Shown here in pieces: positions 1 to 51,578 of a stretch of 51,578 bases of DNA; the first letter of the stretch is position 1; each line of letters opens with the position of its first letter. This DNA comes from Acidobacteriota bacterium (GTDB lineage: Bacteria; Acidobacteriota; Terriglobia; Terriglobales; Acidobacteriaceae). The translations under genes were made by a program, and so were the position numbers. The notes under the pieces were generated by a model, which worked only from the letters and a program-made list of their open reading frames with translations, searched no databases and had not been told where the DNA came from. The stretch is taken from positions 1-51,578 of the forward strand of contig QIAU01000196.1 in NCBI GenBank assembly GCA_003225055.1, written 5' to 3'.

Positions 1-267
1 AGTCCAGACGTAGCGCTGGTTACCAGAATTGCGTAATTGGCTGGCGAGATCCATGGCCCGTGGAAAATATTCTTTGAAATAGCGGTGAACCACGGCTGTC
101 TGTGTATCGATAAAGCCTGCGTCAAAATGACACTTAAACATTACTAGAACGCGCTCCACCGCGGGATCAGGCGTGGATGAGGCTGAGGCCTGAAACGCGA
201 ACAATGCGGGCGCTTTCCACAACAAAGCACTGCCTAAGACGGACTTTATGAATGTGCGGCGCTGCAT
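1..267 (-). CDS. DUF5054-like exported protein, N-terminal part (runs off the window)
   Basis: An open frame of 89 codons begins at an ATG at 267 and continues past position 1, so only the N-terminus is visible. It opens with MQRRTFIKSVLGSALL, a twin-arginine-like signal followed by a hydrophobic stretch and an Ala-rich cleavage region, so export is likely. The mature part contains VLVMFKCHFDAGFID, then HRYFKEYFPRAM and RYVWT. This matches my memory of the start of DUF5054 proteins, a glycoside-hydrolase-like family in which the segment usually reads FKTHLDxGFTD. It lies 197 bp downstream of the broken LacI regulator on the same strand. No catalytic region is visible, so the function is open. 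Confidence 0.6.
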   Translation of the reverse strand, partial: MQRRTFIKSVLGSALLWKAPALFAFQASASSTPDPAVERVLVMFKCHFDAGFIDTQTAVVHRYFKEYFPRAMDLASQLRNSGNQRYVWT

Positions 268-464
268 GTCCTACTCAGACTAGAAATTAACGTCACTCCA
301 AACCAGGGTTGCGATCGAGTTCGAAGGTTTGCCGCTCCCATGCCGAGAACTTATATATTCGTTTCTTTTTAATCTTATCGAATCTTGTCACAACGTCTAC
401 GCTGCACCCGCAGCTTATCGATTTCAGTGAAACATAAGAAAGATGAGCTGTATTTTCTAACTTT

Positions 465-1570
465 CTAACTGGTTGGTGCTGATTCGGAAATACTGGAGTC
501 CCGTTGCGCTGCCGAGACAAAAAGTCCGAATCCGCAGGACTCCCGTATCCGAAGTTCTGGTTGCAGCTTTCGCAGAACTGGAGCACTATTGTCTTCCTCG
601 ATCCTTTGAATGAGCAGTTCTGCCGCCTCGCTACCTAATTGGTGCTTGGGCAATTCCACCGTCGTCAATCTGGGGCGGAAAACTCCTAACCAGGGATAGT
701 CAACGAAGCTTACCAAGCCGAAATCTTCGGGGCAGGTTAGTCCTATTTCTCCAGCCGCCTTCAGCAATCCAATGGTCATGAGGTGATTGGCTACATAGAC
801 TCCGTCCGGTCGCTGAGATAGCAAAGCATGGCCGGCGCGGAAACCAGACTCAATGCGGTAATCGCCTTCGACGACCAGTTGGGGCTCGAAGCAGAGTTTT
901 TCTGCATCTAGTGCGTCCCGAAATCCGCGATAGCGCTCTCTTGCACTGCTGACTTTCCTGGGGCCGCTAACCAGGCCTATGCGGCGCCGGCCAGCACGCG
1001 CAAGATGGCGCACAGCTTCGTAGGCACCTTGATAGTCGTCGCCGGCCACAGCATCCTTGGTCAATTGTGGATAGGTGCGCATCACCAGGACAAAGGGAAT
1101 GTTTACCTCCTTGATCATCTGGCGCAAAGACGGACGCAGGTCACCTGCGGTTTTCGTGAGCAGGATTCCATCCACCCGTTTCGACAGCAATAACTCCAAC
1201 CCGTTCTCTTCTTCTTTTTCAAGAATGTCGTCACTGTTGCAGAGCAAGAGGTTGTAACCGCGTCTCTGCGCGGCATCCTCGGCGCCGCGAACGACCATGG
1301 GGAAAAAGGATTGGCAATGTCGGTAACAATCATGCCGATTGTCTGGGTCTTCTGTTCAAATAACCTACGGGCAATGAGATTGGGACGGTAGTTCAGCTTG
1401 CGAATCGCGTCTTCCACCCGTTGGCGGCGCGCCTTGCCAACGTGGGCCTTCTTATTGATGACCGCCGAAACAGTAAAAATGGATACCCCTGATTCGCGCG
1501 CAACATCGGCGATACTTGCGGCCTTCCCCGGCTGCTTTGCCTTTGGCTTAGTTTTTTTGGCAGACGGCAT
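465..1570 (-). pseudogene. LacI-family transcriptional regulator split by a frameshift
   Basis: From an ATG at 1570 the frame encodes a basic tail and a LacI helix-turn-helix (SIADVARESGVSIFTVSAVI, then NYRPNLIARRL). It continues to TDIANPF and then loses homology. The sensor domain resumes in another frame at about 1298 with MVVRGAEDAAQRRGYNLLLC and runs to 465, including the typical GYRIE/SGFRAG and DFGLVSFVD segments. Together they give about 367 residues, a normal LacI length. One extra T in the run TTTTTCCCC (plus-strand 1299-1307) would restore NPFFPMVV exactly. Either the gene is freshly inactivated or this is a homopolymer sequencing error. The two halves are otherwise intact. The target is unknown; carbohydrate genes nearby are the natural candidates. 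Confidence 0.85.
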
Positions 1571-1896
1571 ACTTTGACGGCAACATATCAGAATTGAGGT
1601 CTATCTTCAAAAAGTTTAGTGGCGATATATTTTCGAGCTTAGTCCGGATTGGGTACCACAAAATCCAGGACCAAAGCGTCGAGCTCGTAACCAGCGTGAA
1701 TAAATGGCCTGAGAATCCGCAAGGTCAGGCACCAAACGAATCACAATCGCTGATAGTAAGCGGATTTTCGTTGTCAGCACGTCCAAGCCTCGACAACTCC
1801 GATGACGCCGACGGCCAGGAAACTTCCTCAACCATGTCACTACCACATCCGCCGGAACTGGGGCATCAATGCGCGGGCATACTTCAGGCTTCGAGC
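1571..1896. other. Gene-free stretch between LacI regulator and integrase remnant
   Basis: No frame here shows a recognisable protein family or a convincing ribosome-binding site. It probably holds the lacI promoter next to 1570 and decayed remains of the integrase C-terminus. The short open frames have no family resemblance. Confidence 0.4.
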
Positions 1897-2252
1897 TTAT
1901 GGGTTGGGTTGCAACAAGCTGCGTTCCATCCGGTAGGGTTCGCGTTGACTTCTCATTCCAGTATCGCGCATCAAGATGACAACGTCACGAAAGAGATCGC
2001 TGGTTTGCTTTGCCACTTGCAACCAGCAGCCGCAGCGAGCAATTTTCTTTCTGCGGCATCATCGAGGCTGAGTGATCGTCCGGGTTCCTTCATAAGCTTG
2101 ATCTTCGGAGCGCGGCTGATCAGTTTCCACTCTTCTGCTTTGTGAAGCATTCGCCTCAACGTCCGTAGTGCGCAATTGGCATTCGCGAACGAGCGGGGGA
2201 TTTTGAGCCGATCGATGCAATCGCCGCCAATCTCGTCCAGTCGCACATTCAC
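1897..2252 (-). pseudogene. Tyrosine recombinase (phage-type integrase) remnant
   Basis: The minus strand from 2252 encodes NCALRTLRRMLHKAEEWKLI followed by APKIKLMKEPGR and LDDAAERKLLAAA, the core-binding domain and linker of a phage-type integrase. At about 2010 the frame shifts by one. The other frame continues LFRDVVILMRDTGMRSQREP, which contains the first catalytic Arg box (TGMRxxE-like). It then stops at 1897-1899. The remaining catalytic boxes (HxxR, H and Tyr) are absent, so the gene is dead. It marks a former integration event next to TonB receptor 1. The family resembles the integrase fragment at 49278-49630, though the two pieces cover different parts of the protein. Confidence 0.75.
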
Positions 2253-2316
2253 GACATCTGTCTTGGTCCTTGAAGAAAAGCTGGCCTTGCCGGCCGGGCT
2301 TCAAAGTTTCGGGCAC

Positions 2317-5300
2317 TCAAAAGGAGAATCTTAAAGCAAACTGCATCACGCGGGGATCACCCGCCAGCGAGGTGATCTTGCCGAAGCTGCCGGAATTGAC
2401 GTTGTTGGTCGGCAGCCCAAACTGCGGCGTGTTGAGAAGGTTGAAAAGCTCCCAACGGAACTCCAGATCCCGCGATTCTCCGAAGTAGGAGAAGACGCGC
2501 ACCAGCCCGAGGTCCACGTTGGAATAGCCCGGCCCGCGCATGTTGTTGCGTGGGCAGGTGCCAAGACGCGGCACCAGCGCCGGGTTGCTCGGATCCGGGT
2601 TGGGCGCCAGCGGCCGGGCAAATTGAGTGGTATCGAACCAACGATCGATTGTCTGCTGTCCAGCCGGCAGACTTCCGCTCCCCAAACAGTCGGCAAGCGC
2701 ATTGGTCAAGCCGCCGCGGACCTGCACGAAGCTGTTGTTGCTGCTGGAGAAGATGGTGAACGGCCTGCCGCCGTGGAACTGACCTGCGCTGCTCAGCCGC
2801 CATCCACCGAGGACGTACGACAGCAGGCCACTCGTCAACATCGATTTGCCGGGCCCGAAAGGCAGCTCATACACGTAGCCGAACGCGAAGCGCTGCCGGA
2901 AGTCGAAGTCGCTGTCGCCGCGCTGCTGACGCAGGTCGTGTTCGTTCTCGAGGAAGCTGTTAGAACCGCTGGCGCTGATCAGGTGCTCTTGTACTTGGTC
3001 GATGGAGTGCGACCAGGTGTATGCGGCGGTGAAGGTCAGGCCGCGGTTGAAGCGTTTTTGCGCGCTCAGCTCGAGGCCGTGGTACGTGGAGTTGCCGACG
3101 TTGTCGCGGTACTCAATGGCGCCGAGGTTCGAGTAGGGAATGAAGGGAGCGGCGATTCCGGGACAAGTCGGCTGCCCGGCCACTGTCGTGCATGCTCTGC
3201 CCAGCGAGTCGAAGTAGATCTGGTTCAGGTTGCGCAGGATGGAAAGATGCGTCCCCTTCGTGCCGACGTACTCTCCGGTAACCACCATCTGCCACGGCAA
3301 CTGGTGCTCTATGCCCAAGTTCCACTGGTCAACTTCGGGCTGTACGTTATTGGGATTCACTGCCCGCAAACGAATGTTAGAGAGGACAGCCACGCCCGGT
3401 GGGCAAGGCGCCGCTGTGCAAATCGCACTTGGGTCGACCGACACATTGAACCCCGAGGCCAGGCGCATGCCGTTGGCGGTGGTGCTGTTCGAACTCGACG
3501 TGACCGAGTTGTTGACCAAGAAGGGCGGGTTCAGGAACATCTGGTCTTCACTGCCGGCGCGCTCAAACAGCATGTAAAAACGCCCATAGCCGGCACGCAC
3601 GACGGTGCTGGGGAAAAACTGATACGCGAGCCCGATACGAGGGGCAAAATTGTTCTTGTCCGGCTTCACCAGCGAACGCCCAACCTCCGAAGCTGCGCTG
3701 CACGGCGGGGCATTTCGGCCGGGACAGAACAGCGCCCCGATGGCGTTTACCGCGGTGGGATTAGGATTCAGCAGGTTGGACATACGGTCCGCGCCGCTGT
3801 ACGGCCACGTGGCGTAGTCATAACGCAGGCCGAGGTTGAGGGCCAACTTGGGCGTGAGTTTCCAATCGTCCTGCACGAATTCAGACAGCATCCATAGCCG
3901 CGCGTCGGACACGGCGAGGTTTGAAAGCTGCGCCGCTTGCGGATACCCGAGCAGGAAGTCGGCCAATCCGATACCCGTGCGGTTCCCGTCGAAACTCAAC
4001 TGGCCGCGCATGGCAGGAACGTCGAGAAAGATGTTGCGCATCGGGACGCGGGCATCCACGCCGAACTTTAGTTGGTGCTTGCCCACTGTGAAGTTGAGCG
4101 TCTCCAGCCACTGGTATTCGTTGGTGTATTGGAATTTCGGCAGGAAGTCGGGGGAACCCCAGTTATCCACGCCGCCAATTGATAGCGTGCTATTCGACTG
4201 CGTGCCACCAGCGGAGCTGATTGCGATGCGCGGAATTCCGCCGCTGTAGAGGGGATTATCGGCGACACCTTTAAAGCCGAAATCGGCCAGCGTATTCAAT
4301 CCGAACGGAGCCTGCACCCCGCGTGACCAGTTGCGTCCCCAGCCGATGTGGAATTCATTTACCAGCCGCGTGCTGAACACGTGGTTCCAGCCCACGGACA
4401 CGCCGGCACCATTCATTTGCAACCGGCCATTGGCGGAGGAACTCGTTCCATCAAGGACCCCGCCAAACGTGCCCGGAATGTAGCGGAAGCGGTGCGAGTT
4501 GCTGTAGCGCACCCAAACGCTGTTGCTTGAATTAGGGTTCCAATCGAAGCGTCCCGTGTAATTGTTGGTGTCGTCCTGTAAGGCGCGCACGTTGGTGAAG
4601 TTGCCGACGTTCGATAACGCGCCGGAGCCGGTGAAGTTTGGATTTGGAACCAGCGCCAGGATCTTGGCCGCAATCGGGTCGATGCAGTTCTTGACGCTGC
4701 CTGGCCGGCCGTCGGGGATCATATTGTTCCTGGGCATGCCGGTATTAGCGGTGGTGAACGCCGTTCCCGGACCGATGCAGTCGCCCACTCGATCCACCAT
4801 CGCGGTATAGCCAGCAGCCGAGAAATCGCCGATGCGCTCATTTGCGGTCGGTACGTTGGCCTGATAGAAGCGGCCGCGACGGATGCGCGTGCCTTCGTAG
4901 TTGAAGAAGAAGAATGCCTTGTTCTTCGCCACGGGACCGCCCACCTGCCCGCCGAACTGATTCTGCACGTGGTTGGGGCGGTCGCGTCGGGCGCGGTTCG
5001 TGAAGAAGTCATTTGCGTCAAAAACCTTGTTCCGCAGGTACTCGTAAGCTAGGCCGTGGAACGCGTTGGTGCCACTCTTCGTGGTGACGTTGACCAGCGA
5101 CCCCGGGCTCCGGCCGTTCTCGGCGGAATACGGATTGGTCGAAATCTTGAACTCCTGGATCGCGTCCACCGATGGCCGCACAATCTGCGTGGTCAGTTCC
5201 TGCACATTTTCTGAAAACGAGTTGTTGTCCACGCCGTCGAGCACGAAGTTGTTTTGCAGCGAGCGCACCCCGTGAACGTTGACCGCGCCCGTGCGTCCGG

Positions 5301-5826
5301 ATGCCGTGCCCCCGCCTTGCTCGGTATATCGGTCGCCTTGCACCCCGGGGATCAGTCCCAGCAGATCGTCCCAGTTGCGGATGCTCAGCGGCATCAGCGC
5401 GATCATCCGGTTCTCGACGACCGCGCCGGGCATCGCGTCCTGGGTAGACAGCAGCGGCGCAGCCGACGTGACCGTCACTGATTCGGTTGCTGTGCCCACC
5501 TGCGCCTTGAAGTCGAAACGGGCACGCTGCCCTAAGTCGAGATGTACCTCGGTGACTTCTTTTCGAAAGCCCGGCGCGGCCAGCGTGACGCGGTAGTCGC
5601 CAATCGGCAGACTGGCAAAGGTGTAGTAGCCGGTGGTATTGGTGAGGGTTGTGATTTCTGCGTTGGTCGCCTTGTTCTGGGCGGTGACCTTAGCGCCGGC
5701 CAGAACCGCGCCCGAGGGGTCAGTGACGAGACCGGTCAAACTTGCCATGTTCACTTGCGCAATCGCAGTCGTGGAAACGGTAAACAGCGCCAGGCCGAGG
5801 CAGAAGGCTATAGAGCGCTTGGTCAT
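2317..5826 (-). CDS. Oar-like TonB-dependent receptor 1 with carboxypeptidase-regulatory-like domain
   Basis: An outer-membrane receptor of 1169 residues. The start at 5826 is chosen because it is preceded by AGGGGGTG and opens a clear signal peptide (MTKRSIAFCLGLALFTVSTT, cleavage after AIAQ). An in-frame ATG 56 codons upstream gives a non-signal-like extension. Residues about 30-110 form a CarboxypepD_reg-like beta sandwich (GLVTDPSGAVLAGAKVT, GDYRVTLAAPGF). The plug follows (GVRSLQNNFVLDGVDNNSF, DAIQEFKISTNPYSAENG, NVTTKSGTNAFHG), then a long beta barrel with repeated TonB-receptor phrases such as NLGLRYDYA. It ends in Phe (ALRFSF), the usual outer-membrane insertion signal. The substrate is unknown; glycan fragments are inferred from neighbouring rhamnosidases. 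It lies divergent from the GH106 gene, with a pseudogene between. Confidence 0.92.
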   Translation of the reverse strand: MTKRSIAFCLGLALFTVSTTAIAQVNMASLTGLVTDPSGAVLAGAKVTAQNKATNAEITTLTNTTGYYTFASLPIGDYRVTLAAPGFRKEVTEVHLDLGQRARFDFKAQVGTATESVTVTSAAPLLSTQDAMPGAVVENRMIALMPLSIRNWDDLLGLIPGVQGDRYTEQGGGTASGRTGAVNVHGVRSLQNNFVLDGVDNNSFSENVQELTTQIVRPSVDAIQEFKISTNPYSAENGRSPGSLVNVTTKSGTNAFHGLAYEYLRNKVFDANDFFTNRARRDRPNHVQNQFGGQVGGPVAKNKAFFFFNYEGTRIRRGRFYQANVPTANERIGDFSAAGYTAMVDRVGDCIGPGTAFTTANTGMPRNNMIPDGRPGSVKNCIDPIAAKILALVPNPNFTGSGALSNVGNFTNVRALQDDTNNYTGRFDWNPNSSNSVWVRYSNSHRFRYIPGTFGGVLDGTSSSANGRLQMNGAGVSVGWNHVFSTRLVNEFHIGWGRNWSRGVQAPFGLNTLADFGFKGVADNPLYSGGIPRIAISSAGGTQSNSTLSIGGVDNWGSPDFLPKFQYTNEYQWLETLNFTVGKHQLKFGVDARVPMRNIFLDVPAMRGQLSFDGNRTGIGLADFLLGYPQAAQLSNLAVSDARLWMLSEFVQDDWKLTPKLALNLGLRYDYATWPYSGADRMSNLLNPNPTAVNAIGALFCPGRNAPPCSAASEVGRSLVKPDKNNFAPRIGLAYQFFPSTVVRAGYGRFYMLFERAGSEDQMFLNPPFLVNNSVTSSSNSTTANGMRLASGFNVSVDPSAICTAAPCPPGVAVLSNIRLRAVNPNNVQPEVDQWNLGIEHQLPWQMVVTGEYVGTKGTHLSILRNLNQIYFDSLGRACTTVAGQPTCPGIAAPFIPYSNLGAIEYRDNVGNSTYHGLELSAQKRFNRGLTFTAAYTWSHSIDQVQEHLISASGSNSFLENEHDLRQQRGDSDFDFRQRFAFGYVYELPFGPGKSMLTSGLLSYVLGGWRLSSAGQFHGGRPFTIFSSSNNSFVQVRGGLTNALADCLGSGSLPAGQQTIDRWFDTTQFARPLAPNPDPSNPALVPRLGTCPRNNMRGPGYSNVDLGLVRVFSYFGESRDLEFRWELFNLLNTPQFGLPTNNVNSGSFGKITSLAGDPRVMQFALRFSF

Positions 5827-6101
5827 AACACACCCCCTGGAGAAGGTGCGGATCACGCACCAGGAGACCTCACCAAAGCGGGCATGAAATATCATCCTAC
5901 GCGCCAATTGGCAAGCGAATTGTGGGTTTGACGTTAACCGGTTTGGGCGAAGTGGGATATTAGCGCCACCTACGTACGTATTTGCGGTAAACATCGGGTC
6001 GCTTGGGCCGTGAACAGGCCCTCTACAACCGACTCATTTTCGGGTATTGTGGGCAACCGAAAACTCGAGGAGGGGCTCGCATGCGCAGCCGAAGCCCACA
6101 C

Positions 6102-6540
6102 ATGGGTTGGAAGGAAGCATCGCGGGGGATGACAACAAGACCTATCGGCTGCTTCCATTCCGGGCGCCGAGGGAATGCGCTGCATCACTCTGGAGTTCGC
6201 CTATACAGGCCACGAGGAGAAACGGTCATTGCTGGTCGGATTTTCGATCCGGAACGCTTTCGCGGCTGGAGCGGCAGCGACAACGTGGGCTTCACCATCT
6301 CGGTGACTGACGCCACTCCGTCGTATCTTCCCGGCCCGCTGCCTGCCGGCGGGTGGCATTTGAATGCTGGTAGTACCGAATATCCGGACCCCCGCGCATT
6401 CGCGGTATACGGCAAAAATTTCCGACTGCGGGGGCGCACGTCGGCTCCCGTCTTCCTTCCGCAACTACCCACGACGCGTCGTGAGCATCGAGGTGGAAAA
6501 GAGACAAGGGATCGATCTTTACCGCGGTCCGCCAAATTGA
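6102..6540 (+). pseudogene. CehA/McbA-type metallohydrolase, decayed N-terminal domain
   Basis: Read across frames, this stretch rebuilds a coherent protein piece: GDDNKTYRLLPFRAP, then EGMRCITLEFAYTGHEEKR and LLVG, then IFDPERFRGWSG and ATPSYLPGPLPAGGWHL, then PNIRTPAHSRYTAKI. This matches my memory of the N-terminal domain of PHP-fold CehA/McbA proteins. Frame changes occur near 6169, 6241 and 6362. The frame ends at 6538-6540 just after LYRG, where intact proteins begin their metal-binding GDLHxHT box, so the catalytic domain is missing. It lies between TonB receptor 1 and the GH106 gene. No intact open frame here should be annotated as a functional gene. The segment 5827-6101 holds only divergent upstream sequence, including an AGGAGG-like motif near 6070. 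Confidence 0.65.
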
Positions 6541-6727
6541 GGCACCCCACCTACGTCTTCATCGAGGCTCCACCCGGGCCCTCGTACCCCGAACCCTAGC
6601 CAGGTGGCCGGACTTAGAATGGCAGGCACCTTGTTTCCGGTTTGTCCGAGGGCAGAAGAAAGGGAATCACCACCGGCAGTATACGCGCGGATGGCAAGCT
6701 GAAACGGCTGGCCGCATAGGAGGACCC

Positions 6728-9559
6728 TTGACCAGGACTATAGTATGGGGCGTTCTGCTTTTTCTTTCTTGGCTCGAAATCCCCGCGAGTCTTGCGCAGG
6801 CGGATTCGAGTCTGATCCGGCTGAAAGAGTCGTTCGCACACCCGCCGGATGACTGCCGGATCATGATGCGCTGGTGGTGGTTCGGGCCGGCTGTCGCAAA
6901 AACAGAAATCCGGCGGGAACTCGAACAGATGAAAACAGCAGGCATTGGAGGCGTGGAGATCGCTACCCTGTATCCGCTGGCTTTGGATGATCCCCAAACC
7001 GGTTTCCTCAATCTGACCTATCTTTCAGAAGAGCATATTGATGCCCTTCGCTTTGCTGCCGCAGAGGCCAGGGCTCTGGGGATGCGGACCGATATTACCC
7101 TGGGAAGCGGCTGGCCTTTTGGTGGTCCCCACATCCCCATAACCCAGGCTGCAGGTGAAATGCGAGTTGAGACCGTCGCGATTCCATCCGGCGCGCGTTC
7201 GATCGCAATGCCCGGCGTCACGGCTGGCGAGCAACTGGTCGCGACCTTCTGGGTTCCGGGTTCCGGTGATGCGCTTGCCTTCAAGGACGCGAAGCAGGCT
7301 GCGACGTCGGCGATCGAAAACGGCCGGCTGCAGATTTCCCCCGAACTGAGTGGGCAGTCGAGCGCAGTCTTCTTCATCTCCAGCCGCACCGGAATGACGG
7401 TGAAACGCCCGGCGGTGGGAGCGGAGGGCTTTGTCCTCGACCACTACGATCAGAAGGCCATCGCCACTCATCTGCACTCGGTTGGAGACCGCTTAATGGA
7501 AGCATTCGGTGATCATTTCCCTTACGCAGTATTCAGCGACAGCCTGGAGGATTACGGATCCGATTGGACAGGCGATTTAATCGAGCAGTTTCGCCAGCGC
7601 CGTGGCTACGACCTCACTCCCCATTTGCCGGCGCTGCTCGCCGATGCCGGGCCGGAGACGTCCGCAGTCCGACACGATTGGGGGAAGACGCTCACCGAGC
7701 TGGCCAACGAGCGCTACCTCGCGCCGCTGCACGCATGGGCGCTCGAACATCACACCTTGCTGCGCTCGCAGACCTACGGATTTCCTCCCGTCACCCTCTC
7801 CAGCAACCAATACGCAGACCTTCCCGAAGGGGAGGGCAAGGCAACTCTCAAGATGTGGCGGCAGTTCTCCGATACGCGCTGGGCGGCGTCGGCAGGTCAT
7901 CTCTTTGGCAGGCCCGTCATCTCTTCGGAGACCTGGACCTGGTTGCATTCTCCAGCTTTTCGTGCCACCCCGCTCGATATGAAGGTGGAAGCCGATTTGC
8001 ATTTCCTGCAGGGCATCAACCAACTGGTTGGCCACGGCTGGCCTTACTCGCCGGAGCTTGCCGGAGAGCCGGGATGGCGCATGTATGCCGCCGGCGCCTT
8101 TAATGCCCATAATCCCTGGTGGTTTGCCATGCCGGATCTGGCCGGATATCTAGAGCGCGTTAGCTTTGCCCTGCGCCAGGGCAATCCGGCCAACGATGTG
8201 GCGTTGCTGTTACCTAACGATGACGCTTGGGCCAGTTTCACCGTTAAGAGCGATTCGTCTGCTTCGGTAACCACAAAAGCCGGCTTCAACACTCGTGGAG
8301 TAAACCTAAGCATCGATGAATCCATGGGACAGCTGCTAGGGAATAACGTCATCGCACAGATTCTCGATGCAGGTTTCAACCTGGACTTCATCGACGGGGA
8401 TGCCGTCGACACTCTCGGCATTGGCTATCCCGTCCTGGTCCTGCCTGGCATGCAGCGAATACCACCAGCCACTTACCGGAAGATCGAGCAGTACGCAATG
8501 CGCGGGGGGATTGTCATGGCTACGCGTCGTTTGCCTTCCGCCGCTCCCGGGTTCTTGAACCGAGAGGCAGACAGCCAACAGATCCAGGAGATCTCCCAAC
8601 GCTTGTTCCGCGACCAGGGCGCGGTGGGTCACTTTCTGGAAGACGAGAGCCAGCTGGGAAGGGCTATCGCAAGCTATTACAAACCGGAGGTCATTTTTTC
8701 TCCGCGGTCTGCGGAGATCGGTTTCATTCGCCGCCAACTCAGCACCGGGGACCTGTACTTCATCGCGAATACCGGCAATCATCCGCTTAGCGTGGTAGCA
8801 AAGTTCCGTCACTCCGCAAAATATGCCGAGTGGTGGGATCCTTTCACCGGCCGGACTTTCCCGGTGGAGAATCCTGCCAAAATCGACCTCTCCTTGCAGC
8901 CTTATGAATCGCGGCTGATCTTTCTAACCAATTCTGCTATCAAGCCGGAGCCTGTACGGATTTGGGACCCTCCGTCTAAGGTGATCGATCTCTCCTCTGA
9001 TTGGAACCTTACCTTCAAGGGCTTGAATCGGACGATCCACATGGCTACCCTCCACTCGTGGAGTGAAGAGGAACCTTTCAAATACTATTCCGGGCTAGTC
9101 ACTTACGACAAAATCGTCGACCTCCCGGCCGATCTGATCTCTGGGAGCCTAATTCTGGATTTCGGAGAAGGCACACCGGTGGTGCCGCCTGATCCCCTGC
9201 CGACATTTAATCTGCGAGCCTTTCTGGAAGGACCAGTGCGGGAAGCGGCGGAGGTCTACGTCAACGGCCAGCGCGCAGGCGTGGTATGGCATCCGCCCTA
9301 CACCATTGATCTGACTTCATGGCTGAGAGCGGGGAAAAACCAACTGCGCATCGTCGTCGGCAATACGGCGATTAACTCCCTGGCTGGAAGCGCCCTCCCT
9401 GACTATCGCCTGCTGAACGATCGCTATGGCGAGCGGTTTCGTCCGCAGGGAATGGACAACCTCGAGCCTCTGCCGTCTGGCATTCTCGGCGGTCTGCGGC
9501 TGAGGGTGAGTTCGCGTCATCGAAGGCTGGCGCGCGCATCCGCTGGCTCCAAGGATTAA
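6728..9559 (+). CDS. GH106-like alpha-L-rhamnosidase, secreted
   Basis: A predicted exported glycoside hydrolase of 943 residues. The start is a TTG at 6728, supported by AGGAGG four bases upstream and by the signal peptide it opens (MTRTIVWGVLLFLSWLEIPA, then SLAQA). The catalytic (beta/alpha)8 region begins with RWWWFGPAVAKTEIRRELEQ near residue 48. It carries FSDSLEDYGSDW near 268 and ISSETWTW near 396, whose acidic residues are candidates for the active site. The C-terminus (about 820-943) is a beta-sandwich of the sugar-binding type (VYVNGQRAGVVWHPPYTIDL). Known GH106 enzymes remove terminal alpha-L-rhamnose from plant polysaccharides. It is convergent with the GH78 gene of the rhamnose operon and is about 190 residues shorter than the second GH106 protein in this window. 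Confidence 0.85.
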   Translation: MTRTIVWGVLLFLSWLEIPASLAQADSSLIRLKESFAHPPDDCRIMMRWWWFGPAVAKTEIRRELEQMKTAGIGGVEIATLYPLALDDPQTGFLNLTYLSEEHIDALRFAAAEARALGMRTDITLGSGWPFGGPHIPITQAAGEMRVETVAIPSGARSIAMPGVTAGEQLVATFWVPGSGDALAFKDAKQAATSAIENGRLQISPELSGQSSAVFFISSRTGMTVKRPAVGAEGFVLDHYDQKAIATHLHSVGDRLMEAFGDHFPYAVFSDSLEDYGSDWTGDLIEQFRQRRGYDLTPHLPALLADAGPETSAVRHDWGKTLTELANERYLAPLHAWALEHHTLLRSQTYGFPPVTLSSNQYADLPEGEGKATLKMWRQFSDTRWAASAGHLFGRPVISSETWTWLHSPAFRATPLDMKVEADLHFLQGINQLVGHGWPYSPELAGEPGWRMYAAGAFNAHNPWWFAMPDLAGYLERVSFALRQGNPANDVALLLPNDDAWASFTVKSDSSASVTTKAGFNTRGVNLSIDESMGQLLGNNVIAQILDAGFNLDFIDGDAVDTLGIGYPVLVLPGMQRIPPATYRKIEQYAMRGGIVMATRRLPSAAPGFLNREADSQQIQEISQRLFRDQGAVGHFLEDESQLGRAIASYYKPEVIFSPRSAEIGFIRRQLSTGDLYFIANTGNHPLSVVAKFRHSAKYAEWWDPFTGRTFPVENPAKIDLSLQPYESRLIFLTNSAIKPEPVRIWDPPSKVIDLSSDWNLTFKGLNRTIHMATLHSWSEEEPFKYYSGLVTYDKIVDLPADLISGSLILDFGEGTPVVPPDPLPTFNLRAFLEGPVREAAEVYVNGQRAGVVWHPPYTIDLTSWLRAGKNQLRIVVGNTAINSLAGSALPDYRLLNDRYGERFRPQGMDNLEPLPSGILGGLRLRVSSRHRRLARASAGSKD

Positions 9560-9815
9560 GCGATACTCAGCGGAAGCGTAGTTGACGCTGTTTCCTTCCC
9601 GAACACCAGTTGTTCGGCTTCGAAACGCCGAGGATGAGCGCGAAGCGAATAATCCCCTGTGACAGGTATTTAATTTTGCGATCAAAGGAAAAAAGGGACG
9701 ACGTTGCTGGATACGCCAATTTTCGCGCCTTCCGCATCACGAATGCACTTCACCTTTCTCACCGACCGCCGCCGGCGCAGGAAACTTCACATCTTCGACG
9801 TCACGGATCTGACAT

Positions 9816-12959
<3,144 letters not shown>

Positions 12960-12985
12960 CGAGGTGCTCCTCCTCTTACCCAGCA

Positions 12986-14155
12986 TTAGCGTGCTAATCC
13001 CAGATAGTTTCCGTAGCCGACAATCATGGTCGAACCGACCAGGAGAAACAGGGCCAGGGTTAGTAAACGCATCGCCGGCACGCCCGCGCCCTTCCACTCC
13101 TTCAGGCCAAGTCCCCAGAGTGTGCTGAAAATGATGATACTGGCCATGTGCAGGGTCCAACTGGAAAAACCATACTTGCCCATCTGCGTCTCCCCCATGG
13201 TGTAGAAGAAAAACTGGAAGTACCAGGTGGTGCCGGCGAGACCGCAGAAAAAGTAGTTGGACAGCATCGGCACCGGCTTCTGAACGTCATTGCTCTTCGA
13301 GTCAGGAATATGTTCCACCAGCTCGCGGCTGGGAGCATCGATGGCGGTCTCGACGATCGTTTCATCCGCCGGCGGTGAGTACTTGCCCGCATCGGCGGTG
13401 AAGTATTGATGACCGGTTTGGTTGCGGATATTCAGCGCCAGGCACCACAGGAAGTTCGTCGTGAATCCACCAATCAACACCACGACCAAGACCGGCAGCC
13501 CCTGCCAGAGCACGGGGGTGCCGTGTTTCAGAGTCAGGGTTTTAATGGGCGCACCTGCGGCGAGGCCGTATGCGAAGCACGCACTCATGACGCCCGACAG
13601 CGTGGCTACGGCCAGGCCCTTCCTCAGGTTGAACTCCTGGATAGCGGCCTTTTGTTGTTCCGGCGACATGGCGCGTTCTTTGTAGATTCCGGCCAGCCCC
13701 GCCGCCGCAATTCCCAGCAGGCAAACAACAATTCCGAGCAGAATCACTCGCCCGGAATTTGTCCCCAGCACTTGGCTCGCGAAAACTCCGCTGAAAATCG
13801 GAGGCATCAATGTGCCGAAGGCGGCGCACAGGCCGAGCGCGACGGCCATGCCCAGGGAAAGTCCGAGGAAGCGCATGGTCAGGCCAAACGTGAGCCCGCC
13901 GATGCCCCACAGAAGCCCGAAGAAGAACGACCAGAACAGAGTCTTTGCGGGCGCCTCGGAGAGAACCGCGACCAGATCGCGCGTCATCAGGCTCCCGAGA
14001 AACCAGGGAGCGATAATCCAGCTAAAGAAGCCGCCAACCAGCCAATAGGTCTCCCACGACCAGCGGCGCACGCCGCGATAGGGAACATAAAAGCTGCCCG
14101 AAGCCAGGCCCCCTAGCCAGTGAAAGACGACGCCGAGTGCAGGATTTGCCGCCAT
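12986..14155 (-). CDS. rhaT: L-rhamnose/H+ symporter RhaT
   Basis: An inner-membrane importer of L-rhamnose of the RhaT family (drug/metabolite transporter superfamily), 389 residues. It opens with ANPALGVVFHWLGGLASGSF, the typical RhaT N-terminus, and shows about ten hydrophobic segments (for example LFWSFFFGLLWGIGGLTFGL and NYFFCGLAGTTWYFQFFFYT). E. coli RhaT is about 344 residues. The extra length lies in a hydrophilic, acidic loop near residues 255-295 (DETIVETAIDAPSRELVEHI), of unknown role. The start ATG at 14155 is preceded by a weak GAGG. It lies 21 bp after rhaM and 26 bp before GH78, consistent with one transcript in which the released sugar is imported at once. Confidence 0.93.
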   Translation of the reverse strand: MAANPALGVVFHWLGGLASGSFYVPYRGVRRWSWETYWLVGGFFSWIIAPWFLGSLMTRDLVAVLSEAPAKTLFWSFFFGLLWGIGGLTFGLTMRFLGLSLGMAVALGLCAAFGTLMPPIFSGVFASQVLGTNSGRVILLGIVVCLLGIAAAGLAGIYKERAMSPEQQKAAIQEFNLRKGLAVATLSGVMSACFAYGLAAGAPIKTLTLKHGTPVLWQGLPVLVVVLIGGFTTNFLWCLALNIRNQTGHQYFTADAGKYSPPADETIVETAIDAPSRELVEHIPDSKSNDVQKPVPMLSNYFFCGLAGTTWYFQFFFYTMGETQMGKYGFSSWTLHMASIIIFSTLWGLGLKEWKGAGVPAMRLLTLALFLLVGSTMIVGYGNYLGLAR

Positions 14156-14176
14156 GCCAATCCTCAGGAGAGAAAT

Positions 14177-14494
14177 TCAAAGATGGAAGATCTCTTCTAG
14201 CGGCTCGATCGCGCGATCGGGTAGAGTTCCATCCGGCTGGACGAAGAAGTCGGCCATTTCTTTTTGCCAGCGTTCGTTCACTTTGCGGCCAGCCATACCA
14301 GCGCGCGCCCGCTCAAAGTCTTCCGTTTCCAGATACCCTACCAGCAGCCCGTCGGGGCGCAAAAACAGAGAGTAGTTATTCCAACCCGTCGCACGCAACG
14401 CCGCCAGCATCTCAGGCCAAACGTTCCGATGGCGGGCTTTGTACTCCTCCAGCCTCTCTCGCTTTACCTGAAGAACGAAACAGATGCGTTTCAT
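14177..14494 (-). CDS. rhaM: L-rhamnose mutarotase RhaM
   Basis: A small cytoplasmic enzyme of 105 residues that interconverts the alpha and beta anomers of L-rhamnose, supplying the form used by the isomerase. The fold is the dimeric ferredoxin-like RhaM type. The N-terminus MKRICFVLQVKRERLEEYKA is followed by RHRNVWPEM, placing Tyr18 and His22 where the E. coli enzyme has its active-site Tyr and His. Later segments LVGYLETEDFE and RWQKEMADFF are also family-typical, as is the ending LEEIFHL. It sits 56 bp after rhaEW and 21 bp before rhaT within the rhamnose operon. Confidence 0.94.
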   Translation of the reverse strand: MKRICFVLQVKRERLEEYKARHRNVWPEMLAALRATGWNNYSLFLRPDGLLVGYLETEDFERARAGMAGRKVNERWQKEMADFFVQPDGTLPDRAIEPLEEIFHL

Positions 14495-14550
14495 GGTGCC
14501 GCCCCCAGACTACCTCTACGGACAATCCGCGGTTCGGCCACACCCTCGCA

Positions 14551-16767
14551 CTACCGCAGGTAGGCTTCCCATAGGCCGCCATCCACCGGGATCACATGGC
14601 CTGTGGTTTTGGCGCTGTCATCGCCGGCCAGCCACACAATCGCTCGCGCGCAGTCCTGGGGAAGAATCGGCTGCTTCGTCAATGTGCGCTGGGCATAGAA
14701 GTCGGCGAGCTTGGAACATAATTCTTCCGTGGATTCCGACTTGGAGAAGGCAATTGTGTATTTTTCCAGTGACTGGATTACGCGGTCGCGCGGGAACATG
14801 GTCGAGCCGGCCACGACCGTCGCGGGAGCAATTCCGTTGACTCGCACCGTCGGGCCAAGCCTGATCGCGAGCTCTCGAATCAGATGATTTAGCGCCGCTT
14901 TGCTGGTGTCATAGGCTTCGCTGCCTTTCTTCGGGACGACGGCGTTGGCGGAACTGGTCAGGACCATCGTTGCCGGCAGGTTCTGGTCTTTGAAGATCCA
15001 TTCGGTTTGCCGGCCGAGCAGATAGTTGCCGGTTAGGTTCACCAGGAAGGTCCTGCCCCAGGCAGCGTCGGATAGCTCTCCGTCTCGACCCGCGACCGGA
15101 TAGATCGCCGCCGTATTCACAATCACATCCAGCCCGCCGAACTCGAGGATCGTGAAATTCGCCGCTTCCGCCAGGCTTTCCGATGAACCGAGGTCGACGC
15201 CGGTCGATGCCACGAATTCGGCTGACCCCAAGGCCCCGGCGTCGTCTGCAGTTTTCTTTGCGCCCGCTTGATCGAAGTCAGCTACCACCAGGTGGGTGCC
15301 TTTCTGCGCCAGCAATAGCGCCACCTCTCGACCAATTCCGCTCGCGCCGCCAATCACCAAACCAATCTTGCGGCTGAACTCAGCCTCGGCTGGCATCCGC
15401 TCGAGCTTGGCTTGTTCGAGTGCCCAATATTCGATGCGGAACGCCTCCGAACGGGGCAGCGCGACGTAGTTGTGAAAGTGAGCGAACTCGTGCGACTGTT
15501 CCGGCCGACGTGCCTGCGGAAGGGGGTGCGCAACCGCACCGTCCTCCAGGGCATTTGCCCCCGCCATGACGTGAATGGCGTTGATGAAGAACTCGGTCGT
15601 TATGTGCGCTTCTTTCTTATTCTTGCCGAACCCGAACAAGCCGATTCCGGGGATGATCACGACCGAGGGATTCCGGTCCCGCAGTCTGGGGGAGTCGCTC
15701 CTTGCCCATGTGTCGTAGTATTTCTTGTATTCCTCGCGGTACACGATCACTTGTTCCCTAATTTTTGCCTTCAGACGGGACACGTCTTCTTTCGCAGGGT
15801 TCCAAGGTACGAACATCGGGCATACTCTGGTACGAAGAAAATGGTCGGGACAACTGGTGCCCAGCTCAGCCAGGTTCTTCGACCACTTTGATCCTGCGAA
15901 CGCCAACGCGTCGTTGTCGTCGGTGTAGTGTGCGACTACGCGCCGGTTCGATGACAGCGCACCCCGCAGCGCTGGAAGAATCTGGATCGCGACATTTTTA
16001 CGGTCCGCGAGGGGCGTGTGTTCCAATCCGCCGAAGCTGGCCCCCTTTTTCGCCTGATGCTCCTGAATGAATTCGCCCATCTGGTCAATCGTGTGGACGC
16101 TGTTCAGGTAGCATTCCCGCTGCGTCATGCCCCAGGTAAACAGGCCGTGGCCGCCGAGAATGATGCCATCGGTTTCGGGATGCTCCTTCACGGCTTTTTC
16201 GATCACCAGCGCAAGTTCGAATCCCGGCCGCTGCCACGGGACCCAAACGAGCTTGCGCCCGAATCTCCGGTTGAACTCGTCCATCTTTTGCTTGCCGTTG
16301 GCGCTGGCCGCAAGCGCAATAGCCCAGTCCGGGTGCAGGTGGTCGACATGGGGAAAGGGCAGGAACGCGTGCAGAGGAGTATCGATGGAAGCGGCTACAC
16401 GATTCTCGCCGAACGCCGACAACGGGTAGTACCCGACCATTTCGTCCTCGTGTTCTTCGCCGCGGTACCGCCCTTTCAACTGCTCCAGGCGATCGAGGTA
16501 AAGCATCGCGAAACCCGATTCTTTGATGGAGCCAAGATCGCCGCCGCTGCCTTTGACCGCCAATACGCGCACCGCCTTGCCGGTGAACGGATCCGGCAAT
16601 TCAACTTTCGAGCTGGTATTGCCGCCGCCAAAATTGGTGATGCGCAAGTCCGCGCCCAGCAGGTTCGAGCGGTAACACAGGAGGGCAATATCGTTGCCCG
16701 CGAGCCTCCGCGCCTCGTCCTGGTCCCACAAGTCCTTGAGATAGGTCGTCTCTTTGATCTCAGGCAT
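14551..16767 (-). CDS. rhaEW: Bifunctional rhamnulose-1-phosphate aldolase / L-lactaldehyde dehydrogenase (RhaEW type)
   Basis: A cytoplasmic fusion enzyme of 738 residues. Residues about 1-430 are a class II, zinc-type aldolase that cleaves L-rhamnulose 1-phosphate to DHAP and L-lactaldehyde. NFGGGNTSSK, VDHLHPDWAIALAAS and GGHGLFTWG carry the phosphate- and metal-binding positions. Residues about 465-738 are a short-chain dehydrogenase with the nucleotide-binding motif GGASGIGR and the catalytic YDTSK near residue 617; it is expected to oxidise lactaldehyde to lactate. This architecture matches Bacillus YuxG/RhaEW. The start at 16767 is preceded by GGAGG and overlaps the end of rhaB by 8 bp (ATGCCTGA), implying translational coupling. 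A longer in-frame start would lie deep inside rhaB and is not used. Confidence 0.93.
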   Translation of the reverse strand: MPEIKETTYLKDLWDQDEARRLAGNDIALLCYRSNLLGADLRITNFGGGNTSSKVELPDPFTGKAVRVLAVKGSGGDLGSIKESGFAMLYLDRLEQLKGRYRGEEHEDEMVGYYPLSAFGENRVAASIDTPLHAFLPFPHVDHLHPDWAIALAASANGKQKMDEFNRRFGRKLVWVPWQRPGFELALVIEKAVKEHPETDGIILGGHGLFTWGMTQRECYLNSVHTIDQMGEFIQEHQAKKGASFGGLEHTPLADRKNVAIQILPALRGALSSNRRVVAHYTDDNDALAFAGSKWSKNLAELGTSCPDHFLRTRVCPMFVPWNPAKEDVSRLKAKIREQVIVYREEYKKYYDTWARSDSPRLRDRNPSVVIIPGIGLFGFGKNKKEAHITTEFFINAIHVMAGANALEDGAVAHPLPQARRPEQSHEFAHFHNYVALPRSEAFRIEYWALEQAKLERMPAEAEFSRKIGLVIGGASGIGREVALLLAQKGTHLVVADFDQAGAKKTADDAGALGSAEFVASTGVDLGSSESLAEAANFTILEFGGLDVIVNTAAIYPVAGRDGELSDAAWGRTFLVNLTGNYLLGRQTEWIFKDQNLPATMVLTSSANAVVPKKGSEAYDTSKAALNHLIRELAIRLGPTVRVNGIAPATVVAGSTMFPRDRVIQSLEKYTIAFSKSESTEELCSKLADFYAQRTLTKQPILPQDCARAIVWLAGDDSAKTTGHVIPVDGGLWEAYLR

Positions 16768-18247
16768 AGACCGCCTCCGTGTAGTGCTGGAATCGCTCAG
16801 CCTCGCGGTCCCATTTGTCGGTTTCGACCGGTTCGAAGACTTCTGTCCGGAACGAGCGGTCGACCAGAGCCCGCACCTCACGGAGCGAAGCGGCGCCACC
16901 TGTTGCCAGAATCTGGATGGCAACATTGCCAATCGCGGTGGCTTCCGCAGGCCCAGCCAACACCCTTCTGCCTGTCGCATCGGCGGTGAACTGGTTGAGC
17001 AGCCGATTTTTCGACCCGCCGCCAATCACGCGAATCTGGTCGATGCGCTTCTCGCTGACCCGTTCCAGATTGCGCAGCACCAGGCGATATTTGAGCGCCA
17101 GACTTTCCAGGACTGCCCGAACATAGGCACCGGGTGTTGAGGGCGCGGGCTGATGAGTCTTGACGCAGAACTGGTCGATTGCCGCAGGCATGTCCGCCGG
17201 GTGCAGAAAAGACTCGTCGTCGGGATCAATGAGCCGAGCAAAAGGTTTCTCACGACCTGCTAATTCCATCAATTCTCGGTAGTTATAGTCTCGTCCCTGA
17301 CCAGCCCACGATTGACGGCAGCAGTGGAGAATCCAAAGTCCCATGACGTTCTTCAGCAGCCGCGTCGTCCCGCAAACGCCCCCTTCGTTGGTGAAATTCA
17401 GCCGCAACGCGTCGGCACTGAGAACCGGAGCATCCAGCTCGGTTCCCAGAAGCGACCAAGTCCCGGAACTCAGGAAAGCTGTGCCTTCGCGCGCGGAAAT
17501 GGCCGCCACCGCCGAGGCCGTGTCGTGTGAAGCTGGAGCAATGACGGGACTGCCCGAAAGCGAGGAGGTGCGAGCTATGCCCGGCAACAAGGTGCCAATC
17601 AAGGCGCCCGGCTCCACGATCGGGGCGGGCAGCGACGACGGCAGCTCCAGGCGATCCATCAACTCTGTCGCCCACTGGCGTTTCAACGGATTTACCATTT
17701 GGGTTGTGGTAGCGTTCGTGAATTCGCAGACTCGATTTCCCGTGAGCCAATAATTAAAGAGGTCCGGCATTGTGACCAGGCACTCTGCGGAGAAAAGGAT
17801 TTGGGGCGTATCTCGCCTGGCCGCGACCAATTGATAGAGGGTGTTGATGGGCATGAACTGGATGCCGGTGATGGAGTAGATCTCTTCCTTCGGAATCTTG
17901 CGAAAGACTTCCTCCATGACACCGCGGGTGCGACCGTCGCGATAATGGTAGGGGTTCTCGAGGAGTTTTCCCCCTTGCCCAAGCAACGCGTAATCCACAC
18001 CCCAGGTGTCTACGCCGATTCCCGATAATTCCGTTTCTTCGAGTCCCGCCAGAGCCTTACGCACTTCAAGCCAAAGGCGAGGCGCGTCCCAGTGCAGCGA
18101 TCCCGCGTATTCAACCGGCTCATTGGAGAAGCGGCAGACTTCCTCGATCGTCAAGACGCCGGAGTGAAGATGTGCGAGAACAGCGCGACCGCTCTCCGCT
18201 CCGAAATCGAAAGCCAGATACCGCTTCCCTCGCGCCCCACTAGGCAT
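16760..18247 (-). CDS. rhaB: L-rhamnulokinase RhaB
   Basis: A cytoplasmic FGGY-family kinase of 495 residues that phosphorylates L-rhamnulose to rhamnulose 1-phosphate. The N-terminal phosphate-binding loop reads YLAFDFGAESGRAVLA. The rhamnulokinase signature GIGVDTWGVDYALLG follows near residue 75, then QFMPINTLYQL, SSGTWSLLGTE and, in the second actin-like lobe, IRVIGGGSKNRLLNQFTADA. The start at 18247 overlaps the rhaI stop by 8 bp (ATGCCTAG), so rhaI, rhaB and rhaEW form a translationally coupled block. An earlier in-frame ATG at 18370 would add 41 residues inside rhaI with no family resemblance. Length and motifs are normal for the family. Confidence 0.95.
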   Translation of the reverse strand: MPSGARGKRYLAFDFGAESGRAVLAHLHSGVLTIEEVCRFSNEPVEYAGSLHWDAPRLWLEVRKALAGLEETELSGIGVDTWGVDYALLGQGGKLLENPYHYRDGRTRGVMEEVFRKIPKEEIYSITGIQFMPINTLYQLVAARRDTPQILFSAECLVTMPDLFNYWLTGNRVCEFTNATTTQMVNPLKRQWATELMDRLELPSSLPAPIVEPGALIGTLLPGIARTSSLSGSPVIAPASHDTASAVAAISAREGTAFLSSGTWSLLGTELDAPVLSADALRLNFTNEGGVCGTTRLLKNVMGLWILHCCRQSWAGQGRDYNYRELMELAGREKPFARLIDPDDESFLHPADMPAAIDQFCVKTHQPAPSTPGAYVRAVLESLALKYRLVLRNLERVSEKRIDQIRVIGGGSKNRLLNQFTADATGRRVLAGPAEATAIGNVAIQILATGGAASLREVRALVDRSFRTEVFEPVETDKWDREAERFQHYTEAVYA

Positions 18248-19430
18248 AAGAGGTAACGCTCCGCGAATTTCGGGCCGCACGCTCTTGCGTGATCCGCTCC
18301 AGGTACCCACTGGCCAGGAACTCAGCCATGGGGTCGGCGGGCAGTCCTTTGGAAGTCCGCCACTCCTCAATTGCGGGTCGAACGTCCGTCGCGAACGCGT
18401 CTTGAACGAGCGACTCAGCGCGAACCAGGTTGCAGGCCTTTTGCGCCGTCGCCAGTTCCGCGCGGTCCACGATTACGGCCTTGGCGAACAACATCTGCGC
18501 CATGGTCACCGTCTGGATCATGGCTTCGATCTTGCCCTTGAGATTGTGGCTTTGATCGATCATAAAAGCGATATCGGCGTTGTTTCCTGTTTCCCATTCG
18601 AAATATAGAATCTCGTGGAAGATGCGGAAGACCTGATAAGGATCGATTGAGCCTAGCGTCAGGTCGTCGTCTGCGTATCGGCGGTCGTTGAAGTGAAAGC
18701 CGCCGAGCATGTCCTCGGAGAGCAGCCAAGCCACAATCTGTTCGATGTTCTGCGAGAGATAGTGATGGCCGGTATCGACCAGAACCTTCGCCTGCGGTCC
18801 TGCCTTGCGGGCCAACAGCAGGGCCATCCCCCAATCGGCGACATCGGTGTGGTAAAAAGCCGGCTCAAACGGCTTGTACTCCACGAGCATCCGCTGATGG
18901 GGTGAAAGTTTCGCGTGCGAGGCCTGCAATCCTTCGATGAACCACTGCTTTCGCTGCCGGATGTTGGCGGTGCCGGGATAGTTCGAACCATCGGCAAACC
19001 ACAGGGAAATATCACGGCTCTGAAGGCGGCGAGCGATCTCGATGCTGTCCTTCGTGTGCGCAAGGGCAGCCTCGCGGACCGATTGGTCAGGATTGCCAAA
19101 CGAACCATATTTATAAGCTTGATCCTGGAAAAGATTGGGGTTGATCGAGCCTGGCTGGATGCCAAACTGACTGGCGAGCCTCTTGATCTCGTCGGTGCCC
19201 TTCACTCCATCCGGACAGTCCCACTGAACGTGGAGGGCCACGGTAGGACAGACGCCCGTAAACCGATGGACCTGCCCTGCATCACTCAGTTTTTCTTCGA
19301 TCGTCGCTGCCGCCGCGGGCTGCAAGAACTTCCCGAAACGCGTGCCGGTGTTCGCGAAACCCCAAGAAGGGATCTCAATACGAAATCTCTCGAGCGCCTG
19401 AAACACCTTTCGAGCTCTAGCTGAATCCAT
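18240..19430 (-). CDS. rhaI: L-rhamnose isomerase RhaI, first gene of the rhamnose operon
   Basis: A cytoplasmic metal-dependent isomerase of 396 residues converting L-rhamnose to L-rhamnulose. It resembles the Pseudomonas stutzeri/Bacillus RhaI type, not the E. coli RhaA type. The TIM-barrel metal ligands are recognisable in MLVEYKPFEPAFYHTD (Glu), KVLVDTGHHYL (Asp, His), GGFHFNDRRYADDD (His, Asp) and FMIDQSHN (Asp). WDCPDG near residue 70 is also typical. The start ATG at 19430 is preceded by GAAGAGGC; an in-frame ATG 11 codons upstream is possible but has no better ribosome site. The gene heads the minus-strand operon and faces a divergent regulator across about 430 bp. Confidence 0.94.
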   Translation of the reverse strand: MDSARARKVFQALERFRIEIPSWGFANTGTRFGKFLQPAAAATIEEKLSDAGQVHRFTGVCPTVALHVQWDCPDGVKGTDEIKRLASQFGIQPGSINPNLFQDQAYKYGSFGNPDQSVREAALAHTKDSIEIARRLQSRDISLWFADGSNYPGTANIRQRKQWFIEGLQASHAKLSPHQRMLVEYKPFEPAFYHTDVADWGMALLLARKAGPQAKVLVDTGHHYLSQNIEQIVAWLLSEDMLGGFHFNDRRYADDDLTLGSIDPYQVFRIFHEILYFEWETGNNADIAFMIDQSHNLKGKIEAMIQTVTMAQMLFAKAVIVDRAELATAQKACNLVRAESLVQDAFATDVRPAIEEWRTSKGLPADPMAEFLASGYLERITQERAARNSRSVTSYA

Positions 19431-19861
19431 GGCAAGCCTCTTCAGGGGACGAAGGTTATACAAGCTTCCGTAAGCCGGTCACGACATTTATTTCGCAACC
19501 TCGATATTTTGCAGTGCAGAACACGTCGTCGCTCCGGATGTAGTTTCTAAAGGGCAAATCGGCTGGACAAATGGCTCCCCTGCCTGCCTGGAGGGACAAA
19601 CCCCTTTCGGGAAGCCGGGTCGGACGGGTCATTCTACAGTGCGCAATAGGGTTCCTGAACGAGCGGCGATACTTTAAGAAGGGTTCCGGGAAGTCATTGT
19701 CGGTTAAGGCCTTAGTACCTCGCTCCTTCGCCTTGGGCGGGGCTACGGCGCCAGCCGGTTCAGGGGTGCGCCCGCGCGGAGGACGTTCAACGAGTAATTT
19801 CGCTTTGCAAAATAGGAAAAACGAATACTATATTCCGCGCTACGAGTTTTTTATCCGCCAG
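19431..19861. promoter_or_regulatory. Divergent regulatory region between rhaI and its likely regulator
   Basis: About 430 bp without a convincing gene. The regulator's frame stays open upstream of 19862, but that translation lacks family resemblance. The region contains ATTTTGCA at 19506-19513 and its exact inverse TGCAAAAT at 19806-19813, roughly 300 bp apart, each near one of the two divergent genes. These could be paired operator half-sites for the hybrid regulator, but an 8-bp AT-rich match can arise by chance. Confidence 0.35.
19455..19482 (-). promoter_or_regulatory. Candidate promoter of the rhamnose operon
   Basis: On the minus strand a -35-like GTGACC (19477-19482) is followed after 16 bases by a -10-like TATAAC (19455-19460). 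A transcript would begin about 18 bases before the rhaI ATG, leaving just enough room for its GAAGAGG ribosome site. Four or five of six bases match consensus in each box, so this is plausible but unproven. Confidence 0.35.
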
Positions 19862-20998
19862 ATGAGCTCGGTCGCCCATTCGCGAGATCGCTACCTGGTC
19901 AAGTCCATTGTGCATTCCTCACAGCTGTTGACGGCGTTTCGCTCGCATGGGGAGGCGCTTCCTCTCAAAGAGATTGCTGCCCGCAGCGGCCTGCCCAAGA
20001 CGATGACATTCCGACTCCTCTACACGCTGGAGAAGTGCGGCATGATCGACAAGGTTGGGGAGAATCTTTACCAATCGCGTGTGCGACCGTGGAAACAGCG
20101 GTTATACCGCCTGGGGTACGCCGCGCAAGGCCAAGATACGCACTTTGCGAAGGAAGTTTCCTCGAGCCTGCAGCGCGCCGCTGCTGCGGAAGGGATTGAA
20201 CTGATTACCGTCGACAACCGCTATAGCGCGAAAACCGCTCAGCGCAACGCCGACCTGCTGGTACGCGAGAGGGTAGATCTGGCGATCGAGTTTCAGACGG
20301 ACGAACATGTGGCCGCCGTCGTGTCCGCCAAGTACCGGGAAGCCGGTATCCCGATGGTGGCCATCGATATTCCTCATCCCGGCGCTACCTATTATGGTGC
20401 CAATAACTACGAGGCCGGCTTGATGGGGGGCCGTTACATTGGTCGATGGGTCAAAGAATACTGGCAATCGGCAATCGACGAAATCATATTGCTTGAATTA
20501 CCGCGCGCTGGAAGTCTCCCCCGCATGCGTCTGACCGGGATGCTGGTTGCGCTCAACACAGTCCTTCCCAGCGCCGGCAAGTGCCGAGTCGCGTACCTGG
20601 ACGGCGACGGAGATTTGGGCCGTAGTTTCGAGGCGGTACGCCGGCACCTCCGCACGACGTCGGCGCGCCACCAGGTTGTGGGTGCGATCAACGATCCCAG
20701 CGCCCTCGGCGCCCTGCGTGCGTTTCAGGAAGCCGGCCGTGAGGAGCACTGCGCGGTCATGGGACAGAATGCAACTCCAGAAGGAAGAACCGAACTGCGT
20801 CGACCAAAAACGCGCTTGATTGGGTCGGTTGCGTATTTTCCAGAAAAATACGGTGACGGCCTGATTCAACTGAGCCTCGATATTCTCAATCAGCGACAGG
20901 TACCCCCGGCGGTGTTTGTGGAACACAAACTGGTCACGCCCACGACTGTCGACCACTTCTATCCAAATGATTGCCTTGCGGAGCTGGCACGAGGGTGA
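19862..20998 (+). CDS. Hybrid transcriptional regulator: IclR-like winged helix plus periplasmic-binding-protein-like sensor
   Basis: A 378-residue protein starting at ATG 19862. The frame is open further upstream, but homology begins just after this Met; the ribosome site is weak. Residues about 15-80 form an IclR-type winged helix (LLTAFRSHGEALPLKEIAAR, SGLPKTMTFRLLYTLEKCGM). The rest is a sugar-binding periplasmic-binding-protein fold like that of LacI sensors or ABC ribose-binding proteins (FAKEVSSSLQRAAAAEGIEL, NADLLVRERVDLAIEF, GIPMVAIDIPHPGATYYGAN, GSVAYFPEKYGDGLIQLSLD). Typical LacI proteins carry a LacI-type HTH and typical IclR proteins a GAF-like sensor, so the combination is unusual. 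Its divergent position makes it the best candidate for rhamnose-responsive control of the rha operon, but this is inference. Confidence 0.85.
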   Translation: MSSVAHSRDRYLVKSIVHSSQLLTAFRSHGEALPLKEIAARSGLPKTMTFRLLYTLEKCGMIDKVGENLYQSRVRPWKQRLYRLGYAAQGQDTHFAKEVSSSLQRAAAAEGIELITVDNRYSAKTAQRNADLLVRERVDLAIEFQTDEHVAAVVSAKYREAGIPMVAIDIPHPGATYYGANNYEAGLMGGRYIGRWVKEYWQSAIDEIILLELPRAGSLPRMRLTGMLVALNTVLPSAGKCRVAYLDGDGDLGRSFEAVRRHLRTTSARHQVVGAINDPSALGALRAFQEAGREEHCAVMGQNATPEGRTELRRPKTRLIGSVAYFPEKYGDGLIQLSLDILNQRQVPPAVFVEHKLVTPTTVDHFYPNDCLAELARG

Positions 20999-21796
20999 AA
21001 CCCGGCGCAGGGCTCACTTAGCTCGTGGGTCTTCCCCCGCCCAAAAAAAATCATGGCACGGCGTAGGCGATCAGAGGCTTCTATTCAGACTTTCAATTCA
21101 GACTTTCAATTCAGAGCGGCACCCAGGATCACGTCCACACGGCGCGGGCCATGTACCGGGGAATCCTGACGGCGCATCCAGAGCACGCAGCGTACTTGGT
21201 CGCTGAGCATGGCCGCGGAAACCTCCGGGTTCTTGATGGAGAACGTGCCACCGAAGCGGCAGCACGGGGCGGCGAGAAGCCGCTACATCATCGCCAGCGT
21301 TGCGTCCCTCATCCGAAGATAACCTCGTTTAGCGTGCAGGGTTCGACGCGCTTCAAGTTTGGCCAGCTTAATGAGAGTGCGCACGTCAGGCGAGGAGAAG
21401 ACGGAGCCTTGCGCGATGTTCTGCAATGCAAAACAACCGTTACCCAGGACGGACGCTGCACAAAACTGGAGATTCTTCCTCGAAATCGCGGAATGAGCAA
21501 CAAATTGGCGCTTTTACAGCCAATCCTGTCGCGTAATCTCGTTTCTCATTGAAAAATACTAGTGCTTTCCCCCTCGCGCGTTGACGCGGTGGCGGAGCGG
21601 TGGGAACATCCGCCCCCAGATTCGTGGAGTCACGCGGGCCCGACCGCTGGCATTCCGTCGCGGGGAGCCCGAAGCAAGAAAAACGGAAACTGATGATGCA
21701 GCGGTTCGAACCCGTTTTACCCCGCTTTCCGGGGCAAATAACGAAAATTGGCGCTGACGTGTAGGCAGGCAAGCGCCAACTCGAGGAGGGACGATC
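20999..21796. other. Gene-free region upstream of TonB receptor 2
   Basis: About 800 bp. The longest open frame (21151-21552, plus strand) shows no recognisable family, no ribosome site and an Arg-rich random-looking composition; it may be debris of an older gene. The region includes the 13-bp tandem repeat at 21083-21115. Its last bases hold the GAGGAGGG ribosome site of the receptor. Confidence 0.45.
21083..21115. repeat. 13-bp tandem repeat, 2.5 copies
   Basis: The unit ATTCAGACTTTCA occurs at 21083-21095 and 21096-21108 perfectly, followed by a partial copy ATTCAGA at 21109-21115. It lies in non-coding sequence about 85 bp after the regulator's stop. It looks like simple slippage expansion; no function is apparent. 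Confidence 0.9.
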
Positions 21797-24700
21797 ATGA
21801 GAGCCCGTAATCTGCTCGCCGGTCTGCTCTTAGCGATGTCGGCAACCCTTGCCTTTGCGCAAGGCGGCGCCTACGGAACCATCCTGGGAACCGTGACCGA
21901 CAATTCCGGCGCGGTCGTGGCCAACGCTGGCATCGAAGTCACGAACATCGCCACCAACGTGAGCAAACGCACGGAAACTACTTCTACCGGTGATTACACC
22001 GTTCCTTACTTGCCGCCGGGCATTTACAGAGTGACGGTTCAGGCACCGGGTTTTCAGAGGTCGGTGGTGGACCAAATTGGTTTAGTTGTCGGGCAGGAAG
22101 TGCGGGCCAACGTCAGCATGAAGCCAGGCGCCGTGTCGGAAAGCGTGCGGGTGGAGGCCAGTGCCGTCGCCCTCGACACGGACAGCTCCGCTGTCGCCCA
22201 GTTGATTAGCGAGAAGCAGGTGGATCAGTTACCGCTGAACGGACGCAACTTCCTGACCTTGCTGTTTATCGGGGCGGGTGCCGTGCAGACTAACGGCGAG
22301 CAAGGCCAGATGCGGCAGGGTGAGGGTAACGCCATCAGTATTAATGGTGGTCGTCCTACCTCCAACAATTACACACTTGACGGGCTGATCAATACCGACA
22401 CAGCGTTGAATACGCCGGCCGTAATCTTGTCCCAGGATGCAATTCAGGAATTCAAGGTTCAGAGTGAAACCTACTCCGCGGAATATGGCTTCAGCGCGAA
22501 CCAAATCAACATCGTCAGCAAGATTGGCACGAATCAACTTCATGGCACCGCCTGGGATTTTCTTAGGAATGACGCACTCGACGCGAAAGCGCCCTTTCAA
22601 TCTACTATTCCCAAGCTTCGTCAGAATCAGTTTGGCTATGTTCTTGGCGGGCCCATCTACATCCCGAAAGTCTACGACGGGAGAAACAAGACGTTCTTCC
22701 TCGCCAACTACGAAGGATGGAGGATCAGGAATGGTCTGAACCAGGACAACTTTAACGCTCCGAACCCCGCGCAATTGACCGGCGATTTCTCCTCATCCGG
22801 CTTGACACCAATCACAGCCGGTTGCACTCCCGGCGCAAAACAGTTTTGCCTACCCATCGATCCCACAACCAACCAGCCCTTCCCGGGCAACATTATCCCT
22901 TCTTCCCGGTTCTCGCGACTCGCCAAGGTAGTTCTTGGCGCCAAGCTCATCCCCGCACCCAATTGCACTGGCTGTCCCGGCAACTACCGCCTGGTGACCA
23001 ATCTTCAGAACCAGACGAACCAGCAAACCTACAAGCTGGACCAGCAGTTGGGGCATTTCGGTTCGGTTTTCTTCCGCTACACCACGGCGACCTATGACAA
23101 TCAGAACATTAACGGATCCGTCACAATCCCATTTGGAGTAGGCGTCTTTACCGAGAAGTCCGAGAGTTGGATGATCTCCCACACTCTCAACCTGGGCTCC
23201 AAATACGTGAACAGTTTCCGCTTCGGACGTCTCGAGCCTATCGCGGTTCAGGGCGGCATGCCGGCTCCCACATCCGACGTAACCGCACTGGGTGTGACGG
23301 GTGTTTTCCCGACCTTGCCCGCCTATGCCCGCCTGTATCCGACCATTGGGTTCCAAGGCATCAATGGCACCAGCTTTGGCAGTCAAGGCAATGACACCTC
23401 AACCAGCGATCTTCCTACCTGGGAATTCGCCGACTCGCTAGCCATGATCAGAGGTAAACACACCATAACAGTAGGATTCGATTACCGCCGATGGCTGCAG
23501 AAGCGGAATCTTTCGGCAGACTTCCTGGGTAACTTTGGTTTTAGCAACGACACGGTCACCAACAACAGTGGCGGCTGCACGACTGCGTCGGGCCGTTGCG
23601 GAACCGGTAATTCCATTGCCGACTTTTTACTTGGTTACTACAACAACGCCAGCACGTTTGAGCCGGGCCCCTTCAGTCCGGCGGGGACGGCGGGCAATCT
23701 GAACCAGTATCGCTTCACTTACTTCGCTCCTTTTGTGGAAGATGACTGGAAATTCAACAACCGGCTTAGCTTGAATCTCGGCCTGCGCTGGGACTATCGC
23801 GCGGTGCCGTTTGAGGAGAGCAACAACAAGATGTTCTGGTTTGATCGGGCGAATCCCGGTGGTGGGCTCTGTTTTGCGGATAAGGCTTTGCAGACCCAGT
23901 CGGTCCCAGGTCTTGGCGGCCCGATCGCTCCCGAGGGAAACGGCTTCTATCGGTACTGCGGGCGCAATAATCCAGCTGACGGATCGAAGAAACCCTTTGC
24001 TCCTCGACTCGGCTTCGCCTATCGCCTGACCGACAAGACAGTCGTTCGCGGCGGGTACGGAATCTTTTTTGACTCCGCCGAGACTCGTGAAATTGACGAT
24101 TCAGGCGACATTTATCCTTTCGTCGTTCGTACTTCTCCGAACCCAACCGTGAATCCGAACCTGCCCAAGCTCACGGACAATATGTTTCCGGCAGTTACTC
24201 TTCATCAGGTGAGTCCTGCCAGTGACGGCAGCCAATTCTTCGCCGTGATTATTTCCGAGTTTCCTCACAACCCCTACGTGCAGCAGTGGTCTCTGTCGGT
24301 GCAGCGGGAATTGGCGCGGAATACGACTCTCGAAGTTAACTATGTGGGCAATAAGGGAACTCACTTACTGAACCGCATCAACATTGGGCAAGGTCTGCCG
24401 CCGGCTAATCCGGCCGCTTGCGACGCTACTGCCGGTGGGGATCCGAAATCGGGTGACTGTCCTGCCTTAGCCAGAAGGCCTTTTCAGAACATCACTTCGC
24501 CTAACGGCTTTCTGGATAGCCAATGGAACGGGTACAACAACTATAACGCCGGCAACATAAAGCTCGAACGGCGCTCCAGTTCATTGGCACTGGTCTCGGT
24601 CTACACCTGGTCCAAAAGCATGGACGACAAGTCGGCCGCCGCGGGTGTGGGGGCCACGAACGCATTCGCCGGGCATATGGATGAGCACAACGCCCGCTTG

Positions 24701-25300
24701 GACTACGGCCGCTCCGATTTTGACGTGCCCCATAGGTTCGTCACCAGCGCGGTCTATCAGTTGCCATTCGGACGCGGAAAGCGATACGGCAACTCTATGA
24801 ATAAAGCCGCCGATCTTGCCCTGGGCGGTTGGCAGATCACGGGGATCACCACCTTCCAAAAAGGATTCGCGTTTTCCGTGCTGGCCGCTGACCAATTCGG
24901 TTTGCTCACGAGTTTTACGCAGAGGGCTAATCTGATTTCTGGTTGCAATCCAAATAGCGGTTTCCACAAGAGCGTCAACGAGTGGTTTAACACCGCCTGC
25001 TTTGTCCAACCCCTTGCCGGTCAGTTCGGCAACAGCGGACGCAACATCATTCGCGGTCCCGGCATCAACAACTGGGACGCAGGGATCGGCAAGGATTTTA
25101 AATTCACCGAACGGGTCGCGTTCCAGTTCCGCATGGAGGGTTTTAATATTTTCAACCACGCGCAATACGGATTTGACCCGTTTACGGCGACTAGCATTGG
25201 TGCTCCGGTCAGCAACAATCCAAATAACTTAGACTATGGCAAAGTCATTGCCGCGCGGCCGGGACGCATTATTCAATTCGGAGGCAAGGTCGTTTTCTAA
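21797..25300 (+). CDS. Oar-like TonB-dependent receptor 2 with carboxypeptidase-regulatory-like domain
   Basis: An outer-membrane receptor of 1167 residues. The start follows the strong ribosome site GAGGAGGG and opens a signal peptide (MRARNLLAGLLLAMSATLAF, cleavage near AFAQ). Residues about 28-110 are the CarboxypepD_reg-like domain (ILGTVTDNSGAVVANAGIEV, PYLPPGIYRVTVQAPGFQ). The plug follows: VDQLPLNGRNFLTLLFIGAG, NNYTLDGLINTDTALNTPA, DAIQEFKVQSETYSAEYG. The barrel ends in GGKVVF with a terminal Phe. It is followed by a hairpin terminator and then a secreted TPR protein. The substrate is not readable from sequence; import of glycan-derived oligosaccharides is inferred from the surrounding hydrolases. 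Confidence 0.93.
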   Translation: MRARNLLAGLLLAMSATLAFAQGGAYGTILGTVTDNSGAVVANAGIEVTNIATNVSKRTETTSTGDYTVPYLPPGIYRVTVQAPGFQRSVVDQIGLVVGQEVRANVSMKPGAVSESVRVEASAVALDTDSSAVAQLISEKQVDQLPLNGRNFLTLLFIGAGAVQTNGEQGQMRQGEGNAISINGGRPTSNNYTLDGLINTDTALNTPAVILSQDAIQEFKVQSETYSAEYGFSANQINIVSKIGTNQLHGTAWDFLRNDALDAKAPFQSTIPKLRQNQFGYVLGGPIYIPKVYDGRNKTFFLANYEGWRIRNGLNQDNFNAPNPAQLTGDFSSSGLTPITAGCTPGAKQFCLPIDPTTNQPFPGNIIPSSRFSRLAKVVLGAKLIPAPNCTGCPGNYRLVTNLQNQTNQQTYKLDQQLGHFGSVFFRYTTATYDNQNINGSVTIPFGVGVFTEKSESWMISHTLNLGSKYVNSFRFGRLEPIAVQGGMPAPTSDVTALGVTGVFPTLPAYARLYPTIGFQGINGTSFGSQGNDTSTSDLPTWEFADSLAMIRGKHTITVGFDYRRWLQKRNLSADFLGNFGFSNDTVTNNSGGCTTASGRCGTGNSIADFLLGYYNNASTFEPGPFSPAGTAGNLNQYRFTYFAPFVEDDWKFNNRLSLNLGLRWDYRAVPFEESNNKMFWFDRANPGGGLCFADKALQTQSVPGLGGPIAPEGNGFYRYCGRNNPADGSKKPFAPRLGFAYRLTDKTVVRGGYGIFFDSAETREIDDSGDIYPFVVRTSPNPTVNPNLPKLTDNMFPAVTLHQVSPASDGSQFFAVIISEFPHNPYVQQWSLSVQRELARNTTLEVNYVGNKGTHLLNRINIGQGLPPANPAACDATAGGDPKSGDCPALARRPFQNITSPNGFLDSQWNGYNNYNAGNIKLERRSSSLALVSVYTWSKSMDDKSAAAGVGATNAFAGHMDEHNARLDYGRSDFDVPHRFVTSAVYQLPFGRGKRYGNSMNKAADLALGGWQITGITTFQKGFAFSVLAADQFGLLTSFTQRANLISGCNPNSGFHKSVNEWFNTACFVQPLAGQFGNSGRNIIRGPGINNWDAGIGKDFKFTERVAFQFRMEGFNIFNHAQYGFDPFTATSIGAPVSNNPNNLDYGKVIAARPGRIIQFGGKVVF

Positions 25301-25320
25301 CCGCTTCGGTTTTCAAAACT

Positions 25321-25353
25321 CTGCCCGGGCAGTGCGCCCGGACAGTTCTTCTT
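25321..25353 (+). terminator. Rho-independent-like terminator after TonB receptor 2
   Basis: CTGCCCGGGC (25321-25330) pairs with GCCCGGACAG (25336-25345) at nine of ten positions across a 5-base loop. It is followed by TTCTTCTT. It begins 20 bases after the receptor stop and would partly separate the receptor from the TPR gene that starts at 25390. Confidence 0.65.
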
Positions 25354-25389
25354 ACGCGCACTCGCCTTCTTTGAGGTAGCATTCGAGCT

Positions 25390-26613
25390 ATGTCCGACCT
25401 GCGTTGGGCCGCCTTTTGGATCTGCTTGACGCTCTCCTGCGTGGTGGTTTGCCTCGGCAGTGGCTGCGCTCTGGGACAAGCATCATCCGCCGGTGCGGCG
25501 GAACATTACTCCGCGGAGGGGCAGCGGGCGTTGGCGCAAGGAGATTACTCCCGGGCCGAGCAGGCGTTCGAGAAACTGTGCCAGCTCGAACCCGGCGTCG
25601 CCGAAGTCCATGCCAACCTCGGCCTGATCTATTTCGAGGAACGCAAGTTTGACGAGGCTGTGCCTGCGCTCCGTCAAGCTTTGAAGCTGAAACCCAGCCT
25701 GCTGAAGTCGGAGAGTCTCTTAGCCATGTCCCTTTCCGAGCTTGGCCACTACAACGAAGCGCTACCCGGTCTGGAGAAGGGCTTTCGTCGATCCTCCGAC
25801 CCGGAGATCAAGCGCATGTGCGGACTCGAATTGGAGAGAGCCTACACTGGACTAAAACGGGACAACCAAGCCGTAGAAGTCGCCCTGGAACTCCAACGCC
25901 TTTATCCCAGCGATCCTGAGGTCCTCTATCACAGCGGGAGAATCTTCGGAAACTTCGCTTTCTTGAGCGTTCAGAAACTAGCTCAAGTCGCGCCGAATTC
26001 AGTGTGGCGCCACTTGGCTGCGGCCGAGGCACATGAAAGCCAGGGCACCTATGACCAGGCGATTCAGGAATACCGCGAAGTGCTCAGGCTCGAACCGCAA
26101 CACCCGGGTGTGCACTATCGGATTGGCCGCACGCTGCTTTCTCGTTTCTGGCAGCACCATTCAGCGGAAGACACGGCCGAGGCGGAAAAGGAATTTGAAG
26201 CGGAGTTGCAGCTGGACCCCACGAATGCCAACGCCGCGTACGAATTGGGAGAAATGCATCGCAAAGCCAGCCAAAGCGACGAAGCACGACAGTACTTCGA
26301 ACAAGCAGTAAAACACTACCCTGACTTCGCGGAAGCGCACCTGGGGCTCGCCGCAGTCCTATTAGAGAAGAAGCAGCCGGAACAAGCGCTGATACACGTA
26401 CAGAAGGCGGTCGAAGCGGACCCGGGTAACGAGGTGACATGGTATCGGCTCGCCCAGGTTCAGAAAACGTTGGGGAATTCCAGTGAGCAGCAAAAGGCGC
26501 TGGCTGAATTCCGGCGCCTTCACCAAGAGTCCACGCGAGAGAAGGGATTCGATCTAACCGGACCGGCCTCAGAAGTGACCAAACAGGAGATCGAGCCCAA
26601 GGCAGGGCGCTGA
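25390..26613 (+). CDS. Secreted tetratricopeptide-repeat protein 1
   Basis: A 407-residue protein with a hydrophobic signal sequence (AAFWICLTLSCVVVCLGSGC). The Cys does not sit in a standard lipobox, so cleavage after ALGQA by signal peptidase I is as likely as lipidation. The remainder is about eight to nine TPR-like helical pairs, for example LAQGDYSRAEQAFEKLCQLE, YDQAIQEYREVLRLEPQHPG and PEQALIHVQKAVEADPG. No enzymatic motif is seen; such proteins act as protein- or ligand-binding scaffolds. It is a clear paralogue of the protein at 36155-37363: both share a QVAPxSVW segment and the same repeat phasing, and both neighbour a TonB receptor. A role in receptor assembly or glycan capture is inference. 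Confidence 0.85.
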   Translation: MSDLRWAAFWICLTLSCVVVCLGSGCALGQASSAGAAEHYSAEGQRALAQGDYSRAEQAFEKLCQLEPGVAEVHANLGLIYFEERKFDEAVPALRQALKLKPSLLKSESLLAMSLSELGHYNEALPGLEKGFRRSSDPEIKRMCGLELERAYTGLKRDNQAVEVALELQRLYPSDPEVLYHSGRIFGNFAFLSVQKLAQVAPNSVWRHLAAAEAHESQGTYDQAIQEYREVLRLEPQHPGVHYRIGRTLLSRFWQHHSAEDTAEAEKEFEAELQLDPTNANAAYELGEMHRKASQSDEARQYFEQAVKHYPDFAEAHLGLAAVLLEKKQPEQALIHVQKAVEADPGNEVTWYRLAQVQKTLGNSSEQQKALAEFRRLHQESTREKGFDLTGPASEVTKQEIEPKAGR

Positions 26614-26630
26614 GGCTCATTCCGCTCGGG

Positions 26631-28154
26631 TCAGGGAAATGTAACCACCGCCACGGCGTATCCGTTCAGCTGGAACGTATCAGCGGTCAAGTTCCGACTG
26701 GCCGGCGGCTGGAAGTTCGTGCTCTGATCCACATAGTCGACTCGCCCTCCGCTGGCCCCCGGCATCGAAATATCGAACAGGCGGTCGCGTTTATTTACCA
26801 CGAGCACGCGCCGCTTGCCGGCACGCGTCACAAACGCCAGCGAGTAGACATAAGGATGATTCGACGCGAAGGCGTGGAATGGCTCGATCTCGACCAGTTT
26901 GTCGCCGGGACCGAAGTTGTCATGGAGAAGCTTTAGCACCCAATAGCGCGCATTCGGCTTCCCGTCGTTCCAGTCAACCATAGAGACGCTGGGAAACTGG
27001 GTAGGAAACCCCACAAGCTGTGACTCACCCGCCACGTCAATACCGATCTTGGTCAATTCGCCGAAGATGTAGGCGTACATCGCCCCCGCCAGATTCCAGT
27101 AAGAATCCGGAATCGGCTTAGCGACATGCCCGGGCTCCCCCTGGGTGAGGTCGTCGGCCGAGATTACGCCCAGTTCATCGATGGTGGTCTTGGTCTGGGG
27201 TGACAGCCGTTTGCGAATCGACTCCACATAGCGCACCGTCTTCAGGAATCCATCGGCCTGGTCAAAGTAGGTGAACTGTTCGATCTCCGGGGTCTGGTCC
27301 GCTGTCGGGACCGCATAAAAGTGATAGGAGATGAAGTCGAGCGGCACCCCAGGCTCGTGATTCCTGTGATCAAGAAAATACTCAAAATAGTGGGGATCGG
27401 TGGACATCGCCAGCGCCAGCCCCACGAACTTCATGTCCGGCTGGACCTTTTTCATGGCGGTTACCACCGCGTCGTACAGCCGAGTATAGGTTTCGACGTC
27501 AGTGTGGTGCTCAAACTCCACCTCGTTCAAAACCTCCCAGTAGGGGATGGAGTAGTGGTAGCCCGACTCGTGGCGCTTGCCGAACTCGTCCGTGAACCCG
27601 CCCTGGGTGTACCACGCGAGCAACCGGGCGTAATATCCGGCGACCTCCTTCATGCTCGGATCACGCAGTTCGGTTCCCTTTTCGTATTCCCATGTGACCT
27701 GGTTGGGGTCCGCCGGATAGGGCACGGGCGTGTCGGTCTTGTACATCCACTGCGGGATCGTGCTGAAGTTGAGAATGACCGAATGCCCTTTCGTGGCCTC
27801 GAGGAAGTCGATCGTCATGGGATCAATGGTCGAGAAGTCCCACGATGTTTTGCCGTCCTCAGGGGGCTCCAGTTCCGCGACACCCAGTTTCGGATAGGGC
27901 AACCACGGCACATAGCGGACATAGTCAGCACCGAGGTCGTGCAGCGCCTTAAATGCGTTATCGTGCACGGGCGTCCCACGCCGTAGCGGAGGATTGACCA
28001 CGACTTGCAGAGTGGGCGTGGTCTCGGAGGCACGAATGACCTTATCCCAATGGACAACGACTTTCGCGGGTGGATCCTCAGCCCGCACAGTTCCTGCTAT
28101 GACGCATGCGAGCGCCAAAAGGGTGAGCCATTGCCATCGCGAACTGACATTCAT
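26631..28154 (-). CDS. Clan GH-A glycoside hydrolase, GH39-like, secreted
   Basis: A predicted exported hydrolase of 507 residues. The start at 28154 follows GGGGGAGGG and opens a signal peptide (MNVSSRWQWLTLLALACVIA, cleavage after VRA). The (beta/alpha)8 barrel shows clan GH-A catalytic positions: Asn-Glu in IPYWEVLNEVEFEHH near residue 207 (acid/base) and Glu in KTTIDELGVIS near 322 (nucleophile). The C-terminal 90 residues form a small beta domain (RVLVVNKRDRLFDISMPG). Overall shape is closest to GH39 (beta-xylosidase/alpha-L-iduronidase-like), but the exact family and substrate cannot be settled by reading. Its stop lies 18 bp from that of TPR protein 1 (convergent), and it is divergent from the isomerase-GH106 pair. 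Confidence 0.8.
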   Translation of the reverse strand: MNVSSRWQWLTLLALACVIAGTVRAEDPPAKVVVHWDKVIRASETTPTLQVVVNPPLRRGTPVHDNAFKALHDLGADYVRYVPWLPYPKLGVAELEPPEDGKTSWDFSTIDPMTIDFLEATKGHSVILNFSTIPQWMYKTDTPVPYPADPNQVTWEYEKGTELRDPSMKEVAGYYARLLAWYTQGGFTDEFGKRHESGYHYSIPYWEVLNEVEFEHHTDVETYTRLYDAVVTAMKKVQPDMKFVGLALAMSTDPHYFEYFLDHRNHEPGVPLDFISYHFYAVPTADQTPEIEQFTYFDQADGFLKTVRYVESIRKRLSPQTKTTIDELGVISADDLTQGEPGHVAKPIPDSYWNLAGAMYAYIFGELTKIGIDVAGESQLVGFPTQFPSVSMVDWNDGKPNARYWVLKLLHDNFGPGDKLVEIEPFHAFASNHPYVYSLAFVTRAGKRRVLVVNKRDRLFDISMPGASGGRVDYVDQSTNFQPPASRNLTADTFQLNGYAVAVVTFP

Positions 28155-28538
28155 AACCCTCCCCCTTTCAAATTGGAATCGCTTATCTTGTGCCTTCGAG
28201 CCACTGAACATCGTCGCGCCGCGACACGCGGGGATGCGGCATCCTCCCATCCAGTTAGAGGTACGTCAAAGGGCAATCGATTACCGCAGGACATTTCGCG
28301 CTGAGAAATCGAAAGCGACGCGGGCCTGATGGTCCTCTGTCCGTCAGGAATCGGGATGCAGCCCATCGAATGACCACCGATCGCTGTCGATACCCGCCGA
28401 AAATAAGTGCCTGTTGTTTTCGCAGTGCAGAACGCCTGGTTCCCGCAACTCGGCGCTTGCTCGGGCGGCGGGTGCTGGCTAAGCTCAAAATCCCACTCCG
28501 TGGTTTTGCATGTGGACTCGAGTGCGACTCCCTCGCTT
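28155..28538. promoter_or_regulatory. Divergent promoter region between GH39-like and isomerase genes
   Basis: A 384-bp intergenic region from which two sugar modules are transcribed in opposite directions. At 28272-28285 lies GGCAATCGATTACC, a 14-bp palindrome centred on a CG step with one mismatched pair. That is the geometry of LacI-family operators. A second inverted repeat, ATTTC and GAAAT seven bases apart, lies at about 28293-28309. The broken LacI gene at 465-1570 is the only LacI-type regulator in the window, so the cognate factor is unknown. Confidence 0.45.
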
Positions 28539-29981
28539 ATGACCGCTGCTGTTTCTCACAAGTCGCTCAAAGTCGGCATTTTCGGCATTGGCCTCGACAC
28601 GTACTGGCCCCAGTTCGAGGGCCTGGAGGAGCGCCTCCGCGGGTATGTCGAAGTCGTTGCCCAACGGATTGAAAGGCCCGGCGTAGAGGTCATCAAACTG
28701 GGTTTGGTTGATACTCCCGAGAAAGCGCTGGCTGCCGGACATGAGTTTCGCCGCGCCGACGTGGATCTGATTTTCTTGTACGTCACCACCTATGCGCTTT
28801 CTTCGACAGTGTTGCCGGCGGTGCGTCGGGCCAAAGTGCCGGTCATCATCCTCAATCTCTCACCCGCGGCGGCGATTGATTACGCATGCTTCAATCGGCT
28901 CGGCGACCGCACCAAAATGACCGGCGAATGGCTGGCTCACTGCTCGCCCTGTCCGGTGCCGGAAATCGCGAATGTCTTTCAGCGTAGCGGGATCCCCTTT
29001 TATCAAGTGAGCGGGATGCTGGAGAACGATCCCGCCGCGTGGGCTGAGATCGGCGAGTGGATCGAAGCGGCCCGGGTCGCCCGCGTCATGGAGCACAACC
29101 GTCTGGGCGTCATGGGCCATTATTACGGCGGCATGCTGGATATTTATACCGACTTGACAGTGCAAGCGGCGTGCTTCGGCGGCCACATTGAGATTCTCGA
29201 AGTCGAGGAGTTAGCCTCGCTGCGCCGGGAGGCAACGGAGGCGAGCGTCGACAGGAGAGTGGCCGATTTCATGAAGGCCTTTGATGTCGAGGCCGACTGC
29301 TCCGGGGAAGAACTTCGTCGCGCCGCCCGCACCTCGGTTGCACTCGACCGTCTGGTCGAACAACACCGGCTCGGTTCGCTGGCGTACTACCATAAGGGCA
29401 CGGGAAACGCCGACAACGAGGAAGCCATCCGTTCCATCATTCTGGGCACCAGCCTGCTTACGGCACGAGGGATTCCGGTCGCCGGCGAGTATGAAATCAA
29501 GAACGTGCAAGCCATGAAGATCATGGATGCCTTCGGCGCCGGAGGGTCCTTCACCGAATACTACGCAGTGGATTACAACGACGACGTTGTGCTCATGGGC
29601 CATGACGGTCCTGGCCACATCGCGATCGCCGAAGGAAAAACCAAGGTACGGCCACTCACGGTCTATCACGGCAAGACAGGCCGCGGCCTGTCAGTTGAAA
29701 TGTCGGTGAAGCACGGCCCTGTCACTCTGCTGGCGGTAGCCGAATCCGCCCAAGGGAAGCTGAAGTTGGTTGTCGCTGAAGGCGCGTCCGTGCCCGGGCC
29801 GGTGCTTGAGATTGGTAACACGAATAGCCGCTACCGGTTCCCGATTGGCGCCAGGCGGTTCATGAATGAATGGAATGCTACGGGTCCGGCACACCACTGT
29901 GCCGTAGGGCTGGGTCATATTTCAAGCAAGCTGAAAAAGCTCGGATTTCTGCTGGGTATGGAGTACGTCCAAGTCTGCTGA
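28539..29981 (+). CDS. Sugar isomerase of the L-arabinose/L-fucose isomerase superfamily
   Basis: A 480-residue cytoplasmic protein. The start ATG at 28539 is chosen because homology begins at KVGIFGIGLDTYWPQFEGLE. The frame is open upstream to 28407 but looks random there, and no strong ribosome site is visible. The superfamily fold is recognisable from an N-terminal Rossmann-like domain (DVDLIFLYVTTYALSSTVLP) and a C-terminal isomerase domain. The latter carries AYYHKGTGNADNEE, IPVAGEYEIKNVQAMKIMDA, VDYNDDVVLMGHDGPGH and a His-containing ending TGPAHHCAVGLGH, likely metal and substrate contacts. It is divergent from true AraA, so the substrate is open. It ends 45 bp before the second GH106 gene, suggesting it isomerises a sugar released by that module. 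Confidence 0.8.
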   Translation: MTAAVSHKSLKVGIFGIGLDTYWPQFEGLEERLRGYVEVVAQRIERPGVEVIKLGLVDTPEKALAAGHEFRRADVDLIFLYVTTYALSSTVLPAVRRAKVPVIILNLSPAAAIDYACFNRLGDRTKMTGEWLAHCSPCPVPEIANVFQRSGIPFYQVSGMLENDPAAWAEIGEWIEAARVARVMEHNRLGVMGHYYGGMLDIYTDLTVQAACFGGHIEILEVEELASLRREATEASVDRRVADFMKAFDVEADCSGEELRRAARTSVALDRLVEQHRLGSLAYYHKGTGNADNEEAIRSIILGTSLLTARGIPVAGEYEIKNVQAMKIMDAFGAGGSFTEYYAVDYNDDVVLMGHDGPGHIAIAEGKTKVRPLTVYHGKTGRGLSVEMSVKHGPVTLLAVAESAQGKLKLVVAEGASVPGPVLEIGNTNSRYRFPIGARRFMNEWNATGPAHHCAVGLGHISSKLKKLGFLLGMEYVQVC

Positions 29982-30026
29982 ACCAACAATTTAACGAAGC
30001 ATGGTCACAACCAGGAGACAACGCCT

Positions 30027-33000
30027 ATGCTGACCCAACTTTGCGCTGCGCGAAAACCTCCCCGCCTGGTGTCGGTTGCCGTCGTTCTGGCGTTGACGCT
30101 CGCTGCCGCCGCGCAGGACGAGAAATCCGACCCGCTTGCCCGAGGCTTCCGAAACCCGCCTGACTCGGCCAAACCGCGTGTTTGGTGGCATTGGATGAAC
30201 GGTAACATAACCAAGGAAGGCATCAAGCTCGACCTCGAGTGGATGCAGCGCGTCGGCATCGGCGGCTTCCAGAATTTCGACGCCGCGCTTAATACTCCTA
30301 AGTTGGTCGATCACCGGTTGGTCTATATGACGCCGGAATGGCAGGATGCCTTCCGCTATGCCACGGAACTTGCCGACCGACTGGGCCTGGAAGAAGCGAT
30401 TGCCGGCTCGCCCGGATGGAGCGAATCGGGCGGGCCCTGGGTTAAGCCCAATCAGGGCATGAAGAAAGTGGTGTGGAGCGAAACCAGGGTGGAGGGCGGA
30501 AAGCCTTTCTCGGGCGTGTTGCCCCACCCGCCGACGGTCAGCGGTCCATTTCAAAATGTACCGCTCTTCGATTTCCTCGCGTTAATCAGTGGTCAGACAC
30601 CGGAGGCAGCCCCGGTCTTCTATGCCGACTCGGCAGTGGTAGCGTACCGCGCGCCCGAAAGCGACGTCCCGGTTTCCGCTTTGCGACCGACGATCACGTC
30701 CAGTGGCGGCAACCTTGATCTAAGCGTTTTGACCGATGGCGACCTGGTGAAAACGACCGCGCTGCCCAAAGCGCCCGCAGGCCAGCGGGCATGGATCCAG
30801 TACGAATTTTCCGCTCCCGAGACCATGCGCGCCGTGACCCTGGCGTTCCATGACCCGGCGGCGGCCATGGCGAACAGGTTCGGAGCTGCACCCCCTGTTG
30901 CCGACTTGGAGGCGAGCGACGATGGTCAAAATTTCCGCAAGCTGGCCGATATTCCCAACGACGGCGCCGTGGAACACACCATCGCATTTTCCCCGGCCAG
31001 CGCCCGATTCTTCCGCGTGAACTTCACCGATAAACCGCCTTCCGGTTTCCGCACCATGCCCTTCGACGTGGAGAATCCATTTGGCGATTTCAGCGCCGTG
31101 AAGCCTGGCCCAAACTTTCAGATCTCGGAGCTTGTCCTGCATCCCGGCGCTCGGGTGAGCCGCTTCGAGGAGAAGGCCGGCTTCGCCAACCTACGCAGCT
31201 TCGATTCGTTTTCCACCCCTCCCGTCGCGGCTCGAGATGCCATTCCGAAAAGCGACATCGTCGATCTAACTTCCAAACTGCACCCTGACGGCACTCTCGA
31301 TTGGATACCCCCCGCCGGCCACTGGGTCGTGTTGCGCTTCGGCTGCTCGCTGACCGGAGTTACCAACCATCCCGCCTCGCCCGAAGGAACCGGACTCGAG
31401 GTCGACAAGCTTAGCCGCGAATACGTCAGGGAATACATGAACACTTACCTCGACAATTACAGGGGTGCGGTCGGACCTCTCATGGGGAAGCGAGGATTGC
31501 AGTATGTGATCAACGACAGCTGGGAAGCAGGCACGGCCAACTGGACCGACAATCTGATTACCGAGTTCACCCGGCGCCGTGGATACGATCCGGTTCCGTG
31601 GTTGCCGGTGCTCGCAGGCCGCGTCATCGAAAGTGCGGAAGCGAGCGAAGGATTTCTGTGGGACTTCCGCGAGACGCTCGGCGATATGTTAGCCGAGTAT
31701 CACTATGATCAGATCACCGATATTCTGCATCAGCGCGGCATGGGCCACTACGGCGAGTCGCACGAAGAAGGACGCGCCTTCATCGGCGACGGAATGGAAG
31801 TCAAGCGCAGCAACGATGTCCCGATGTCGGCAATGTGGACGCAGAAACCGGGTGTAAACAAGGAGCAATATGGTTACGACGCCGACATTCGCGAATCGGC
31901 TTCAGTCGCTCACATCTACGGCCAGAATCTCGTCGCTGCTGAGTCGCTGACTGCCGCTTCCGGCGCCTGGGCCTGGTCGCCAGCCACGCTCAAGCCAACG
32001 GCTGACAAAGAAATGGCCATGGGCCTGAATCGGTTCGTCATTCACACTTCTGTTCATCAGCCGCTGGTGGATAAGAAACCTGGACTCGCCCTCGGTCCGT
32101 TCGGACAATGGTTTAACCGCAACGAAACCTGGGCCGAGCTGGCCAAGCCATGGGTGTCGTATCTCGCCCGCAGTTCATACCTGTTACAACAAGGCAAGTT
32201 CGTAGCGGATATCGCGTACTTCTACGGCGAAGACTCCAACATCACCGCCATTTATGGAGACCACTTTCCCGACGTGCCCGCCGGCTACAACTTCGATTAT
32301 GTCAACGCCGACGCCCTTATCCACAAGTTCTCTGTGGCTGGCCCTAGTCTCATAACGCCCAGTGGTATGAGCTATCGCATACTGGCGCTCGATCCTCGCT
32401 CGAAACAGATGTCACTGCCGGTCCTGAAAAAAATCAACGAATTGGTTGAAGCCGGAGCGATTGTAGTCGGCGCCAAGCCCGAAAACACTCCCAGCCTGGC
32501 TGACAATCAGGCCGAGTTCCATTCCCTGGCAGACAAGCTGTGGGGCGCTGGCATTGGCGCAAGCACTGGAAATGGCAAGGTCTATGGCAGTCAGAAGTTA
32601 GCCGATGTGCTCGAGACCCTGAACATCGGGCGCGACTTTGAGTACGAAAAACCTACACCCGATACCGACATTCTTTTCGTTCATCGCAAACTGGCTGACG
32701 GCGATCTCTACTTTGTGGATAACCGCAACGATCGTGATGAAGCCTTTGACGCCGCATTCCGCGTGCAAGGAAAATCCGCCGAACTTTGGCACCCCGACAC
32801 AGGACAAATCGAGCCAGCTTCCTACCAATTTGCAGATGGCAGAACACGGGTGCCGCTGCGCCTCGAACCCTGGGGCACGGTCTTTGTGGTTTTCCGCCAG
32901 GCCGCGACAGCGTCTTCCCGCACGGTACCGACTGTTCTCGAGGAAGCCCTTCGAACTGTCGAGGGGCCATGGGATGTGGCATTTCAACCGGATCGTGGCG

Positions 33001-33440
33001 CTCCACCCAGGATCACACTCGACAAACTCACTTCGTGGCACCAGAACAGTGATGCCGGGGTGAAATATTTCTCGGGTACTGCAAGTTATACAAAAACGAT
33101 CCAGGCTCGAGCGGAATGGTTCAAGCCGAGGGCTCGTCTATGGATTGATCTGGGAACGGTCAAAAACCTGGCGGAGGTCTCCGTTAACCGCAAGAACCTT
33201 GGCATTGTCTGGAAGGCGCCGTATCAGGTCGATGCGACTGGAGCACTGAAGCCCGGCACGAACAGAGTGGAAATCAAAGTCACAAACGGCTGGGCGAACC
33301 GCATCATTGGCGACCGGCAACCGGGCGTCACCAAGACGTATACCTTCACATCCCCAAAGTTTTATAAGGCAGACGCGCCCTTGCAGCCTTCCGGACTCCT
33401 GGGCCCGGTCAGAGTCCTTCGCACCCGCAGGAAGAATTGA
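30027..33440 (+). CDS. GH106 alpha-L-rhamnosidase, secreted
   Basis: A predicted exported enzyme of 1137 residues, close to the usual GH106 length. The start follows AGGAG; the signal peptide is LVSVAVVLALTLAAAAQ. The N-terminal part of the catalytic region reads PRVWWHWMNGNITKEGIKLD near residue 50, a GH106 hallmark. YVINDSWEAGTANWTDNL near 494 and VAAESLTAASGAWAWSP near 636 hold the likely catalytic acids. Between these, residues about 200-390 carry a discoidin-like beta-sandwich insertion (DLEASDDGQNFRKLADIPND). A C-terminal jelly-roll (VSVNRKNLGIVWKAPYQVDA) closes the protein. Known members cleave alpha-L-rhamnose from rhamnogalacturonan-type chains. Cotranscription with the isomerase is likely. 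Confidence 0.9.
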   Translation: MLTQLCAARKPPRLVSVAVVLALTLAAAAQDEKSDPLARGFRNPPDSAKPRVWWHWMNGNITKEGIKLDLEWMQRVGIGGFQNFDAALNTPKLVDHRLVYMTPEWQDAFRYATELADRLGLEEAIAGSPGWSESGGPWVKPNQGMKKVVWSETRVEGGKPFSGVLPHPPTVSGPFQNVPLFDFLALISGQTPEAAPVFYADSAVVAYRAPESDVPVSALRPTITSSGGNLDLSVLTDGDLVKTTALPKAPAGQRAWIQYEFSAPETMRAVTLAFHDPAAAMANRFGAAPPVADLEASDDGQNFRKLADIPNDGAVEHTIAFSPASARFFRVNFTDKPPSGFRTMPFDVENPFGDFSAVKPGPNFQISELVLHPGARVSRFEEKAGFANLRSFDSFSTPPVAARDAIPKSDIVDLTSKLHPDGTLDWIPPAGHWVVLRFGCSLTGVTNHPASPEGTGLEVDKLSREYVREYMNTYLDNYRGAVGPLMGKRGLQYVINDSWEAGTANWTDNLITEFTRRRGYDPVPWLPVLAGRVIESAEASEGFLWDFRETLGDMLAEYHYDQITDILHQRGMGHYGESHEEGRAFIGDGMEVKRSNDVPMSAMWTQKPGVNKEQYGYDADIRESASVAHIYGQNLVAAESLTAASGAWAWSPATLKPTADKEMAMGLNRFVIHTSVHQPLVDKKPGLALGPFGQWFNRNETWAELAKPWVSYLARSSYLLQQGKFVADIAYFYGEDSNITAIYGDHFPDVPAGYNFDYVNADALIHKFSVAGPSLITPSGMSYRILALDPRSKQMSLPVLKKINELVEAGAIVVGAKPENTPSLADNQAEFHSLADKLWGAGIGASTGNGKVYGSQKLADVLETLNIGRDFEYEKPTPDTDILFVHRKLADGDLYFVDNRNDRDEAFDAAFRVQGKSAELWHPDTGQIEPASYQFADGRTRVPLRLEPWGTVFVVFRQAATASSRTVPTVLEEALRTVEGPWDVAFQPDRGAPPRITLDKLTSWHQNSDAGVKYFSGTASYTKTIQARAEWFKPRARLWIDLGTVKNLAEVSVNRKNLGIVWKAPYQVDATGALKPGTNRVEIKVTNGWANRIIGDRQPGVTKTYTFTSPKFYKADAPLQPSGLLGPVRVLRTRRKN

Positions 33441-33553
33441 CGGTCCAGGAGTTCATCGAATCCCTTCCGGCATTTCCTGAAGTTCTCGGTCTGGCCGAAA
33501 CTGGCCGAATAGACTCCTTGCCGTCAAGCCAAGGAACTCGGTATCATGGCGAG

Positions 33554-33583
33554 CCAGAAAGCTCTTTCTTAAGCTGGTTTTTT
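33554..33583 (+). terminator. Possible weak terminator after the GH106 gene
   Basis: CCAG (33554-33557) and CTGG (33574-33577) flank AAAG/CTTT-rich inner pairing, and a run of six T follows. It lies 114 bp after the GH106 stop and touches the TTG start proposed for the receiver protein, so either the hairpin or that start may be wrong. Confidence 0.25.
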
Positions 33584-33983
33584 GCCTTTGGACAACGTAG
33601 TTTTCCACTCCCAGCGCCTCTTGTTTGTCGATGACGAGGAGAGCATCCGCGCAATGCTTCCTGCGATCCTGAAGGGACAAGGGTTTGACCTCAAAACTGC
33701 GGCCAGTGTGCCGCAAGCACTCCAGAAGATACGACGCCACAAGTTCGACGGACTGCTGGCGGCCCTGAATATTCGCGAGCCGCACGACGGGTATGCGATC
33801 GTCGGCGCCATGCGACAGGTTAATCCGCGCTGCGTTGCCATTATCTTGACGGCGTACCCGGACTTTTGCAGGGCTGTCGAAGGTATTCACTATGACATCG
33901 ATGACTACTTCGTGAAACCTGTGGATATTGATGCCCTTGTCGCGACGTTGCGAAGAAGACTAGCAGCGCGGCTGTCCCACTAG
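33582..33983 (+). CDS. Single-domain response-regulator-like receiver lacking the phospho-acceptor Asp
   Basis: A 133-residue stand-alone receiver domain. It keeps the acidic pocket (LLFVDDEESIRAML), the conserved Thr (ILTAYPDF) and the Lys (DDYFVKPVDIDAL). At the phosphorylation site the sequence reads FDGLLAALNIREP, where related single-domain receivers read LLxDLNI. The codon is GCC where GAC is expected. Phosphotransfer to the usual site is therefore impossible, suggesting a constitutive, phosphorylation-independent or decaying protein. No kinase is adjacent. The start is a TTG at 33582 without a good ribosome site, so a shorter form is possible. It is convergent with an SDR remnant and overlaps its end by 4 bp. 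Confidence 0.8.
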   Translation: MPLDNVVFHSQRLLFVDDEESIRAMLPAILKGQGFDLKTAASVPQALQKIRRHKFDGLLAALNIREPHDGYAIVGAMRQVNPRCVAIILTAYPDFCRAVEGIHYDIDDYFVKPVDIDALVATLRRRLAARLSH

Positions 33984-34377
33984 CTCGGTATGACAAAGCG
34001 CACCTTGTCCCTCATACGAAGAGGCAGGCCGGTTTTATTGGTATTAAGAACTTCATTCAGTTCAGTAGTGTCTCGCTGGTAGAACCCAGAGGGGTGGGCT
34101 TCCACACTCCCGCATTGTTTACCAGGACGGCAAAGCTGGTATCCTTGAGCAACTCGACCATGCCGGAGATCGAATGCATTGACGCAAGACCCGCCTGCAC
34201 GAGCGTAGTTTGCGACTGCAGCAGCATGGTACGCATTTCCTCTGCGGCGGCCCAATTGCGGTGGTAGTGAACGATCAGTCGCGCGCCTTCTGCATCAAGT
34301 GCTCGGCAAATCGCCCTTCCAATCCCACGCGGTCCACCAGTCACCAATCTGATCTGGTTTCTCAAGCTATTAAGCAT
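33980..34377 (-). pseudogene. Short-chain dehydrogenase remnant
   Basis: From ATG 34377 the frame reads RLVTGGPRGIGRAICRALDA, the SDR nucleotide-binding motif, then FAVLVNNAGVWKPTPLGSTS with the conserved NNAG. Just after SETLLN it meets a stop at 34057. A one-base shift continues NEVLNTNKTGLPL and then ends at 33980 with unrelated residues. The catalytic Ser and YxxxK and the whole C-terminal half are missing, so no active enzyme is made. A second change in the motif (TGGPRG) is tolerated in some SDRs. Confidence 0.75.
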
Positions 34378-34572
34378 AAGACCGAGTTGATTTTCAGGTG
34401 CCGCCGTAGAAAATTATCGCATGTAGAGTGGACAGGCGTTCCCAGGGCGCAGGAGATTCTTCGATAGAACCTCGGGGTCGATGAATAGGCTGACCTGGGT
34501 TAATGCGACCGGACTATCCGTTCAAGTTTTGTGCCTGGGTCTAAGCAACTCATACACAGCAGAGGAAAATGC

Positions 34573-35937
34573 ATGATTCGAAGAAAATTGCTGCTTCCCG
34601 TGCTGCTAAGTTTTGTTCTCTATCCCGTCGCCCTGGCGCAATTGCCGGCAGCCCCGCCAAATCCGCCGCCGGACGACCGCTATAAGGCCGACATTCTACT
34701 TATCGTCGCGCATCCGGACGACGATTCCTTGGCTGCTCCATATTTGGCGAAGGCCCTCTACGAGGAACACAAACGTGTGTCTGTGATTTATGGCACGCGC
34801 GGCAACGCTGGCGGGAACGCTGTGGGCAATGAACAAGCTGCATCCCTTGGCGCAGTACGCGAAATCGAAGGACGTCGAGCTCTAGCCTCCTTGGGGATAC
34901 TTGACGTTTGGTTTCTCAATAGTCCAGATACTCCGGGCCAGGACGTATTGCATTCCCTGGAGACCTGGGGGCACGGCGCCTCTTTGGAACAAGTAGTGCG
35001 GTTAGTGCGGCTCACGCGACCGGAAGTAATTCTGACGTGGCTCCCGCACTACGTTGCAGGCGAAAATCACGACGATCACCAGGCGGCAGGCGTGCTCGCC
35101 ACCGAAGCCTTCGACCTTGCCGGCGATCCCGTGGCATTCCCCGAACAGATAGAAGCACCCCGCGATCACACTGCCATCGGCAACTATGGCGAGGGGCTGC
35201 ATCCGTGGCAGCCGAAAAAGATCTATTACTTCTCCGACGCTACCCATTTCGAATTCCTTGAGGGCCGCGGACCCGAGTACAAAACCAGCGATGTGTCGCC
35301 TTCGAAGGGTGTTCCCTACGCAAAAATTGTCTCCGACGCATGGATGAATGACAAGTCGCAGCTGCCGGCGAACCAAGCCGATCTCAAAAAATACTTGGAT
35401 CAATACCTCAACGAGCCGGTACGGTTCGTCCTGGGAAAATCGCTGGTGAAAGGAAGCACCAGGGGAGATGTCTTCGAGGGGATCACACCAGGAACGATTC
35501 CATACGTGCGGGCACGGGGATACGAGCCTATAGCGCGACAGGGAGTGTCATTGGAATTCGGAGGGCCATGGGCTTACTATCGCGCGTTCTGGCGATCGCA
35601 CAATCTTGACCATTTGTCGCGGTTGCTAGCGCCTGAAACTGCCTTAGGCGGGCCCGACAACACGGTTTGGGTCCCGCTTCTAATTCATAACGATTCCGAC
35701 TCGCCGAAACAGGTCACATTGCGGTCGGTCTTGCCCCCGGGGTGGAGCGAGAAACCAGGTCCGATGATTTATTCCCTAGCCGCGCATGATGCCTACCCGG
35801 TCCAAATAAATGTTGTAGCACCGGAATCGCAAAAGAATACTTGGCAGCAATTGACGTGGAGAGCGGAAGCTGACGGTCAAGTGATTGGTTCGGTTACGCT
35901 CCGAGTGCACGTCAATTACAACGGAGTTCCGCAGTAG
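34573..35937 (+). CDS. PIG-L/LmbE-family deacetylase, secreted, with C-terminal NEW3-like domain
   Basis: A 454-residue exported hydrolase. The start at 34573 follows AGAGGAAA and opens a signal peptide (MIRRKLLLPVLLSFVLYPVA). The PIG-L domain binds zinc through the AHPDDD motif near residue 46 (usual form HPDDE; the last Glu is Asp here) and the His of GENHDDHQAAG near 175. Members remove N-acetyl groups from GlcNAc-containing substrates. Residues about 360-454 form a beta-sandwich resembling the NEW3 domain of secreted glycosidases (VWVPLLIHNDSDSPKQVTLR). It stands alone between the SDR remnant and TPR protein 2. The substrate is unknown; an amino-sugar part of a polysaccharide is plausible. 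Confidence 0.85.
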   Translation: MIRRKLLLPVLLSFVLYPVALAQLPAAPPNPPPDDRYKADILLIVAHPDDDSLAAPYLAKALYEEHKRVSVIYGTRGNAGGNAVGNEQAASLGAVREIEGRRALASLGILDVWFLNSPDTPGQDVLHSLETWGHGASLEQVVRLVRLTRPEVILTWLPHYVAGENHDDHQAAGVLATEAFDLAGDPVAFPEQIEAPRDHTAIGNYGEGLHPWQPKKIYYFSDATHFEFLEGRGPEYKTSDVSPSKGVPYAKIVSDAWMNDKSQLPANQADLKKYLDQYLNEPVRFVLGKSLVKGSTRGDVFEGITPGTIPYVRARGYEPIARQGVSLEFGGPWAYYRAFWRSHNLDHLSRLLAPETALGGPDNTVWVPLLIHNDSDSPKQVTLRSVLPPGWSEKPGPMIYSLAAHDAYPVQINVVAPESQKNTWQQLTWRAEADGQVIGSVTLRVHVNYNGVPQ

Positions 35938-35985
35938 CACCCAGCGGAAGCGGGACCGTGGCCGGCGCAGTGTTTCGTACGCGGC

Positions 35986-36036
35986 GGCAACCTCGGCAAC
36001 CTGGCAACCTCGATCTTCTGGCAACCTCGATCTTCT
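35986..36036. repeat. 17-bp tandem repeat with partial 9-bp copies
   Basis: GGCAACCTCGATCTTCT occurs twice in tandem (36003-36019, 36020-36036). It is preceded by shorter copies GGCAACCTC and GGCAACCT from 35986. It lies in the 217-bp gap between the PIG-L deacetylase and TPR protein 2. It looks like slippage expansion; no protein or known RNA motif was recognised. Confidence 0.85.
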
Positions 36037-36154
36037 TGACACGAAAGGGGCCGCGGGTGTAAAGCTTCTCCCGCAAATAGAGTGGGATCGGAAACTTCTG
36101 TTGCCTGCCAGTCGGAGGTAACCGAGTGGGAGTCTGAGGTTCCGAGGGGTCCCG

Positions 36155-37363
36155 GTGAGGGCTGCGCCAAGGCAAGTTGCGTTCTGTTTGTTGTGCTGCA
36201 TGCTCGCGTTCGAGGGCATCCCGAAGAGCCTTGCTGCGCAGAAAGTAAACCAGTCCGAAATCGAAATCACGTCAAAGCAGGCCGAAGAGGCTATGGCCGC
36301 GAAGGATTGGGCCGTGGCCGTGAAGGCCCTGGAAAAGCTCGCCGGGCTGGCCCCCGATGTCTCTCAAGTTCAGGCAAACCTGGGACTAGCTTACTACTCG
36401 GACAATCGAATTTTGGAGGCCAGTAAGGCCTTTGAACGGGCACTAAAGTTGAATCCGAAGATGACTCAGGCCGAGATGATGTTGGGCCTGTGTTATGCCG
36501 AGTTGGGACGCAACCAGCAGGCGGTATTCATCCTGTCCCCGGCGTTCCGCCGCCCGTCCGACAAGCAGATGGGACGCCTCCTCGGCTTGGACCTTCAGCG
36601 CGCCTATGAAGGCCTGCACCAGCACGATAGGGCCACGGCGGTTGCCGACGAGCTGCTGAAGCGCTATCCCGATGATCCGGAAATTCTGTTTCACTCGTCG
36701 CGCCTGTATGCGGACCGGGCCTACGAGCTGATGACGCAGCTGATGCAGGTCGCTCCCGGCTCAGTGTGGCTCCACTATGCGACGGCGGAGGTTCATGCAA
36801 GCCTGCAGCGCTATGATCTGGCCATCGTTGAGTACAAGAATGTTCTGGCTATGGAACCCAGAATGCCAGGAATTCACTTCCGGTTGGGGCGGGCAATTCT
36901 CGAGGGTTCCAAGGAAATGAATGCGGTTGAGCAAGCCTTGCATGAATTTGAACTGGAACTAAACTTATCGCCGGATAACTCCGATGCCGAATATGAGATC
37001 GGCGAGATCTATCGACAGCGGGGCGAATTCGAGTCCGCGCTGGCACACTTCTCTAAAGCGGTTCAACATCATCCCGACTTCCCTCAGGCTCGCATCGGTT
37101 TAGCCAGCACCTTAATCAGTCAGGGAAGATCGCAGGAAGCGCTCGGCCATTTGTTGGAAGCGGTTCGGGTCGAGCCTCAAAATGAAGTCGCGCATTTTCG
37201 GTTGGCCTCAGTCTACAAGGCGCTGGGCGACACGGCCAACCAGCAAAAGGAAATGGCATTCTTTCAGAAGCTCCATTCTGCTAGAGCCAGGAATGTGCTG
37301 CCGTTATCGGGTCCCTCTGTCACCCAGCAAATTATCGAGATAGAGAATCACATGCCACCATAA
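36155..37363 (+). CDS. Secreted tetratricopeptide-repeat protein 2
   Basis: A 402-residue protein. The GTG at 36155 is chosen because it completes a signal peptide (MRAAPRQVAFCLLCCMLAFE, cleavage near SLAAQ) and follows GAGGGG. The body is TPR repeats such as MAAKDWAVAVKALEKLAGLA, ILEASKAFERALKLNPKMTQ and FESALAHFSKAVQHHPDFPQ. It aligns along its length with TPR protein 1, including LMQVAPGSVWLHYATAEVHA and MPGIHFRLGRAIL, so the two arose by duplication. It lies 130 bp upstream of TonB receptor 3 on the same strand, whereas TPR protein 1 follows receptor 2. No catalytic residues are visible. A partner role for the receptor is inferred from the repeated pairing. Confidence 0.85.
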   Translation: MRAAPRQVAFCLLCCMLAFEGIPKSLAAQKVNQSEIEITSKQAEEAMAAKDWAVAVKALEKLAGLAPDVSQVQANLGLAYYSDNRILEASKAFERALKLNPKMTQAEMMLGLCYAELGRNQQAVFILSPAFRRPSDKQMGRLLGLDLQRAYEGLHQHDRATAVADELLKRYPDDPEILFHSSRLYADRAYELMTQLMQVAPGSVWLHYATAEVHASLQRYDLAIVEYKNVLAMEPRMPGIHFRLGRAILEGSKEMNAVEQALHEFELELNLSPDNSDAEYEIGEIYRQRGEFESALAHFSKAVQHHPDFPQARIGLASTLISQGRSQEALGHLLEAVRVEPQNEVAHFRLASVYKALGDTANQQKEMAFFQKLHSARARNVLPLSGPSVTQQIIEIENHMPP

Positions 37364-37493
37364 GTTCGAGAGAAAACGAAAATCCACAAGTCACGTGGGC
37401 CGCTTTGTCGCGGCCGCAACCGTTCCGGAGTGGCAGCCGGCAGTCGATCGGGCATTACAGGTGAAACTCAACGTTGTAGGGGAGGTTTTCATC

Positions 37494-40400
37494 ATGCATT
37501 TCCCGAAAGTGATTATTCCAGTAGTGGCTTGGATGTTCCTGGTCTTGGCCTTCTCTCCTGCCGGGCTGGGCCAGGCGGTGTTTGGCAACATCACCGGCAC
37601 GGTGACAGATCCCACCGGGGCGGCAGTGCCCAACGCGGAAATTGCGATAACAGACCTCGACCGCGGTATCACCTATACGACCACGACCACCTCGGTCGGA
37701 AACTTTACGCAAACCCACTTGTTGGCTGGACACTATCGGGTGAAGGTCACAGCCCCCGACTTCTCGGAATATTCCACCATTGCAGACGTGCAGGTAGACG
37801 CGACCACGCGGGCCGACGCTCAGCTCCGGGTCGGCAAAGCGGAGACTTCTGTTACCGTAAGTACCGAGGGCCCGCTTCTGAAAACCGACCGAGCAGACGT
37901 CAGCAATACCCTGATGGCCAACGAAGTGGAGCAACTGCCGATTCTCAACCGCAATGTGACTACGCTGATCCTGGCGCTGCCCGGATCGCAGTTGAACGGA
38001 TTTCAGCACGCCTCCAGCGAGAATCCTCAAGGTGGACTGCAGATCAATGTCAACGGACAGTACTTCTACTCCAACGGATTCGAACTGGATGGAACGGAGA
38101 ATCACAGCAACATTCTGGGCATCGCCGTGATCAATCCCAACCCCGACGCGCTACAGGAATTCAAAGTAACCACCAGCAACTACGATGCTGAGTTCGGAAA
38201 CGTATCAGGCGCGCTACTTCAAGGGACGACCAAGTCGGGAACCAATCAGCTTCACGGTTCACTTTTTGAGTATGTTCGCAACGACAAATTCAATGCCGCA
38301 GATCCCTTCACCCACCTTAAGCCTCCATTGCGATGGAATCAATTTGGCGGCTCGCTGGGGGGCCCGCTGCGGAAGAACAAACTCTTTGGATTCTTCGATT
38401 ATCAGGGAACACGGCGTAGGACCGGGGGAGCGTTAATTACCACTGTCCCCACAGCCGCGGAGCGTACTGGCGACCTGAGTGCGTTGCTGGGCGATTACAT
38501 CTGCGCAAACGGCACCACGTCACCTGGTCCCTGCGCCAACCCGGAAAACGTAACCACCACGGAAGGTGCTGTGGTTCCGGCCCGTGCAGGGATGGTTTTT
38601 GATCCCGCGCAGGGTAATGCCGATGGGACCGGGCGCCCAGCGATCTCCTCCGGCGGCCAGGTCAATGTGTTGCCCGCCCCGAGTGCCTCCATGATCAAGT
38701 TGCTCGGTTTTTTGCCTGTGCCGAATTTTGGTGCTCCCGGTGATGTCGCTAACAACTTCGCGGCTGCTTTTTCCGAGAAGTTCGATAGTGACCAGTACGA
38801 CGGTCGCATTGATTACAATTTTTCGGAGGTCCATCACTTTTTCGGCCGTTACAGCATCGCCGACTTTACCAAGGAGTCTCCCGGCGCGTATGGAGAAGCG
38901 GCGGGAGGGCCGACGACCTTCCACTTCGCTGGCCGATCGCTGACCCGGAACCAGAGCCTCGCGTTGGGCTGGACCTACTCATTGAACCCGACACTAATTA
39001 CCGACGTTCGATTTGGCACATTTAGGTATCGGGTTCGAGTGCGGCCAGGAGGCTTCGGACTCAATCCAGCGAGCGATGCCGGACTGATTGGGCTGAACCG
39101 TGGCACTAGCGACACCAGCAGCATGCCAGCTTTTTACGTCACTGGCGATGGCGGATTCAATTTCGGGTACGGGCTGGTCGTCAACCAGTGCAACTGCCCC
39201 CTCAGCGAAACCGAGAACCATTTTCAATGGGTTAACAATTGGACCAAACAGACGGGCAATCACACCATCAAGTGGGGCGTTGATATACGCCGCGCGCAAA
39301 CCACTCGCATCGATAGCGGCAACCACCGCTCAGGCGAATTGACCTTTGCCGACAGCGTGACAGGTAGCGCCGACGTCGATACCATCGCAGCGGGCAGCGC
39401 CACGACAGGTCTTGGCCTTGCAACCTATTTGCTCGGCCAGCCCAGCTTCATCGCGCGCAATTTCACCACTCCTGGCTTTTATCCCAGCATCCGGCAGACA
39501 CGGCTGTATTTCTTCGGACAAGACTCGTGGCGTGCCACCTCCAAGCTGAGTATTGATTATGGGCTTCGCTATGAAAACTACCTGCCGCAGACTGGCGCGA
39601 AACCTGGCAGTGGAGGAAGCTTTGATCCCACCACCGGTGATGTGCTCGTAGCCGGCGTCGGATCCGTCCCCCCAAATTTCGGAGTCAAGCCGTACAATGC
39701 CGGGTTTGCGCCGCGCCTTGGGCTAGCCTACCGACTCCGGCTGGGCACGGCCCTTCGTGCCGGATACGGCCGCAGCTTCAACGCGGCGGGCGAGGGCGCC
39801 GTTTTCGGCCAGAATCCAGAACTTGACCCACCCGTGCAGTTCCCCCAGTTCCTGAGTGCGGCCAACATTTATTCATCCGCCGTTCCCACTTTTCTCACGA
39901 CTGGCCCGCCGCTGCCTCCGCCGTTCCCGATCGGCTCAAACGGACGCTTTCCCCTTCCCGACGGCGTGGGAGTTTATTTCTATTTTTATCCGCTAGACAG
40001 CTACCGCATCCCGCTGGCGGATTTCTGGAACCTGTCGGTACAACATGAAATTCGCTCTGACCTGACCGCTGAAATCGCGTACGTAGGCAACGTCGGCCGG
40101 CACCTATTTGTTAATCGCAATACCAACCAGGCAGTTCCAGGCCCGGGCGATCTTGGTCCGCGTCGCCCGTTCAACAAATTCGGTCTGTCGCAAGGAGTGT
40201 ACGACGTCTGCAATTGCGACAACTCAAGCTACCACTCGCTGCAGGCAAAACTTCAGAAGCGGACCTCCCACGGGTTGGATTTCCTGCTGACTTACACCTG
40301 GTCGAAAGTCATGACCAACTCCGAGGGTGGATACAACTTCTCGGACAACTACAACATCCGCGGCGACCACGGCCCTGCCAGCTGGGACCATACCCACGCC

Positions 40401-40931
40401 TTGACGCTGCTCCATACTTGGGATCTTCCTTTCGGCAAGGGGCGCCGTTGGGCTGCCAAGACCAGCAAGGTAGCGGAGGCATTTGTCGGCGGTTGGCGTT
40501 TCAGTGGCGTCACTACTCTCTTATCCGGCGCTGCCTTCACGCCCTTTGTCTCCAACGCGCCACTGCTGAACACAGATTTCAACAGCGTTCGTCCGGACAT
40601 CATTGGGAATCCCCATGTCCCGAATCCCAACCGTGACTTGTGGTTCAATCCCGCCGCTTACACCTCCCCGCAGCAACCCTTCCGCAACGGTACGGCTTCC
40701 AAGGGCTCGCTGCGTGGGCCGCCGCAATACCTGTTTAGCCTTTCCCTGTCCAAGGATTTCGTCATCACGGAAGGAAAGACCCTGGAATTCCGGTGGGAGA
40801 ATTTCAATGCCTTCAACCACACGAACCTTGGACTTCCGAATTCAACTGTGGACGTGTCCGATGCCGCACGAATTACCTCTGCTGCGACCGACATGCGGCA
40901 GATGCAGTGGGGCCTGCACTTCCGATTCTAG
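37494..40931 (+). CDS. Oar-like TonB-dependent receptor 3 with carboxypeptidase-regulatory-like domain
   Basis: An outer-membrane receptor of 1145 residues. The start at 37494 follows AGGGGAGG and opens the signal peptide MHFPKVIIPVVAWMFLVLAF (cleavage near GLGQA). A longer in-frame start at 37395 lacks a signal-like opening. The CarboxypepD_reg-like domain (NITGTVTDPTGAAVPNAEIA) is followed by the plug (VEQLPILNRNVTTLILALPG, FELDGTENHSNILGIAV, DALQEFKVTTSNYDAEFG) and a barrel ending in GLHFRF with a terminal Phe. It is only loosely similar to receptors 1 and 2 in the barrel, so a different ligand is likely. It lies between TPR protein 2 and the double alpha/beta-hydrolase. Confidence 0.93.
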   Translation: MHFPKVIIPVVAWMFLVLAFSPAGLGQAVFGNITGTVTDPTGAAVPNAEIAITDLDRGITYTTTTTSVGNFTQTHLLAGHYRVKVTAPDFSEYSTIADVQVDATTRADAQLRVGKAETSVTVSTEGPLLKTDRADVSNTLMANEVEQLPILNRNVTTLILALPGSQLNGFQHASSENPQGGLQINVNGQYFYSNGFELDGTENHSNILGIAVINPNPDALQEFKVTTSNYDAEFGNVSGALLQGTTKSGTNQLHGSLFEYVRNDKFNAADPFTHLKPPLRWNQFGGSLGGPLRKNKLFGFFDYQGTRRRTGGALITTVPTAAERTGDLSALLGDYICANGTTSPGPCANPENVTTTEGAVVPARAGMVFDPAQGNADGTGRPAISSGGQVNVLPAPSASMIKLLGFLPVPNFGAPGDVANNFAAAFSEKFDSDQYDGRIDYNFSEVHHFFGRYSIADFTKESPGAYGEAAGGPTTFHFAGRSLTRNQSLALGWTYSLNPTLITDVRFGTFRYRVRVRPGGFGLNPASDAGLIGLNRGTSDTSSMPAFYVTGDGGFNFGYGLVVNQCNCPLSETENHFQWVNNWTKQTGNHTIKWGVDIRRAQTTRIDSGNHRSGELTFADSVTGSADVDTIAAGSATTGLGLATYLLGQPSFIARNFTTPGFYPSIRQTRLYFFGQDSWRATSKLSIDYGLRYENYLPQTGAKPGSGGSFDPTTGDVLVAGVGSVPPNFGVKPYNAGFAPRLGLAYRLRLGTALRAGYGRSFNAAGEGAVFGQNPELDPPVQFPQFLSAANIYSSAVPTFLTTGPPLPPPFPIGSNGRFPLPDGVGVYFYFYPLDSYRIPLADFWNLSVQHEIRSDLTAEIAYVGNVGRHLFVNRNTNQAVPGPGDLGPRRPFNKFGLSQGVYDVCNCDNSSYHSLQAKLQKRTSHGLDFLLTYTWSKVMTNSEGGYNFSDNYNIRGDHGPASWDHTHALTLLHTWDLPFGKGRRWAAKTSKVAEAFVGGWRFSGVTTLLSGAAFTPFVSNAPLLNTDFNSVRPDIIGNPHVPNPNRDLWFNPAAYTSPQQPFRNGTASKGSLRGPPQYLFSLSLSKDFVITEGKTLEFRWENFNAFNHTNLGLPNSTVDVSDAARITSAATDMRQMQWGLHFRF

Positions 40932-41009
40932 CCATATACGCGGGGGGCGGTTTCGGACCTGCGTCCTACCGGCCCGCGAGCCCTGCGTCTTTGGGACTTC
41001 GGGGAGTCA

Positions 41010-42449
41010 ATGACTTCTCTCCCTGTGCTGATTGTCGCGCTTGCGGCAAGCATTACCCCTTGCGCGCAACCGCTCGGCAGCCGGCCGCATTATGTCATCC
41101 CGGGTGCGCTGCGCGACGTGCCCTTCCATGACCAACTCAGCCTGGATGCCTATGCGCCCGCAGGTGAGCCGCGCCCAGCGGCCATCATCGTTCACGGGAG
41201 TCAAGGCACCAAGAGCACCCAGGTGACGCAGCTCTTCGAAGTGCTCGACCGGGCCGGCTTCGCATGGTTTTCCGTCGACTACCGCTCCACCGAAGACGTA
41301 GCCGAAGCCATCCGCTATGTCCGTTGCCCCGGTCGTTTCAACATTACGCCTGAAACGGTTCTGATCGGCGAGGACACAGGCGCAGTAGTCGCGCTATCCC
41401 TGGCCGCGCGCGGCGGGTTCAGAGGGGTGGTGACGTTCGGCGCAAAGCCAGACGCTACCGTACTCTCCCTCAGGGAAGAAAATGCCAGAGTGAAGGATAA
41501 GCCGACAGTGCTCATGTTTCATGGCACCGAAGATGAAGAATCGTCAGCCGCCGTGCTAGAGATCCTCTGCAAGCAGCTACCGCACTGCATCTTTTATCCT
41601 GTGGCAGGTGCCATTCACAATTTTGAGAACTGGCATCCCGACCAGTGGGGCTGGAAAGAGGATCTTATCGGCTGGCTGAGGGGCGACCGTCGCGGGCTCT
41701 GGAAGGACATCGTCTATGACCGCCCCGACGGCCGCGAGTTGCTCATGGATGCCTACATCCCTGAAGGTCGCGGGCCATTTCCCGCGGTGATCATCGTTCA
41801 CGGTGGCGGCTGGGAAGCGGGCAACAAGGTGACCTACGTCGCTCCTGTATTCGAGCCACTAGCCGAAGCCAGATTCGCGTGGTTTTCAATTGATTACCGT
41901 CTCACGCCCTACGTACGCATTGCCCAGCAATTGGAAGACGTTCGCGCCGCCATCCGTTATGTTCGCGCGCATGCTGATCGCTTTCATATTGACCTAAACC
42001 GCATTGCCCTGCTGGGTGAATCCGCCAGCGGCCAACTGGTGGCGCAAGTCGCTTCTGAACCGTGCACCGGCTGTGAGGTGCAGGCAGTGGTTTCGTTCTA
42101 CGGTGTGTATGACTTCACGAAGTGGTCCGAAGGTTCGCAATGGGAAAGAGCGGCCTTAAGACGGCTCTTTGGTGACTGGAGGAGCGACGACTTGCAGCGC
42201 TATTCGCCGCAATTTAACTCGCGAGCCGGCCAACCCCCGACGCTCCTCATCCAAGGGACCAAAGATGAACTCTACAGAGGCACGATGGAATACGCCGGAA
42301 AACTCAAAGCAATCGGCGCCCCATTCAAACTGATCCTGCTTGAAGGCGCGCCCCACGGGATGGAGAATTGGGAAGGCCACGCAGAGTGGGCATTCTACAA
42401 GCAGCAGTTTGTGGAATGGCTTCGGGCAACGCTGCGAGTACAGGAATAA
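41010..42449 (+). CDS. Tandem alpha/beta-hydrolase with an inactive first domain
   Basis: A 479-residue protein made of two homologous alpha/beta-hydrolase halves behind a short signal-like N-terminus (LPVLIVALAASITPCAQP). The second half (about 235-479) is complete: oxyanion HGGGW near 264, nucleophile Ser in LLGESASGQLVA near 337, Asp in IQGTKDELY, His in GAPHGMENW. The first half (about 25-230) has the same plan, with HGSQGT, GTEDEES and GAIHNFENW. At the nucleophile it reads LIGEDTGAVVAL, Asp in place of Ser, so it should be catalytically dead. The second domain resembles carbohydrate-esterase-like hydrolases (BD-FAE/acetylesterase group), suggesting removal of acyl groups from glycans. 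The start follows GGGGAG, 79 bp after receptor 3. Confidence 0.85.
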   Translation: MTSLPVLIVALAASITPCAQPLGSRPHYVIPGALRDVPFHDQLSLDAYAPAGEPRPAAIIVHGSQGTKSTQVTQLFEVLDRAGFAWFSVDYRSTEDVAEAIRYVRCPGRFNITPETVLIGEDTGAVVALSLAARGGFRGVVTFGAKPDATVLSLREENARVKDKPTVLMFHGTEDEESSAAVLEILCKQLPHCIFYPVAGAIHNFENWHPDQWGWKEDLIGWLRGDRRGLWKDIVYDRPDGRELLMDAYIPEGRGPFPAVIIVHGGGWEAGNKVTYVAPVFEPLAEARFAWFSIDYRLTPYVRIAQQLEDVRAAIRYVRAHADRFHIDLNRIALLGESASGQLVAQVASEPCTGCEVQAVVSFYGVYDFTKWSEGSQWERAALRRLFGDWRSDDLQRYSPQFNSRAGQPPTLLIQGTKDELYRGTMEYAGKLKAIGAPFKLILLEGAPHGMENWEGHAEWAFYKQQFVEWLRATLRVQE

Positions 42450-42486
42450 TTGCGGCTCGAGTGTGCTTTATTTTGAGAGTCCACTC

Positions 42487-43713
42487 ATGAAAACTAAGAG
42501 TTCTCGCCGGACTTTTCTAAAAAACTCCGCGATCGCCGGCGCGACCTACCTGGTCGGTCCACCTGCATTTCGAGGCTCGCTTCGAGGTTCGGTCATTGTC
42601 ATCGGCGCCGGCGCGTTCGGTGGCTGGTCGGCTCTCGATCTTCTGCAAACAGGCCGCAAGGTCACGCTGCTTGACGCGTGGGGTCCGGGAAATTCGCGGG
42701 CCAGCTCCGGCGGCGAGACTCGAGTTATTCGCGCCACGTACGGAGCTCAGGGAATCTATACCACGATGGTGGCCCGAGCCCTGCACCTGTGGCAGGAGAA
42801 CGAACGGCGATGGAATCTGAAACTTTTCTTCCGAACTGGCGTGCTCTGGATGGCGGGCACAGATGATTCCTACGAACGCGCGGCCCTGCCACTGATGAAA
42901 GAGGCCGGCATTCGCTTCGAGAGACTTTCTACCGCAGATTGCGCCGAGCGTTGGCCACAAATTAATTTTGAAGGTGTCTCCTGGAGCATCTACGAGCCCG
43001 ATTCCGGTTACCTTGCCGCGCGCCGTAGCTGCGAGGCCGTTTTGAATGCATTCCTCAAACAGGGCGGCGAATACCGGCAGGCGCAAACCACGCCCGGCCC
43101 GATCAAGGCCAACCGCATGCAAGGAATCGGGATTACGTCCAGTGAGATCCTGAACGCTGACTCTTATGTTTTCGCCTGTGGTCCATGGCTCGGAAAAGTC
43201 TTCCCCATTTTAGCGCCGTCTATCACGCCCACTCGTCAGGAGGTCTTATTCTTCGGCACTGCCGCCGGTGATCTGCGGTTCACCGAAGCAGAGCTGCCAG
43301 TCTGGATTGATGGCAGGCGCCGATTCTACGGTATTCCTGGGAATCATTGGCGCGGATTCAAGATAGCCGACGATGCGCGCGGACCGGCGATCGATCCTAC
43401 CACCATGGAGCGACGGGTTTCTGACGAGGCCCTGACAGAGGCACGTACCTATCTTCGACTACGCTTCCCGGGATTGGCCGGGGCTCCGCTAGTGGAAGGC
43501 CGCGTGTGTCAGTACGAGAACTCCCCGGACCAAAATTTCATCTTGGATCGCCACCCCGAGGCAGAAAATGTCTGGATCGTGGGCGGCGGTTCCGGCCACG
43601 GTTTCAAGCACGGTCCAGTGATGGGCGAGATGGTCGCGAATGCCGTCTTGGGCCTGAAGGCGCCGCCTAGGGAAATGAGTCTAGGCCGGTTGCTCGAGAG
43701 AAATTCGGGTTGA
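42487..43713 (+). CDS. FAD-dependent oxidoreductase, monomeric sarcosine oxidase-like, Tat-targeted
   Basis: A 408-residue flavoenzyme. It opens with KTKSSRRTFLKNSAIAGATY, a twin-arginine-like signal, which is unusual for this mostly cytoplasmic family. The dinucleotide-binding motif VIVIGAGAFGGWSALDLL follows, then GPGNSRASSGGETRVIRATY. Near the C-terminus GRVCQYENSPDQNFILD places a Cys (about residue 340) where monomeric sarcosine oxidases attach FAD covalently. GGGSGHGFKHGP is the matching flavin-binding end. Members oxidise secondary amines or amino sugars, releasing peroxide. It follows the hydrolase by 37 bp, so both may share a transcript. An in-frame ATG at 42340 lies inside the hydrolase gene and is rejected. 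The substrate is unknown. Confidence 0.85.
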   Translation: MKTKSSRRTFLKNSAIAGATYLVGPPAFRGSLRGSVIVIGAGAFGGWSALDLLQTGRKVTLLDAWGPGNSRASSGGETRVIRATYGAQGIYTTMVARALHLWQENERRWNLKLFFRTGVLWMAGTDDSYERAALPLMKEAGIRFERLSTADCAERWPQINFEGVSWSIYEPDSGYLAARRSCEAVLNAFLKQGGEYRQAQTTPGPIKANRMQGIGITSSEILNADSYVFACGPWLGKVFPILAPSITPTRQEVLFFGTAAGDLRFTEAELPVWIDGRRRFYGIPGNHWRGFKIADDARGPAIDPTTMERRVSDEALTEARTYLRLRFPGLAGAPLVEGRVCQYENSPDQNFILDRHPEAENVWIVGGGSGHGFKHGPVMGEMVANAVLGLKAPPREMSLGRLLERNSG

Positions 43714-43816
43714 TGGTCCCTGAATCCCGACCTGGATTCCCTGATGCCTGTGGCTCACCAAAATCTTGCAAGCGGCACGAGCAGACGCCTGTAGTACGCA
43801 AAAACCTCATTTGGAC

Positions 43817-45103
43817 TCACGCCGCTGTCTTTTCCAATCTTGTCAAGCATTTTTGTTCTTTTTCTCTTATTCCTTCGTGATGCAGAGTATATGGAGAGCA
43901 AGGAGAGTCCTGAAACCACCCGCGATTTCCCCGGCTGCTCACTCGGCCATGATTCGACTCTGATAGCTCCACAGTCTTGCCTGTTCTCGCCGCCTCGTAG
44001 ATGGCGGTTATGATTTTTATATCGCGCAGTCCCTCTTCGCCCGGAGTGAGTGGCTCTCTGTCCTCGATCACGCAGTCCGACATATGATCCATTTCCGCGG
44101 CAAAGTGGTCACGCTGAGGCAGTTCACGCTCTTCGATGGAGTTCCCACGATGTACTCTCATTCGCAAGCCGCTGTACCAGGTTGCTGGATCCATCTCGAT
44201 CCAGCCTTTTGTTCCGACCACGCGATAGTGGCTCTGCGGGAAATACCCATAGCTTGACGTACAGTTCGCCAACACACCGCTCGGGAAACGCAATTGAAAA
44301 TTTACGTGTTCTTCGACTTCCTTAAATCGCGGATCGCCCGGGCTGTTGTACATCATGGCGTTTGCCTGGACGGGCTCTTCGCCGGAAAGATACCGGGACG
44401 CGTTCAGAGCATATATGCCGATATCCATCAACGAACCCCCTCCTGCAAGATCCTTCTTCAGACGCCATTGATTGGGGTCGCCTATGTTGAAACCGGCATC
44501 CGCCAGAATGACCTGGGTAGGGCCCAACTCTTGCGAGTGCGCCATGCGAATGGCCTCCTGGTTGTAGGGCTCGTAGCGGCAGCGATAGGCAACCATCAAC
44601 TTGCGGTGTGCCTTGCGCGCGGCGTCGATCATCTGCTGGCATTCGGCAGGAGTATTGGCCATAGGCTTCTCTGAAAGGACGTGTTTGCCTGATTGGAGGC
44701 CGCGGACGGTGTACTCGGCGTGCATGCCGTTGGGCAGGACAATATAAATGATATCAACCTCGGGATTGTCCTTGATCGAATCGTAATTCTGATAGTTGTA
44801 TATGTTTTTCGGATCGACTCCGTAGCGTAAAGCGAGTTTGCTCGCCTTGTCGGGATGCCCGCTAACAAACGCCACCACTTTGGACTTTTCACATTTCGCA
44901 AAGGCGGGCAAGATCTGGTTAATGGAAAGACTGCCCAGGCCAACAATCGCCCAGCCCAATTTCCTGCCCGGAGGTTCAGGAACCACGAGCTGCGCGGCCG
45001 CTTTTTTGATCAACGTCCCCGCGACATTTGCCGCAAGTAGCCCCTTCCCAATCTTTGCGATAAACCCACGCCGGGTGACTTCTTGGGGTTTGGAATCAGA
45101 CAT
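43817..45103 (-). CDS. Gfo/Idh/MocA-family oxidoreductase (glucose-fructose oxidoreductase-like), Tat-targeted
   Basis: A 428-residue NAD(P)-dependent sugar oxidoreductase. The start at 45103 follows GGAGGTGA. The N-terminus has a twin-arginine motif (TRRGFIAKIGKGLLAANVAG), indicating export folded with its cofactor, as for Zymomonas glucose-fructose oxidoreductase. The Rossmann domain reads LGWAIVGLGSLSINQILPAF; the catalytic Lys lies in VLSEKPMANTP near residue 145. The C-terminal domain contains GGGSLMDIGIYALNASRYLS. The last 40 or so residues (after ARTGKTVEL) are not family-like and may be read-through into non-conserved sequence. A decayed RraA-like gene lies directly upstream on the same strand. 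It is convergent with the FAD oxidoreductase. Confidence 0.9.
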   Translation of the reverse strand: MSDSKPQEVTRRGFIAKIGKGLLAANVAGTLIKKAAAQLVVPEPPGRKLGWAIVGLGSLSINQILPAFAKCEKSKVVAFVSGHPDKASKLALRYGVDPKNIYNYQNYDSIKDNPEVDIIYIVLPNGMHAEYTVRGLQSGKHVLSEKPMANTPAECQQMIDAARKAHRKLMVAYRCRYEPYNQEAIRMAHSQELGPTQVILADAGFNIGDPNQWRLKKDLAGGGSLMDIGIYALNASRYLSGEEPVQANAMMYNSPGDPRFKEVEEHVNFQLRFPSGVLANCTSSYGYFPQSHYRVVGTKGWIEMDPATWYSGLRMRVHRGNSIEERELPQRDHFAAEMDHMSDCVIEDREPLTPGEEGLRDIKIITAIYEAARTGKTVELSESNHGRVSSRGNRGWFQDSPCSPYTLHHEGIREKEQKCLTRLEKTAA

Positions 45104-45117
45104 GACTTCACCTCCGT

Positions 45118-45410
45118 TTACTTGGAGTCGCGCCGCTTGCGAATTTCCTCCAGCCGCCGCTTCGGGTATTCTTTAAATTCCTGCTGCAATTTTGGATCGC
45201 TGGGCGAGCCATAGATTTCGCTCGATGTGTACTTGCCTTGGTTGAACTTCTTTTCGTCCACGCACCGTGAATTGAGTTTCGTCGGCGCGGTCGAGCACCT
45301 CCTGAACCAGCTGCGGCCGGAGCGAAGTAAACGCCCTCGCGATCTCCAACCACTAGATCGCCGGCATCACTGTCACTCCGCGCGGATTGCGTTCCCGAAA
45401 CTCTCAGATC
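45118..45410 (-). pseudogene. RraA-family (demethylmenaquinone methyltransferase-like) C-terminal remnant
   Basis: Reading the minus strand across frames gives ERNPRGVTVMP, GDLVVGDREGVYFAPA, QLVQEVLDRADET and then FNQGKYTSSEIYGSPSDPKL followed by QQEFKEYPKRRLEEIRKRRD, ending in a stop at 45118-45120. This matches the C-terminal part of RraA-like proteins with the GDLVVGDxxGV signature. At least three frame changes break it, and the N-terminal half is missing. The last frame stops 15 bp before the Gfo/Idh ATG, so the two were probably once an operon. The plus strand upstream of 45540 carries only the leader of the enolase-superfamily gene. Confidence 0.65.
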
Positions 45411-45539
45411 AGCGATGATTTGTCAAACGCCGCCCTTGCGTGCCAGCTTACAATCTTTTGGTCTTGGGCTCTGCCAGGAGCATTTTGGTGACCGCGCAGA
45501 GTACTGGACCCGGGAACATTTTGGAAAGGACAAATCTAT

Positions 45540-46901
45540 ATGACTGACGACCACACTTACAATCGCCGCGATGTCATGAAGACTTCCGCCCTCGTATTGG
45601 GGGGCGGCTTGCTGATGGGCGACCGCATGGAATCCCACAAGGCTGTCAACGTCAACTCCAGTCCCTCGGCGTTGAAAATCATCGATCTTCGCATTGCGAC
45701 GATCGTCAAGCCAGGGCCGAGCCCTTGCCCCATCATCCGGATTGACACCAATCAAGGCATCTACGGGCTGGGCGAAGTTCGCGACGGCGCGAGTCCAACC
45801 TATGCTCTCTTTCTGAAGAGCCGCCTTCTTGGCGAGAACCCTCTGCAACTCGACAAACTGTTCCGCAAGATCAAACAATTCGGAGGACACGCGCGCCAAG
45901 GCGGCGGAGTCTGCGCGATCGAGATGGCCTTATGGGATATTGCAGGCAAGGTCTACAATGCCCCAGTTTATGCCATGGTTGGCGGCGGCAAATTTCGTGA
46001 CCGGGTCCGCGTCTACGCCGACACCACCGAATCCAAGGACCCCAAGGTTTACGCCCAACGAATGAAAGAACGCAAGGAAGTGATGGGACTCACCTGGCTC
46101 AAGATGGACTTGGGAGTCGAAATGGTCTCGGATACGCCAGGCACGGTCACGGAACCCTCGGAGCTCACGCAGTGGGAGGAAACGCAACTCGAGCACCCAT
46201 TTGTGGCCACCGAGGTCACTGATAAAGGAATCGCCATGCTTGAGCAATATGTTGCTGCGGTGCGCGATGCTGTGGGTATGGAAATTCCGCTTTCGATGGA
46301 TCATCTCGGTCATCTGGGTGTGAAATCGATCATCCGGCTGGGCAAAGCCTACGAGAAGTACAACCTATCGTGGATGGAAGACGTAATTCCCTGGACCTAC
46401 ACCGATCTTCTGAAACAAATTTCCGATCAGAGCCCCACACCCATTCTCACCGGCGAAGACATTTATTTGAAAGAACCATTTCGCCTTTTGTGTGAGAAAC
46501 ACGCAGTCAGCAAGATTCATCCCGACCTTGCAACTTCGGGCGGCATTCTTGAGACCCACAAAATTGGAGATATGGCCGAGGACTTAGGCGTGCCCATGGC
46601 GATGCACTTCGCGGGAACGCCTGTAAGTTGCATGGCGAACGTCCACTGCGCGGCAGCCACTCAAAATTTCTTAGCTCTTGAGAATCACTCGCTTGACGTA
46701 CCGTGGTGGTCATCAATGGTGCAGGAATATGTGAAATCGCCGATTGTCAATCACGGGTGGATTGAAGTTCCTGATCGACCTGGCCTTGGCGTCACTCTCA
46801 ACGAAGACGTAGTGCGGCAACATCTGGCACCCGGTACTGGTTACTTCGACCCCACCCCACAGTGGGACCAGGAGCGCTCTTGGGACCGCCTCTGGAGCTA
46901 A
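45540..46901 (+). CDS. Enolase-superfamily (mandelate racemase/muconate lactonizing) protein with Tat-like leader
   Basis: A 453-residue protein, probably a sugar-acid dehydratase or racemase. The barrel shows the family pattern: GLGEVRDG, IEMALWDIAGK, a Lys in GLTWLKMDLG near residue 189, then metal-ligand positions SMDHLGHLG, LSWMEDVIPWT and ILTGEDIYL, and a His-containing NVHCAAATQ region. One or two catalytic positions differ from textbook mandelate racemase, so the reaction cannot be named. The N-terminus HTYNRRDVMKTSALVLGGGL looks like a twin-arginine leader, odd for a normally cytoplasmic superfamily. The ribosome site is GGAAAGGAC. It is divergent from the Gfo/Idh gene; Tat leaders on both suggest periplasmic sugar oxidation followed by dehydration, which is inference. 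Confidence 0.85.
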   Translation: MTDDHTYNRRDVMKTSALVLGGGLLMGDRMESHKAVNVNSSPSALKIIDLRIATIVKPGPSPCPIIRIDTNQGIYGLGEVRDGASPTYALFLKSRLLGENPLQLDKLFRKIKQFGGHARQGGGVCAIEMALWDIAGKVYNAPVYAMVGGGKFRDRVRVYADTTESKDPKVYAQRMKERKEVMGLTWLKMDLGVEMVSDTPGTVTEPSELTQWEETQLEHPFVATEVTDKGIAMLEQYVAAVRDAVGMEIPLSMDHLGHLGVKSIIRLGKAYEKYNLSWMEDVIPWTYTDLLKQISDQSPTPILTGEDIYLKEPFRLLCEKHAVSKIHPDLATSGGILETHKIGDMAEDLGVPMAMHFAGTPVSCMANVHCAAATQNFLALENHSLDVPWWSSMVQEYVKSPIVNHGWIEVPDRPGLGVTLNEDVVRQHLAPGTGYFDPTPQWDQERSWDRLWS

Positions 46902-47039
46902 GCAATCGGTAAACGAACGTGGTTAGATGGCCCGTTCTTACTCTCTTGCAGAATTGCCCTTTCACCTTGGCAACAACGTCGGCTTTATCAACCATCTGAC
47001 TGACACACTACCGCGTGCAATCCCGAGAACGCTTTCGCT

Positions 47040-47323
47040 CTAGCTGACAAACTGCCCAATCGTGCTGGCGAAGTTCGCAACATGCTCTTTCAACTCCGAC
47101 CTATCGAACCAATCGATCTGGGAAGAGATCATATCGGCGAGGTCTTCAACTTGAGCTTCGCCCAACGCGTGCCCTTCGCGCGTACTGACGCAGGATCACA
47201 TCCTTGCCAAGCTGACTAAGGTTGGCGAAAAGCTCAAGCCCCCTGACCAATCGGAACACGATCGTCATTGACGCGTGAAGGATCAGCACGGGTGTGGTCA
47301 GTTTATCGATATGCCTGGATGCT
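47040..47323 (-). pseudogene. S9-family (prolyl oligopeptidase-like) peptidase, C-terminal remnant
   Basis: Across frames the minus strand rebuilds KLTTPVLILHA, then NDDRVPIGQG, then LELFANLSQLGKDVILRQYA and EGHALGEAQVEDLADM, ending at a stop at 47040-47042. The DDRVP segment and the GH pair near the end match the Asp and His regions of the S9 catalytic triad. Three frame changes are needed and the Ser region is not visible, so it is non-functional. The stretch 47324-47747 may hold older debris of the same or another gene, but I could not identify it. 46902-47039 shows no gene. Confidence 0.55.
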
Positions 47324-47747
47324 GTTCAATCGGTTCAACACTTCCGCTTTAATGGCGTTGGCGTAGTTGTCGCCCGGAAACACGACCCCGGCGACCTGCG
47401 TGCGCTCAGGCGGGATGAAGGCTTGGGCCACGAGTAATTGCGGAAGATATGACAGGGTTAACCCCCCTTGCGGATGGAAATTGCCAATGAACGCTCTGGC
47501 TCGGCATATTCGCCGGACTTAATCACAATCTCAGCAGCTTCGGTCGATGCGCAGGGATTGCGGTGGGCAAGATTTGAATTCAGCCGAATTTATACGGCAC
47601 GAGCGCGCCCCCGCGGCCCCCCAAATTTCCAATAGAAGTAATACTGGGCTTTTTATCCTACGACCTCGCCGGAATATGATAATGTTTTCGACAATTCTAA
47701 ATTGTTGGGGCTAACACTCGCTATCACTGGGCCGCTGACGCCAAACA

Positions 47748-48062
47748 TTACGGAGTTGGACCACAGTCCGTTCTGCTACAATTGCGCCATGCCCAAGCTT
47801 GCGCCTGCCGATACCGCAGCCACACCTGCGTATCAGACCAGCTTTCGAGCAGACCTTCCAGGCAGCTCGCGTCGTAATTGTCGGTGAAGGCTGCGGGATA
47901 GACATAAGGATTGCCGGCGAGGCTAATTGATGGCTGATGGCTTTCAACTGGCCGCGAGCATCGATCCGCGCCGTGATCTTGTGCAGCCGTTGCGGCGCGA
48001 TAGATGTCGTGCTGCATGTCCTCTTCGCGCGACCAGATGAAAAGAGCTGAAGGATTTTGCAT
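47748..48062 (-). pseudogene. Xanthine dehydrogenase-family (isoquinoline 1-oxidoreductase-like) subunit fragment
   Basis: From 48062 the minus strand reads ALFIWSREEDMQHDIYRAAT, then in a second frame HKITARIDARGQLKAISHQL followed by ASPAILMS, then back in the first frame FTDNYDASCLEGLLESW. These segments match the molybdopterin-binding subunit of isoquinoline 1-oxidoreductase-like enzymes (WSREEDMQHDxYRPA). Only about 100 residues of a protein normally near 700 remain, with at least two frame changes. It overlaps the start of the metallophosphatase pseudogene on the other strand. Confidence 0.6.
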
Positions 48063-49033
48063 TACGCAAAAATCAACTGATCAGCCGCATGCTATCCCGA
48101 GAGCTTATAGATCGCTGTGTTGCGCCATGCTGTTATGCGTCATTGCGACTCTCGGCGCGCACGCTGATGATCATAAGAATCCGAACAAACACGAGTCTTC
48201 TTCAACATCCACGTCAACGGCGGGTTCCGACCCGGTGCTGGTAGGCGCCGGCGATATTGCCAGCTGTGACGATCTTGCCGGCGCTTATGCCACCGCGAAG
48301 CTCATCGAAAATATTCCGGGGACGGTGCTTGCAGTCGGCGATCTGGCATATCCGGATGGCTCGGATGAGAACTTCTCGAAATGCTATGCGCCGACGTTGG
48401 GGGCGTTTCAAAGACCGCACGCGTCCGGCGCCTGGAAACCACGAGTACCACAGCAACGGAGCATCCGGATACGCCCGGTACTTTGGAGCAGCTGCTGGGG
48501 ATCCCACCAAAGCTTATTACAGCTACGACCTGGGGGCATGGCACATTGTTGCGCTGAATAGCGAGTGCCTCGAGGTGGGCGGCTGTGATGCGAACTCGCC
48601 ACAAGGGCGATGGTTGAAGCGCGATCTGGAGCAGCACGCCACAGGCTGCACCCTAGCATATTTCCACAAACCGCTCTTCAGTTCAGGGGAGAAACACGGT
48701 AATGATCCGACCATGCTGCCGCTGTGGCAAATCCTCTATACCCGAGGCGCGGATGTAATCCTCAGCGGTCACGATCACGATTACGAGCGCTTCGCGCCGC
48801 AGGACCCCAGCGGCAAACTAGACGCGGAGCATGGTATTCGCGAGTTCGTCGTAGGTAGTGGCGGAAAGAATTCTCACCGAACCTTCGCGGCGCTTAACCC
48901 CAACAGTGAGGCGCGCAATGCCGATACTTTCGGAGTTCTGAAGCTCACACTTCATTCCTCCAGCTACGATTGGGACTTCGTGTCGGAAGCCGGCAAGACC
49001 TTTACCGACACCGGCACCGCAAACTGCCATTGA
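48037..49033 (+). pseudogene. Secreted metallophosphoesterase (purple acid phosphatase-like) with one frameshift
   Basis: The first frame gives a signal peptide (RAYRSLCCAMLLCVIATLGA) and the start of the phosphoesterase core (VLVGAGDIASC, VLAVGDLAYPDGS with metal-binding Asp). At about 48400 the frame breaks. A second frame continues GRFKDRTRPAPGNHEYHSNG with the GNHE motif, then TLAYFHKPLFSSGEKHGNDP and VILSGHDHDYERFAPQDP with the GHDHxYER motif, to the stop at 49033. Removing one G from the GGGGG run at 48399-48403 rejoins both parts perfectly (TLGRFKDR). All metal-ligand motifs are otherwise kept, so it is either recently broken or a homopolymer error. The exact start is uncertain (48004, 48037 or 48127). 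Confidence 0.8.
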
Positions 49034-49106
49034 AGCACATCTTTCTCTGTGGCTTGGAAGGACTGGGGTATCGATAACTCGAGATCATGGAAAGCTGTGG
49101 AATGCA

Positions 49107-49284
49107 ATGGTAAGCATTTGGGCGGCGGCCGGAGTTTTCTGTGCGGCGTATTCGGCACCCGCAGATTCCCCGGCTAGTTATCAACTGACGAAGAAAATCC
49201 CCATTCACGGCCAGGGCAGCTGGGATTACCTGACGGTCGACGATGTTGCCCGGCGCTTATACGTCTCGCACGGCACCCAGGTTG
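49107..49284 (+). pseudogene. Beta-propeller (YVTN/NHL-like) protein, N-terminal fragment cut by an integrase piece
   Basis: The frame from ATG 49107 encodes a signal-like N-terminus (MVSIWAAAGVFCAAYSAPAD). The first propeller blade follows (KIPIHGQGSWDYLTVDDVAR, RLYVSHGTQVEV), as in secreted YVTN-type proteins. Directly after TQVEV, where the family continues into the next strand, the homology stops and an integrase fragment begins in another frame. The rest of the propeller is absent. Confidence 0.6.
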
Positions 49285-49630
49285 AAGTGTCGGAAACCGG
49301 ATGACCTCGTTTTCACCAACGCAAAAGGACGTCCTATAGACCCGCGCAGTTTGCCTCGTCGGCATCTGAAGCCCACGGTCAAGAAACTGGGATTGCCCCC
49401 GACCGTAGATTTTCGGAGCTTCCGCACCATGCTTTCGAGCCTGATGAGCAGTGTCGGCGTCCGGCCCGAGGTAACGCGCGACAACATGGGCCATGCCACG
49501 GTGGATGTAACGCAGAACGTTTACAACCGGACGTGGTGGGAAGAACGGAGTGCAAGCTGTGAGTTTAGCTGCCGCCAGCGTTTGGCGGGAGTCCGCAAAC
49601 GGCGCGGCCAATGTAAACCCTCTTGTGTAA
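49278..49630 (+). pseudogene. Tyrosine recombinase C-terminal fragment
   Basis: The frame reads LKCRKPDDLVFTNAKGRPID, HLKPTVKKLGL, DFRSFRTMLSSLM and RDNMGHATVDVTQNVYNRTW followed by WEER: the C-terminal catalytic region of an integrase with the RxxF/R box, the MGH histidine box and the nucleophile Tyr (NVY). A one-base shift after WEER restores VQAVSLAAASVWRESANGAA and a stop at 49628-49630. The N-terminal and core-binding domains are missing. It is fused to the broken beta-propeller gene, suggesting a past insertion or deletion. Confidence 0.75.
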
Positions 49631-49670
49631 ACCCTCAGGACCCGGCGATTTCGTAAGTATTGAAAAGAAA

Positions 49671-49708
49671 TGGTCGGCCCTGGCAGAACGATTTAGAACT
49701 TTTCTGCT
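49671..49708 (+). repeat. Copy 1 of a degenerate 38-bp repeat (WSAL...FRTFLL)
   Basis: TGGTCGGCCCT starts a 38-bp stretch ending ACTTTTCTGCT that recurs at 50799-50836. In frame it encodes KKWSALAERFRTFLLNGNN, ending at a stop at 49728. The other copy encodes RNWSALEDDFRTFLL. The match is roughly 70-75 percent by eye. It follows the integrase fragment, so it may be the end of a mobile-element gene. The remaining 49631-49944 shows no other gene. Confidence 0.5.
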
Positions 49709-49944
49709 CAATGGCAACAACTTGAACTAGCGGTTTCAGCACTTTAGATTCAATGTTTGTGATTGCTGATAGAAGGTTGACGGACGACCGTGCTGGCCGT
49801 CAGGCGAGTCGTACCCAAGGTTTTTCCATGCGGGATGCTGGGCGATGACCCTGGGCAGGGTCCTCCCCTTGACGAGAAACCGAGCCCAAATTCAGCACAG
49901 GCCTTGACCATGGTTGTGACCTCAGCCGCCGAGACTGGTTCTCC

Positions 49945-50370
49945 TTAGAGGATAAGGACATCTACACCGTGCGACTTGAGCGCTCGGTCAAAGGTGACGA
50001 GCTTTAGGCCAGCGGCTGCGGCGAAGGCCAGTAGATAAGCGTCCGCCCAGATTTTGGGCGACCGGCTTGACAGCCGCGAGCGCGAACGGAACTCCCTCTC
50101 AATGTCATCGGGCTCGGGAAGGAACACAATGCGCGTATCTGCCCAAATCCGGTCCCACAAGCTCCAGGCCTCAGACATGGTCCTGGCGTCTTTTCCCATG
50201 ACCTGGTCGGTCGTTAGGAGTCTCAGAACGGTTACCTGCGTGAAACGACAGAAAAAGAATTGTTCTTCCCCGGCCTGCTCAAACCAAAGCCGAGCTCTTT
50301 CCGAATGCACGTGCCGACTCCATATAAGCGCCAGCCAGACGTTCGCATCAAGGAAATTCAACGCGTTCAT
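49945..50370 (-). CDS. vapC: VapC-family PIN-domain toxin 1
   Basis: A 141-residue predicted ribonuclease toxin. The PIN fold carries the first acidic residue in LNFLDANVWLALIW, then TQVTVLRLLTTDQVMG, in which Gln stands at the usual second acidic site, as in one known VapC subgroup. Asp follows in KIWADAYLLAFAAAAGLKLV and TFDRAL. Its start (50370) overlaps the antitoxin's end by 23 bp, the classic antitoxin-first arrangement with translational coupling. It lies in the degenerate accessory end of the window and probably arrived with mobile DNA. Confidence 0.85.
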   Translation of the reverse strand: MNALNFLDANVWLALIWSRHVHSERARLWFEQAGEEQFFFCRFTQVTVLRLLTTDQVMGKDARTMSEAWSLWDRIWADTRIVFLPEPDDIEREFRSRSRLSSRSPKIWADAYLLAFAAAAGLKLVTFDRALKSHGVDVLIL

Positions 50371-50590
50371 AAATTTGTTCGTGGGTGAGCTCTACCTTTG
50401 GACCTTCAGAAACGATGAGCGGGAATCGCACCCTCTTCGGTCGCGGGCGCTGGCCCTGGAGTAGGACACTGCGGACCCCGGCAAGAACCAGTTCGCGGAT
50501 GGAGTGGCCTCTAGCAGCAGCTTGTTCTCTTAGCTTGCGGTAGAGGGGCACTGGGATATCAACCGTGGTGCGAACGGAATCCTGTTTCAT
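50348..50590 (-). CDS. vapB: VapB-type ribbon-helix-helix antitoxin 1
   Basis: An 80-residue protein starting at 50590. The N-terminal part VRTTVDIPVPLYRKLREQAA, RGHSIRELVLAGVRSVL is a ribbon-helix-helix DNA-binding domain. The acidic C-terminus (VELTHEQIYERVEF) should wrap the toxin. It is expected to neutralise the adjacent PIN toxin and to repress its own promoter. The AT-rich palindromes just upstream (50588-50623) are likely operators. Confidence 0.82.
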   Translation of the reverse strand: MKQDSVRTTVDIPVPLYRKLREQAAARGHSIRELVLAGVRSVLLQGQRPRPKRVRFPLIVSEGPKVELTHEQIYERVEFP

Positions 50591-50623
50591 ACTTCGATTA
50601 TTTCATGTATGCCATAAATATGG
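50588..50623 (-). promoter_or_regulatory. Candidate autoregulatory operator of vapBC 1
   Basis: Just upstream of the antitoxin start are the inverted pair CATAC (50588-50592) and GTATG (50607-50611). The palindrome CCATAAATATGG (50612-50623) has perfect 5-bp arms. The region is much more AT-rich than its surroundings. Placement fits binding by the ribbon-helix-helix antitoxin. Confidence 0.4.
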
Positions 50624-51102
50624 AAGAGCGACTTTACCTCCGCAAATTGCTACGCTGGGGGAGTTGAAGCGTGAGCACGGCTGCCACGACGGTGTGACGC
50701 AAGCACGCAAGCTCCTAGTGCTGGCGACGGGGAATCTAGGTCCTTTGGGCCTCTTGGAGGTCCTCAAATTATCGGCGATTCTGCAAGTTAAGAGGAATTG
50801 GTCGGCCCTAGAGGACGATTTTCGAACTTTTCTGCTATCTGAACCTTCTCGCCAGGGCTGGTTCGAGGCAATCGGCTGAAACGATAAGCTACACGGTACC
50901 CGCCTGCCCTCGATCGCGTGCTTTATCGGACTCGGCTACCGCGTCTCGCAAAGAGGGGTTCGAAAGGCTTGAGCTGTGTGAGTTGGAAACTCTCCCGCAC
51001 AGTTCTTAGAGGAGGGGACAGGAGCAATCCTGTCCTGTCACTCGGTACTCTTGCATTGGATGTGACCTAATCGTCTGTCGGCTCGGGCCGATCCGTCAAC
51101 AG
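50624..51102. other. Degenerate stretch between the two vapBC modules
   Basis: About 480 bp. An open frame on the plus strand ending at 50879 reads ELKREHGCHDGVTQARKLLV and later NWSALEDDFRTFLLSEPSRQ. It contains copy 2 (50799-50836) of the repeat at 49671-49708 but matches no family I recognise. From 50880 to 51014 nothing is apparent. No functional gene is called here. Confidence 0.4.
51015..51036. other. Stable hairpin with GCAA tetraloop
   Basis: GACAGGA (51017-51023) pairs perfectly with TCCTGTC (51028-51034) around the GNRA-type loop GCAA. One more G-C and one G-U pair extend the stem. No T-run follows, so it is a weak terminator at best. It could be a REP-like element or RNA stem. Confidence 0.5.
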
Positions 51103-51140
51103 TTGACTCATATATATAATATCGCTAAACTGTATATACA
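51103..51140 (+). promoter_or_regulatory. Promoter and operator candidate of vapBC 2
   Basis: TTGACT at 51103-51108 is a good -35 box. With a 17-base spacer the -10 would be TAAACT at 51126-51131. The perfect palindrome TGTATATACA (51131-51140) overlaps the start region and lies within a strongly AT-rich tract. This is the expected position for repression by the VapB protein encoded 20 bp downstream. Confidence 0.5.
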
Positions 51141-51160
51141 ATGAACAAAGGGGGAAACCG

Positions 51161-51349
51161 ATGGCAGTGGCCCTCACATCGATCAGGCTCGACAAGCGAC
51201 TGGCAGACGAAGCAGCCGAAGTGCTAGGTGTTAAATCGCGAACCGAGGCCGTACACGCGGCATTGCGCGAAATTGTTGCCCTGAAGCGTTTCAAGAAGCT
51301 GATGTCGAAATACGGTGGGAAGCTCGAATTCTCGGGACACGATGAGTAA
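51161..51349 (+). CDS. vapB: VapB-family antitoxin 2
   Basis: A 62-residue antitoxin with ribosome site AAGGGGG. The N-terminus ALTSIRLDKRLADEAAEVLG, then VKSRTEAVHAALREIVAL, is the ribbon-helix-helix typical of VapB (TSIRLD, SRTEAV). The C-terminal part KLMSKYGGKLEF contacts the toxin in the family. Its last codons overlap the toxin start by 8 bp (ATGAGTAA), so the two are translationally coupled. Confidence 0.88.
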   Translation: MAVALTSIRLDKRLADEAAEVLGVKSRTEAVHAALREIVALKRFKKLMSKYGGKLEFSGHDE

Positions 51350-51578
51350 TCTTGTCGTCTTCGACACTTCGATCTTCATCGACCATCTCCGTACCGGCCG
51401 CCACCAGCAGCGAATCGCAGAAACTACGGGTCTGGTGCGAAACTCAGCCGTGGTGCTCGCGGAACTCAGCCGGGGAGCCACCAAGTCTTCCGAGCAAGAG
51501 TTTGTCGAACGACTTGCTCGCAACCATCCAATCCTGACACCAACCGAAAACAATTGGCTCGAATCCGGACGCCTGCTT
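51342..51578 (+). CDS. vapC: VapC-family PIN-domain toxin 2, N-terminal part (runs off the window)
   Basis: An ATG at 51342, overlapping the antitoxin stop by 8 bp, opens 79 codons continuing past the window edge. The PIN-domain N-terminus is clear: NLVVFDTSIFIDHLR with the first catalytic Asp, then SAVVLAELSRGATKSSEQEF with the second acidic residue (Glu). The distal Asp residues lie beyond the window. It is predicted to be an RNA-cleaving toxin inhibited by the upstream VapB. Confidence 0.88.
   Translation, partial: MSNLVVFDTSIFIDHLRTGRHQQRIAETTGLVRNSAVVLAELSRGATKSSEQEFVERLARNHPILTPTENNWLESGRLL

Follow-up and report, generated by a model that had tools for sequence, protein, structure and literature searches.

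Two paralogous tetratricopeptide repeat (TPR) proteins, each encoded next to an Oar-type TonB-dependent receptor, are tentatively explained, with a probability of about 0.4, as members of an exported TPR solenoid family without a lipid anchor that recurs as a periplasmic partner of such receptors, acting in rhamnoside uptake and docking through its C-terminal tail. The recurrent gene adjacency suggests that the exported TPR protein is a working partner of TonB importers. We infer the periplasmic location, the groove side of the conserved residues, the contact with the receptor, the ligand and the docking role of the tail.

The window, the whole stretch of 51,578 nucleotides analysed here, carries both TPR genes on the forward strand: P0001 (407 aa, 25390..26613) and P0002 (402 aa, 36155..37363), both matched by TPR Pfam models. 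The preliminary description had reported two open reading frames aligning along their length, one 3' of the second receptor and one 5' of the third, and this arrangement was found as described. The two proteins share 42% identity and 63% positives over 399 aa (E 3e-102), the gap from the stop of the receptor REC2 to the start of P0001 is 89 bp, and that from the end of P0002 to the called start of REC3 is 31 bp. Across the whole genome, the best non-self match of P0001 is P0002 with 303 bits, followed by one of 157 bits, and P0001 is in turn the best match of P0002 among the 19 receptor-adjacent TPR proteins compared. Judged from these alignments, the likeness exceeds the common TPR sequence.

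REC2 (1167 aa, 21797..25300, forward strand) combines a CarboxypepD_reg domain (PF13620), a plug and an OMP_b-brl_4 barrel (PF25183). REC3 (37395..40931, forward strand) matches PF13620 and PF25183 and has a called GTG start, although on reading the sequence the Met at residue 34 is more likely to be the start. A third receptor of this type, REC1 (2317..5994, reverse strand), has no TPR neighbour. The name Oar-type is the label of the preliminary description. The AF2 model of REC2 (pLDDT 74.5) has the plug-plus-barrel TBDT fold, residues 119-1167 aligning to known TBDTs with Z of 28.1-34.6 among the 50 best matches, and its disordered linker at 111-123 is a possible site for a TonB box. The levan utilisome 8a9y was matched through its chain A, which the fold match marks as the SusC part, with Z 28.9 (605 aligned, rmsd 3.8); other TBDTs match the model better. 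The NCBIfam search gave no family for REC2 and a single one, other than SusC, for REC3. Such receptors are numerous: at least 65 were counted in this genome, which has 30 TonB_C matches, at least 44-52 matches in six relatives, and at least 9 and at least 14 in two more distant genomes.

The setting of both TPR-receptor pairs is an L-rhamnose/rhamnoside locus. The forward strand encodes a first GH106 α-L-rhamnosidase (6728..9559, PF17132), a regulator that joins an IclR-type HTH to a sensor domain of the periplasmic-binding-protein-like kind (19571..20998, PF09339 and PF13407), a fucose/arabinose-isomerase-like protein (28407..29981, PF02952 and PF11762), a second GH106 α-L-rhamnosidase (30027..33440, PF17132 at full length) and, 5' of P0002, a PIG-L-type deacetylase (34531..35937, PF02585). 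On the reverse strand lie an α-L-rhamnosidase with Bac_rhamnosid domains (9816..13160, PF17389 and PF08531), which we take to be of GH78 type, the L-rhamnose/proton symporter RhaT (12986..14155, NF010024 over cut-off), a rhamnulose-1-phosphate aldolase/short-chain dehydrogenase (14551..17025, NF006189 and TIGR02632, both over cut-off), a rhamnulokinase (16760..18370, TIGR02627, 469 bits against a cut-off of 528), an L-rhamnose isomerase (18240..19463, TIGR02635, 499 bits against a cut-off of 531) and a GH39-like hydrolase (26631..28250, PF01229). Scans of 21500-41100 for promoters (6 sites, 7.8 in shuffles) and terminators (18 sites, 21.5 in shuffles) showed no excess and are uninformative on operon structure.

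The TPR proteins had been called secreted, which is correct if taken to mean exported: each carries a signal with a hydrophobic core, shows no match to the lipobox pattern and is probably soluble. All 18 family members examined have such a core and none has a strict lipobox, as judged by pattern match rather than by a trained predictor; a loose pattern occurs in one of the 18 (L088), placed before the core. Among 26 receptor-adjacent TPR proteins, one strict and three loose patterns were found, none just after the signal core. The core of P0001 ends in a Cys (GSGC) that misses the lipobox pattern and is not kept in its orthologues. The AF2 model of P0001 (pLDDT 90.8) is an all-helical, regularly built TPR solenoid whose loops are short; by DSSP it includes a central 25-residue helix with conserved residues (residues 176-200, 25915..25989, forward strand). 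Charged and aromatic residues shared by 12 or more of 13 family members fall mostly in the first helices of repeats 4-8, and their side of the groove was assigned by TPR helix order, not from coordinates. Conserved residues of P0001 include W206, E213, H242, R244 and R247.

Residues 388-407 of P0001 form a disordered C-terminal tail (pLDDT < 50) that contains the motif EVTKQE (residues 395-400, 26572..26589, forward strand; alignment and model), with SVTQQI as its counterpart in P0002 (residues 388-393, 37316..37333, forward strand). This EVTxQ-type tail marks most of the TPR subfamily, 5-13 residues from the C-terminal end. The pattern, written from this family, matched nothing outside it in the window or the loci L081-L096 and was absent from the last 40 residues of all other proteins in the loci examined; within these loci it is ruled out as an address tag common to other proteins.

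TPR genes stand beside Oar-type receptors far above chance in this genome, as shown by the co-occurrence check that the preliminary description had called for, and less strikingly in two relatives (G049 and G139). With TPR, receptor and CRTAC1 frames given priority among overlapping ORFs, a TPR gene is the next same-strand downstream gene for 15 of the 61 receptors in view, compared with 5/43 in G049 and 2/39 in G139, where the association is weak. In a stricter test by hit distance, a TPR gene lies downstream of 12 of 65 receptors, with 0.24 expected under uniform placement of genes (Poisson P 7e-17). Nearly all downstream TPR neighbours are directly adjacent and on the same strand (15/16 here, 5/6 and 2/3 in the relatives), and the 29 non-TPR same-strand downstream neighbours of receptors in this genome form as their largest related sets two pairs, one of them receptors. 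In other families across the wider phylum, 30 TPR loci drawn from 13 of the 14 genomes, seen with flanks of about 1.5 kb only, carry a receptor tag in three cases (L106, L110 and L116), the last of which looks spurious since one short ORF is tagged receptor and TPR at once. No paper on pairing of a TonB-dependent receptor with a tetratricopeptide protein in acidobacteria was found in the open-access papers searched; TonB receptors are merely mentioned in the available text of PMC7074687. A further search, uninformative on Acidobacteria, listed papers on SusD/RagB but, among those listed, none in which a receptor has a soluble TPR partner.

Gene order is also kept in related genomes. Among 16 related loci fetched by their P0001-like gene, a REC2 orthologue is present in 10, and in 10/10 of these the TPR gene follows downstream on the same strand, directly in seven and with one gene between in three. 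Since the loci were fetched by the TPR gene, the frequency of REC2 orthologues lacking a TPR neighbour cannot be read from them. GH106 or Rha genes accompany 8 of the 10 REC2-TPR loci, one of the others having a GH39-like gene alone and the other none.

At the same time, the tie of the TPR family to CRTAC1/ASPIC-UnbV genes is no weaker than that to receptors. In this genome, 28 of 40 CRTAC1 genes have a TPR gene no more than 3 kb away, with 2.8 expected, and of 69 TPR genes 29 are near CRTAC1, 23 near a receptor and 10 near both; a CRTAC1 gene also occurs in 4 of the 30 wider-phylum TPR loci. The family is therefore not receptor-specific, and the receptor need not be the partner. These proteins could instead be general envelope adaptors, TPR scaffolds for several extracytoplasmic systems (receptors, CRTAC1/FG-GAP), with adjacency reflecting membership of the same catabolic locus rather than direct work with the receptor. 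Such a role would also suit the related loci in which CRTAC1 separates TPR and GH39 (L081 and L096) or GH106 separates REC2 and TPR (L082 and L083), and the fact that few receptor-TPR pairs look co-duplicated. It is countered by the number of CRTAC1 genes near receptors, which is at chance within 1.5 kb (2 vs 2.0 expected), but 8 vs 3.05 within 3 kb, and by the same-strand, directly downstream position of the TPR genes, which argues for a specific receptor link. A general adaptor is considered somewhat unlikely.

The mirror-tree of 19 receptor-TPR pairs gave a Mantel r of 0.39 (4/10000 permutations as high) with a rank correlation of -0.04, in a set that keeps C104, whose TPR gene is broken, and C20, with masked bases near the end of its TPR gene. 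The mirror-tree is left out as support for co-evolution, because the signal stems from a few close pairs (C100/C20 and C276/C233), beyond which receptor and TPR distances show no correlation. On the FastTree receptor tree, which carries a long-branch warning for C104/C175, the label for any TPR neighbour changes 11 times, compared with 16.5 in shuffles (0/500 as low), and that for a downstream TPR gene 11 times compared with 13.6 (19/500 as low), a weak clustering. The 11 changes rule out a single clade of TPR-associated receptors. P0001 and P0002 are mutual best matches in the comparisons within this genome, yet REC2 and REC3 are not sisters.

The preliminary description had proposed an acidobacterial analogue of the SusC/SusD pair, a claim that stands in part: co-occurrence, synteny and the missing SusD_RagB speak for it, whereas the lipobox-less, plain solenoid and the pairing with CRTAC1 speak against it. 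As in SusC/SusD and RagA/RagB of Bacteroidota, a TBDT with an N-terminal CarboxypepD_reg adjoins the gene of a TPR-containing partner in a glycan locus; unlike there, the partner lacks a SusD domain or lipobox match. Of the 199 Acidobacteriota genomes sampled, 197, including the present one, gave no SusD_RagB match, and PF07980 had none in the whole genome here at E ≤ 0.001, which leaves room for an analogue. SusD models were absent from 22/22 Pfam families of P0002 and from 25 of the 28 of P0001, and SusD was missing from the 50 best matches in each of the two fold searches run on the P0001 model, which by itself excludes nothing. Membership of P0001 and P0002 in SusD is ruled out by domain, lipobox and the P0001 fold.

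A SusD-like lid that covers the outer side of the receptor to capture glycans is judged improbable. In diderm bacteria, a soluble protein exported by Sec remains in the periplasm unless another export system takes it on, and with a strict lipobox in none of the family members a periplasmic location looks likely. The receptor-TPR gene order does resemble susC-susD, and the available part of PMC11817032 describes the SusD-like protein RagB as a lid with 4 TPRs; SusD, however, has a loop-rich subdomain according to excerpts of PMC2954216, which the P0001 model lacks. In our analysis, a soluble periplasmic partner appears to fit better than a surface lid.

An assembly or quality-control factor that helps to fold or insert the neighbouring barrel is similarly hard to credit. 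Its gene would adjoin one particular receptor, as here, and exported TPR proteins serving outer-membrane proteins exist (BamD and BepA, both among the generic sub-cut-off TPR matches obtained here), but a dedicated chaperone would be odd when 46 of 65 receptor paralogues are labelled as having no TPR neighbour, a few of these 46 lying at contig ends, and the conserved charged residues suggest a specific ligand. Export of a protein by the receptor with the TPR protein as cargo or cargo adaptor, modelled on Myxococcus xanthus Oar, a TBDT required for secretion of the protease PopC in the available text of PMC6434023 and PMC11658791, is highly improbable, since uptake is indicated by the GH106 or Rha genes that eight of the ten REC2-TPR loci contain, and we know of no TPR cargo. 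The likeness to that Oar is one of label, and the accessible part of the review PMC11658791 gives it no TPR partner.

Other known systems resemble the present one in part. For MamA (3vty, Z 21.3, 175 aligned, rmsd 2.5), among the closest solved folds, as for PilW (2vq2, Z 17.1, 179 aligned, rmsd 4.5) and O-GlcNAc transferase (OGT, 6eou, Z 22.7, 329 aligned, rmsd 17.0), the likeness to the P0001 model is that of generic TPR domains, and no genomic context is shared. PgaA and AlgK/AlgX serve polysaccharide export, the TPR part belonging to the pore protein (PgaA) or being a lipoprotein (AlgK), whereas in the present case the barrel belongs to a TonB-dependent receptor, the TPR protein is separate and apparently soluble with no lipobox match, and the locus is catabolic; an outer-membrane tie of that type, within a secretion operon, was not found. 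They share with the proposed arrangement a periplasmic-side TPR solenoid at an outer-membrane barrel, described in excerpts as a module that binds glycan and glycan-modifying enzymes near the pore (PgaA, PMC9384988; AlgK/AlgX, PMC9734138). CpoB and a TPR gene beside tolQR-like/vWA genes likewise place a periplasmic TPR protein in a Tol/TonB-type setting but, as described in the available text, are linked to motor genes and not to receptors (PMC12204202).

In the favored reading, a receptor partner in the periplasm, P0001 and P0002 would most likely act beneath the receptor. TonB would open the receptor to let in a rhamnosylated glycoside or oligosaccharide, and the conserved concave groove of the solenoid may hold this ligand, or the GH106/GH78-type rhamnosidases that cut it, so that import would be coupled to cleavage. 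Released rhamnose would then pass through RhaT to the Rha enzymes, and the disordered EVTxQ-type tail could serve as a peptide that docks to the receptor or to some other partner in the envelope. Taken further, exported TPR solenoids might be dedicated partners of the greatly expanded Oar-type receptors throughout the SusD-poor Acidobacteriota, making up with them a second, independently evolved type of TonB importer for glycans built from two proteins, its TPR partner working from the periplasmic side and docking by the EVTxQ tail; in this broad form the proposal is unlikely.

Many Acidobacteriota have dozens of such receptors, yet almost no SusD. The recurrent gene partner described here is a concrete candidate for substrate capture or hand-over by these receptors and, should contact be shown, TonB-dependent import would join polysaccharide secretion as a process that periplasmic TPR scaffolds serve.

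The window is an L-rhamnose/rhamnoside locus. It carries rhamnose catabolism genes (RhaT, rhamnose isomerase, rhamnulokinase and rhamnulose-phosphate aldolase/dehydrogenase; the isomerase, at 499 of 531 bits, and the kinase, at 469 of 528, fall short of the curated NCBIfam cut-offs), three rhamnosidases (one GH78-type, two GH106) and three Oar-type receptors. The two TPR ORFs described preliminarily as paralogous, P0001 (25390-26613, +) and P0002 (36155-37363, +), are indeed so, with 42% identity over 399 aa along the whole length (E = 3e-102), and P0002 is the best match of P0001 in the 7.4-Mb, 301-contig genome (303 bits vs 157 for the next TPR match). In Pfam, both match TPR models, and SusD is absent from the best 25 of 28 matches for P0001 and from all 22 for P0002. 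The receptors REC2 (21797-25300, +), upstream of P0001, and REC3 (37395-40931, +), after P0002, contain CarboxypepD_reg and OMP_b-brl_4.

Other genes of the window were also noted. A regulator at 19571-20998, an unusual fusion of an IclR-type HTH with a periplasmic-binding-protein-like sugar sensor (PF09339 + PF13407), has relatives at 77-78% in loci L092 and L093 and may act as a rhamnose sensor. A PIG-L deacetylase (34531-35937) lies directly upstream of P0002; since a de-N-acetylase domain is an interaction partner of the TPR region in PgaA (PMC9384988, in the part available), this neighbor may matter, or it may be coincidence. At 48004-49033, two overlapping frames read jointly like one metallophosphoesterase, as by frameshift.

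Whether TPR genes stand beside Oar-type receptors above chance, as the preliminary description had asked, was answered in the affirmative. The genome holds at least 65 PF25183 receptors; since all 65 scored of 175 first-look candidates matched, the true number may be higher. TonB_C gave 30 matches, and the 107 TPR matches to P0001 merged into 69 genes. A same-strand TPR match started within 700 bp past the barrel of 12 of the 65 receptors, where uniform placement would predict 0.24 (Poisson P = 7e-17), while no opposite-strand match was found there for any of them. By ORF count (neighbor ≥170 aa; four of 65 receptors without a neighbor in view), TPR was the same-strand neighbor downstream of 15/61 receptors and upstream of 2/62, P0002-REC3 being one of the latter. 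The same count gave 5/43 downstream and 1/42 upstream in the relative G049 (43 of 45 receptors counted), and 2/39 and 1/38 in the relative G139 (39 of 44). Non-TPR same-strand downstream neighbors (29, 25 and 24 in the own genome, G049 and G139) formed related sets of at most two members; therefore, TPR is the sole clearly recurrent downstream partner in the own genome and G049, and in G139 two other pairs are equally frequent.

Of the 199 Acidobacteriota genomes sampled, 7 (own included) encode P0001-like proteins (E ≤ 1e-45), as do five named MAG contigs from acidobacteria (L092-L096, 53-64%). In the 16 loci L081-L096, all fetched via the TPR gene and read at length, a REC2 orthologue (49-75% identity) was visible in ten, always with TPR downstream on the same strand: immediately next to it in L084, L085, L086, L092, L093, L094 and L095, and after one intervening gene in L081, L082 and L083 (GH106 in the last two). 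GH106 or Rha genes accompany eight of these ten pairs; L095 has only a GH39-like gene and L085 none of the three. In L095 the TPR gene lacks a single open frame across the whole match, in L084 the receptor gene falls into two ORFs, and the L096 contig ends before reaching the receptor. The distant genome G188, from another acidobacterial family, contains seven P0001-like matches (the identity to P0001 is 62% for one of them), and their settings vary (L087, no receptor; L088 and L089, REC3-like receptors; L090, CRTAC1; L091, another receptor), attributable to either horizontal transfer or expansion.

On the receptor tree, receptors with a TPR neighbor were clustered yet scattered (11 changes vs 16.5 shuffled, 0/500 as low), and the downstream label only was weakly clustered (11 vs 13.6, 19/500). 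REC3 is not sister of REC2, and its sister on contig C204 also has the TPR gene upstream. Pairwise distances revealed no general receptor-TPR co-evolution. Since P0001 shares 44-64% identity with its orthologues and only about 40% with P0002, the split between the two looks older than the genera compared, judging from sequence identity. A decayed pair was read in L027 (3708-4376, contig C104), where the TPR gene downstream of a receptor is shortened, carries an in-frame stop within the homologous part and adjoins an ORF reading as a transposase gene.

The pair had been proposed as an acidobacterial SusC/SusD analogue. There is room for one, since SusD_RagB was found in only 2/199 genomes of the phylum and not in the own genome. 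The REC2 model (pLDDT 74.5) shows a beta domain at the N terminus (27-108), then a disordered linker (111-123) and a plug-barrel; from this model, REC2 is a TonB-dependent transporter (TBDT) rather than specially a SusC, because in the fold search it aligns to other TBDTs with Z up to 34.6 vs 28.9 for the levan-utilisome chain. Against the SusD side of the analogy, P0001 and P0002 lack the SusD domain and the lipoprotein signal, and the loop-rich subdomain is missing from the P0001 model. By pattern-based tests, with some called starts probably set too early, a hydrophobic core near the N terminus is present in all 18 aligned family members, a strict lipobox in none and a loose one in a single member (L088), before the core. 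Among 26 receptor-adjacent same-strand TPRs, 23 have the core, one a strict and three a loose lipobox, and none a lipobox just after the core. P0001 has a Cys at the core end (GSGC), outside the lipobox pattern. Since soluble Sec substrates normally stay periplasmic, these absences make the inner side of the receptor the more likely place for the TPR protein, if it is a partner.

The P0001 AF2 model (pLDDT 90.8, 18 sequences) is a TPR solenoid of nine to ten repeats by hand count; a long helix (176-200) lies at its centre, and the tail (388-407) is disordered. Among its best fold matches are OGT, BBS4, MamA, PilW/PilF and designed TPRs. Residues kept in at least 12 of 13 close members include R142, R150, D175, E177, Y180, N188, W206, E213, E216, S217, H242, R244, R247, N281, Y284, E285 and tail Q399. 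Most of these sit in the first helix of a repeat, and first helices form the concave side of the stack, so that by helix order the conserved face is probably concave. The C-terminal tail carries an EVTxQ-type motif; the family-derived pattern matched 12/18 aligned members, 5-13 residues from the end, with near variants in L096 and L086. It matched none of the G188 members in L089 (two), L090 and L091. Outside the family it matched no protein of the window or of L081-L096 and, across the collected loci, no protein's last 40 residues.

TPR genes are also tied to CRTAC1/ASPIC-UnbV (FG-GAP) genes, 28/40 of which lie within 3 kb of one (2.8 expected). A receptor lies within 3 kb of 23 of the 69 TPR genes (5.75 expected), CRTAC1 is near 29 of them, and 10 have both nearby. 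For CRTAC1 itself, proximity to the 65 receptors is no more than chance at 1.5 kb (2 vs 2.0 expected), but 8 vs 3.05 expected at 3 kb. Between TPR and GH39, where the window has no CRTAC1 gene, the rhamnose loci L081 and L096 carry one. CRTAC1 adjoins exported TPR genes in L036, L043, L079, L081 (6864-8657) and L096 (1278-3029), and in own-genome contigs C98, C55, C288, C259, C77 and C118. This is a further gene pairing of acidobacteria that seems to be uncharacterised and, from its ties to both receptors and CRTAC1, the TPR protein looks like a hub of two kinds of envelope module.

Among the papers listed by literature searches, one of which was blind to Acidobacteria through whole-word matching, none described a soluble TPR partner of TonB receptors or the acidobacterial TPR/TonB-receptor pairing. 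In the parts available, a 2024 TBDT review (PMC11658791) contains neither TPR nor Acidobacter, and a paper of 2011 on Solibacter, which reports paralogue groups of TonB receptors, CnaB and ASPIC/UnbV, does not mention TPR.

The best reading, to which we give a probability of about 0.4, is that the TPR protein would be a periplasmic scaffold under the receptor, receiving incoming rhamnosides or gathering rhamnosidases there. Its models are PgaA, whose TPR module interacts with PgaB, raising PgaB activities, and appears to bind PNAG via its concave groove (PMC9384988, in part), and AlgK-AlgX, which binds alginate oligosaccharides (PMC9734138, in part); the system proposed here would import. A general envelope adaptor, serving CRTAC1 modules as well as receptors, is somewhat unlikely. 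A surface lid, to be weighed against the missing lipoprotein signal, is improbable, an assembly factor equally so, and an export role would be very surprising. The pair would represent a TonB importer whose accessory protein is of a new type and has a putative function.
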